From Nymphaea colorata (taxonomy: Eukaryota; Streptophyta; Magnoliopsida; Nymphaeales; Nymphaeaceae), in contig NC_045147.1 of assembly GCF_008831285.2 (NCBI RefSeq), positions 17,088,854-17,152,853 on the forward strand: a stretch of 64,000 nt of DNA, in the 5' to 3' direction. Both the position numbers and the translations under genes were made by a program. Under the pieces are notes generated by a model. It searched no databases, was not told the origin of the DNA, and was given only the letters and a program-made list of their open reading frames with translations. This document shows positions 1 through 64,000 of this stretch, piece by piece (within the stretch, counting starts at the first letter, position 1; each line of letters starts with the position of its first letter).

Positions 1-734
1 CCGAATTAGTTTAACACCAGGAAACACTGAAACAATTGCTTCTCTTATTAAAATGACTTCCCAGGCTCTAATTTTGATAAATACTTTTATTTTTTTTGGT
101 TAAATACAAAACTTCAACAAAAAAATTCCTGACTCTGCACTCTCGTCTTTATTCACGAACTCACCAAGAAACTTCCCACGCATCAAATGACTTCTGTTTG
201 TTATTTAGAGCGCCGTTGAAACTCGGCCACCACGGCTTCCTGGCCTTCTACGTGGCTCTCTGTAGGTTGTTTGTCCTTTTAGCGGTGACCTTTCCGCAGA
301 GACATTTAATATCATTTTTGACATTTAATGATGGGCCGTCTGGCATTGAATCTGCCTCGGTTCTTATTAAGAACAGCATACGAGTATGCTCATTTCCTGC
401 CACATTGGAATCCTGAATTTTGGTTGTCGTATTTATGCTCTCCTGGTTTTATTACGGGATTTTAAGATTGGGCATATCCTGAATTTTGCAGGAAATTGGA
501 ATCCTGGCTTTTGGTCGATTGAAAAAAAATGAAATTCTTGCTTGAGCTTGCATTAATCAATAATAATCCACCTAATTCCGGGCATCAAACGCTGGCTCCA
601 CTGAGAAGTCGTCCGGTATTTAAAAGCCTCTAGGTTGCTGCCAGTAGTGGGTAGGATTTGGTTGCTTCTCACAATGGGGACTAAAACTGGTGTTAACAAG
701 AACGCTTAGTCATTTTCATTGTTTTTTTGACAAC
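1..734. other. Gene-poor leading sequence
   Basis: No gene could be recognised here. An open frame of 106 codons at 96-416 (+) has no family resemblance I can see. The stretch around 395-470 resembles the last ~70 bases of the window (about 63,920-63,990), which lie in the presumed first intron of the nitronate monooxygenase gene. It may therefore be an old duplicated intron fragment. Confidence 0.4.
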
Positions 735-1030
735 TAAGCCTGGGTATCGGGCCTGTTCGACATCTAAAACACGGGTACTCGAAAGACTTGAGCCCAAGCC
801 TGGCTTGAACTCGGCCCAATTAAATTTTAAAATATATTTTTAAATGAAAATAATATAAATATAATAAATCATAATAAAATATATATATATATATATAAGT
901 TAATAAAAAACATTAAAAGAACTCATTATCAGGTCTGCTTGGGTTCCTTTTCTCTGGTTCCCAGCCTGGGCCCAAGTTAGACCGGTATCAAGTACTAGGA
1001 GGCGGCCCAGCTCGGTGCTCAGACTTATTG
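735..1030. repeat. Dispersed AT-cored repeat, copy 1
   Basis: The element opens with a segment containing AAGCCTGGGTATCGGGCC, runs through an A/T-rich core with ATAATATAAATATAAT-type sequence, and closes with GC-rich text containing CCCAGCCTGGGCCCAAG. A second copy with the same order of parts lies at about 5,355-5,632. GC-rich ends around an AT core suggest a non-autonomous mobile element. I did not identify terminal repeats or a target-site duplication. Confidence 0.6.
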
Positions 1031-1205
1031 ACAACAAGGATAGAGATGCACGGCGTTTCCATGAGGTGTAAGTCCCATAAAACCCACTGTTTGAAACCTT
1101 AATTCATTATGTAAGTGGACTTGGGTCCAATTACATGAGGCACGACTAATGGAAAATTCATATAATTGCAAACACAAAAGAGCTTTAATCATGCATTTAA
1201 TGGAG

Positions 1206-1815
1206 ACAGCGAGATATTCAAGTATTCTTTCGTGAAGTTGTTGTTAATAACCATTGTTACAAATATCATTGTCAGATTTTTAACAGCGAGATACTCAAGT
1301 CTTTTTTCGTAAAGTTGTTGTTAATAATCATTGTCACAAATATCGTTGTCAGATTTTTAACAACGAGATACTCAAGTCTTTTTTCGTAAAGTTGTTGTTA
1401 ATAACCATTGTAACAAATATCATTGTCGGATTTTTAACAGCGAGATACTCAAGTATTTTTTCGTAAAGTTGTTGTTAATAACCATTGTCACAAATATCGT
1501 TGTCGGATTTTTAACAGCGAGATACACAAGTATTTTTTGGTAAAGTTGTTGTGAATAACCATTGTCACAAATATCGTTGTCGGATTTTTAACAGTGAGAT
1601 ACTCAAGTATTTTTTCGTAAAGTTGTTGTTAGGAACCATTGTCACAAATATCGTTGTCGAATTTTTAACAGCGAGATACTCAAGTATTTTTTTGTAAAGT
1701 TGTTGTTAAGAACCATTGTCACAAATATCGTTGTCGAATTTTTAACAGGGAGATACTCAAGTATTTTTTCGTAAAGTTATTGTTAATAATCATTGTCACA
1801 AATATCGTTGTCGGG
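1206..1815. repeat. 77-bp tandem repeat, eight copies
   Basis: Units begin with ACAGCGAGATACTCAAG at 1206, 1283, 1360, 1437, 1514, 1591, 1668 and 1745, an exact 77-base spacing with no length change. Each unit contains TTCGTAAAGTTGTTGTTAAT and ATATCGTTGTCGGATTTTTA, with scattered substitutions. The constant period with base changes only is typical of a minisatellite. No coding function is seen. Confidence 0.95.
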
Positions 1816-3282
1816 TAGCGGAAGTGGAATTTATTCACGCTCCTTTGACCCTGACATGCTTTAAACTATTTCCCATAAGAGCTAATGACTATTAAAAATT
1901 TATTTGTCCTACTAAGATTTGAGTAGAAACAACACTAAAGAAATGAGAAAAGTGAAAGTTAAAGACCTGAAATCAAAGTTTCAACTTCGCCATATTTGTG
2001 GTGAAGGCTTGAGTTTTCCTGGAAAAAAGTAGAGTATTTTTTACCTTCTAAATCCCGGATGCACCTGAACCAAGGATTTTAACTTCCTCCAACCTGCAGC
2101 ATGCTGGGACCCTGATAGAGACACTTGTTGACATAGAATATTAATTTTTGACAAAAATTACCGATACTGAAAACAAGAACATCGGCGGACAAAAAATGTT
2201 TTTGTTTTCAAAACAGGTACTTTTGTTTTCTTTAAACAAAAATCTAACATCTTCCATCACTATGGGGATTTTTCTCGAAAGTAAAAAAATTGTTTAATAA
2301 CTTTTAAAGTCGTGGAACGATTTGTTCTTTGCCCATTTATGATTGTAAAGCACTTTGCAAATGTGTATTTATGCTTAAAATGTAAAATTTTGAGTCAGTT
2401 TGTTTTCTTAGATCTCATGGTTTTGGTACTAAGGGTGCAAATGGAGTCGGGCAACCTAACCTCAACTTTTGTGTTGCTTATATTTAAAAACATGTATGAT
2501 TTTGGCGATAAGAAAAATGATAGATAGGTTCATTATTACTATTAGATCCTACTATCTCCACATGAAAACTATGAAATAAGGACTTGAACTGACTTTCTTT
2601 AACATGAAAAATATTTTAAAAAAGTTTCCCTGCAACCTTTTCACCCCTACTCCATATCACTATGCTACATACTTACTGCTTTATCTAACAGTTTGACGGT
2701 TTTATAAAAACTGTGTCCTCATTAGAAAAATTGCAAAAATTAATCCCCTTTCTGAAATCATAAGATAAAGGTATGCTTAAACAAAAAGTTTCTCTTATTA
2801 TTATACGCATGGGATTTTTTTTTTACTTATTTGAAAGGTTAAAATTAAGGGTGATCGCTCAAAAGCAGTAAAAAGAAATTCTAACTACACCGTGACGTAA
2901 GAACTAATTTTAGCAGTCAAATCATATAAGACCGAACTCAAGATACCCGCCCAATCACGGTAACCTAATGGATTGAAATGATAGCCCGTTAGATTGGATC
3001 AAGAAAAGTGATTAAATACACCAGCTAACACATTCGCCACTGTATTACGAGTGACTGGATGGTTAGTGTACCTAAATTTGCATTATATATATATATATAA
3101 CTTACACAACTATCTAATTAAAGTTTTTTGTTAAAAGTTAATGAATGGTTGAGAAAAAAATAAAAACAAAGATATGAACTGATAGTGAATGACAAAAACA
3201 ATCACCACTTTTTTTTTTTTATTTGTCCATCAGATGAGCTGAACAGGCCTAATTAGATGCTTGGGTGCCAGAATTGTCATTC

Positions 3283-3320
<38 letters not shown>

Positions 3321-4588
3321 CGAATCTCTACTAGATGCGTTTTCGAGGGTACCCTACTCCATTCCATCCAATCATGGGTGCCTAATGTTTGTACTATGCG
3401 GACGCGATTAAACACAATACTCCATGCAATCTACATCTTTTGCTGTGAAAGGCCAAGAATTCCTCCATTTGAGTTAAAATAGTTGTGTGCACATTCATAT
3501 AATTTACCTTCACGTTGCATTTAATAGCTGCAGATTTTAAATCTAATGCTGCATTAAAAGGTGTTCTTTAGTACTCAATAACGTAAATCTTAAATTTACA
3601 TGACATGTTAAAAAAAGAAAAAAACCATGAATTTGAAGTCGGATGGAGGCAAGGTCCGATCCGTTCTTAAATCAAGAGTTCTGACCCCTGTTTAAACAAA
3701 CACACCCTTAAAACTCTGTGAAGTCAATGTTGGTTTGCTGGAGAAAATTGATGGGAGAAAAGGACGACAGGAAAATAGTTAACGCCATTCTTCATGTATC
3801 CATCATATAATTCAAAAACGTTCCTTTCCTCCCTTTTTCCTCCGTATGAAACTCCCACTGGCCTACTCATTTGCTTAATTTTCTGTGCTGCTGTCGACTC
3901 CAGTCGGTTCTTAGTTCAGTTGGCTTTTAGCTGTGAAAATGACTCCACAGTTCACACACCATCTTCTCCTTTTTTCCATTTTTGTCAAGCACGTTGCGTG
4001 TGGATCTCCAAATGGATTATTATGGGCATAATGTGTTGGTACTTTTAACGAATGTTAATACCTGTACTCCACAAAGCCAAAAACTGAATTAATGAGCAAT
4101 AAATAAGCAAATAGAACCAAGCCACAAGTCTCAGCTCTCAATTCTCATTCCCAAGTTCAAACTTAGTTGTGAAAAAATTGGTGATCGGGTGCTGCACATG
4201 TTATCGGTCTTACTTTATTGCAGGCAAAAGGGTTTGAATTAGGCCAGCTGACGACGATGGTGCTTGGCTTGAACGTTTATGTTGAAAAAAAAAAAACAGA
4301 AACTTATGTTTAAGGAACATTAGTAATAAATTCTAGTTTTTAAGAAGCATGAGAGAAAATATCCTAAATACCAATATAAAATAAATTTTTCTTTTTATAT
4401 TTTTTGTATGGACAATTGCCCATACGTTTCGGGCCCTAGAAAAGAAACTGAGATTAATGGGACCGACTATACTACATCTACTCTCTCCTCTCCCAATAAT
4501 GGAGGAAAAGTTTGAGTGGTGTTACATTTCTGCACCAATATCAACTCAGATTGGTTGCCTAAGGACATGTATGCTGACCTTTACTTTG
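1816..4588. other. Intergenic AT-rich sequence, no gene recognised
   Basis: Both strands were read. The open frames (for example 2312-2527 and 3794-4048, both +) are short, lack recognisable motifs and show no exon-like composition. Simple AT repeats and homopolymers are scattered through the stretch. Confidence 0.5.
3286..3315. repeat. (AT)n microsatellite
   Basis: About 15 uninterrupted AT dinucleotides, followed by a short ACAC run. Confidence 0.95.
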
Positions 4589-4873
4589 AAATTTGCTCGT
4601 GACGTGACATGACATGTTTACTTTGCTAGTGCTTTGTCGATTCTCATGTGCATGTTTTATACAATTAAAAGTTTGCTGATGAGCAAAGTTGGAGCAAGAG
4701 TACTCCAAGCCATATTGGAGACCATTAGCATTAAAATTTGCTCGTGACGTGACATGACATGTTTACTTTACGAGTGCTTTGTCGATTCGCATGTGCATGT
4801 TTTATACAAGTAAAACTTTGCTAATTGGAGCAAGAGTACTCTCTAAGCAATATATCCAAGACCATTAGCATTA
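4589..4873. repeat. 145-bp tandem duplication
   Basis: The segment beginning AAATTTGCTCGTGACGTGAC at 4589 recurs at 4734. Both copies continue through CATGACATGTTTACTTT, a GTGCTTTGTCGATTC block and GGAGCAAGAGTACTC to ACCATTAGCATTA. The second copy has small deletions and substitutions. It is a simple local duplication with no coding content. Confidence 0.9.
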
Positions 4874-5354
4874 GTTTCCCTCTCACCATCTCATAGGGGT
4901 CCGGGCTTTCTCCTTGCCTATGGAGCCGACGTTCCGAAGGCTCTACTTGACAGTCTTTCAGTTCATATACTTTGATTTCAATGTCCTCCACCAACTTAGC
5001 GTTGCCACGGACCTATGGAAAAGAGAAATGCTAGTTGTTGTTATGTTGGGAGGTTCAACCTCAATATCCATTAGAATCAACTCAAAAAGTTTTTCTTTTA
5101 GGAGCGTACCCAGAATGACAGAACTGTTCTTTATATACCGAAGTAAGAGAGGGCTCCCTTAAGCAAGAGTCCCGTCATCCCGTGCAAATTATGATAAATA
5201 GGTAAAAGGAAAGAAGGGTGTAGCTGGGAACGATACATTTTGGTTGTAGTGGTACACATCATAATAGAGGAAGAGCTTTTTATTTATTGTCATTCTTCAA
5301 TAACCTGCGTTTGATGATTATGGTTGATATACTCGAGTAACGGACTCTACAGAC

Positions 5355-5632
5355 TAAGCCTGGGCATCGATAAGGAGTCAGGCTGCCACTCGAAACCTAC
5401 GCTCAGGCTCGACACAATTATATTTAAAAATATATTCTTAATATATAATAATAATATAAATATAATTAATTATAATAAAATATTATAATTATATATAAAA
5501 GTTAATCAAATATATATTAAAAATATTATCAAACCCACTCAAACCGACTCTATCAACCCGGTACCTTTTTTTTTATTTTGGGTCTGAGATCGGGTGCCCA
5601 TGGACAAATCGGCCCGGTCCATGGGACAATAT
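5355..5632. repeat. Dispersed AT-cored repeat, copy 2
   Basis: Starts with AAGCCTGGGCATCGATAAGG, has a ~130-base A/T-only core and ends in GGCCCGGTCCATGGG. The order of parts matches the copy at 735-1030, which supports one mobile family. The ends are approximate. Confidence 0.6.
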
Positions 5633-6243
5633 AAAAAAAAAAAAAAGTTAAAATGTTGGAGTCACAACTTAATTTACTTTACTTGCCTTCCTTCTTGGGT
5701 CCTGCCCCTACGCCACTCCAAGGGACGGTTTGCTATTTGACAGCGAGTCCGACATAAAAAAAAAAAAGAAGAAAGTGCCGCTTCCAAAATTTGTCCTCGG
5801 GGATGCCGTTAACATTTATTGACAAAGCTTTTCTTTTGTAAGAGGGAAGGTCGGTCCGTCCTTTGGTGCAACCAAACTGGTCGGCCCCTGAAAGAGCTTC
5901 GGTCCGTTGTCTTCATATGACAGAATTATAATGGATGTTTTAAATGACATCTTTACTAAATATGGTTTTGTGACAACTTACTTTTATAAAAATTATAGGT
6001 ATGTTCGGTAAATAGAAGTTTCAAGAATTTACTTTGAAAGTTAAAACATATTGATAATAAGACAATTTTTAAGATAGTTCATAAACCTACCTAATCTTTC
6101 ATGAATACACGTTTTAAGATATTTCGTAAACTTACACCAATCTTTCAATTAAATTTATATCTAGATAACTTTTAAAACAGTGCGTTTCCCTTTTCTTTTT
6201 TGGCGACTCATAGAAACTTTGCCACATGGGCGAAGCGATTGGC
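5633..6243. other. 5' flank of the UGT gene
   Basis: No coding sequence was recognised. The stretch is AT-rich with several poly-A runs and forms the distal promoter region of the UGT gene. Confidence 0.4.
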
Positions 6244-6250
6244 TATAAAT
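6244..6250 (+). promoter_or_regulatory. TATA box of the UGT85A-like gene
   Basis: TATAAAT stands 119 bases before the chosen start codon, which puts transcription start near 6275 and gives a 5' leader of about 95 bases. An in-frame ATG at 6249 overlaps this box and would lie upstream of the transcript, so it is not used as the start. Confidence 0.7.
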
Positions 6251-6368
6251 GCAGAGGGCTCAGCTCTTTCCTTGCCACATGCCAGCACTTCTTTTCTCTT
6301 CTCTTCCGTTGTTGGCTGATCTCACTTTCCTTGTCCAGCCACCACCACTACCAGCAGCGGCGGCGGCC

Positions 6369-8014
6369 ATGGAGAAGCCTCATGCCGTCTGCATCCCCTT
6401 CCCTGCACAGGGGCACGTCACCCCCATGATGCAGCTCGCGAAGCTCCTCCACTCCAAGGGCTTCCACATAAGCTTCGTCAACACCGAGTTCAACCACCAG
6501 CGCCTGGTGAGGTCGAGGGGCCCCGGCGCGTTTGACGGCTTGAAGGACTTCAGGTTTGAGACCATCCCCGACGGTCTGCCACCCTCACACCCTGACCGCA
6601 CGCAGGACATCCCTGCGCTCTGTGACTCCGCCACCAAGAACTTTCACGTACCTTTCCTTCATCTCCTGCAGAAGCTCAACGAATCTGGCAACCCACCGGT
6701 GACTTGCATAATTTCTGATGGAGCCATGAGTTTCACTCACAAGGCTGCCCAGGAGCTTGGGTTGCCTGTGGTCTTCTTCTGGACTACGAGCGCCTGTGGC
6801 TTCTGGGGCTACTTTCATTACCTTGATCTCATAGAGAGAGGTTACACGCCATTGAAGGGTATCTATGTACTATGTTCATATCCTGCTTTCTTATGGTTAG
6901 ATGTTCTTTGTTGTGGATTTCTGTGTCCCCTTGCTACTGTATTAATATTGCTCGTCGTCATTCTCCTTAGTTCGTCTTCTTGTTAGACTAAAGTTACCTT
7001 TTTTGTTTTTTTAGTGCCATTCTTGCTTTAGTTAACTGCATCAATATGAAGCAAATGTCGAAAATTTTTTAAGTATTCACCAACTGCTCTACCGCAGGGT
7101 AATTTTTTCTGATCCATGCCTTTACAGTGCAGGTTTAAACTTTATCTTGAAGTTTTCGCTTAGGTTAAGTAAGTCATGGAAATGCTTGATCTGTTAAAAA
7201 TATTTTGAAACATAAGATTTTTGAAATGAGAAAACATTGCTTAAATTTGCTAGGAATCTAAAGGGCCTGAAACTTACTTCTTTTCACCAAACATTTCCCT
7301 AAGGTCCCTCTTTTATATATATATACACACACACACACGATTGCCAGATTATTTAGGAAAAAAAACCAGAACCTTTAAATATGATATTTAAAGTACTTTT
7401 TTTTTTGAAATCTAACCTGAAGGATATGTTGATGCAAACTATATATTAAGTTGATCATTTTTGTTGCTTTAAAAGTGTTTTGATAATAAGCAAAAATGAA
7501 TTGGTCTCATAGCATCAAAGTTTTGATAATTGAAAAATCACTATTTTTTTATTAAAATAACTTGATGATAGTAAAAATTCTTTTATTAAAAATCACCATT
7601 TATGAAAAATCACCATGTTTTATGTCAAAATATTTTTTTATAAATATATGAGGATGTTTATATTTTATTTAAAATATTTTTTTAGCAAAAATATGTAAGA
7701 GTTTGAAAATGATATCCATACCAGACCATTTGAATAAGAGATAAAAGCCAGACTTATTAAATTCATAAAAAAAAATGTTTTAAACAAAACGTAAACCTTT
7801 TAATAAATACTAATTTAATAAAAATCATGCTTCATTTTTGTAAAAATAATTTATTTTAGTACTATTAAAAACATTATTGAGTAAGAAAATGACTAACTTA
7901 ATATATATTTTTTCATATAATCACTCTTAAGATCATATTTATAAGGTTAAAATGCAAAAAAAAAAGTAATAATTAATTTTAATAGCTCTGTTTTTTGTCT
8001 CTTACCCTCTGGTT

Positions 8015-8064
<50 letters not shown>

Positions 8065-10398
8065 TATGATGGGTTATATATAAAATTAATATGATGGGTA
8101 GAAACCAAACGGTTAGAGACAAAAGCCAGACCTTTTAAATATGATGTTTAAAGTTTTTTATTTTCTTTGGAAACTTAACCTGAACTACTTCAGATGCAAA
8201 TATATATTAAGTTGATTATTTTTTTGAGTTTTAATAAGGTTTTTATAATAAAGGAAAATGAGTGGCACTCATTGCATGACTATGTTGGTAATAGAAAAAT
8301 CAACATTTTTATAGAAACAATTTGATTGAAAGCATGTTTTATATCAAAATAGTTTTTATAACTATGTAAAAATGTTTATCTTTTATTTAAAATAACTTTT
8401 AGCAAAACATTATAAGAGTTTGAAAATGCTAATCATAATATCCATACTGGACTGCACTAGTTTTTTATACCTAACCGGAAGGTTTGACCTCTCTCTTCCT
8501 TTCTACTAACTTGAAAATGATACTGATGTTCCCTTTCTCCTGACTTGAAAATAATACTGAAAATATCAGTATTGCCCGAACTCCGTCTTCCATGCCGGAC
8601 AGTTTTAATTACGACTCATCCTGAAAGACGTGCGGCGTTTAATGCAGCACTGACATGAAGCATGGGTCTGCTGGATGCCCATCTAATCTAACCGTACTTG
8701 CCTTGCCCACCACCGTGGCACTCTCATATGAGCCCCAGAATCTCTGTCAGGTCAACCTACACTTCAAATGGTTAATCACATCCGCTTTGGATTCGAGTCT
8801 TGAAATAAAATTAGTTCTGAATCTGTAATTTTTAAAGTCGAAGAATGAGACAAACAAAGCGTCACATCTAGCGATTAAATGGGATTTGCTGTCGCAGAAA
8901 TATTTGGAGAAGACGCCATTGGCATCAACAGTATTCAACTGTTGAAAACACAAGTAAAATTTCCAAAGCCAGAATGGTTAGAATAGACTCCATCTAAGTT
9001 TCTTCCTGAAGACTCACTACCTGTTTTCTTCATTTTCTTCACCATTCGTGTTTTTGTTTTGGAGGCGAAAACAAAAGGTCCTTTTTACCGCCTGCCCCAC
9101 AACAAATGTGTCGAAATGAAATTGTACAATCCTTTTGATTAGTTACACAAAGGAATCAGACAATATCACGAAACGTTATGCGTGATTGTTAACTGTTTCC
9201 ATGATAACCAAGTTAAGTAACATAAAAGTCTTTTAAGAAGTTTCCATATATATTGTCTGATTCATGTGTTCCTACAAAATTCTGTTCATGCATCCAAGTA
9301 AGCTGACATAACAATGTATTTCCAAGTTTTAATTGTGACAATTACATCTCTCTTGTTACAGATTTGAAAAGAAAGAAACACTATGCAAATGATCTGTAAA
9401 CTAAGTGTAGTAGTAAACTTTGTGTAGGACTTAGATTGCAAGGTTTCCTTGATTCTCTTGCTGCACTTTGAACAGAAGAGAGCCAGCTGACAAATGGATA
9501 TCTCCGGACCAGAGTTGATTGGATAAAAGGGATGCAGGGCATCCTTCTCAGGGACATGCCCAGTTTCATCAGAACTCTCGACAGGGACGACATCATGCTG
9601 AACTACGGCAACAATGAAGCACAGGCGGTGACCAAGGGTGTGGGCCTCATACTCAACACCTTTGAAGATCTGGAGTACGAAGTCCTCGAGGCCATCCGAG
9701 ACCGAATCCCTCGCGTCTACACAGTCGGTCCTCTGCTGAAACTCGGGCAGAGCGTGCCCATGAACGGGCTGACTGCCATCAAGTCCAGCCTGTGGAAAGA
9801 AGAGGACGGCTGCCTGGAATGGCTGGACGAGCAGGGGGAAGGCACGGTCGTCTACGTCAACTTCGGCAGCATCACCGTCATGAGTCCGCACCAGCTGGTG
9901 GAGTTCGCTTGGGGGCTGGCCAACAGCAACTACCCGTTCCTGTGGATCATCAGGCCCGACCTGGTGCAAGGCGAGGCGGCCCTGCTGCCGAAGGAGTTCC
10001 TGGCCGAGACGAGGAAGAGGGGGCGGCTGGCTAGCTGGTGTCCCCAACAGGAGGTGCTGAGCCACCCTTCGGTCGGGGTGTTCCTCACCCACAGTGGGTG
10101 GAACTCGACGGTGGAGAGCATCTGTGGGGGAGTGCCCATGTTGTGTTGGCCCTTCTTTGCGGAGCAGACGACCAATTGTAGGTTCACCTGCACGGAGTGG
10201 GAGATGGGGATGGAGATGGACAGCGACGTGAGGAGGAAGGAGATCGAAGGCCAAGTGAGGGAGATGATGGAGGGAAAGAAGGGGAAGGAGAAGAGAAGGA
10301 TGGCCAAGAAGTGGAAGGAAGCGGCAGAGAAGGCCGCTCTGCCTGGTGGACCTGCCTCTGTCAACCTCGAGAGGCTGATCAAAGACTTACTGCAGTGA
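6369..10398 (+). CDS. UDP-glycosyltransferase, UGT85A-like (two exons)
   Basis: The predicted product is a family 1 UDP-sugar-dependent glycosyltransferase that would transfer glucose to a small hydroxylated acceptor in the cytosol. Exon 1 is 6369-6858 and exon 2 is 9476-10398; the intron begins GTATCT and ends ACAG, and the splice restores a 470-residue frame (K163-E164-E-S). The start at 6369 is in good context (GCGGCCATGG) and gives the family-typical MEKPHAVCIPFPAQGH. H16 is in the position of the catalytic histidine and D117 (in ISDG) that of its aspartate partner. The 44-residue PSPG sugar-donor box runs W351 to Q394, with HSGWNS at 369-374, E377 and the terminal E393-Q394 all present. 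The single intron and length fit the UGT85 group, whose members act on cyanohydrins, terpenols and similar aglycones; the substrate here cannot be read from sequence. No disruption was seen. Confidence 0.95.
7362..8455. repeat. Diverged direct repeat inside the UGT intron
   Basis: Copies at about 7,362-7,735 and 8,118-8,455 share TATATATTAAGTTGAT, TTTATATTTTATTTAAAATA-like and AAGAGTTTGAAAATG blocks in the same order, with many substitutions and small indels. Limits are approximate. Confidence 0.65.
8021..8059. repeat. (AT)n microsatellite
   Basis: An uninterrupted run of about 19 AT dinucleotides inside the UGT intron. Confidence 0.95.
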
Positions 10399-10568
10399 TT
10401 CAACTGCACTGGTCTCCTTAAAACCACGCTCAAATTTGTACCAGGGGAGATCATCTACATAGCACTTATAATTATCCTGCTACTGTCTCACAGTGGAGCT
10501 TCTGTAAGACGTGCAACTGTTAGCTGCCCCTGCGTCCTACTTTTGCTTATTGTACTTTCATCTCAAAC

Positions 10569-10574
10569 AATAAA
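10569..10574 (+). terminator. Candidate poly(A) signal of the UGT gene
   Basis: AATAAA lies 171 bases after the UGT stop codon and follows a T-rich stretch, a normal arrangement for a plant 3' untranslated region. Confidence 0.6.
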
Positions 10575-12567
10575 TACCGCGTGCACTCTTTCTCATATCT
10601 GTTATTGCCTTTCCTCCTAAACATTAGAAATGCGATATAAAATATAAAATGCACCCAATTTTCTGTCAAGGATATTCTTTGGCCGACCTTTCCTTCTTCT
10701 TTTTTCTGTCTCTCCCTCATAATTTTCTGTGATAGCGTGCAGCCTTTTTTTGTAATATGCCGATGACTTTTTGCTCCCTGAACACAACAAAGGCAGCCAA
10801 GAAAAAGACAAAAGATTGAGAACGACAAACAAAGAGGAGAAAAAAAAAATTCTTATCGAGAATGAATTGGATGTGGCAACGCGACAAATTGACACCAGCC
10901 GAATTACGTTGACGTTTGGAATATACAAGAACTATAGTTTTTCTTATAATTTCTAATTTTGATAAAGTACTGGGTGGGTAGACGCAGAGACAGATGGGTG
11001 GGTAGGTAGAGAGAAAGATCGATCCCTCTCTCTCTCCCTCTGGATTTTTGCAGCAAATTCATTAGGGTGAGGCCGTGAGGGGCTTAAGACAATCATGGTC
11101 TCGGCAATCTTTTGAGCTCTAGATTGGCCGATCTAGGGCTTGAAACCATCATTCCCTGGAAGCCACAGAGATCTATCTAGCACACAATTTTTTGTCTAAT
11201 TTTTGAACTGCTTTGCTCCAGACGGTGTATTGATTTAGGGTTTTAAACTGCGTTGTGTTTCTGCTTGCTATGTGTGTAATACTTTGAGCCACATCATTTG
11301 GTTAGCAATATGAGTATGACTGACCCTGACTTGAGCTACCTTATTTGACTCAGTTAGGTCCATCGACCGATAGAAGAGAAATAGTGCCTCACTATTTCCT
11401 CCACGAATGCCATCGCCAAGGTTGTCTTAAGCCCCTTAACTTTGTCATGAACATTCCTGAATGATTTCCATCCCAAGATTTTGGTTCTTTTTGTTTAGTG
11501 GATGATTCATCTACTCTCAGTTGCTTTTTTAACTAACTAAGCTCACTTAGCCTACTTTAGAAAAGAACAAGAATGCATGTGCAGAACCTTCTTAGAGAAA
11601 GAAAAGAATGCACTCTTAATTGTGATCGCCGATTTACGATCTTCAAATACCATTCCCCTCAACTCTGCCTAAACTCCTTCTATAGTCGGGGCACGTATAT
11701 GTATATAACAAAAGTAGACAAGTCTTTTCTGCAAGGAATTATGAATGTAAGATAATGGCAGATGGTTGTAGCGTGTGCATGCAACAACTTGAGAAGGTGG
11801 CCTCAGGGTGCCATCCAAAAAGAGGTCGGCCTCTTGTTTTTTGGCACTTAAGGCCGTCGTCTTGAAGATTGAGTCGCGTGCACACACCTTTGAACATGAA
11901 ACAAATATTACACCAAGGAAAAGGAAGAAGCAGGCACTTGAACAGGGCATTTTAATCATCGCACCTGTGATACATAGGGAATGTGTACGAAAACCTTGGA
12001 TCGCCATGGTCTACTCCACATATCAGAATGTCCCTATTGGTCACGTGATGCTTTGGCTGTCAAAATAGTGAACAAATTACGTCATTCCTCCTGTTCTAAT
12101 CATGGGCAACATGTTGAAAAGACAAGAGAATAAGTCGTGGCAAAAGAGAGAGACGATTGGTCTAAAAGAGTGTTTGCATAGTTGGACGAGCTGGTAGGTT
12201 GGTATAAGTGCAATTATCAGTTTGATTGCGGTGAGTGCAACGTAAACATCGTATGGTGGATTTAAGTAATTTGCTCAAGTTGATGAGAAGGGAAGACTTA
12301 ACCAAACAATAATTGAAAAGACACTCAACTTTCTAACACATGGTGGCGGCGTTAAGAAGCACTAACATGTAAATGAAAAATAATTGTTCAAAAAATATCA
12401 ATATAAAATAAAAAGTTCTTTTGAAGTCTGAGCAACTGACCACATTTAACCCGCACCAACCTCCCCCAATAATTTTTTATGAATAATATTAGGCAAGAAC
12501 TTGAATACGCATGGTTGGACGTAGTTGGCCGTAAGATCGGCAACTCCAACGCATGAGAAGGGGGAGG
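10575..12567. other. Intergenic sequence, no gene recognised
   Basis: No exon could be supported. Two short sequences at 11,078-11,092 and 11,422-11,436 form a perfect 15-base inverted repeat (AGGGGCTTAAGACAA and its complement). Open frames at 11,573-11,755 and 11,669-12,068 show no recognisable family. Confidence 0.4.
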
Positions 12568-12812
12568 GTCACGTTTTCGTTCGGCTTTATTTGGCTCAGA
12601 GTTTTGGAAGTCAGTGTTTTAAGTAATATAAAAATGTGGATTCCATTTGGTGGCATATTTAAAAGTGCGGCTTCCGATGTCAATTTAAAAGCAGGATTCA
12701 GGCCAGATTCAATTTTGAAATTCAAATTTTTAAATTTAGATATGGTACAGACTTCTCTATTTGCATTTAATAAAAGCAAGAAATTTGTTTTGTAATATAA
12801 GTAAAAAATCAA
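12568..12812. repeat. Segment shared with 59,190-59,405
   Basis: GGTCACGTTTTCGTTCGGCT opens this segment and GATATGGTACAGACTTCT plus TTGTTTTGTAATA close it. The same opening and closing blocks recur in the same orientation at 59,191-59,405 with a different middle. It is either a dispersed repeat or flanking sequence duplicated with the UGT genes. Confidence 0.65.
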
Positions 12813-13637
12813 GTGATGACCTAGTGATGCAAATAAAGAAGCTCCCCTCGACGGTTCCCTTACCGCCAGAGTTTAGAGATCTGAGTGGTTTTATGATACA
12901 CGACTTCAACTAGAATGTTACGTATACCACCGTTAGCAATCCAAAGAAATAACAACCGCGACAATCAAACAGAAAATGTGTTGACAGCCTGCTGCTCAAG
13001 TGGACCATCTATACCATGCAAGTTTCAAGTACGGGACAACAAGAACAATTTCTTCAGCAAGGTTTGCTGTGTTATCCGTCCTGAGCATAACCTCAAAGTA
13101 AACGTTGAGCTTCTTTTTCTCCGCCCAAGTCATCCACACCTTTTCCTCAATCTTTGTAAGTTTTCTGGCCGATCTACCGACAGTTCTCTTCCACTCTCTC
13201 TTGCTATTCTGCATCACCTGCATGTGGTTCCAGGTGAGGCATAAAAAAGAATATTTCACAAAACCACTTTTAGGGAGCGTTTGCGTGACAGCTTAAAAAT
13301 AAGTTTTTGCAGAAAAACCTAATTTCGCGTTCAAAACCAGGTTTTGAGTGTCTTCGGATAGCACGAAAAATGAATTTGACCAAAACTCATTTTTAACAAA
13401 ATACTGGTTTTACAAAAGAAATGAATAACATAACCCCGTCCACGTTATTCACAAAAAACTGTTTTTCAGTCTTACCCAAACACAAAAACGAATTTTTAAA
13501 AACCATTAAACAGGCTTCTCCAAATCACGTAAAGCCATCAGCACATTCATGTTGCAGTTGAAAATAACATCAGACAACAAAAAAATCAGTAAGTACAACA
13601 GAAGTATTTTCGGTTGCAATTCTTCCCTTCATTTATA

Positions 13638-13818
13638 CAGGGGCGGAGGCAGCACGGGCACTTTTTGATCAGTTGCCCTCAAATACCCACAAAAGTTCTT
13701 AGTTCATATGAATATTTCAGTGAATTTTTCATCATTTATATATTGGTGCCCCTAAAATTTTAAATTTTTTTAACTAGTGTTCATCGACTAGAACATTTCT
13801 GGTTCTCCACCCCTGTTT
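13638..13818. mobile_element. Small MITE-like element with CAGGGGCGGAG-type ends
   Basis: The left end reads ACAGGGGCGGAG and the right end complements to ACAGGGGTGGAG, about 180 bases apart with an AT-rich interior. This matches a common form of plant non-autonomous inverted-repeat element. I could not find a convincing target-site duplication, so the exact ends are uncertain. Confidence 0.55.
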
Positions 13819-15480
13819 CACAATATATTATATGCTAACATATTCACATCTATACCGTGCTTTGGTTTTTGTAGCTTTCTTTAACTTGCTGAATAATAAT
13901 TTTACATTGCTTGGTATATTTAATGCAGATAACGTTCTCCTTAACAAGCTTACTGAAAAATATGCAAGCCAATAACTCTCTGAAGGTTAATCATGATATT
14001 GACTGCTTTGTTTACTCTGTTTCCGCACCACCACCCATCTGTTCCAAGATATGTCAATTGCTTCGGAATCTCTTAAATCAACTTCAAACTGTCGACGTAT
14101 TTTAAATTTCCCATCCATTCATTTGAATGAAAATACTTTATTTGTTACTTCTGTAGCGACCGTTATTAAAAATTTATATAAAGTGGTGCTTGATTCGCCC
14201 TCGCCCAACTGTGGGTGGAAAAAGAGGACAGGGGTCATTCATGCTCATTTGACACAGCCGGACATGGTATTCAAACCATTATTTCCATCACCTTTTTTGG
14301 TATAAATCAAGGTCGATCCATAAACAAACTAAAACGAAAAGAAACAATTACAATTTATAACTAAAAATTCTGATTAATAGACATTTGAGAAAATCATAAT
14401 TAATATATATTTATTCATGCTTTAAGTTAAGCAACTTGCTTTTGGAAACAATTACAAGCAATGAATTTTAAGAATACAGGCTTACAACATGAAATTACAA
14501 GCTTAATGTTTTGCGGTTAACATCAATCAAGTGTGTATATAGTTTCTTTAAATGTCTTTTAATACTATTTTTAATTCATTTATATTTTTATTTCAAAAGT
14601 GACTATATATTGTTCTACTTAAATATTTTTTAACGCTATCATTAACTATTTTTTATTTTTCGTAATAGTACCAACCTTACCTTGTTCACGCTACTTCCCT
14701 TCTTTTCCCTACCTACCTCCCTCCTAACGTTGCTTCCACATACTTTTGGGTTGTCAATTTTTCTTAAATAAGCGTTATAAATGCCGGAATGTAAATTAAC
14801 TAGCTGAGGAAGCCGTTTCGATAATTCCAATTTCCAATGTGCAAGTTAAATTGGCAAAAGATGTTAGATAGCAAAAATTAACATATTACATTTTTATTAA
14901 AACAAGAAAATTTTAAAAATATCTAAGGTACCAATTTTTATGCCTCCACTTTTCTAAAAAATATTTTTTTTTCGACGGTTCGTAAATTTTCAAGAAACGT
15001 ACCACATTTTATGTTCTATCAGTTGGTTACTTTAATTAACAAAACAAACTTAAGAAAAATCTAAGTGGTGTAACCTTTTACCAGTCTTGAAAATATTTTA
15101 GGGAGCATTTCAAAACCTTCGTGGTTTAAGATCATCGGGAATCTCAGATCCACCGTCAAACCTTTCTTCCATCCGGCCTCAATCCCAAGTTTTGGTCATA
15201 AAATAAGATTAAACAGTATCTAACGCAGCCATATATTGTTCTATTTTAATTGTTCGACAATATAATTTAAAGTATCCCAGAATTTAGTACTTAATCTTAA
15301 AATTTTTATTCATAACTCTCTTTCAAGGTTTGCATGTTTTTGCAGATAACCTGATCCAACTTTTTAACTAATTGTATGTACCAAGTCACACCCTCTTACC
15401 TGCAGCACCACCAATATGACACAAATCCAAATGGCTTCACGACCCAATTATGACAAGGCAACTTTAATGAACTACCCACC
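13819..15480. other. AT-rich sequence, no gene recognised
   Basis: Short open frames at 13,911-14,305 (+) and 14,642-14,830 (-) have no recognisable motif. No RNA gene was seen. Confidence 0.4.
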
Positions 15481-15484
15481 TCTT

Positions 15485-17795
15485 AATGATTCGGATCGGA
15501 TAAACCTTTTACCATATCCGACTTTTCGGATATTCATATAATCGGATTCGGATGAAAAGATGTTTATACCATATCCAAATTCGATTTTTAGTTATACTTA
15601 AATCTGATCCGAATCCGAAATTTAACATATCCGAATTCGATCCGAATTTAAGTTATATCCGAATTCAATCCGAATTCGAATTTTAAGTTATATCCAAATC
15701 CATATCCGAATCCGAATTTGACGTTATATCCGAATCCGAACTTAAATTGGTGGCTTCACGTTTTGAACTTGGGACCTATGAATGGTTGAGCAAAAGGTCT
15801 AACCAAATGACCAACTTAAAGTTATTATAAAAAAAGAATATAAATTGTATATGAAGGTAAAATATAAATTAAGAGGCAATGGTTTGCATAGAGTTGCATA
15901 TAATAATAGTCAAATAGTTATTTAATTAGTCTATTTACTTAAAGTCACATAAAACTACTTAATTAATAATTTATATATTTAAACAATTTTGTGTAAACAA
16001 GCAAACTATTATAGTTAAGGCATCAACTAAAGAGGATATAATGTATTTATTTAATTAAAAAAAAACTTATATACAAAAAATTCAATAAAATTAGTATTTT
16101 TAAAAATATAAAAATTAATTGCAAATAAACTTATTTAATATGAAATAGATGTTGAACTCATAAAAAATTTTATTTATCAAATTATCAATTATTTACATAA
16201 TTAATCAAGTAAATTATTTTGTATAATCATATAATATGTCCAAAACTCTTAGGTATTTAATATATTACAAAAACATTTCACTAGTAAGAAAATAATAAAT
16301 TGTTTGATTTAATAAACTATATGATTTGATTAAATAATACAAATTTATAAAAGCAAGAGTCTTTTTATTAACTCAATGAAATTAGAAAAAACCATTAAAT
16401 AATGTCTTTTTTAAATGAGAAACAATATAGGTCACTTGAGTTAATAATTTTCAATATGTCATATGAATAACTTATGAAAAAAATATACAAATCATATGAA
16501 AAACTTCTGGAAAAAATATGAAGTTTTTTTATTATTTTTAATTAAATAAATATATTATTTAAGGTTTCCTGCTAAAATACACGGTGAAGAAGCTTTCATA
16601 CTTTAGTTATAAAAATTGTGAATATTGAACATTAATTGGTTTATTTTTAACTAATAACATAACATATTTTAATTGACTAAACTATTATTTCATGTTGATC
16701 ACTTATTGTGAATTAAAAGACATTATTTAGTGATTTTTTCTTATTTTATTGAGTTATTTGAAATATTTTGTGTTACACCCGTAAAAAGAGTTTTTAATAA
16801 TATATCAAATAATTTATTAATCCTCTTACCTTTATTACAATAATTATTTTTTAACATGAAATTATGTAATTGTTTCGATATGTAAGATAGTTTATTAAAA
16901 ATTGGACAATCTGTTGTTTTCCTAATAGTTAAAGGCTTTTGTTTACAAATTTTTGAATTTTGTGTTATATATCAAATACCTAAGACTTTTGGACATACTA
17001 TATGATTATACAAAATAATTTTTTTGATTGATTAAATAAATAATTTTTAATTTCATAAATTAAAACTTTTTTATGAGTTCAAGAGTTTTTTCATATTAAA
17101 TAAATCTACTTGCGATTAATTTTCATATTTTTAAAAATACTAATTTTATTGAAATTTCTTTATAGAAGTTTATTATTATTATTTTTAATTAAATAAATAC
17201 ATTACTTAAGATATTGTGTTTAGTTGATGCCTTAACTATAATAGTTTTCTTGTTTACACAAAAACGTTTAATTAAATATAATATTAATTATTTATTAATT
17301 GATTTTGTATGATATAGTTTTAAATATTTTAAGTACAATGTTATACATAGTAATTATATGACTATTATTATATGCAATTTCATAAAAGTCATCAGCTTTT
17401 AATCAGATTATTCGTTCATATACAGTTTATATTCTTTATCTATCATAATTTTAAGTTGGTGCGCTTGGTTAGACCTTTTGCCTAACCATTCATCGGTCAC
17501 AATTTCAAAACTTGGGGAAACCAATTCAAGCTCTCTCAAATTCGAATTCGAATATCATCGGATTCGGATATCAACTCAAGAATCATCGGATATTTACTTA
17601 AAACCGAATCCGTATCCGAACGGATAAGATGGTTAAAAATCCGAATCCGTATCCGATCGGATGTTACGTCTTAAATCCAAATCCGATCCGATTTCTCAAT
17701 CGGAAGTCAAATTGCTAACCATATCCGATTGTTTTCGAGTAATTCGGATCGGATATATGATCCAAATCCGATCGGTTGACATCCCTAACCTCAGT
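15485..17795. mobile_element. Foldback element with ~1-kb inverted arms
   Basis: The left arm (about 15,485-16,420) matches the reverse complement of the right arm (about 16,730-17,795). Shared blocks in mirrored order include GAATGGTTGAGCAAAAGGTC, GCATATAATAATAGTCA, ACTATTATAGTTAAGGCATC, AATAAAATTAGTATTTTTAA and TTGTATAATCATATA. The outer part of each arm is built from degenerate ATCCGAAT/ATTCGGAT sequence. About 300 bases separate the arms. No coding capacity was seen. The arms have diverged by substitutions and small indels, so the element is not young. Such structures fit a foldback or long-TIR non-autonomous DNA transposon. Confidence 0.8.
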
Positions 17796-18284
17796 GCTCG
17801 CCATGTATGGCATAGAACCAATTTCATCCTACTAGGAAGCAAGTATCAAACATTTTCATGATACAACAAAATCAAGATCAACTGACTAGGAAAAAACCAT
17901 AGAACAGACTGTTGTTACAACAAAACCATTATCATCCTACTAAAATCCAAGGTCTAGATTGGATTTTATTAGTCCAGAAAGATGAAAATACTAATTTTTT
18001 AAACCTGTAAAATCCAATTTATACACCTGATTTTGATTATTTGTTTTATCAAATGCAATTTTTAAGAATCTATTCACCATGTGCAGGTTTGTTGTTGAAA
18101 GAGGAAATATAAGTTAAAAGAAAAGAAAGTTTTTAAGACAGACATAACAGTTGTGAGACATTTCAATATTATTGTAATAAATTTTATTTTTCCATTTTTT
18201 GAAAAGCAGTGCAAAATTCCAGTTAAATACGTTTTTCTCTTTATTGATGATCATTTATGTAAAAAAAATAGTGATATTTGTGAA

Positions 18285-18333
<49 letters not shown>

Positions 18334-18539
18334 ACACCCTATATTTTTCAAGGGCTTTTTATTATGAAAATCATATAAAACATTGTAAGGGAAATATTTA
18401 CTTGAAGGAATTTGTTGGTTGAACTATTTTATCATGGAAAAATAATACACCCCAGTTCAGTCTGTCCTCCTTTTACGTAAAGAAGCATGCCAAAGGGAAA
18501 GAAAAGAGGGGAATATGTAGCAGCCAAACCACTACTTAC
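17796..18539. other. Sequence between foldback element and GCP4 relic
   Basis: No gene was recognised. It includes the long AT microsatellite at 18,287-18,331. I found no convincing GCP4 terminal exon here. Confidence 0.4.
18287..18331. repeat. (AT)n microsatellite
   Basis: About 22 uninterrupted AT dinucleotides. Confidence 0.95.
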
Positions 18540-19900
18540 TCCCGATGGAAGCCCAAAAGGTTTGTGATGTCATGTGAGCCTTGAAGACGTTGTTGCAAAA
18601 GATTCCTTGAGACTCTGACATGCACCTAAAAACACAAATACACATTAACTAAAGAGATCATCTTTAACACAATCAAACACATAATAAAGTCAACATTAAC
18701 TGCGAAAAATGGCATTTTACATAAATAAAACATGGAAAATAAGATAAAATCATGATACCATCAAAATGTTTTATCGGAAAACATGTTAGCATTTCCTCAG
18801 TATCTCATTTCTTCTGCTAATTGACCCTCTCTTTTGTGAGCACCTTACCTGTTAGCTGCTAGAGTTAAAAATGTGTTTTGTACGATAATTTGCCCAGAGG
18901 AGTGGTTGCAAAGGTTTAACCTCTTCTCCACAGAGCGCACATTATTCTTGTGCTTACAACCTGCGAGACTGCATGACGAAATCCATGGAGCAATCTTAAA
19001 AGGCAAGCAAGCTTACAGAGACCAATAGAAAGTGTTAGCAGACCAATAACGCGATCCCATGTTATTTATTTGCCAAAATCTTGCTGTCCTCCATCCGTCG
19101 GCCTTCACTAGCACTTGTCTTCTTATTCAATATTCCCAAGCATTTGATTTCCATTGGATTGCATGTTTCATGTTGACCAAAGTGACACTCGTGAAAAAAG
19201 CAAGCACCATTTGACGAGCAAGACTCCAGCAAAAGAAGACAAAGCCAAGGAGCACCAGGACGTTCGGTTGGAAAGTCTTTTAACAGGTCACCACATGGTC
19301 CACCCTTACTTCTTTACCTACAACTTTTCTATTTAGAGAAACAACTCGACTGATTTTTATTTGTTGATGATTTTGGGTTAGCCTAAAGATATTGGATCAA
19401 AGATCATGTGTAAGCTTCTTTTCTTAATGGGGGCAATAGAATGGGAGAACTCCAATGACATCATTCACCATCATTAGCAAATACCCAATGATTCCATGTT
19501 TCCTTTCTTTCTAATGCAACGATGTTTACAAGTGTTGCACTTGAGCTCTAATGAAGTACTGAGGACTCAAGAATAGAAGCTGATTGCATATATCATATGA
19601 AAACTTCTCCACGACATTCATGTGCCAAAAAAATGAAGCATATCAACTTCCTGAGTAAAGAAAAGATGTATAAACCACCAACTGAATAGTCGAGTGCAAT
19701 GGCATCCCATCCATCAGGCACTCGGCCTAGAGAAGGGATACCCAGTAGAGAATCAGAACTCCTGCAACCACCAACTTTTAAGCTTGAAAGATACTGCCTT
19801 AACTTCATACTGCAATCTGATAGACACAAATCAAGACAAGCGAGAAAACTTTGCCTTACAATAACATAATCCTTCACCCATACCTCTTTTTGTCTGTTTT
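18540..19900 (-). pseudogene. GCP4: Gamma-tubulin complex protein 4 relic, 3' exons
   Basis: Two exon-like stretches on the - strand resemble the C-terminal half of plant GCP4, a subunit of the microtubule-nucleating gamma-tubulin ring complex. At 19,900-19,630 the translation contains LGRVPDGWDAIALDYSV, which fits the conserved DGWDAIALEYSV segment. A shift of frame then gives HLFFTQEV, the next conserved block, so the exon carries a frameshift. At 18,625-18,540 the translation contains GSHDITNLLGFHRE, matching the DSHDFTELVGFHQE region; it follows a TTTTAG acceptor and ends at a GTAAGT donor. The exons expected between these two and the final exons were not found. The order and strand agree with the upstream exons at 54.9-56.4 kb. 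Identification rests on family recognition by eye. Confidence 0.75.
18626..19629. other. Interior of the GCP4 relic, no exon found
   Basis: The conserved GCP4 segment between the two recognised exons was looked for on the - strand and not found. An open frame of 60 codons at 19,154-19,336 (+) has no recognisable family. Confidence 0.4.
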
Positions 19901-21384
19901 ATGAGGACAGTGTCAACCAGACATGAATAAGATGATTGCTCAAGCATTCAGCTTTATATAGTAACTGTTACATCCTACAAGTTCTTTTTTTTTTTATGAT
20001 AATGCTTCGTTTGACCATCAGATGTATCCACGTCCTCACAATCATACAGTCTTCATATTGACTTTCCAAATCAATTGTTTAATAAACATTTAAAAGCCTC
20101 ACATACTCTAAAATTTTGAAATTTGTACCAAGCGCAGCTGGCAAGAAAGGCAATCACTAGCAGCAATCACTTGTTTAGGTTTCTCTTTTAAATGTATTAA
20201 ATGCAATAGGTGGCTTGGCACAAACTTGGAATCAAAATTCCACCTTAAATATGGGTTTCGAAGAAGAGAAGCCATGCAAGCATACTTATCCGTGCTTATT
20301 ATTTTTCATATTGTGACTTGCTGTGAAGGCCACTACTTTCTGCACTTCATACACATCAATGACAAGTGCATCAACTATACACTAATATTATTTATTTCCA
20401 GGAAAGCATGAAAAACAATTGAACAATACAAGATAAGGCAGTAACGTTTTTTTGTAACAAATGCCAAACCCTTTTGCACTGATTGATGCAAATTAATTGA
20501 AAGATATGCAAACCTATGGATAAAAATTTTTGCACATTAATAAAATTACTCGGTGTTCAATTATGAAAATGTGTGCATACCTTCTCGTATATGATATCCT
20601 AGACTGGTGAAAGGCAAGCTAAAACAAATCTGTAAGAAGAGCAAGATAAACTAACAAGCAAATGAAAGGAGGTTATTGCCATCCAGATATCCCAATGACA
20701 ATATACATGCATTTAGAATCTTATGCGCACATCCACATGATGTTATCATGCAAAGTACTAAACAATGCAGCCTACTCTTAGAGCACTTCTTTGCACGGTG
20801 ACAACTAAATTTGATAGGTTTTATGTAATTTATCTAGCCTAAAATGAGTTAACCACTTTACCCAGTAGAGAATCAGAACTCCTGCAACCACCAACTCGTA
20901 AAATTAATTTTTTAATTTTAAAAAGTATTTAAAAATAAGAAAAAATAGAGAAAAATCATTAAAAATCTGAAAAAATGAACAAAAAAATAAAAAATCAAGA
21001 AAAAAGTATTGAAATATAAAAAAGATTATCATACATAAGAAACATTCATGTATATCAAATTATCAACAACACATTCAAAAATAAGAAATTAGAAATACAA
21101 AATAACATAATAAGCATCCATCACAATTTTAAACTTGAAAATTTTATAGAATCTTAGGACTTAGAGCCTTAAGACTTGGAGTTTTAGGACTTCGATTACA
21201 TCACAATTTAAAACATATAGTTATCATCTTTCATGATTCAACGATAATATCTCTCAAATCAATGAATCATCGGTTATTTTTTATGAAAATGAGCAAAATC
21301 TCTCCCTCCTATGTCTCTTGGAGTCTTTAAATAGAAGAAGAGAGAGATGGACAAGTGTCTAAACTTTCAAAAAAAAAAAGTGTT
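19901..21384. other. Flank between GCP4 3' exons and the satellite
   Basis: No gene was recognised. It contains a 38-base exact copy of part of the GCP4 exon at 20,859-20,896, followed by A/T-rich, poly-A-like sequence. Confidence 0.5.
20859..20896. repeat. 38-bp copy of a GCP4 exon fragment
   Basis: These 38 bases, including CCCAGTAGAGAATCAGAACT, are identical to 19,739-19,776 inside the GCP4 exon and in the same orientation. The flanks differ at once on both sides. It looks like filler DNA copied during break repair. Confidence 0.9.
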
Positions 21385-21585
21385 TTAACCCGTATTGTAC
21401 GATACGGGGGTGTATCGCACGTACCGTGCGATACCGCCACCGTATCGCACGATACGCGTACGATACGGACGCGTATCGCACGATACGCGTACGATACGGA
21501 CGCGTATCGCTTATCAAACACGTATCGTATAGGTTTCTTCGACCTATACGATACGCGTCTGTATCGTACGATACGGATAACATTG
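21385..21585. repeat. CpG-dense palindromic CGTATCG block
   Basis: A GC-rich island in AT-rich DNA made of CGTATCG/CGATACG motifs in both orientations. A 31-base unit starting CGTATCGCACGATACGCG is tandemly repeated at 21,441 and 21,472 and restarts at 21,503. A perfect 14-base hairpin, CGTATCGTATAGGT with its complement, spans 21,521-21,555 around a 7-base loop. It directly borders the satellite array. Confidence 0.85.
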
Positions 21586-23396
21586 ATAAAAACAGATCTT
21601 TGTTCAAAAGATAAAGATTTAAATGTTGGAATTGGGCTTTGAAAATAGGATTTCAATCAGAGTTCTAATCTGATCGGTTTTAGATGTTGGATTTAGTTTT
21701 TTGGGCTAAATCTGAATTCCTAATCCATCCCTCGACATGATGTCGAATGACTTTCAAACATCCCAATACACAATCAAGGACATTGTAATGAAAATATATC
21801 TTTGTCTAAAGCTAAAGATTCTAATTTTCCATTGTAGACATATATCAAATATGAACTCTTCAATACAAGCTCTTTTGATGGGGATATCAAAGTTAACTTT
21901 CTACCACCTGCATGTCCTAATCTTTCATGCAACAATCTTTTTGGCAACATTATACAAAGAATCAATTGAAATCATAAATTGTTCATATAATTTACAGCTC
22001 CCCTTCTAAAACTATCTCCAAGCAAATTCCCGAACCAATGATCCTACAACCAACATTTATCTAATCATAGAATAACAACATAGCCATGATACAAAATTTG
22101 GCAAATATAAAAAATAATCAAAAGGGTATTTGGATGAACGATTAAATTTACATTTGATCGTACATGAAGTGGGGTTGGATCAAAGATCCAATCTCATCTA
22201 GATGTGGTATTGAATTTGGCCACGAGATTTACAATTTGAATCAAACATTAGACCTGTTTTACTTGTATTTTGGTTTTAGATCAATGATTCAAAACCCAGG
22301 CCTAATATGACCAGCTTCAAATGTTGGATATGAATGTTGAACATACGATCTAAATCAGAAGCATAATCAAAACCTGGTTTAGATGTTATATTTGACTTTT
22401 GCATCACGACTCTAGATCAGAGGTCTAATCTAATCTGGTTAAGATGTTGGAATTGGGCTTCGAAAATGGAGTTTTGATCAAAGGTCTAATCAAATCGCTT
22501 TTAGAAGTTAGATTTTAATTTTTGATCCAAGGTGTGGATAGGAGGTCTAATCTAATTTGGTCAAAATGTTGATTTTGGGTTAAATTTGAATTCCTAATAC
22601 ATCCCTTGACATGGTGCGGGCAGACTTTCAAACATGAAAATAAACAATCAAGAAGAAGTGACTTGTGCATCACGACTCTAGATGAGAGGTCTAATATGAT
22701 TTGGTTAACATGTTGGAATGGAGCATTGAAAACAGGGTTTTGATCATAGGTCCAATCTAATCGGTTTTAGATGTTGGATTTCAGTTTTAGATTCAAGGAG
22801 TGGATCGAAGGTCAAATCTAATTTGGTCTAAATGTTGGACTTAAATTTTGGGCAAAATTACATTTCCTAATTCATCCCCTGATACGATGTGGAGACCTTC
22901 AAACGTCCCAACAAACAATTAAGGAAGACATTGTAATCAAAACATATCTTTGTCCAAAGTTAAAGATTTTAATTTCCCAATGTAGACATATATCAAATAT
23001 GAATCCTTCAATACAAGCTCAGTGGATAGGGATATCAAAGTTAAATTTCTCGACCAACTGCATATCTAAATCTACGGTTAACCAATCTTTTTGGCAAAAC
23101 TATACAAACAATCATTACAGATCATAAATTGTTCATATAATTTAAAGCTCCTTTACCAAAACTGTCTCCAAGCAACTTCTTGAACCGGCGAACCAACAAC
23201 CAACTTTTATCTAATCACATGATAACATCATAGTCGTGATCTAACATTTGGCGGACCTAAAAAAATAATCAAATGGGTATTTTCATAAACGACCAAATTT
23301 ACATTAGATCGTACATGAATTGAGTTGGATCAGAGGTCTTATCTAACCCGGATTTGGCGTTGAATTCAGACTAGAGATTTACAATGTGGATCAAAC

Positions 23397-23650
23397 AATC
23401 ATTGGACATCTCGAGGGTAAAACAAAGGCTCCACCAATATCCGTTTTACAGGAAATAAAAAATGAGGCGGGAGAAGTTATTGTTGTTCACGAAGACAACA
23501 ATCCTGAACATGCTATGTGGATGAGACGTGACCAAAGTCTGGTTGCATATATTTTGTCCACTTTATCTCAACAAGTGTTACTTTCAGTTTCTGATGATTG
23601 TACTGCAGAAGAATTATGGGAAACCCTTGCTGATACCTTTTCCCAAATAT
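23397..23650 (+). mobile_element. Captured copia gag fragment inside a satellite monomer
   Basis: The + frame from about 23,386 encodes a piece of a copia-type Gag, including DQSLVAYILSTLSQQVLL and a TAEELWETLADTFSQIS segment, typical of the UBN2/retrotrans_gag region. It resembles but clearly differs from the gag of the element at 31.3 kb, so it comes from another family. Satellite sequence stops at GGATCAAACA on the left and resumes at ATATCAAAATTAACTTTCTA on the right. No LTRs, primer-binding site or pol are present. Confidence 0.85.
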
Positions 23651-24058
23651 CAAAATTAACTTTCTAGATACTACACGTCTAAATCTATGATAAACCAATC
23701 TTTTCGGCAAAACTATACAAACAATCATTGGAGATCCTAAACTGTTCATATAATTTAAAGCTCCTTCCCTAAAACTGTCTCCAAGCAACTTTCTGAAGCA
23801 ACGATCCTTGAACCAACTTTTATCCAATCACAGGATAACATCATAGCCATGATCCAACTTTTGGCAAACCTAAAAAATAATCAGATGGGTATTCTCATGA
23901 ACCACCAAATTTGCATTAGATCTTATCTCACCCGGATTTTGTGTTAAATTCAGAACAAAGATATACAATTTGGATCAAACATCTAATCTCATGAGTTTGG
24001 TTTTAGATCAAGTATTCGAAACGCATGCCTAATATGATTTGCTTCAAGCTTTGAATTT

Positions 24059-24303
24059 GAAGGTTGAACGTACGATCTAAATCACAAGCATAATTAAAAT
24101 CAGGTTTAGAAGTTGGATTTGACTTTTCCATCACGTCTATAGATCAGAGGTCTAATCTGATCTGGTTTAGATGTTGGAATTGGGCATTGAAAACAAGGCA
24201 TTGATCAGAGGTCTAACCTGATCGGTTTTAGATGTTGGATTTCCGTTTTAGATTCAAGGTGAGGATCGAAGGTCAAATCTAATTTGGTCTAAATGTTGGA
24301 CTT
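24059..24303. repeat. Example of the ~61-bp sub-repeats within a monomer
   Basis: Four consecutive segments, 24,059-24,120, 24,121-24,181, 24,182-24,242 and 24,243-24,303, are 62, 61, 61 and 61 bases long and each ends in (A)GTTGGATTT, TGTTGGAATT, TGTTGGATTT or TGTTGGACTT. The middle two share GATCAGAGGTCTAA and C(T)GATC. Less regular 63-66-base segments precede them in most monomers. Confidence 0.85.
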
Positions 24304-27300
24304 AGATTTTGTGCAAAATCGGATTTCCTAATCCATCCCTTGCTAGGATGTGGACAGACTTTCAAACATCCCAACAAACAATCAAGGAGGACATTGTAAT
24401 GAAAACATATTTTTCTCCAAAGATAAAGATTCCAATTACCCCATGAAGACATATATCAAATACGAAACCTTCAACACAAGCTCTTTGGATGGGGATATCA
24501 AAGTTAACTTTCTACCAACTGCATGTCAAAATCTTTGATAAACCAATCTTTCTGGCAAAACTACACAAACAATCTTTGATAAACCAATCTTTTCGACAAA
24601 ACTATACAAACAATCATTAGAGATCATAAATTGTACACATAATTTAAAGATCCTTTCCTAAAACTGTCTCCAAGCAACTTTCTGAACCGGCGATCCGACA
24701 ACCAACTTTTATCTAATCACAGGATAACAACATAGCCATGATGCAACTTTTCGCGAACCTAAAAAATAATCAGATGGGTATTCCCAAGAACGACCAAATT
24801 TGCATTAGATCGTACACAAATTGAGTTGGATCAGAGGTCTTATCTGACCCAGATTTGGTGTCGAATTCAGACTAGAGATATACAATTTGGATCAAACATC
24901 TAATCTGGCCTGGCATAGTTGTTGGAGTTTCGTTTTAGATCAAGGATTCGAAACACAGGCCCAATATGATTTGCTTCAAACTTTGAATTTGAAGGTCGAA
25001 CATACGATCTGAATCACAAGCATAATTAAAATCTGGTTTAGAAGTTGGATTTGACTTTCGCGTCACGTCTCTAGATCAGAGGTCTAATCTGATCTGGTTG
25101 AGATGTTGGAATTGGGCATTGAAAACAAGGTTTCGATCAGAGGTCTAACCCGATCGGTTTTATATGTTGGATTTCTGTTTTAGATTCAAGGTGAGGATCG
25201 AAGGTCAAATCTAATTGGGACTAAATGTTGGACATAGATTTTGGGCAAAATAGGATTTACTAATCCATCCCTTGATATGATGTGGACAGACTTTCAAACA
25301 TCCCAACAAACAATCAAGGATGACATTGTAATGAAAACATATTTTCCTCCAAAGATAAATATTCCAATTACCACAAGTAGACATATATCAAATACGAAAC
25401 CTTCAATACAATCTCTTTGGATGGGGATATCAAGATTAACTTTCCACATACTACATGTCTAAATTTATGATAAACCAATCTTTTCGACAAAACTATACAA
25501 TCAATCATTGGAGATCATAAATTGTACACATAATTTAAAGATCCTTTCCTAAAACTGTCCCCAAGCAATTTTCTGAACCGGCGATCCGACAACCAACTTT
25601 TATCTAATCACAGGACAACAACATAGCCATGATCCAACTTTTCGCGAACCTAAAAAATAATCAGATGGGTATTCCCATGAACGACCAAATTTGCATTAGA
25701 TCGTACACGAATTGAGTTGGATCAGAGGTCATATCTGACCCGGATTTGGTGTTGAATTCAGACTAGAGATATACAATTTGGATCAAACATCTAATCTGGC
25801 CTGGCATAGTTGTTGGAGTTTGGTTTTAGATCAAGGATTCGAAACACAGGCCCAATGTGATTTGCTTCAAACTTTGAATTTGAAGGTCGAACATACGATC
25901 TGAATCACAAGCATAATTAAAATCTGGTTTAGAAGTGGGATTTGACTTTCGCGTCACGTCTCTAGATCAGAGGTCTAATCTGATCTGGTTGAGATGTTGG
26001 AATTGGGCATTGAAAACAAGGTTTCGATCAGAGGTCTAACCCGATCGGTTTTATATGTTGGATTTCTGTTTTAGATTCAAGGTGAGGATCCAAGGTCAAA
26101 TCTAATGGGACTAAATGTTGGACATAGATTTTGGGCAAAATAGGATTTACTAATCCATCCCCTGATATGATGTGGACAGACTTTCAAACATCCCAACAAA
26201 CAATCAAGGATGACATTGTAATGAAAACATATTTTCCTCCAAAGATAAATATTCCAATTACCCCAAGTAGACATCTATCAAATACAAAACCTTCAATACA
26301 ATCTCTTTGGATGCGGTTATCAAGATTAACTTTCTACATACTACATGTCTAAATCTATGATAAACCAATCTTTTCGACAAAACTATACAAACAATCATTG
26401 GAGATCATAAATTGTACACATAATTTAAAGACCCTTTCCTAAAACTGTCCCCAAGCAACTTTCTGAACCGGCGATCCGACAACCAACTTTTATCTAATCA
26501 CAGGACAACAACATAGCCATGATCCAACTTTTCGCGAACCTAAAAAATAATCAGATGGGTATTCCCATGAACGACCAAATTTGCATTAGATCGTACACGA
26601 ATTGAGTTGGATCAGAGGTCTTACCAGACCCGAATTTGGTGTTGAATTCAGACTAGAGATATACAATTTGGATCAAACATCTAATCTGGCCTGGCATAGT
26701 TGTTGGAGTTTGGTTTTAGATCAAGGATTCAAAACACATGCCCAATGTGATTTGCTTCAAACTTTGAATTTGAAGGTCGAACATACGATCTGAATCACAA
26801 GCATAATTAAAATCTGTTTTAGAAGTGGGATTTGACTTTCGCGTCACGTCTCTAGATCAGAGGTCTAATCTGATCTGGTTGAGATGTTGGAACTGGGCAT
26901 TGAAAACAAGGTTTCGATCAGAGGTCTAACACGATCGGTTTTATATGTTGGATTTCTGTTTTAGATTCAAGGTGAGGATCGAAGGTCAAATCTAATTTGG
27001 TCAAAATAGGATTTACAAATCCATCCCTTGATATGATGTGGACAGACTTTCAAACATCCCAACAAACAATCAAGGATGACATTGTAATGAAAACATATTT
27101 TCCTCCAAAGACAAATATTCCAATTACCCCAAGTAGACATATATCAAATACGAAACCTTCAATACAATCTCTTTGGATGGGGATATCAAGATTAACTTTC
27201 CATATACTACATGTCTAAATCTATGATAAACCAATCTTTTCGACAAAACTATACAAACAATCATTGGAGATCATAAATTGTACACATAATTTAAAGATCC

Positions 27301-30300
27301 TTTCCTAAAACTGTCCCCAAGCAACTTTCTGAACCGGCGATCCGACTACCAACTTTTATCTAATAACAGGACAACAACATAGCCATGCTCCAACTTTCGC
27401 GAACCTAAAAAATAATCAGATGGGTATTCTCATGAACGACCAAATTTGCATTAGATCGTACACGAATTGAGTTGGATCAGAGGTCTTACCTGACCCGGAT
27501 TTGGTGTTGAATTCAGACTAGAGATATACAATTTGGATCAAACATCTAATCTCGCCTGGCATAGTGGTTGGAGTTTGGTTTTAGATCAAGGATTCGAAAC
27601 ACAGGCCCAATGTGATTTGCTTCAAACTTTGAATTTGAAGGTCGAACATACGATCTGAATCACAAGCATAATTAAAATCTGGTTTAGAAGTGGGATTTGA
27701 CTTTCGCTTCACGTCTCTAGATCAGAGGTCTAATCTGATCTGGTTGAGATGTTGGAATTGGGCATTGAAAACAAGGTTTCGATCAGAGGTCTAACCCGAT
27801 CGGTTTTATATGTTGGATTTCTGTTTTAGATTCAAGGTGAGGATCCAAGGTCAAATCTAATGGGACTAAATGTTGGACATAGATTTTGGGCAAATAGGAT
27901 TTACTAATCCATCCCCTGATATGATGTGGACAGACTTTCAAACATCCAACAAACAATCAAGGATGACATTGTAATGAAAACATATTTTCCTCCAAAGATA
28001 AATATTCCAATTACCCCAAGTAGACATCTATCAAATACAAAACCTTCAATACAATCTCTTTGGATGCGGTTATCAAGATTAACTTTCTACATACTACATG
28101 TCTAAATCTATGATAAACCAATCTTTTCGACAAAACTATACAAACAATCATTGGAGATCATAAATTGTACACATAATTTAAATATCCTTTCCTAAAACTG
28201 TCCCAAGCAACTTTCTGAACCGGCGATCCGACAACCAACTTTTATCTAATCACAGGACAACAACATAGCCATGATCCAACTTTTCGCGAACCTAAAAAAT
28301 AATCAGATGGGTATTCCCATGAACGACCAAATTTGCATTAGATCGTACACGAATTGACTTGGATCAGAGGTCTTATCTGACCCGGATTTGGTGTTGAATT
28401 CAGATTAGAGATATACAATTTGGATCAAACATCTAATCTGGCCTGGCATAGTTGTTGGAGTTTGGTTTTAGATCAAACATCAATATGATTTGCTTCAAAC
28501 TTTGAATTTGAAGGTCGAACATACGATCTGAATCACAAGCATAATTAAAATCTGGTTTAGAAGTTGGATTTGACTTTCGCGTCGCGTCTCTAGATCAGAG
28601 GTCTAATTTGATCTGGTTGAGATGTTGGAATTGGGCATTGAAAACAAGGTTTCGATCAGAGGTCTAACCTGATCGGTTTTATATGTTGGATTTCTGTTTT
28701 AGATTCAAGGTGAGGATCGAAGGTCAAATCTAATTTGGTCAAAATATTGGACATAGATTTTGGGCAAAATAGGATTTACTATTCCATCCCTCGATATGAT
28801 GTGGACAGACTTTCAAACATCCCTACAAACAATCAAGGATGACAATGTAATGAAAACATATTTTCCTCCAAAGATAAAGATTCCAATTACCCCAAGTAGA
28901 CATATATCAAATACGAAACCTTCAATACAAGCTCTTTGGAAGGGGATATCAAAATTAACTTTCTAGATACTACACGTCTAAATCTATGATAAACCAATCT
29001 TTTCGGCAAAACTATACAACCAATCATTGGAGATCTGAAACTGTTCAAATAATTTAAAGCTCCTTTCCTAAAACTGTCTCCAAGCAACTTTCTGAAGCAA
29101 CGATCCTTGAACCAACTTTTATCTAATCACAGGATAACATCATAGCCATGATCCAACTTTTGGCAAACCTAAAAAATAATCAGAAGGGTATTCTCATGAA
29201 CCACCAAATTTGCATTAGATCTTATCTCACCCGGATTTTGTGTTAAATTCAGAATAAAGATATACAATTTGGATCAAACATCTAATCTCATGAGTTTGGT
29301 TTTAGATCAAGTATTCGAAACGCATGCCTAATATGATTTGCTTCAAGCTTTGAATTTGAAGGTTGAACGTACGATCTAAATCACAAGCATAATTAAAATC
29401 AGGTTTAGAAGTTGGATTTGACTTTTCCATCACGTCTCTAGATCAGAGGTTTAATCTGATCTGGTTTAGATGTTGGAATTGGGCATTGAAAACAAGGCAT
29501 TGATCAGAGGTCTAACCTGATCGGTTTTAGATGTTGGATTTCCGTTTTAGATTCAAGGTGAGGATCGAAGGTCAAATCTAATTTGGTCTAAATGTTGGAC
29601 TTAGATTTTGTGCAAAATCGGATTTCCTAATCCATCCCTTGCTATGATGTGGACAGACTTTCAAACATCCCAACAAACAATCAAGGAGGACATTGTAATG
29701 AAACACATTTGTCTCCAGAGATAAAGATTCCAATTACCCCGTGAAGGCATATATCAAATACGAAACCTTCAACACAAGCTCTTTGGATGGGATATCAAAG
29801 TTAACTTTCTACCAACTGCATGTCGAAATCTTTGATAAACCAATCTTTCTGGCAAAACTATACAAACAATCTTTGATAAACCAATCTTTCTGGCAAAACT
29901 ATACAAACAATCATTGGAGATCATAAATTGTACATATAATTTAAAGCTCCTTTCTTAAAACTGTCTCCAAGCAACTTTCTGAAGCGGCGATCCTACAACC
30001 AACTTTTATCTAATCACAAGATAACATCATAGCCATGATCCAACTTTTGGCTAACCTAAAAAATAATCAGATCGGTATTCCCATGAACGACCAAATTTGC
30101 ATTAGATCGTACACGAATTGAGTTGGATCAGAGGTCTTATCTGACCCGCATTTGGTGTTGAATTCAGACTAGAGATATACAATTTGGATCAAACATCTAA
30201 TCTGGCCTGGCATAGTTGGAGTTTGGTTTTAGATCAAGGATTCAAAACACAGGCCCAATGTGATTTGCTTCAAACTTTGAATTTGAAGGTCGAACATACG

Positions 30301-31265
30301 ATCTGAATCACAAGCAAAATTAAAATCTGGTTTAGAAGTTGGATTTGACTTTCGCGTCACGTCTCTAGATCAGAGGTCTAATCTGATCTGGTTGAGATGT
30401 TGGAATTGGGCATTGAAAACAAGGTTTCGATCAGAGGTCTAACCCGATCGGTTTTATATGTTGGATTTCTGTTTTAGATTCAAGGTGAGGATCGAAGGTC
30501 AAATCTAATTGGGACTAAATGTTGGACATAGATTTTGGGCAAATAGGATTTACTAATCCATCCCTTGATATGATGTGGACAGACTTTCAAACATCCCAAC
30601 AAACAATCAAGGATGACATTGTAATGAAAACATATTTTCCTCCAAAGATAAATATTCCAATTACCCCAAGTAGACATCTATCAATTACAAAACCTTCAAT
30701 ACAATCTCTTTGGAAGGGGATATCAAGATTAACTTTCCACATACTACATGTCCAAATCTTTGATAAACCAATCTTTTCGACAAAACTATACAAACAATCA
30801 TTGGAGATCATAAATTGTACACATAATTTAAAGATCCTTTCCTAAAACTGTCCCCAAGCAATTTTCTGAACCGGCGATCCGACAACCAACTTTTATATAA
30901 TCACAGGACAACAACGTTGCCATGATCCAACTTTTCGCGAACCTAAAAAATAATCAGATGGGTATTCCCATGAACGACCAAATTTGCATTAGATCGTACA
31001 CGAATTGAGTTGGATCAGAGGTCTTATCTGGCCCGGATTTGGTGTTGAATTCAGATTAGAGATATACAATTTGGATCAAACATCTAATCTGGCCTGGCAT
31101 AGTTGTTGGAGTTTGGTTTTAGATCAAGGATTCGAAACACAGGCCCAATGTGATTTGCTTCAAACTTTGAATTTGAAGGTCGAACATACGATCTGAATCA
31201 CAAGCAAAATTAAAATCTGGTTTAGAAGTTGGATTTGACTTTCGCGTCACGTCTCTAGATCAGAG

Positions 31266-31540
31266 TGTTAGCGTATGGGGATCGGGTCTGTTCAGACCCG
31301 ATCCATTCTCCTTATATCCACACGCCTAAAGTTACTAGGCGGTGGCTCTCTTGTAATTTTTTATCCTTTTATGTACAAATCTGTTGTAACCTATTAGGGT
31401 TATTCTTTAATTAAAGATTAAGGAACGCAGGGCTGTGTTAAGCCGGCTGCTCCCTTTCCTCCATCGTCTTCTTTCATCCTCTCTTCTCAACATATCTGTT
31501 TTGCATACAGAGAGACGAGTACTTTGTGAAGATTCTTACA
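31266..31540 (+). repeat. 5' LTR of the copia element
   Basis: 275 bases beginning TGTTAGCG and ending TTACA, directly before the primer-binding site. A copy begins at 35,943. It includes a short inverted repeat, GATCGGGTCTG/CAGACCCGATC. Confidence 0.9.
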
Positions 31541-31552
31541 TGGTATCAGAGC
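31541..31552 (+). other. Primer-binding site (initiator-Met tRNA type)
   Basis: TGGTATCAGAGC immediately follows the LTR. This is the usual plant copia primer-binding sequence. Confidence 0.9.
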
Positions 31553-31759
31553 CAGGTTGCATCGTCCTCCGGTGAGTGATTTCAGTTGATGTGATTAGCC
31601 CTAATCTGCCCTAAATTCTTTCTTTTCTGCCGTGATCATCCCTCTTTTCAGTTTCTGCCCTAAATCTTGCATGATTTACCCTATTTGATTTGCCCTAATC
31701 GTTGTGCCCTAATCTTCTCATCGTTTTGCCCTAATTTTTGTCGTTGCCCTAAATCAATT

Positions 31760-32653
31760 ATGGATCAGCCGACCCCTCTTCTATCTTCCAGTTTTCTCTC
31801 CCAACTTATTTCACAAAAGCTGAATCATAGTAACTATTTGACTTGGAAACGTCAAATAGTCCCTTTTATCAAAAGTCATAGACTCTACGGGCATATCGAT
31901 GGGACCACTCCAGCACCTCCTATGTATATTGACCGTGAAGTGAAGAAAACCGTAGTGGGAGATCAAGCTGCTGGGGCTGCGGCTATGAGTGAAATCAGAT
32001 TTGAATATGAAACCATTACTGAAAATAATCCTGAGTATGAAGCTTGGCTGGCTCACGACCAGTCTCTTGTTGCCTATATTACTTCTACTTTGTCAGAGGA
32101 AGTATTAGGAGGTATTGATGATGATTTAACAGCCCTAGAGTTGTGGTCTACCCTTGCCACCACGTATTCTCAAGTATCCGAAGCACGTTTTCTGCAGTTA
32201 AGAAGGCAATTTCAGGACATCAAGCGTGGGACACGTACTGTTTTGGAGTATTTGAATGAAATTAAAAGTGTAAGTGATCAACTTGCTGCCATTGGACATC
32301 CCGTCAGCGACAAGGACAAAGTGCAACAAGCCTTGAGTGGACTGGGAACAGATTTTGATATTTTTTGCACAGCCTTGGAAGTCCTACCTATTCTTCCATC
32401 TTTCGAAGATCTCAAGGCTAAGTTATTCCAACACGAAGCTAGTCGTGTTCAGCGACAGAATTTGATTCCTTCCAACAGTCACAATGTACTGATCACAGGG
32501 ACACATGCATTGCAAGGGAATCGCACTCGTACTTGGATTCCTCAGGCAGGAATGGGAAGAGGGATTCTCCCAACACCACAGGGCATGAATACTACATCTG
32601 CCACATCTAGAAGGGTTCCGACTTGTTTCTATTGCAACAAGAGGGGCATGTAA
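31760..32653 (+). pseudogene. gag: Copia gag, truncated at the zinc knuckle
   Basis: The frame from MDQPTPLL runs 297 codons through a copia Gag with LNHSNYLTWKRQI near the start and DQSLVAYITSTLSEEVLG in the middle. It ends just inside a CCHC zinc knuckle: CFYCNKRG is followed by a one-base loss and a stop, while the remaining ECWHN half can be read in another frame. In a complete element Gag would continue into the polyprotein. The product would package element RNA into virus-like particles. Confidence 0.85.
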
Positions 32654-32819
32654 AGTGAGAATGTTGGCACAACCCGCAGAACAAAAATAATCAGATTAGA
32701 CGTGAGAACAAGGCAGCAGCAGGGTCAGCTTCATCATCATCTGGATCTAATGTTTCAGCAGACGTACAACAACTCCTCATGACAGCCCTGTCTAAGCTTC
32801 ATTTGAAACAAAACGAGCA

Positions 32820-35800
32820 AGGAGAATGGTATGTGGACTCTGGAGCAGCAGCCCATGTTACTGGTGACGCAGGTAATCTCTCTAGTGCTCTCCCTTATTA
32901 GATAAAGGCTCAGTTGTCACGGGAGATGGTTCCATCACACAATATCACACATTGGAAATGTACAAATTTCTATGGGCTCTTCTTCGATTCCATTAAAGAA
33001 TGTTCTTGTTGTTCCAAGTGTCAAGAAAAATATTATTTCAGTGTCCAAGCTTATTGATGATACTCAATCCTCTGTTGAATTCACACCCTCTTCTGTTTAT
33101 GTCAAGGATGCTCGAACCAAGAAGACATTCGCTGAGGGCACTCGCAAAGGAGATATGTATGTCCTTGAAGGAGCTCCACAGATGTCAAATCTCACCCTTC
33201 CGATTCATGTTTTCCAAGTCATAGTGAAGTCAATGTCACAGAGTATAATAAACCATCCATTTGGCATGGTCGGTTAGCTCATTGTAGTCAATCTTTTGTT
33301 CGAAGTCTTGTTGCAGACGGGCTCTTAGATAAGTCCAGCATGTGCTCGAGTTGTCATATCTGTAAGAGCCATGCCCTTCCTTTTCAATTAATAAATAAAA
33401 GAGCTCCAAAGGTTTTTGACACATATATTCTGATGTTTGGGGCCTGCTCCAGTTCCTTCTTCTTCTGGGAGTAGATACTATGTCGTTTTGTTGACTCATA
33501 TTCCCGATATACTTGGATCCATTTCATGAAACACAAATCAGAAGTTTTTCGCCTATTCACTCAATTTCATGCCTTAGTTCAAAATAAATATTCCAGTAAT
33601 ATTGTGCATTTTCAATGTGATGGTGGTGGTGAATTTATTTCTAATGAATTTACTGAGTACTTACTAGATAATGGGATCACTAGACAATTTCATGTCCACA
33701 TACACCTCAGCAAAACGGAATTGCTGAAAGGAACATAGGCATATTGTTGAAAGTGCACTTAGCATGATGCATGAAACAGACTTACCTATGACATTGTGGA
33801 CCGAGGCTTTCCATACGGCTGTACATGTTATAAATCGATTGCCATTGGCTTTGCTTGATGGAATCATCATTTTTTCTTTTACACCAAGAGCAGCCACGTT
33901 ATGAGGAGTTGCGTGTTTTTGGATGTGTGTGCTATGTGCATGTTGATGTTTCCTTGCGAAACAAATTTCAAGATCGTGCTGTTTTTGTAGATTTATAGGG
34001 TATGCAGAAATTACAAGGGTTATAGGTGTTACATCCTAAACTGGGGTGTACATATTTCACGGCATGTTGTATTTGATGAGAACAGGTTACAGGATCCAAG
34101 GCTACTTTTGTGACACTCAAGGACAAAATGAAGTTTATGATACTTGGCTTCATGCTGAAATCTTAAGACAAGGGGCAGCAATGTTGACTGAGCCAATGAG
34201 CAGTTGTTAATGAGCCGAGACATCTGTAGTAGTTCCTTGAGCAGCACTACTTCCTTGGACAGCATGCCTTCATCTTCTCAGCCAGTGAGCACCTATGCAT
34301 AATCGGTTCTCAGGCCTGGTGTATTCTAGGCGATCAGTTCCTACTGCAGTTCCACGCCAATCACAACGGTGCGATCTATTGATAGTTGGGTGAGCTATAA
34401 CAGTTTTTCTTTGGATTTTCAGCTGTTTATGACAGAAGTCAGCAAAAGGGTGGAACCACATCTTATCACAATGCGAGTAAGGAAAATGTTGGGTTGAAGT
34501 ATGAATGAGGAATGGCAGCTTGCATGAATGTAGACTTGGCAGATTGTCCTCGTCCAGCTGATAAGAATGTTGTGGGATCCAATGGGTTTATAAACTGAAA
34601 TATACCAGATGGTGATTGATCGGTATAAAGCCGACTTGTGGCGCGCGGTTTCACTCAGCAATATGGGGAAGATTATGATGAAATTCAGTCAGTCATCAGA
34701 TGGGAACATCCGTGTCATTATTTCTCTTGCAGTCTCGTATGGATGGCCTCTCTATCAGTTAGATGTCAAATGCTTTCTTCATGGAATTCTTAAGGAAGAG
34801 GTATACATGGAGCACCTCCTGGCTACACTACTCATGATTCTCAAAATGGGTTTGCAATTACACAAGTCTTTATATGGGTTGAAGCGCTTCTAGGTCATGG
34901 TTTGATCATTTTTCTCATCACATACAACAATTGGTTTTCTCCGAAGCTCTCTCGATCATCTTTGTTTATCTATCGACTGGAGAAGCTACACTGGTTACTT
35001 TCTATGTTGATGATATTGTTATAATGGGATTCTTCTTCAATATATCTTATGTTAAGATATGTTGAAGAAGAGTTCAAGATGAAGGATCTGGGAGAATTAC
35101 GATATTTTTTGGGTGTTGAACTTGACAGGAAATGATAGTTTGACCTTTACACAGCACAAGTTACCTTGATGTTTTGGATAGGGCAAGTATGACTAATTGC
35201 AAACCCATCACTACCCCAGTGTTCTGAATACTAAATTGACTGCATCTGATGGAACTGCTGATATTCCATCCACATTCTATCGCAGCATTGTTGGTATGTT
35301 ACAATACCTTACCTTTACTCGCCAGAATAGTATATGCTGTAAATCAGATTTCTCAGTTCATGCTGCACCACTGAGGACATATGGATGCTGCTAAGCGGAT
35401 CCTACGGTATCTCAAGCTACTCTTGGAGATGGATAGTCTACACCAAATGTTCCAATGTTTCTCTTGGACATAGCATATATACATATACTGATGCCGACTG
35501 GGCAGGCGATCCGATGACCGCCGATCGTTTCAGGTTTCTGTCTTTCTTGATTCTATCTCATTTGTTGGAGCAGTAAGAAGCAGCGTGCTGTTGCACGATC
35601 TAGCACTGAGGAGATAAGAGCAATGGCTGCAGGACGGCTGAAGCGTCATGGTTACGTCATTTACTTGGGGAGCTCATCTTCCTATTGTTCGGTCATCATT
35701 ACTATGTGACAATCAAAGTGCGATAAAAATTGCTTTCAATCCATTTTACATAATCGCCCAACATATAGAGATTGATCAACATTTCATTCGACAGAAGGTT

Positions 35801-35896
35801 GAAGAAGCCGAGATCTTGCCTACTTATATATCTACCAATGAACAGATAGCTGATCTTTTACCAAAGGTCTCACAGGGCAGCATTTTTGGGATTTGA
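32820..35896 (+). pseudogene. pol: Disrupted copia pol (protease-integrase-RT-RNase H)
   Basis: Domains appear in the expected copia order but in shifting frames with stops between them. The longest open pieces are 32,972-33,277, 33,526-33,738, 34,609-34,893, 35,197-35,394 and 35,648-35,896. The protease DSGA, integrase DGGGEF, reverse transcriptase YVDD and RNase H TDADWAGDP motifs are all still readable, which indicates disruption by small indels rather than loss of domains. Confidence 0.85.
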
Positions 35897-35942
35897 AGAA
35901 CAAGTTGTGCATGATCAAATCTCATGCACAACTTGAGGGAGC

Positions 35943-36127
35943 TGTTAGCGTATGGGGATCGGGTCTGTTCAGACCCGATCATTCTCCTTATATCCACACG
36001 CCTAAAGTACTAGGCGGTGGCTCTTTGTAATTTTTTATCCTTTTATGTACAAATTTTTAACCTATTAGGGTTATTCTTTAATTAAAGATTAAGGAACGCA
36101 GGGCTGTGTTAAGCCGGCTGCTCCCTT
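35943..36127 (+). repeat. 3' LTR of the copia element, truncated by the gap
   Basis: Matches the first ~190 bases of the 5' LTR, preceded by a purine-rich tract (TTGAGGGAGC). It lacks the final 84 bases because the sequence ends at the N run. Differences from the 5' LTR are mostly missing single bases. Confidence 0.9.
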
Positions 36128-36227
36128 NNNNNNNNNNNNNNNNNNNNNNNNNNNNNNNNNNNNNNNNNNNNNNNNNNNNNNNNNNNNNNNNNNNNNNNNN
36201 NNNNNNNNNNNNNNNNNNNNNNNNNNN
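36128..36227. other. Assembly gap of exactly 100 N
   Basis: A round 100 N indicates an arbitrary placeholder. The 3' LTR is cut on the left, and on the right the satellite resumes at a different monomer phase from the one the element was inserted into, so real sequence is missing. Confidence 0.98.
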
Positions 36228-39200
36228 TTATTTAATCACAGGATAACAACATAGGCATGATCCAAATTTTCGCGAACTTTAAATATAATCAGATGGGTAT
36301 TCCCATGAACGACCAAATTTACATTAGATCGTACACGAATTGAGTTGGATCAGAGGTCTTATCTGACCCGGATTTGGTGTTGAATTCAGACTTGAGATAT
36401 ACAATTTGGATCAAACATCTAATCTGGCCTGCCATAGTTGTTGGAGTTTGGTTTTAGATCAAGGATTCGAAACACATGCCCCAATATGATTTGCTTCAAA
36501 CTTTGAATTTGAAGGTTAAACATACGATCTGAATCACAAGCATAATTAAAATCTGGTTTAGAAGTTGGATTTTACTTTCGCGTCACGTCTCTAGATCAGA
36601 GGTCTAATCTGATCTGGTTGAGATGTTGGAACTGGGCATTGGAAAACAAGGCTTCGATCAGAGGTCGAACCCGATCGGTTTTATATGTTGGATTTCTGTT
36701 TAGATTCAAGGTGAGGATCGAAGGTCAAATCTAATTGGGACTAAATGTTGGACATAGATTTGGGCAAAATAGGATTTACTAATCCATCCCTTGATATGAT
36801 GTGGACAGACTTTCAAACATCCCAACAAACAATCAAGGATGACATTATAATGAAAACATATTTTCCTCCAAAGATAAATATTCCAATTACCCCAAGTAGA
36901 CATATATCAAATATGAAACCTTCAATACAATCTCTTTGGATGGGGATATCAAGATTAACTTTCTACATACTACATGTCTAAATCTATGATAAACCAATCT
37001 TTTCGACAAAACTATACAAACAATCATCGGAGATCATAAATTGTACACATTATTTAAAGATCCTTTCCTAAAACTGTCCCCAAGCAATTTTCTGAAACGG
37101 CGATCCGACAACCAACTTTTATCTAATCACAGGACAACAACATAGCCATGATCCAACTTTTCGCGAACCTAAAAAATAATCAGATGGGTATTCCCATGAA
37201 CGACCAAATTTGCATTAGATCGTACACGAATTGAGTTGGATCAGAGGTCTTATCTGACCCGGATTTGGTGTTGAATTCAGACTAGAGATATACAATTTGG
37301 ATCAAACATCTAATCTGGCCTGGCATACTTGTTGGAGTTTGGTTTTAGATCAAGGATTGGAAACACAGGCCCAATATGATTTTCTTCAAACTTTGAATTT
37401 GAAGGTCGAACATACGATCTGAATCACAAGCATAATTAAAATCTGGTTTAGAAGTTGGATTTGACTTTCGCGTCGCGTCTCTAGATCAGAGGTCTAATCT
37501 GATCAGGTTGAGATGTTGGAATTGGGCATTGAAAACAAGGTTTCGATCAGAGGTCTAACCTGATCGGTTTTATATCTTGGATTTCTGTTTTAGATTCAAG
37601 GTGAGGATCGAAGGTCAAATCTAATTTGGTCAAAATATTGGACATAGATTTTGGGCAAAATAGGATTTACTAATCCATCCCTCGATATGATGTGGACAGA
37701 CTTTCAAACATCCCTACAAACAATCAAGGATGACAATGTAATGAAACATATTTTCCTCCAAAGATAAAGATTCCAATTACCCCAAGTAGACATATATCAA
37801 ATACGAAACCTTCAATACAAGCTCTTTGGAAGGGGATATCAAAATTAACTTTCTAGATACTACACGTCTAAATCTATGATAAAGCAATCTTTTCGGCAAA
37901 ACTATACAAACAATCATTGGAGATCCGAAACTGTTCAAATAATTTAAACCTCCTTTCCTAAAACTGTCTCCAAGCAACTTTCTGAAGCAACGATCCTTGA
38001 ACCAACTGTTATCTAATCTCAGGATAACATCATGGCCATGATCCAACTTTTGGCAAACCTAAAACATAATCAGATGGGTATTCTCATGAACCACCAAATT
38101 TACATTAGATCTTATCTCACCCGGATTTTGTGTTAAATTCAGAATAAAGATATACAATTTGGATCAAACATCTAATCTCGTGAGTTTGGTTTTAGATCAA
38201 GGATTCGAAACACATGCCTAATATGATTTACTTCAAGCTTTGAATTTGAAGGTTGAACGTACGATCTAAATCACAAGCATAATTAAAACCAGGTTTAGAA
38301 GTTGGATTTGACTTTTCCATCACGTCTCTAGATCAGAGGTCTAATCTGATCTGGTTTAGATGTTGGAATTGGGCATTGAAAACAAGGCATTGATCAGAGG
38401 TCTAACCTGATCGGTTTTAGATGTTGGATTTCCGTTTTAGATTCAAGGTGAGGATCGAAGGTCAAATCTAATTTGGTCTAAATGTTGGACTTAGATTTTG
38501 TGCAAAATCGGATTTCCTAATCCATCCCTTGCTATGATGTGGACAGACTTTCAAACATCCCAACAAACAATCAAGGAGGACATTGTAATGAAAACACATT
38601 TGTCTCCAGAGATAAAGATTCCAATTACCCCGTGAAGGCATATATCAAATACCAAACCTTCAACACAAGCTCTTTGGATGGGGATATCAAAGTTAACTTT
38701 CTACCAACTGCATGTCGAAATCTTTGATAAACCAATCTTTCTGGCAAAACTATACAAACAATCTTTGATAAACCAATCTTTCTGGCAAAACTATACAAAC
38801 AATCATTGGAGATCATAAATTGTACATATAATTTAAAGCTCCTTTCTTAAAACTGCCTCCAAGCAACTTTCTGAACCGGCGATCCTACAACCAACTTTTA
38901 TCTAATCACATGATAACATCATAGCCATGATCCAACTTTTGGCTAACCTAAAAAATAATCAGATCGGTATTCCCATGAACGACCAAATTTGCATTAGATC
39001 GTACACACGAATTGAGTTGGATCAGAGGTCTTATCTGACCCGCATTTGGTGTTGAATTCAGACTAGAGATATACAATTTGGATCAAACATCTAATCTGGC
39101 CTGGCATAGTTGGAGTTTGGTTTTAGATCAAGGATTCAAAACACAGGCCCAATGTGATTTGCTTCAAACTTTGAATTTGAAGGTCGAACATACGATCTGA

Positions 39201-42200
39201 ATCACAAGCAAAATTAAAATCTGGTTTAGAAGTTGGATTTGACTTTCGCGTCACGTCTCTAGATCAGAGGTCTAATCTGATCTGGTTGAGATGTTGGAAT
39301 TGGGCATTGAAAACAAGGTTTCGATCAGAGGTCTAACCCGATCGGTTTTATATGTTGGATTTCTGTTTTAGATTCAAGGTGAGGATCGAAGGTCAAATCT
39401 AATTGGGACTAAATGTTGGACATAGATTTTGGGCAAAATAGGATTTACTAATCCATCCCTTGATATGATGTGGACAGACTTTCAAACATCCCAACAAACA
39501 ATCAAGGATGACATTGTAATGAAAACATATTTTCCTCCAAAGATAAATATTCCAATTACCCCAAGTAGACATATATCAAATACGAAACCTTCAATACAAT
39601 CTCTTTGGATGGGGATATCAAGATTAAGTTTCTACATACTACATGTCTAAATCTATGATAAACCAATCTTTTCGACAAAACTATACAAACAATCATTGGA
39701 GATCATAAATTGTACACATAATTTAAAGATCCTTTCCTAAAACTGTCCCCAAGCAATTTTCTGAACCGGCGATCCGACAACCAACTTTTATCTAACCACA
39801 GGACAACAACATAGCCATGATCCAACTTTTCGCGAACCTAAAAAATAATCAGATGGGTATTCCCATGAACGACCAAATTTGCATTAGATCGTACACGAAT
39901 TGAGTTGGATCAGAGGTCTTATCTGACCCGGATTTGGTGTTGAATTCAGATTAGAGATATACAATTTGGATCAAACATCTAATCTGGCCTGGCATAGTTG
40001 TTGGAGTTTGGTTTTAGATCAAGGATTCGAAACACAGGCCCAATGTGATTTGCTTCAAACTTTGAATTTGAAGGTCGAACATACGATCTGAATCACAAGC
40101 AAAATTAAAATCTGGTTTAGAAGTTGGATTTGACTTTCGCGTCACGTCTCTAGATCAGAGGTCTAATCTGATATGGTTTGAGATGTTGGAACTGAGCATT
40201 GAAAACAAGATTTCGATCAGAGGTCTAACCCGATCGGTTTTATATGTTGGATTTCTGTTTTAGATTCAAGGTGAGGATCGAAGGTCAAATCTAATTTGGT
40301 CAAAATATTGGACATAGATTTTGGGCAAAATAGGATTTACTAATCCATCCCTCGATATGACGTGGACAGACTTTCAAACATCCCTACAAACAATCAAGGA
40401 TGACAATGTAATGAAAACATATTTTCCTCCAAAGATAAAGATTCCAATTACCCCAAGTAGACATATATCAAATACGAAACCTTCAATACAAGCTCTTTGG
40501 AAGGGGATATCAAAATTAACTTTCTAGATACTACACGTCTAAATCTATAATAAACCAATCTTTTCGGCAAAACTATACAAACAATCATTGGAGATCATAA
40601 ATTGTACACATAATTTAAATCTAATCACAGGATAACAACATACCCATGATCCAACTTTTCGCGAATCTAAAAAATAATCAGATGGGTATTCCCATGAACG
40701 ACCAAATTTGCATTAGATCGTACACGAATTGAGTTGGATCAGAGGTATTATCTGACCCGGATTTGGTGTTGAATTTAGACTAGAGATATACAATTTGGAT
40801 CAAACATCTAATCTGGCCTGGCATAGTTGTTGGAGTTTCGTTTTAGATCAAGGATTCGAAACACAGGCCCAATATGATTTGCTTCAAACTTTGAATTTGA
40901 AGGTCGAACATACGATCTGAATCACAAGCATAATTAAAATCTGGCTTAGAAGTTGGATTTTACTTTCGCGTCACGTATCTAGATCAGAGGTCCAATCTGA
41001 TCTGGTTGAGATGTTGGAACTGGGCATTGAAAACAAGGTTTCGATCAGAGGTCTAACCCGATCGGTTTTATATGTTAGATTTCTGTTTTAGATTCAAGGT
41101 GAGGATCGAAGGTCAAATCTAATTTGGTCAAAATAGGATTTACTAATCCATCCCTCGATATGATGTGGACAGACTTTCAAACATCCCTACAAACAATCAA
41201 GGATGACAATGTAATGAAAACATATTTTCCTCCAAAGATAAAGATTCCATTTACCCCAAGTACACATATATCAAATACGAAACTTTCAATACAATCTCTT
41301 TGGATGGGGATATCAAGATTAACTTTCTACATACTACATGTCTAAATCGATGATAAATAAATCTTTTCGACAAAACTATACAAACAATCACTGGAGATCA
41401 TAAATTGTACACATAATTTAAAGATCCTTTCCTAAAACTGTCTGCAAGCAACTTTCTGAACCGGCGATCCGACAACCAACTTTTATCCATTATCCAACAT
41501 TTCGCGAACCTAAAAAATAATCAGATGGGTATTCCCATGAACGACCAAATTTGCATTAGATCGAACACGAATTGAGTTGGATCAGAGGCCTTATCTGACC
41601 CGGATTTGTTGTTGAATTCAGACTAGAGATATACAATTTGGATCAAACATCGAATCTGGCCTGGCATAGTTGTTGGAGTTTCGTTTTAGATCAAGGATTC
41701 GAAACACAGGCCCAATATGATTTGCTTCAAACTTTGAATTTGAAGGTCGAACATACGATCTGAATCACAAGCATAATTAAAATCTGGCTTAGAAGTTGGA
41801 TTTTACTTTCGCGTCACGTCTCTAGATCTGAGGTCTAATCTGATCTGGTTGAGATGTTGGAACTGGGCATTGAAAACAAGGTTTCGATCAGAGGTCTAAC
41901 CCGATCGGTTTTATATGTTAGATTTCTGTTTTAGGTTCAAGGTGAGGATCGAAGGTCAAATCTAATTTCGTCAAAATATTGGACATAGATTTTGGGCAAA
42001 ATAGGATTTACTAATCCATCCCTCGATATGATGTGGACAGACTTTCAAACATCCCTACAAACAATCAAGGATGACAATGTAATGAAAACATATTTTCCTC
42101 CAAAGATAAAGATTCCAATTACCCCAAGTAGACATATATCAAATACGAAACCTTCAATACAAGCTCTTTGGAAGGGGATATTAAAATTAACTTTCTAGAT

Positions 42201-45200
42201 ACTACACGTCTAAATCTATGATAAACCAATCTTTTCGGCAAAACTATACAAACAATCATTGGAGATCCTAAACTGTTCATATAATTTAAAGCTCCTTTCC
42301 TAAAACTGTCTCCAAGCAACTTTCTGAAGCAACGATCCTTGAACCAACTTTTATCTAATCACAGGATAACATCATAGCCATGATCCAACTTTTGGCAAAC
42401 CTAAAAAATAATTAGATGGGTATTCTCATGAACCACCAAATTTGCATTAGATCTTATCTCACCCGGATTTTGTGTTAAATTCAGAATAAAGATACACAAT
42501 TTTGATCAAACATCTAATCTCGTGAGTTTGGTTTTAGATCAAGGATTCGAAACACATGCCTAATATGATTTACTTCAAGCTTTGAATTTGAAGGTTGAGC
42601 GTACGATCTAAATCACAAGCATAATTAAAATCAGGTTTAGAAGTTGGATTTGACTTTTCCATCACGTCTCTAGATCAGAGGTCTAATCTGATCTGGTTTA
42701 GATGTTGGAATTGGGCATTGAAAAGAAGGCATTGATCAGAGGTCAAACCTGATCGGTTTTAGATGTTGGATTTCCGTTTTAGATTCAAGGTGAGGATCGA
42801 AGGTCAAATCTAATTTGGTCTAAATGTTGGACTTAGATTTTGTGCAAAATCGGATTTCCTAATCCATCCCTTGCTATGATGTGGACAGACTTTCAAACAT
42901 CCCAACAAACAATCAAGGAGGACATTGTAATGAAAACACATTTGTCTCCAGAGATAAAGATTCCAATTACCCCGTGAAGGCATATATCAAATACGAAACC
43001 TTCAACACAAGCTCTTTGGATGGGGATATCAAAGTTAACTTTCTACCAACTGCATGTCGAAATCTTTGATAAACCAATCTTTCTGGCAAAACTATACAAA
43101 CAATCATTGGAGATCATAAATTGTACATATAATTTAAAGCTCCTTTCTTAAAACTGTCTCCAAGCAACTTTCTGAACCGGCGATCCTACAACCAACTTTT
43201 ATCTAATCACATGATAACATCATAGCCATGATCCAACTTTTGGCTAACCTAAAAAATAATCAGATCGGTATTCCCATGAACGACCAAATTTGCATTAGAT
43301 CGTACACGAATTGAGTTGGATCAGAGGTCTTATCTGACCCGCATTTGGTGTTGAATTCAAACTAGAGATATACAATTTCGATCAAACATCTAATCTGGCC
43401 GGGCATAGTTGGAGCTTGGTTTTAGATCAAGGATTCGAAACACAGGCCCAATGTGATTTGCTTCAAACTTTGAATTTGAAGGTCGAAAATACGATCTGAA
43501 TCACAAGCAAAATTAAAATCTGGTTTAGAAGTTGGATTTGACTTTCGCGTCACGTCTCTAGATCAGAGGTCTAATCTGATCTGGTTGAGATGTTGGAATT
43601 GGGCATTGAAAACAAGGTTTCGATCAGAGGTCTAACCCGATCGGTTTTATATGTTGGATTTCTGTTTTAGATTCAAGGTGAGGATCGAAGGTCAAATCTA
43701 ATTGGGACTAAATGTTGGACATATATTTTGGGCAAAATAGGATTTACTAATCCATCCCTTGATATGATGTGGACAGACTTTCAAACATCCCAACAAACAA
43801 TCAAGGATGACATTATAATGAAAACATATTTTCCTCCAAAGATAAATATTCCAATTACCCCAAGTAGACATATATCAAATATGAAACCTTCAATACAATC
43901 TCTTTGGATGGGGATATCAAGATTAACTTTCTACTTACTACATGTCTAAATCTATGATAAACCAATCTTTTCGACAAAACTATACAAACAATCATCGGAG
44001 ATCATAAATTGTACACATTATTTAAAGATCCTTTCCTAAAACTGTCCCCAAGCAATTTTCTGAAACGGCGATCCGACAACCAACTTTTATCTAATCACAG
44101 GACAACAACATAGCCATGATCCAACTTTTCGCGAACCTAAAAAATAATCAGATGGGTATTCCCATGAACGACCAAATTTGCATTAGATCGTACACGAATT
44201 GAGTTGGATCAGAGGTCTTATCTGACCCGGATTTGGTGTTGAATTCAGACTAGAGATATACAATTTGGATCAAACATCTAATCTGGCCTGGCATACTTGT
44301 TGGAGTTTGGTTTTAGATCAAGGATTGGAAACACAGGCCCAATATGATTTTCTTCAAACTTTGAATTTGAAGGTCGAACATACGATCTGAATCACAAGCA
44401 TAATTAAAATCTGGTTTAGAAGTTGGATTTGACTTTCGCGTCGCGTCTCTAGATCAGAGGTCTAATCTGATCAGGTTGAGATGTTGGAATTGGGCATTGA
44501 AAACAAGGTTTCGATCAGAGGTCTAACCTGATCGGTTTTATATCTTGGATTTCTGTTTTAGATTCAAGGTGAGGATCGAAGGTCAAATCTAATTTGGTCA
44601 AAATATTGGACATAGATTTTGGGCAAAATAGGATTTACTAATCCATCCCTCGATATGATGTGGACAGACTTTCAAACATCCCTACAAACAATCAAGGATG
44701 ACAATGTAATGAAAACATATTTTCCTCCAAAGATAAAGATTCCAATTACCCCAAGTAGACATATATCAAATACGAAACCTTCAATACAAGCTCTTTGGAA
44801 GGGGATATCAAAATTAACTTTCTAGATACTACACGTCTAAATCTATGATAAAGCAATCTTTTCGGCAAAACTATACAAACAATCATTGGAGATCCGAAAC
44901 TGTTCAAATAATTTAAACCTCCTTTCCTAAAACTGTCTCCAAGCAACTTTCTGAAGCAACGATCCTTGAACCAACTGTTATCTAATCTCAGGATAACATC
45001 ATGGCCATGATCCAACTTTTGGCAAACCTAAAACATAATCAGATGGGTATTCTCATGAACCACCAAATTTACATTAGATCTTATCTCACCCGGATTTTGT
45101 GTTAAATTCAGAATAAAGATATACAATTTGGATCAAACATCTAATCTCGTGAGTTTGGTTTTAGATCAAGGATTCGAAACACATGCCTAATATGATTTAC

Positions 45201-48200
45201 TTCAAGCTTTGAATTTGAAGGTTGAACGTACGATCTAAATCACAAGCATAATTAAAACCAGGTTTAGAAGTTGGATTTGACTTTTCCATCACGTCTCTAG
45301 ATCAGAGGTCTAATCTGATCTGGTTTAGATGTTGGAATTGGGCATTGAAAACAAGGCATTGATCAGAGGTCTAACCTGATCGGTTTTAGATGTTGGATTT
45401 CCGTTTTAGATTCAAGGTGAGGATCGAAGGTCAAATCTAATTTGGTCTAAATGTTGGACTTAGATTTTGTGCAAAATCGGATTTCCTAATCCATCCCTTG
45501 CTATGATGTGGACAGACTTTCAAACATCCCAACAAACAATCAAGGAGGACATTGTCATGAAAACATATTTGTCTCCAAAGATAAAGATTCCAATTACACC
45601 ATGAAGACATATATCAAATACGAAACCTTCAACACAAGCTCTTTGGATTGGGTTATCAAATTTAACTTTCTACCAATTGCATGTCGAAATCTTTGATAAA
45701 CCAATCTTTCAGGCAAAACTATACAAACAATCTTTGATAAACCAATCTTTCCGACAAAACTATACAAACAATCATTGGAGATCATAAATTGTACACATAA
45801 TTTAAAGATCCTTTCCTAAAACTGTCTCCAAACAACTTTCTGAAGCGGCAATCCGACAACCAACTTTTATTTAATCACAGGATAACAACATAGGCATGAT
45901 CCAAATTTTCGCGAACTTTAAATATAATCAGATGGGTATTCCCATGAACGACCAAATTTACATTAGATCGTACACGAATTGAGTTGGATCAGAGGTCTTA
46001 TCTGACCCGGATTTGGTGTTGAATTCAGACTTGAGATATACAATTTGGATCAAACATCTAATCTGGCCTGCCATAGTTGTTGGAGTTTGGTTTTAGATCA
46101 AGGATTCGAAACACATGCCCAATATGATTTGCTTCAAACTTTGAATTTGAAGGTTAAACATACGATCTGAATCACAAGCATAATTAAAATCTGGTTTAGA
46201 AGTTGGATTTTACTTTCGCGTCACGTCTCTAGATCAGAGGTCTAATCTGATCTGGTTGAGATGTTGGAACTGGGCATTGAAAACAAGGCTTCGATCAGAG
46301 GTCGAACCCGATCGGTTTTATATGTTGGATTTCTGTTTTAGATTCAAGGTGAGGATCGAAGGTCAAATCTAATTGGGACTAAATGTTGGACATAGATTTG
46401 GGCAAAATAGGATTTACTAATCCATCCCTTGATATGATGTGGACAGACTTTCAAACATCCCAACAAACAATCAAGGATGACATTATAATGAAAACATATT
46501 TTCCTCCAAAGATAAATATTCCAATTACCCCAAGTAGACATATATCAAATATGAAACCTTCAATACAATCTCTTTGGATGGGGATATCAAGATTAACTTT
46601 CTACATACTACATGTCTAAATCTATGATAAACCAATCTTTTCGACAAAACTATACAAACAATCATCGGAGATCATAAATTGTACACATTATTTAAAGATC
46701 CTTTCCTAAAACTGTCCCCAAGCAATTTTCTGAAACGGCGATCCGACAACCAACTTTTATCTAATCACAGGACAACAACATAGCCATGATCCAACTTTTC
46801 GCGAACCTAAAAAATAATCAGATGGGTATTCCCATGAACGACCAAATTTGCATTAGATCGTACACGAATTGAGTTGGATCAGAGGTCTTATCTGACCCGG
46901 ATTTGGTGTTGAATTCAGACTAGAGATATACAATTTGGATCAAACATCTAATCTGGCCTGGCATACTTGTTGGAGTTTGGTTTTAGATCAAGGATTGGAA
47001 ACACAGGCCCAATATGATTTTCTTCAAACTTTGAATTTGAAGGTCGAACATACGATCTGAATCACAAGCATAATTAAAATCTGGTTTAGAAGTTGGATTT
47101 GACTTTCGCGTCGCGTCTCTAGATCAGAGGTCTAATCTGATCAGGTTGAGATGTTGGAATTGGGCATTGAAAACAAGGTTTCGATCAGAGGTCTAACCTG
47201 ATCGGTTTTATATCTTGGATTTCTGTTTTAGATTCAAGGTGAGGATCGAAGGTCAAATCTAATTTGGTCAAAATATTGGACATAGATTTTGGGCAAAATA
47301 GGATTTACTAATCCATCCCTCGATATGATGTGGACAGACTTTCAAACATCCCTACAAACAATCAAGGATGACAATGTAATGAAAACATATTTTCCTCCAA
47401 AGATAAAGATTCCAATTACCCCAAGTAGACATATATCAAATACGAAACCTTCAATACAAGCTCTTTGGAAGGGGATATCAAAATTAACTTTCTAGATACT
47501 ACACGTCTAAATCTATGATAAAGCAATCTTTTCGGCAAAACTATACAAACAATCATTGGAGATCCGAAACTGTTCAAATAATTTAAACCTCCTTTCCTAA
47601 AACTGTCTCCAAGCAACTTTCTGAAGCAACGATCCTTGAACCAACTGTTATCTAATCTCAGGATAACATCATGGCCATGATCCAACTTTTGGCAAACCTA
47701 AAACATAATCAGATGGGTATTCTCATGAACCACCAAATTTACATTAGATCTTATCTCACCCGGATTTTGTGTTAAATTCAGAATAAAGATATACAATTTG
47801 GATCAAACATCTAATCTCGTGAGTTTGGTTTTAGATCAAGGATTCGAAACACATGCCTAATATGATTTACTTCAAGCTTTGAATTTGAAGGTTGAACGTA
47901 CGATCTAAATCACAAGCATAATTAAAACCAGGTTTAGAAGTTGGATTTGACTTTTCCATCACGTCTCTAGATCAGAGGTCTAATCTGATCTGGTTTAGAT
48001 GTTGGAATTGGGCATTGAAAACAAGGCATTGATCAGAGGTCTAACCTGATCGGTTTTAGATGTTGGATTTCCGTTTTAGATTCAAGGTGAGGATCGAAGG
48101 TCAAATCTAATTTGGTCTAAATGTTGGACTTAGATTTTGTGCAAAATCGGATTTCCTAATCCATCCCTTGCTATGATGTGGACAGACTTTCAAACATCCC

Positions 48201-51200
48201 AACAAACAATCAAGGAGGACATTGTCATGAAAACATATTTGTCTCCAAAGATAAAGATTCCAATTACACCATGAAGACATATATCAAATACGAAACCTTC
48301 AACACAAGCTCTTTGGATTGGGTTATCAAATTTAACTTTCTACCAATTGCATGTCGAAATCTTTGATAAACCAATCTTTCAGGCAAAACTATACAAACAA
48401 TCTTTGATAAACCAATCTTTCCGACAAAACTATACAAACAATCATTGGAGATCATAAATTGTACACATAATTTAAAGATCCTTTCCTAAAACTGTCTCCA
48501 AACAACTTTCTGAAGCGGCAATCCGACAACCAACTTTTATTTAATCACAGGATAACAACATAGGCATGATCCAAATTTTCGCGAACTTTAAATATAATCA
48601 GATGGGTATTCCCATGAACGACCAAATTTACATTAGATCGTACACGAATTGAGTTGGATCAGAGGTCTTATCTGACCCGGATTTGGTGTTGAATTCAGAC
48701 TTGAGATATACAATTTGGATCAAACATCTAATCTGGCCTGCCATAGTTGTTGGAGTTTGGTTTTAGATCAAGGATTCGAAACACATGCCCAATATGATTT
48801 GCTTCAAACTTTGAATTTGAAGGTTAAACATACGATCTGAATCACAAGCATAATTAAAATCTGGTTTAGAAGTTGGATTTTACTTTCGCGTCACGTCTCT
48901 AGATCAGAGGTCTAATCTGATCTGGTTGAGATGTTGGAACTGGGCATTGAAAACAAGGCTTCGATCAGAGGTCGAACCCGATCGGTTTTATATGTTGGAT
49001 TTCTGTTTTAGATTCAAGGTGAGGATCGAAGGTCAAATCTAATTGGGACTAAATGTTGGACATAGATTTGGGCAAAATAGGATTTACTAATCCATCCCTT
49101 GATATGATGTGGACAGACTTTCAAACATCCCAACAAACAATCAAGGATGACATTATAATGAAAACATATTTTCCTCCAAAGATAAATATTCCAATTACCC
49201 CAAGTAGACATATATCAAATATGAAACCTTCAATACAATCTCTTTGGATGGGGATATCAAGATTAACTTTCTACATACTACATGTCTAAATCTATGATAA
49301 ACCAATCTTTTCGACAAAACTATACAAACAATCATCGGAGATCATAAATTGTACACATTATTTAAAGATCCTTTCCTAAAACTGTCCCCAAGCAATTTTC
49401 TGAAACGGCGATCCGACAACCAACTTTTATCTAATCACAGGACAACAACATAGCCATGATCCAACTTTTCGCGAACCTAAAAAATAATCAGATGGGTATT
49501 CCCATGAACGACCAAATTTGCATCAGATCGTACACGAATTGAGTTGGATCAGAGGTCTTATCTGACCCGGATTTGGGGTTGAATTCAGACTAGAGATATA
49601 CAATTTGGATCAAACATCTAATCTGGCCTGACATAGTTGTTGGAGTTTGGTTTTAGATCAAGGATTGGAAACACAGGCCCAATATGATTTGCTTCAAACT
49701 TTGAATTTGAAGGTCGAACATACGATCTGAATCACAAGCATAATTAAAATCTGGTTTAGAAGTGGGATTTGACTTTCGCGTCACGTCTCTAGATCAGAGG
49801 TCTAATCTGATCTGGTTGAGATGTTGGAACTGGGCATTGAAAACAAGGTTTCGATCAGAGGTCTAACCCGATGGGTTTTATATGTTGGATTTCTGTTTTA
49901 GATTCAAGGTGAGGATCGAAGGTCAAATCTAATTTTGTCAAAATATTGGACATAGATTTTGGGCAAAATAGGATTTACTAATCCATCCCTCGATATGATG
50001 TGGACAGACTTTCAAACATCCCTACAAACAATCAAGGATGACAATGTAATGAAAACATATTTTCCTCCAAAGATAAAGATTCCAATTACCCCAAGTAGAC
50101 ATATATCAAATACGAAACCTTCAATACAAGCTCTTTGGAAGGGGATATCAAAATTAACTTTCTAGATACTACACGTCTAAAACTATGATAAACCAATCTT
50201 TTCGGCAAAACTATACAAACAATCATTGGAGATCCTAAACTGTTCATATAGTTTAAAGCTCCTTTCCTAAAACTGTCTCCAAGCAACTTTCTGAAGCAAC
50301 GATCCTTGAACCAACTTTTATCTAATCACAGGATAACATCATGGCCATGATCCAACTTTTGGCAAACCTAAAAAATAATCAGATGGGTATTCTCATGAAC
50401 CACCAAATTTACATTAGATCTTATCTCACCCGGATTTTGTGTTAAATTCAGAATAAAGATATACAATTTGGATCAAACATCTAATCTCGTGAGTTTGGTT
50501 TTAGATCAAGGATTCGAAACACATGCCTAATATGATTTACTTCAAGCTTTGAATTTGAAGGTTGAACGTACGATCTAAATCACAAGCATAATTAAAACCA
50601 GGTTTAGAAGTTGGATTTGACTTTTCCATCACGTCTCTAGATCAGAGGTCTAATCTGATCTGGTTTAGATGTTGGAATTGGGCATTGAAAAGAAGGCATT
50701 GATCAGAGGTCTAACCTGATCGGTTTTAGATGTTGGATTTCCGTTTTAGATTCAAGGTGAGGATCGAAGGTCAAATCTAATTTGGTCTAAATGTTGGACT
50801 TAGATTTTGTGCAAAATCGGATTTCCTAATCCATCCCTTGCTAGGATGTGGAAAGACTTTCAAACATCCCAACAAACAATCAAGGAGGACATTGTAATGA
50901 AAACATATTTTTCTCCAAAGATAAAGATTCCAATTACCCCATGAAGACATATATCAAATACGAAACCTTCAACACAAGCTCTTTGGATGGGGATATCAAA
51001 GTTAACTTTCTACCAACTGCATGTCGAAATATTTGATAAACCAATCTTTGATTAGTTGGATCAGAGGTCTTATCTGACCCGGATTTGGTGTTGAATTCAG
51101 ACTAGAGATATACAAATTGGATCAAACATCTAATGTGGCTTGGCATAGTTGTTGGAGTTTGGTTTTAGATCAAGGATTCGAAACACAGGCCCAATATGAT

Positions 51201-53850
51201 TTGCTTCAAACTTTGAATTTGAAGGTCGAACATACGATCTGAATCACAAGCATAATTAAAATCTGGTTTAGAAGTTGGATTTGACTTTCTGCTCACGTCT
51301 CTAGATTAGAGGTCTAATCTGATCTGGTTGAGATGTTGGAATTGGGCATTGAAAACAAGGTTTCGATCAGAGGTCTAACCCGATCGGTTTTATATGTTGG
51401 ATTTCTGTTTTAGATTCAAGGTGAGGATCGAAGGTCAAATCTAATTGGGACTAAATGTTGGACATAGATTTTGGGCAAAATAGGATTTACTAATCCATCC
51501 CTTGATATGATGTGGACAGACTTTCAAACATCCCAACAAACAATCAAGGATGACATTGTAATGAAAACATATTTTCCTCCAAAGATAAATATTCCAATTA
51601 CCCCAAGTAGACATATATCAAATACGAAACCTTCAATACAATCTCTTTGGATGGGGATATCAACATTAACTTTCTACATACTACATGTCTAAATCTATGA
51701 TAAACCAATCTTTTCGACAAAACTATACAAACAATCATTGGAGATCATAAATTGTACACATAATTTAAAGATCCTTTCCTAAAACTGTCTCCAAGCAACT
51801 TTCTGAACCGGCGATCCAACAACCAACTTTTATCTAATAACAGGATAACAACATAGCCATGATCCAACTTTTCGCGAACCTAAACAATAATCAGATGGGT
51901 ATTTTCATGAACGACCAAATTTGCATTAGATCGAGCACGAATTGAGTTGGATCAGCGGTCTTATCTGACCCGGATTTGGTGTTGAATTCATGCTACCGAT
52001 ATACAATTTGGATCAAATATCTAATATGGCCTGGCTTAGTTGTTGGAGTTTGGTTTTAAATCAAGGATTCGAAACACGGGCCTAATATGATTTGCTTCAA
52101 ACTTTGAATTTGAAGGTCGAACATACGATCTAAATCACAAGCATAATTAAAATCTGGTTTAGAAGTTGGATTTGACTTTTGCATCACGTCTCTAGATCAG
52201 AGCTCTATTCTGATCTGGTTGAGATGTTGGAATTGGGCATTGAAAACAAGGTTTCGATCAGAGGTCTAACCCGATCGGTTTTATATGTTGAATTTTTGTT
52301 TTAGATTCAAGGTGAGGATCGAAGGTCAAATCTAATTTGGTCAAAATATTGGACATAGACTTTGGGCAAAATAGGATTTACTAATCCATCCCTCGATATG
52401 ATGTGGACAGACTTTCAAACATCCCAACAAACAATCAAGGATGACAATGTAATGAAAACATATTTTCCTCCAAAGATAAAGATTCTAATTACCCCAAGTA
52501 GACATATATCAAATACGAAACCTTCAATACAAGCTCTTTGGAAGGGGATATCAAAATTAACTTTCTACCAACTGCATGTCTAAATCTATGACAAACCAAT
52601 CTTTTTGGCAAAACTATACAAACAATTATCGCAGATGATAAATTGTTTATATAACTTATACCTCCGTTTCTAAAATTGTCTGGAAGCAAATTTCCGAATT
52701 GGCAATCCTACAACTAACATTTATCTAATCGTAGAATAGCATCATATGCATGATTCAAGATTTGGCGAATCTAAAAAATAATCAGATGGGTATTTGATGA
52801 ACGACCAAATTTACATGAAGGCCTGGTTTAGATGTTAGATTTGATTTTTGCATCATGGCTCTGGATCAGAGGTCTAATCTGATTTGGTATCGATGTTGGA
52901 ATTGGGCTTTTAAAACAAGGTTTTGATTAGAGGTCTAATCTAATCGCTTTTAGATGTTGGATTTCAGTTTTTAGATCCAAGATGCGGATCGGAGGTGTAA
53001 TCTAATTTGTTTTAAATGTCCAATTTAGATTTTGAGCAAAACCTGAATTCCTAATCCATCCCTTGACATGATGTGGGCAGACTTTCAAACATCCCAATAA
53101 ACAATCAAAAATATTATAGTGAAAACATATCGTTGTCCAAAGATAAAGATTCCAATTTTCCCATCTACACATATGTCAAATAAGAAATCTTCAATACAAG
53201 CTCTTTTGATGGGGATATGCAACAATCTTTTTAGCAACATCATACAAAGAATCATTGGAGATCTTAAATTGTTCATATAATTTACAGCTCTTTTTTTAAA
53301 ACTGTCTCCAAGCAACTTCCCGAACCGGCGATCCTACCACCAACATTTATCTAATCAAAGAATAACATCACAACCAAGATCGAAGATTTAGTAGATATAA
53401 AAAATAATTAGATGGGCATTTGGATGAATGACCAAATTTACATTTGATCGTACATTAAGTGGGTTGGATCAGAGGTCTTATCTGAGCTGGATTTGGCATT
53501 GAATTCAGACTAGAGAATTACAATTTGGATCAAATGTCTAATCAGACCTGGTTTAGTTGTTGGATTTTGATTTTGGATCAATGATTTAGATCTGGACCTA
53601 ATATGGACCTTATATGATTTGCTTCAAATATAGGATCAAAAGTTCGAACATAGGATCTAAATCACAAGCATAATTAGGTCTGGTTTAGATGTTGGATTTG
53701 AAGCCAGCATTTGGATCAAATGTCTAATCTGATCTGTTTTGGATGTTAGAAACTTAGAATTCACTTTTGCATCATGAGTCTAGATAAGATGTCTAACATG
53801 ATCCGGTTTAGATGTTGGATTTGAGCTTTGGAAACAAGACTTGAATAAGA
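36228..53850. repeat. Satellite array, right block
   Basis: Continues the same family, with marker positions near 36,797, 37,687, 38,537, 39,466, 40,358, 41,160, 42,030, 42,889, 43,765, 44,656, 45,507, 46,437, 47,326, 48,177, 49,107, 49,996, 50,847, 51,508, 52,400 and 53,075. Three monomer types alternate (about 851, 930 and 889 bases). Copies past 52.6 kb are diverged, like the left edge. Short units at 40,358 (802), 50,847 (661) and 52,400 (675) reflect internal deletions. Confidence 0.95.
43740..50930. repeat. 2,670-bp higher-order repeat of three monomers
   Basis: The same variant bases recur at a 2,670-base offset, for example ATCATCGGAG at 43,991, 46,661 and 49,331. By eye, 44.1-46.8 kb and 46.8-49.5 kb read as essentially identical. 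The third copy diverges after about 49,520. The sequence just right of the gap (36,228-38,050) belongs to the same subtype. Confidence 0.9.
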
Positions 53851-54079
53851 GGGCCATCACTGGTTGCCTTGAATATGCCTCAGTTTTGGTTATTGAGATG
53901 CGGAATCATTTAAATTTTTGTATTGTTCCCAAGTCTATATGTGGTAAGTACTTTCTCTTATTCTTTGGTTAGATGAACTCTACATTCATTTTTGCACAAA
54001 CTTACATTGTGTTTGGTTGACACTCCAAAATGGGGTTTTGAGATGCAAAACCTTGTTTTGCCTCACAAGCCTTATTTTT

Positions 54080-54757
54080 GGGGTGTTTGGATGACAGCAA
54101 ACTGGATTTTTAAGAACCTCAATTTTGCTCAAAACATGGTTGAAACCAGTTTTTTAAAAACCTGCTCCCCCATAGATTTTTCACCCCAGAGGCAGGTCTG
54201 GTACAGTTTTATGTCTACACTTAGAAAAATCTATGAACTTGGTTAGCATTTTTAAACGTATGTTAATTCTAAATATACTACAAGTTCTCAATTCATGGAT
54301 CCTCTTATTTTCAACTAGTAACATATATGAAATCATTATGCATTTTTTATAATAATTGAGGTAGTTATAAATGTGCTTGGTGGTTTGGTTTATCAAAGGA
54401 ACCTGATGATCAGTTTGATAGAAATTTGTAAATCAACCCTGCTCTAAGGATAATTTTAGCAAGAATCTTAAAATCTAGGTGCCTTAATGAAGATTGGTAG
54501 GCAGAGTTTCTTGGTGGTGGTATAATGGGTGATTGTATTTGTTCAACTATCATTTGGTTGTATTTAACACTCAACTGAACTTGATTCCTAGAGGCTTCAT
54601 ATAAACCAGGTTTTTGTCATCCAAACAAATGCCACGTTTAAAAGATAAAAACTTGGTTTCCTATTGTAATCCAAGCAGACAAACCAGGTAAATGAAGTTT
54701 AACAAAACCTGGTTTCCCTATAACCTGGTTTTAAGAGGGTGTCATCCAAACACCCCC
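54080..54757. mobile_element. TIR element (~680 bp) with GGGGTGTTTGGATGACA ends
   Basis: GGGGTGTTTGGATGACA at 54,080-54,096 is matched by its reverse complement at 54,740-54,756. The interior has several AACCTGGTTT-type motifs in both orientations and no convincing coding capacity. A related GTGTTTGGTTGACACTCCAA lies just outside at 54,008. This fits a non-autonomous DNA transposon, possibly nested. Confidence 0.6.
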
Positions 54758-54858
54758 TTGATATTGTCTCAACCCCCCACTTGATTTTGTAATAATTTCA
54801 TGAGCTGGAGTGGGAGGAAAATGAACAGTTAAAAGAACAGTCCTAGCTTGTTCATGAG

Positions 54859-54860
<2 letters not shown>

Positions 54861-54899
<39 letters not shown>
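54861..54899. repeat. (GT)n microsatellite
   Basis: About 19 uninterrupted GT dinucleotides just downstream (on the - strand) of the GCP4 exon at 54,929-55,020. Confidence 0.95.
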
Positions 54900-54902
<3 letters not shown>

Positions 54903-54928
54903 ACAACTATATTGCTAACAGCCCTCAC

Positions 54929-56440
54929 CTGCCAACAATGACCAGTTGCGGTCATGCGAATGGAGTCAACAGCATGTTTGAATGCCCTCTTATCAAACTC
55001 GGGAAACTCATGCAAGAGATCTAAAAGCAGAAAAATTTTGTTGCAAAATAGCACAAGCAAGAAAAGCAACTGACTGCAAACTGTAACTTTTTTCGTATGT
55101 CTATCATAAAGCCTAATTCACACATAAAAATCACAATATATTAAGGAGAACATGTTGCATTCAAAGTTTCAAACAATACTAACATGTGAAGGAAAATAAA
55201 GATGGACGGTGGGTACCTTTAACTTTTGAAGCATACCAACAATTTTATCCACTTCAAATTGAGGGAGCAATTCTTCTCCAACAAATTAATGTCAATACAA
55301 GGCCCCTGAGGAAAGCATCCAAACAGTCCCTGATATCTATTGGATCCTCTTGGAACTCCATGATGAAAAACATCAGCCTCAAACCTGAAAGGAGGACAAG
55401 GGTTTCTTAAAGCCCTTATTGCCTCCCCAGAGAAAAGTATGGATTCAGCAACCCGCATATGGATATATTCTTGTTGCACAACCTGCACTGTGAAGCATGG
55501 TGCATACTTGCATAAGACATGGAATACATAACAAGTTGACGCACCAGAACAAACAAAACAGCAAAAGTTTTATAACATTTCCATTTGCAAAAGGTAGTCA
55601 AGCTGAACAGTCTTCAAGAAGTAAACAACCCCTGATGTATGTGTCAAATAGGTCTAAGGTACAACAGAAAAATATTACAAAAATGTGTGTTTGAACGAGA
55701 AAGCAAATCTGGTTCAATGTTATGGCCCATTTGAAGAAAAAGTTTGTTCCCTCGTATCTAGGTTAAAACCGAAACAATCACCATCAAAGGTTGGCTGCTT
55801 TGAGAAAACAAAGTCTTTTCAATATTTAGTATAATGGACAATATTGCTTGACTTGCTTAAGAAGTCAATGAAATAGAGGTAAAAATTAAGAAGCTTGAAT
55901 AATTTAAGGATTTAAAGGATAGATGCCCATCAAAGGGACGAAAAAGCAGAAAGTAAAACAAAATTTTGCACAAAGACATAATCAAAAGTCCTAAGTCACA
56001 TGATTTGAAATTTCAACACTTCAAATTGCACATGAAGATTATAAAACCAACAGTCGAATGTAGCAACTAATGTTTCATCTCTCAAGGCTCGAGGAAATAT
56101 ACCAAGAAAACATGGAATCCTGAGTTCCAATTTGTCAAAGACGCATGCAAAATGCACTTACATATCAGGCACTTCAATTTTTGAATTGGCAAAAACAGTC
56201 CAAGATGCTGACACAAGGCGCTGTACGTTCATTTTTCAGTTCAGCAATTGGAAAGACCGCTAAAAAAAACTGTCAATCCTAGTGATTATTCAACCTTCTG
56301 TACCTCCTAATAAAAAAATTTCCATATGATCGTGAAGAAGTCCATGAACCATCCAGGCTTCTAGTTGCCGATACATGACCTGATGCCCTAACAAGGAAGC
56401 CTGGTAAATGTACGAAGGTGAATCGCAGATTAGCTACTGT
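54929..56440 (-). pseudogene. GCP4: Gamma-tubulin complex protein 4 relic, upstream exons
   Basis: Three exon-like stretches on the - strand read in order as plant GCP4. Near 56,436-56,304 the translation includes GHQVMYRQLEAWMVHGLL, then a one-base shift leads to FFIRR. The part before GHQVMY also needs a frame change. At 55,482-55,217 the exon reads EYIHMRVAESILFSGEAIRA and continues to an SNRYQGLFG segment; then a frameshift gives VGEELLPQFEVDKI before a GTACCC donor. At 55,020-54,929, after a TTTTAG acceptor, it reads [18 protein letters not shown] and ends WQ before GTGAGG. At least three frameshifts make this a pseudogene. GCP4 normally sits in the gamma-tubulin ring complex that nucleates microtubules. 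The N-terminal exons were not found. Confidence 0.85.
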
Positions 56441-56920
56441 AAGTATTTGAAAGACCCATTTGTAGTTGAAGACAAGAAGACATAAGTGAGTTACACATAT
56501 CATGACAAAAAAAAGGTACATGAAAAAACATCATATATGTTCCTCATCAGGAGATGCATGCGCTAGGAATAGATGCAACCAACTTAGCTATTCTTGATTT
56601 TCAAATATTCCTAGCACCCAAAAAAAATCAAGTACTTAAGAAGAGTTGATAAAGTTAGATTGATGGACTTTACACCCTACCAGTCAAAACACACAAACTT
56701 AGTTGCCACACCTTCCCAATCTAAATAGGCAAGTAAATAAAGAAATTCAGTCTGAACCTTTACATACAAGCTTCCAACAAATGATGATTAAGGGGGTGTT
56801 TGATAAGAAGAATATTTAGTTTTTGAAGCTTATATATGTATTTGAACTGAACATCATGTCCTTTTCTAAAACAATACGTGATTATATTTAACATTTGACT
56901 GTTGAATGTAGAAACAACAT

Positions 56921-56975
<55 letters not shown>

Positions 56976-57800
56976 TATTAGGTTTACAAGGACACAAACG
57001 TTCGTAAACCACTACACCTAAGTAGTGTACTTTTTCAAGGTTCTTCTATCAAAGAAAAAAATCCATTTTTAGGCACATCTTTTGCCCACAGTCAAGAAAT
57101 TAGAACCAATATCTTTTATCCCAAATGCAGAAGAGAAGGAGCTTATGGAGGAAAAGTAGGGACATCTAGTAACGCATAAAGGTGAAGTATGAGACAGACC
57201 AATAAGGACTGATCACTACAGCTGTCATCAAGCCCTTGATCAGACTTTAATTGTTGTGGCCACTACCCATTTCCCAAGTTAAAACTATTCAGATATGCAT
57301 ACATATACAACATCCCTTGATCGAGAGGTACCAACCAAAGAGTTTTACCGCTGCTTGCAAAAGGGTTCAGGCTCATATTTTCCTTTGAAGCAGTCTTCCA
57401 GGGGAAAAAGGTAATCAAAGTAAGTTAAGAAGTGCTCACTCAACTGGTAATTAAGAAACAATTTATAAAAGAATTCAAATTGATTTAACAAAATAAAATC
57501 AACTCTGTAAAATGCATGTATGCTATCACTTTGGCACTAATGAGTAAGACAAATTTCTATGAGTTTTACTGGTCAGAGCAGTTCTGCAGAGGAAGCAAAC
57601 TAAAGAATAAGTGACCTTACAAAGACAGGTAAATTCAGTAAGTTCTGCAGAGAAAGCAATTAACTAAAAAAGTTCTCCAAAGGAAGCAAACTGAGGAAGA
57701 CTGGTAAATTCTACCTGAACATGGCAGTCATGGAACCTAGGCATAACAAGCACATATGCGGAGGAAAATGACCTGCTCTGGCTGTTGATCCAGCAAAACC
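56441..57800. other. Region where GCP4 N-terminal exons would be expected, none seen
   Basis: The conserved plant GCP4 N-terminus was looked for on the - strand and not found. The stretch holds an AT microsatellite and otherwise unremarkable AT-rich sequence. Confidence 0.45.
56923..56972. repeat. (AT)n microsatellite
   Basis: About 25 uninterrupted AT dinucleotides. Confidence 0.95.
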
Positions 57801-58525
57801 ATACACAGACAGTGAAAAAGGGAGAGGGAGAGATGAACCCGCCTAAAAAAAAAAACATGACGATACACTCAGAAAAAAAAAACTCGTAAGGAAATAACAG
57901 AGGAAACAGAAAAATATCAAAGGAAGAGGAGTAAGAGGGTGCGCACCTTACTTAGACAGATGAGGGCCTGAGAGACGAGAACCGAAGCTTAGGAAGCGGC
58001 CGCGCAGTTGCAGTAGCTTCGCACCGACGAAAGCAGTAGCTGAGGAGCTGCAGGCGGGTGAAAAGGAGAAGGGAGGAAGCGGAGGAGCAGGTGGAGCAGT
58101 AGGGAACCCCCGCTCAGGCTCGAGATCGAAACCCGTGGAGAATTACTAGATGGGCGAAACCCTACCGAGAAAAGAATCCGGCGGCGGTCGACGAACCCCA
58201 GGCCCAGTCGGCTAGAGACCGGCGATTCCGACGGATTGGAGCCGGACTTCCTGCCGCCGGAAGGTGATTTTGGGTGGCTGAAACCCTAATGCTTCGTTTT
58301 CCTCTTCGAAGCTTCGATCCCGAAAAACGCCACACAGACAGTGAAACAGAGAGATGGAGAGATGACCGCGCGCAAAAAAGGGAGAAAATATGAGACTCTC
58401 GGAAAAAATTCTCCCAAGGCAAAAAAAAAAAAAAAAAAAAAGAGGAAACAGAAGGAGTAGGAAAAAGAGGGCGCGCACCTTACAGAGACAAATTAGGGCC
58501 TGAGAGACGAGAACCGAAGCTTATG
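57800..58525 (-). promoter_or_regulatory. Duplicated 5' non-coding exon / promoter region of GCP4
   Basis: Two related segments (about 57,800-57,995 and 58,330-58,525) are offset by ~532 bases. Both, read on the - strand, contain AAGCTTCGGTTCTCGTCTCT and CAGGCCCT followed by a GTAAGGTGCGC donor-like site (splice points near 57,952 and 58,484). The GC-rich stretch between them carries AAACCCTAAT at 58,281, a telobox-type motif frequent upstream of plant housekeeping genes. The likeliest reading is a first non-coding exon duplicated in tandem, serving the GCP4 locus on the same strand. Confidence 0.6.
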
Positions 58526-59190
58526 AAATGAAAAAGGCGGGAAAAAGGGATAACCGCCACGCTCCGGATCGATCTTGATTTCCATAACTACCAACCAATC
58601 TTGTTTTTTAATAAATACCGATCAATCTTGGTTGACTGATTCAAGAAACAAAAATAAAACATAAAAAGGAAAGGGAGAGTGGCCTTCCATATCCAGGACC
58701 AAACGTCGTGCACGCCCTAATAAATGAGCAGTAGTGGCCACCGCCTCTTCCTCCTCCCACAAATGAGCGAGGGATCCACCGAGACGGACCAGGATTTGGA
58801 CAAGACACTACATTGCCCCTAAACACTATTATTCGGCAAAGCATCAATTGAAGCAGATGAGTTGTTTTAAAAGACGTCCGATCAACTTTTCAATGACCGA
58901 ATTCAATTAATGGAGTTTGGATTTGAATAACTTAGAACTTAATTCGGATTTGATGGGTGTATAATTTGACATTTTCGATTTTCTTTTCTTGTTTTAATAT
59001 CCTAGTTGGGATATCAGACTCAAATTTTGGGTCCGATTATTATTTTGCATGCCAAATTCGAGGGCCGTTTGTACGCGGATTCTAATGTTGGCACTAGATT
59101 GGGCAATTAAATGGATTCAAAATCAGATTAGTAATTCAAAGCAATAAATTAATCCCACAATTTATGTCATGTTACACAACGTCACATAAA
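58526..59190. other. Intergenic sequence, no gene recognised
   Basis: An open frame at 58,641-58,847 (-) has no recognisable family. This is the distal 5' flank of the GCP4 relic. Confidence 0.4.
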
Positions 59191-59405
59191 AGGTCACGTT
59201 TTCGTTCGGCTTTGTTTGGCTCAGAGTTTTGAAAGACAAGAGTTTTTGTTCACATTTCAAAATGTGGCTGAAAAGGTTGTAACTTTCCTATTAGAAGCAC
59301 TATTCTTGTTCTTTCCTTCTTTTACCTCTTGATAGGTCTTCTTTCTAGATATGGTACAGACTTCTTTAAAAGAAAAAAAAATTGTTTTGTAATAGAAGTA
59401 AAAAT
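59191..59405. repeat. Segment shared with 12,568-12,812
   Basis: GGTCACGTTTTCGTTCGGCT and GATATGGTACAGACTTCT occur in the same order and orientation as downstream of the intact UGT gene, with a different middle portion. Confidence 0.65.
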
Positions 59406-59569
59406 CAATACCCCTGGAAACGAGGGGTTTTGTTTTCTATTTTCCAATTACATAGTTAATGATTTGTCAAGTAATGAGTCAGTTTATAGATTCATTAACC
59501 AAAAAAACCCCAGAATCTTTCAAGAAATAGAATTTTATTTATCTGTCAACTCTTAGATGCAGTGATCAG

Positions 59570-59765
59570 GGGCGGAGCCAGGATTTTCCTTAGGGACGGG
59601 CCGACAGTCCAACCTCTGGATCTGGGTAGGGCCAAATTGAATTCAACTCTAAAAAATACATTGTGCACTTAAAACTTTATATTTTTTTTAATGTAAAATA
59701 TTTTTTTTTCATTTGCTAGGATGGGGCCAGGGCTTAGGCGGCCCCCCCTTCCCTCCGCCCTTGGC
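59570..59765. mobile_element. MITE-like GGGGCGGAGCCAGGATTT element
   Basis: AGGGGCGGAGCCAGGATTTT at the left and GGCCCCCCCTTCCCTCCGCCC at the right enclose an AT-rich core of about 190 bases. This arrangement is common in plant non-autonomous repeats. The terminal inverted match is imperfect. Confidence 0.45.
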
Positions 59766-61791
59766 AATGATCCAGTTTTCAGTTTATCGGAGTTCAAATC
59801 ACAAATTCGCTCTATTGGTTCTGCCATAACATGCAAAAAAAAGGCTACTCTGCTGCCATTGTGCTTTATTTGGAGCGGGTAAAAAGGTTAAAATTTATAA
59901 TATATATATATATATATCTTTTCCTTCGGACATATATTTTTGAAAAAAATATTAAAAATAAGTGTTGACTTCATAAATGAGGCTCATACATACACAAAAA
60001 TGTATATACATGTGCATGCACAAAGTATAATTGATACCTTTGCCGTCATGCCCTATGAACTAAATGTTGGTGTACTCGATTTCAGATCTGGTGAAGTTAA
60101 CGAGAGACAAACTATAACAGGATCAACGGACACGTGATTCTTCATATATAACATAATCCATGTTCACTTTGATTTGACATGTTTCCTTTCATTTTCTTTC
60201 CTTGATTTGCGCACAAGCAAGTGAGATTACCATCTACGTGTATTTTAATCATGGCAAACTCCATTTCACTTTTGAATTGCAGTTCTTATCTGTGAAAACA
60301 TCGCAGACTCGGCAAAACTAAGTTGGCTTCCTCATCTTAGTTGTTTGTTTGTTTGTTTGTTTGTTTGTGCCTTTCTTGAGTAATTGGCAATCAAACAGAA
60401 ACGGATGTCGTGCAAGTATACTTTTCCTAACTCTTTTACACATATACTGGTTATGTGTTAGGAGCTAAACTTTGTATTATTGCTGCATTTGATAGCCTCA
60501 ATCTAAGACTCCAATTGATTGGAGATCCATGCATAATTTTGAGCATTTAAACAAACAATGAATTTTAGATTTATGGTGTGTTGTAAATGATTGCTAATAC
60601 ACTTAAACAGAAAAATTGGTATGTGCGAGACAGCAATCATTTTAGCCATTGATTTTTGCAAAATCGATGGTTAAGATTAAATGATCAAGGAGAAAAAGGC
60701 CTTAATTAACTTGAGACGAGTAAATAACCTATCTCCTTTTCTTTCCTTAATTTTATTTGCGATGGGATAGACATTTCATTATTAAAGGAATTATCACACT
60801 ATTGACGGGTGGACATCACATTATTGAATATGTTTTCTTCCGAAGTTTTTTGTTCATGTATCGCTTCTACTATGGTGAGAGTTTTATGAAATTACTTCAA
60901 ATGAGAAATGCGCCTCTTGAATGTGAGCAATGGCTAGTAGTTTGTTGAGAATCACGCATATATAAATAATAAGGCAAACAAGATAATTAATATTGTGGTT
61001 TTATATTGGTCACCTTGCTCTTCTGGCTAAGGGATAGTTTAAATTTGAAACTTTACAAAAAATATTTATATAAATAAATAAACATGATGCGACATAAATG
61101 TGTAAATAATGTAAGTTTTATGAGCTGGTATGGGCAATGGTCCACGGGAGTCCATCCTAATTTGCATGCTCTCGCTTTCTCTCGTGTGTACAAAACTCAA
61201 AAGGATCAACTCAATTGATCAGTAACCTTGAACAAGTTCGGTCGTTGTGTCTTACAAAGGATGCAACGATCAATATACGATCGCGTCCTACCAACCAGTG
61301 GACTTCGCGTTCCACACGGCGACTAAAAGAAGTCGGAAAAGCTCGGCATCTTGGCAAGAACGACATGTGACGTGTCACACGGAGAAAAGCATAAGTGCAA
61401 AAACGCGGCCCAGTACTACAATATCTTAACACTAGATTTCTATAATGTTCCTAATCAACCACATAGATGCAAGAATGGATCATCTTTAAAAAACAAACTA
61501 CATATTTCCTTCCGATCTGTTTCCTCGGATGCTTAACTAAAATTTCGTATATATTTTACAAGATATGAGAACTTTCAACTTGTCTGATTCGTCTGTGCTT
61601 GTAAAATCCTGTTTATAAGTGCAGCCAAGTAAACTGAGCTAAATTTAAGGGTAGATTTCCATGTTTTCATGGCGTCACTGTTTAGAAGCGAACTTATACG
61701 CAAATAATATGTAAATTCAGTGTAGTTCATCTCTGGTGCAGTTTAGTTAGTTTGCGAGTTTTTGTTGATTCTCTTGCTGCACATTAAACAG
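59766..61791. other. Sequence upstream of the UGT pseudogene, no exon 1 found
   Basis: A counterpart of UGT exon 1 was looked for here and not found. The last ~50 bases resemble the 3' end of the intact gene's intron (TTGATTCTCTTGCTGCAC). The rest holds simple repeats and no recognisable gene. Confidence 0.5.
60342..60368. repeat. (GTTT)n microsatellite
   Basis: About six tandem GTTT units. Confidence 0.9.
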
Positions 61792-62767
61792 ATGAGAGCC
61801 AGTTGACAAATGGGTGCCTCAACACCAGAATTGATTGGATAGAAGGGATGCAGGGCATTCTTCTCAGAGACCTGCCCACCTTCGTTAGAACTCTCAACAG
61901 GGACAGCGCATCATCTTCAACTTCTGCAAAAACGAAGCACAAGCAGTGACCAAATGCTCCGCCCTCATCCTCAACACCTTTGAAGATCTGGAGCACTATG
62001 TTCTCGACGCCATCCGAGCCCGAATGCCTCGCGTCTACACGGTCGGCCATCTGGTGAAGCTCAGCCAGAGCGTGGCCGTGAACGGGGCTACTGCCATCAA
62101 GTCCAACCTGTGGAAAGAAGAGGGTAGCTGCCTGGAATGGTTGGACGAGCAGGGGGAAGCCTTGTTCGTCTACGTCAACTTCGGCAGCATCACCGTTATG
62201 AGTCGGCAGCAGCTGGTGGAGTTCGCCTGGGGCCTGGCCAACCGCAACTACCCGTTCCTGTGGGTCATCAGGCCCGACCTGGTGAAGGGCGAGGCGGCCT
62301 TGCCGCCGCCGGAGTTCCTCGCCGAGACGAGGGACAGAGGGCGGCTGGCTAGCTGGTGTCCCTAACAGGAGGTGCTGCGCCACCCCTCCGACGGAGTGTT
62401 CCTCTCCCACATTGGGTGGAACTCGACGATGGAGAGCATGATCACATGTCGTTCTTGCCAAGAGATGACAAGAACGCCAAACTCAGTGATCTGCGGGGGA
62501 GTGCCCATGTTGTGCTGGCCTTTATGCGCTGAGCAGACGACCAACTGCAGGTACACCTGCACGGAATGGGGGATGGGGATGGAGATCGACGGCGACGTGA
62601 GGAGGGAGGAGGTCGAGGGCCAAGTGAGGGAGATGATGAAGGGAGAGAAGGGGAAGGAGAAGAGGAGGATGGCCATGAAGTGGAAGGAAAAATCAGAGAA
62701 GGCTGCCCTGCCCGGTGGACCTTCCTCTCTCAACCGTGAGAGGTTGATTAATGATGTCCTAGGCTGA
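61792..62767 (+). pseudogene. UGT85A-like glycosyltransferase pseudogene, exon 2 only
   Basis: This is a close copy of exon 2 of the gene at 6.4-10.4 kb, beginning after the same ACAG acceptor and reading ESQLTNG, then GMQGILLRDLPTFVRTL. A +2 (or -1) frameshift occurs near 61,903-61,910, after which NTFEDLEHYVLDAI resumes the UGT frame. Inside the PSPG box WCP is followed by TAA at 62,363-62,365, where the intact gene has a glutamine codon. A 51-base insertion (62,440-62,490) splits the box between ESM and ICGG without shifting the frame. The remainder, CGGVPMLCWPL-AEQTTNCRY, runs to a normal stop at 62,765. No exon 1 is present upstream. Three independent lesions and a missing first exon mean no functional enzyme can be made. 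Confidence 0.93.
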
Positions 62768-63585
62768 TTAATGATATCCTGATGCAGAAAGGCCAGCACT
62801 GAGTTTGGCTTGCTTCACCATTAATTCTTTCAAAACTCTCTCCAGAACTTCTATTTGGAGAGATATCGACCGCTACTTTCATAAGGAGAAGTTTCTCCAA
62901 GACGACTATTATACATGCACCAACATCCAAGCTTTTATTTCCTGTGTTGCTTCGTCAAAGAACACTGCTTCTGCTGTTCCTTAGATCTTTGCAGCTTGTA
63001 TTTCTTTGATCCAGCCGACTGTACATGTAGGATAATATTTCCCACACCGACCCTGGTCACATTTAACTTGAACTTTTGCTTTCCAACTTCTTGGCCTTTG
63101 TAGTCTGCGTGCAGGATAATATTGTTTGAATATCATGTCGTTTCTGATGAAATAATCAACTGTAAACACCTGTCTCGTAAACACCACGTCAAAATTTATC
63201 AGTTCAAAACAATTAAACATGCTTTTTCAGGTTCAAAACAAAACAAGTGGCCGCCAGACCCTTATTACAGTAGATTAAGACAAAACAACCTGGTTATTAG
63301 GATTCTTACTAGATTGTTTATGCGTTATATAACTGATGAAGGGCTCTCTTATGGCTAGACAATAATACCGTACAATAATTTCTCCAGAACCGCAGTACAA
63401 ATATCCCTTTGTTAGGTGAAAATATGTATCTAAAAACAGGAGCGGGAAAATTGAAAATGTGAAAGTAAAAATATAAAAGAGAAGAAAATGGGAAACCAGC
63501 TTCGTCCCCTCCAAAATCCATTTTTCCATTCGTCTGCACAGTTTTGGGCAACTGGTTTTTGTGTGTGTGAGAGAGAGAGAGAGAG
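62768..63585. other. Spacer and 5' leader of the nitronate monooxygenase gene
   Basis: No exon was recognised between the UGT pseudogene and the next gene. A GA-rich run at about 63,568-63,585 abuts the start codon, as often seen in plant leaders. Confidence 0.5.
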
Positions 63586-63723
63586 ATGGGTGGTTGGAGG
63601 GGGATTTTGGGGTTCGACTACGGCGTAGTTCAGGCACCACTGGGCCCCGATATTGCAAGCCCGGAGCTTGTTGCCGCCGTCGCCAACGCCGGTGCTATCG
63701 GACTCCTTCGAGCCCCCGATTCG
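63586..63723 (+). CDS. Nitronate monooxygenase (2-nitropropane dioxygenase-like), exon 1, partial
   Basis: The 46-residue product starts MGGWRGILGFDYGVVQAPLG and continues PDIASPELVAAVANAGAIGL-LRAPD. This is the N-terminal strand and FMN-binding start of the plant NMO/2-nitropropane dioxygenase TIM-barrel family, which oxidises alkyl nitronates using FMN. The likely exon end is before GT at 63,724, in phase 0, where homology stops and a TC microsatellite begins; this border is inferred. The remaining exons lie beyond the window. No lesion is seen in this exon. Confidence 0.8.
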
Positions 63724-64000
63724 GTCTCTCTCTCTCTCTCTCTCTCTTTCTAGTTGGTCAAGACCTATGGTTTGCTATGTAGTTCAGATATCTCTTGCCC
63801 CGGGAGATCATTTTCCTTGATCGCTTTGCCCTTTGCGCTTACCTCTACTGCCTTGTTTTCATTGTGTGTGTGTGAATCAGGCCCATAGAAGCATTCTTTT
63901 CTACGCGTTTCACGAGAGTGCCCCTAGAAATCCTCCATTTTGGGTGTCAGATTTATGTCTTTTCTGGTTTTATTAAGGGATTTGAAGCTTGTTATTTCGA
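63724..64000 (+). other. Presumed intron 1 of nitronate monooxygenase
   Basis: Begins GTCTCTCTC with a ~26-base TC run and shows no coding features. Its last ~70 bases resemble 395-470 at the start of the window. Confidence 0.5.

Follow-up and report, generated by a model that had tools for sequence, protein, structure and literature searches.

A satellite array inside a broken GCP4 copy of Nymphaea colorata and the related GCP4-satellite compounds elsewhere in the genome

In Lathyrus sativus, satellites have grown from short tandem repeats inside Ogre LTR retrotransposons (PMC7004042), and in the Pacific oyster the Cg_HINE elements are a case of satellite-like repeats carried by Helentrons (PMC7492417). 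The locus described here resembles both. As in Lathyrus, a dispersed unit distributes short tandem arrays over many sites, at some of which they grow long, and as in Cg_HINE, dispersed elements have central tandem repeats and conserved flanks. It differs from the Lathyrus case in that the carrier is not an Ogre but a compound with parts of a GCP4 pseudogene on both sides, and in that these gene flanks allow each array to be matched to its sisters. Unlike Cg_HINE, it has no Helentron or Helitron end that we could recognise, its flanks are gene-derived and its arrays reach tens of kb. Like the unprocessed (duplicated) pseudogenes of plants, the GCP4 copy keeps introns, has lost exons, carries small indels and has an intact parent; unlike ordinary pseudogenes of this kind, the window-related copies have one common internal replacement by a putative satellite seed. 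No title or abstract among the open papers searched linked GCP4 with a satellite, and one paper on B chromosomes, PMC7509943, reportedly contains the terms gamma-tubulin complex, pseudogene and satellite DNA.

The broken GCP4 copy and its array

GCP4 is a plant microtubule gene. The window, which is the whole stretch of 64,000 nucleotides that was analysed, sits at 17.1 of 24.9 Mb along C10. When it was compared by tblastn with a GCP4 protein of approximate sequence, eight minus-strand matches were found in transcript order, with the array between two groups (best E 7e-13). On one side are 56,388-56,293 (aa 207-239), 56,141-56,103 (weak alone, E 0.27), 55,470-55,306, 55,279-55,217 and 55,042-54,881, the last before the array; beyond it are 19,763-19,680 (DGWDAIALDYSV), 19,677-19,645 and 18,601-18,539 (weak alone, E 0.21). 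Three other matches in the window, with E values of 3.1-9, are noise, and the best match of the reversed-window control had an E of only 3.1.

The exons and introns also align by blastn, at 77-89%, to the genome's own GCP4 gene. This gene is apparently intact, lies on C10 at 21.71-21.73 Mb, 4.6 Mb from the window, and spans aa 1-743 of the query protein. The 5' part of the window copy (54,908-56,777, minus strand; exons with their introns, aa ~207-394) corresponds to gene positions 14,603-11,418 at 77-84% identity. The 3' part, with internal losses (17,793-20,859, minus strand), corresponds to gene 9456-2089 in two minus-strand blocks, 19,645-20,859 (gene 6,748-9,456) and 17,793-19,380 (gene 2,089-5,021), and a last stretch of homology stands at 15,381-15,481 (minus strand; gene 2086-1967). 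The sequence-only reading had placed a satellite array inside a broken GCP4 with exons on both sides, on one strand and in transcript order, had taken both exon groups for one copy that is now a pseudogene and had looked to an intact GCP4 elsewhere; tblastn, blastn and self-comparison bear it out on all of this. It had also supposed that repeats expanded in an intron or replaced an exon. Exons were indeed replaced, since the middle of the gene (9,456-11,418, ~2.0 kb) is absent, and with it two exons that encode aa 393-421 and 421-452 (aa 393-452 in all), and the exon for aa 448-469 is likewise missing; the expansion is not private to the window, as the compound is present at other sites.

In the window copy, 677 of 770 exon sites (87.9%) are identical, against 2474 of 2877 intron sites (86.0%). 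That exons are hardly better conserved than introns is counted in favour of a copied pseudogene. The copy has the marks of an unprocessed one: introns are retained and align about as well as the exons, and coding capacity is lost, with exons absent and 24 gap columns in those that align, while an intact parent exists. No GCP domain was found by a Pfam scan of seven window pieces and no relative by a PDB search with one piece, these pieces being short and degraded.

Between the two parts, window self-comparison and nhmmer gave 36 satellite matches, all in plus orientation, spanning 21,619-53,864. This head-to-tail, homogenised array of 32 kb is satellite DNA with a monomer of ~890 bp and 61-bp subrepeats, and in part has a 2,670-bp higher-order unit (43,061-48,379 against 45,729-51,049 at 98.6% in the self-comparison). 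Mean identity is 92.6% for the 28 long window matches, and the 2,670-bp repeats are near 100% in part. A derivation of the monomer from GCP4 introns was rejected, the best nhmmer hit in the intact gene having an E of 3.4 with all filters off; a wider satellite profile gave no match at 1e-3 in that gene.

The array contains a 100-N scaffold gap (36,128-36,227), which directly follows a young Ty1/Copia element (31,266-36,127, plus strand) and cuts its 3' LTR. The element has the Retrotran_gag_2, rve and RVT_2 domains of a Ty1/Copia LTR retrotransposon, and in the unplaced contig C315 its 275-bp LTRs differ by one mismatch and its target duplication is CAGAG (5 bp). C315, which is ~99% identical, bridges the gap with ~10.7 kb of extra satellite, a matter of continuity that the earlier reading had not raised; it stops short of GCP4. 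Once it is counted, the array and Copia at the window locus probably amount to ~43 kb.

Sister copies and the satellite family

GCP4 pieces of the broken form were found in nine other places (loci are given with positions in Mb), with satellite near GCP4 in seven of them; most of these arrays were read in part only. The broken-form copies lie on C1 (three), C7, C8, C9, C10, C12 and C14. GCP4 ends at gene position 11418 in six of the seven copies in which the edge was read (C10, C12, C1:17.38, C1:37.30, C1:36.16 and C8:15.38) and at 11412 in the other, that of C9. It restarts at 9916 in C7, C8:15.37 and C8:14.54 and at 9939 in C9, and the edge further in at C10, C12 and C1:17.38 is read as later loss. 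C10, C12 and C7 have lost the same two internal stretches, gene 8551-7602 and 7523-6982. In their 5' part, five copies (C10, C12, C1:17.38, C1:37.30 and C9) form a 100/99 clade, with distances of 0.08-0.115 among themselves and of 0.16-0.18 to the intact gene; the C8 copy is equally distant (0.17-0.22) from the other copies and from the intact gene. No satellite was seen within the 5 kb read at C8:14.54. At C8:15.38, the 5' part ending at 11418 stands on the far side of the 3' part and the next 4 kb are without satellite, and the pieces at C1:37.28-37.30 lie dispersed across 20 kb, with inversions.

The whole common compound occupies 14,255-59,191 of the window (minus strand), these being the outermost points that match the C12 copy; stretches read beyond them differ. 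Besides GCP4 and satellite it includes a non-GCP4 5' segment (57,119-59,191, minus strand), partly common to C12, C3, C1:17.38, C1:37.28 and C9, and a spacer from the GCP4 break at gene 11418 to the satellite (53,865-54,907, minus strand), which is common to C12 and C7, partly to C1:37 and C1:17.38, and absent from the intact gene. Between GCP4 and the array lies a dispersed ~690-bp repeat (20,896-21,586) found at at least 17 more places at 82-92%. The compound has also been entered by an inverted-repeat element (15,482-17,787), whose site is empty in the C7 copy.

Unit lengths vary among the arrays (173, 878, ~880 and 890 bp), the 173-bp array of C9, from monomer positions 460-628, lying between the GCP4 halves. 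A matrix of 40 monomers of 600 or more model positions (28 from the window, three from C12, three from C1:17.38, five from C7 and one from C8; C1:37.29, without a monomer of that length, stands outside it) gave mean within-array identities of 92.6% for C10, 93.9% for C12, 96.8% for C1:17.38 and 81.9% for C7, and between-locus identities of 67-81%. A 24-base monomer tag (up to three mismatches) was present at 112 sites in the genome and at none in the reversed control; among the 100 of these sites listed, 97 are at GCP4-copy loci, C315 counted. The idea that only GCP4 copies carry the satellite was abandoned because diverged relatives were seen with no GCP4 detected close by (C1:14.13-14.18, C4:25.79, C8:13.10, C8:14.76 and C12:14.51-14.59 Mb), so that the family overall is not confined to GCP4. 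Others lie at C1:13.02-13.05 Mb, ~31 kb from a GCP4-derived stretch. A search for diverged relatives gave 549 sites, of which about 100 were listed; one candidate search, which scored 13/178 and omitted the window's own array, was left out of the counting.

How the compound may have arisen and spread

Breakpoints, orientation, internal losses and left end are common to copies, and the monomers are site-specific. From these comparisons it is likely that GCP4 and satellite were copied together to other parts of the genome, as one compound unit, whose arrays were then amplified independently; in what order this happened, how the arrays were amplified and by what route the unit was copied are points that we infer. 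In a genomic GCP4 copy, introns included, a central stretch of ~1.5 kb (gene 11418-9916, which holds the exon for aa 393-421) would have been replaced by a piece in which a short tandem-repeat seed lay between two spacers. The resulting compound would have been copied as pseudogenes to many chromosome sites, and the seed amplified and homogenised separately at each, via unequal exchange or similar recombination, giving at the window locus the ~43 kb array (Copia included) with its 2,670-bp higher-order unit and a recent Copia entry. Since the same compound with its break at gene 11418 is present on other chromosomes, the seed would have been in GCP4 before the copies spread. The exons would then date the copying and not, as had been proposed earlier, the growth of the window array.

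The copying may have been the work of ordinary segmental duplication, or of non-allelic recombination that involved different chromosome regions, which we regard as plausible without quite favouring it. The copies are few, their right ends are ragged, C1:37.28 has inversions and the halves at C8 are misplaced, as such a process might leave them, but the left end is equal within ~10 bases at four sites with largely different outer sequence. This left end (TTTTATGTGACGTTGTGTAACATGACATAA; 59,162-59,191, minus strand) was traced by its 23-base core (up to two mismatches), which occurs at five sites in 408 Mb (C10, C12, C3, C1:37.28 and C1:36.16) and at none in the reversed control. Outer flanks were read at four of them, and those of C10, C12 and C3 are without meaningful match to each other.

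One left end at so few places with unmatched flanks would also suit a mobile unit, such as a DNA transposon, that carried tandem repeats of its own and had picked up GCP4, a possibility that we lean against. The retained introns, the range of chromosomes reached and the tandem-repeat Helentrons and satellite-seeding retroelements described in published reports (PMC7492417; PMC7004042) are in its favour. However, neither the window nor the fetched loci contain a terminal inverted repeat that matches the left end, no Helitron-type end was recognised by eye, the copies were not found to share a right end and no target duplication bounded by two defined ends was demonstrated for the compound; a 10-bp repeat was noticed in C3 and C12. 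A 53-bp inverted match (75%) between 58.7 and 14.2 kb of the window was tried as the compound's terminal inverted repeats without result, as it is weak and was not seen in C12. Moreover, the true left end is not fixed, given that ~10 extra bases (GGCTTGTTT-like) stand outside it in C12, C3 and C1:37.28 and are absent from the window, and that C10 and C1:37.28 both have there a 25-bp piece of one dispersed repeat. C3 has this end with no GCP4 detected.

It is very unlikely that the window is an assembly artefact in which two GCP4 halves from different places were joined via repeats. The gap within the array might suggest so, but C315, with no N in the 37.8 kb read, has the window's left part and a match to its right part, along with the identical Copia insertion and the target duplication of that element, and the C12 copy (C12:18.72-18.75) independently has both GCP4 halves around satellite in the same orientation. 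A single expansion private to the window locus, which one broken gene and one array seen there alone would suggest, has next to no chance of being right, as the same break, satellite and orientation recur at C12, C1:17.38 and further loci.

A possible origin of the seed and its meaning

Diverged repeats of the satellite family lie 8-10 kb past the intact GCP4. Tentatively, then, the copied compound may go back to a satellite lineage born beside the working gene, if a duplicate of GCP4 received, by fusion, the seed that lay 8-10 kb past the 3' end of the gene, the compound then becoming a self-dispersing or readily copied unit that plants satellites.

The birth of satellites and their site-specific growth are hard to study, because arrays are usually without datable, matched surroundings. 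Here, homologous pseudogene flanks link several arrays to one ancestral insertion and offer an outside clock, and array length, unit length, homogenisation and decay are comparable across sites. The spreading of tandem arrays by mobile elements is called a "natural experiment" on what favours satellite growth in the Lathyrus report (PMC7004042). If the seed was born beside GCP4, these loci would be a replicated natural experiment, with one seed in the same gene flanks at several sites and outcomes in which unit lengths differ and arrays range from none seen up to ~43 kb.

Structure of the broken GCP4 copy and its array

A GCP4 protein sequence, used as query against the window, confirmed the sequence-only reading that GCP4 exons on the minus strand flank the satellite array on both sides in transcript order; there are eight matches, two of them weak in isolation, and the reversed-window control gave no match better than E 3.1. 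An intact GCP4, for which that reading had advised a search, was located on the same chromosome as an intact-looking gene (C10:21.7126-21.7271 Mb; C numbers denote chromosomes or contigs), covering aa 1-743 of the query, with stops confined to one stretch where the alignment crosses an apparent intron. Exons and introns of this gene are retained in the window copy at 77-89% identity, at 54,908-56,777, 19,645-20,859 and 17,793-19,380. At the array the copy lacks gene positions 9,456-11,418 and with them two exons (aa 393-421 and aa 421-452); it has also lost the exon encoding aa 448-469 and other, later parts of the gene. The two halves are thus parts of a single GCP4 copy, in which the array substitutes for part of the gene. 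Of the two placements first suggested, replacement of exons was therefore upheld and mere residence within an intron was not. Exons (677/770 sites identical to the intact gene, 87.9%) and introns (2474/2877, 86.0%) are conserved to nearly the same degree. This is what a pseudogene, as the copy had been proposed to be, should show, and exon loss agrees with it.

In a profile search the array of ~890-bp tandem monomers extends over 21,619-53,864 in a single orientation. The monomers contain ~61-bp subrepeats centred on the motif GATCAGAGGTCTAATCTGATC, and in part of the array they are grouped in threes into a higher-order unit of 2,670 bp, whose copies reach ~100% identity. A Copia element (31,266-36,127) interrupts the array, directly followed by a 100-N gap. 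The unplaced contig C315 (38,559 bp, 37,762 bp covered by the comparison) has satellite at both ends of the stretch compared. Its positions 178-12,726 match window 23,653-36,127 at 98.6%, with the Copia insertion common to both, and the longest placement of 23,476-37,720 is on window 36,228-50,489 at 98.9%, other array offsets also fitting well. From the end of the Copia element to the position that corresponds to the right edge of the gap, C315 has ~10.7 kb of satellite. These alignments are most simply explained if C315 represents an alternative haplotype filling the gap; it may instead be a recent duplicate, and GCP4 was not reached within the 37,762 bp covered. Relative to the array, the Copia insertion is young; the C315 copy shows a CAGAG target duplication in the satellite motif and a pair of 275-bp LTRs that differ by one mismatch. 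The two Copia copies (window 31263-36127 and C315:7763-12726) differ by only 4 mismatches against 102 gap columns, which suggests assembly indel errors at that point.

Elsewhere in the window, 1206-1814 is a clean tandem array of a 77-bp unit (7.9 copies). Two UDP-glycosyltransferase-like copies, 9382-10395 and 61697-62764, lie in direct orientation on either side of the entire compound of GCP4 copy, spacers and satellite and are 85-87% identical at the DNA level; the former matches PF00201 and the latter gave no Pfam match. The compound may be part of a UGT tandem cluster.

Related copies and spread of the compound

The genome search (407.8 Mb, 783 contigs) placed GCP4 pieces of this kind at ten sites, the window (C10:17,088,854-17,152,853) and C12:18.72, C7:8.90, C1:17.38, C9:13.8, C8:15.37, C1:36.16, C1:37.28, C14:9.07 and C8:14.54 Mb. 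Satellite lies near GCP4 at eight of the ten, C14 being known from coordinates alone; at C1:37.28 a distance of ~7 kb separates the two, with the pieces inverted, and none was seen in the 5 kb examined at C8:14.54. GCP4 occurs on both sides of the satellite at five (C10, C12, C1:17.38, C9 and C1:36.16), all but C10 with interiors partly covered. Seven copies are covered at the inner edge of the 5' part: six stop at gene position 11418, and C9 stops at 11412; on C8 no satellite follows within 4 kb of this end. For the 3' part the starting position is 9916 in three copies (C7, C8:15.37, C8:14.54) and 9939 in C9, and further internal losses are common to C10, C12 and C7. The 5' parts of C10, C12, C1:17.38, C1:37.30 and C9 form one clade (support 100/99), with distances of 0.08-0.115 among them and 0.16-0.18 to the intact gene, and the C8 part is equally distant from both. 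Given the common breaks, internal losses and clade, a single, early insertion into GCP4 is the best interpretation.

The left end of the compound (window 59,191) has a 23-base core found with at most two mismatches at five genome places, including C3, where no GCP4 was detected. Compared with one another, the outer flanking sequences in C10, C12 and C3 gave no meaningful match. Outside this end, C10 and C1:37.28 have in common a 25-bp piece of dispersed repeat, and about ten further bases are common to C12, C3 and C1:37.28 and absent from the window. The compound may have spread by transposition or by segmental duplication; in the window and fetched loci, neither a right end to match nor an inverted repeat, Helitron signature or target duplication could be confirmed for it. 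One dispersed repeat occurs twice in the same orientation, immediately beyond the left end (59192-59404) and at 12567-12807.

Other GCP4 pieces were also observed. More than ten further places (on contigs that include C362, C11, C8, C15 and C4) have a piece of GCP4 exon (aa ~629-686) that in most cases contains a single in-frame TGA; it therefore seems to be carried by another dispersed repeat. The stretch at window 56261-57118 recurs at 80-84% at C1:32.50, 32.56, 32.59, 33.54 and 13.08 Mb, in every case with part of the tandem stretch found after GCP4 at C1:36.16 close by. In the 3' part of the C7 copy, the first GCP4 stretch is closely followed by an unrelated tandem array of 71-bp units (L043:7583-8142; C7:8.9106-8.9111 Mb).

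Array histories and origin of the satellite

A monomer tag was found at 112 sites genome-wide (reversed control, 0), and GCP4-copy loci, C315 included, hold 97 of the 100 listed. Mean monomer identity within a locus is 92.6% for C10 (n=28), 93.9% for C12 (n=3), 96.8% for C1:17.38 (n=3) and 81.9% for C7 (n=5), and only 67-81% between loci. The within-C7 value is near its between-locus values, which suggests that C7 retains an unhomogenised ancestral array. On C12, among the sites listed, tags recur every 878 bp, rarely interrupted, between 18.724 and 18.742 Mb, followed by 5.7 kb without a tag and five less regular tags to 18.751 Mb. C9 has 173-bp units derived from monomer positions 460-628, and C1:36.16 a 744-bp tandem followed by 61-bp units.

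Profile searches of the intact gene itself found no monomer match. At C10:21.7022-21.7043 Mb, 8-10 kb past the 3' end of that gene, there is diverged satellite that has the same antisense orientation (best E 3.7e-56). The adjoining C10:21.7048-21.7055 is a 76% match to the spacer found after GCP4 at C1:36.16, next to GCP4 at C14 and ahead of satellite at C8. Order and orientation agree with C1:36.16; the second spacer, on the satellite's other side, was not found in the C10:21.70 region searched. Satellite relatives with no GCP4 detected nearby exist at C1:14.13-14.18, C4:25.79, C8:13.10, C8:14.76 and C12:14.51-14.59 Mb, immediate flanks being covered at C4, C1:14.13 (left), C8:14.76 and C12:14.51 only, and a further relative, at C1:13.02-13.05, has a GCP4-derived stretch ~31 kb away. 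An origin of the seed beside GCP4 is for these reasons attractive but not proven. Related satellites at C1:13.02-13.05, C1:14.13-14.18, C4:25.785-25.799 and C8:14.76 Mb have other site spacings (on C1, about 1.27 kb and 2.08 kb).

The titles and abstracts listed by the literature searches gave no description of a split gene copy as satellite carrier with sister arrays in homologous flanks. Satellites growing from tandem repeats inside dispersed elements are already known (PMC7004042; PMC7492417); here, unlike in those systems, the carrier is a split gene copy and the sister arrays lie in homologous flanks.
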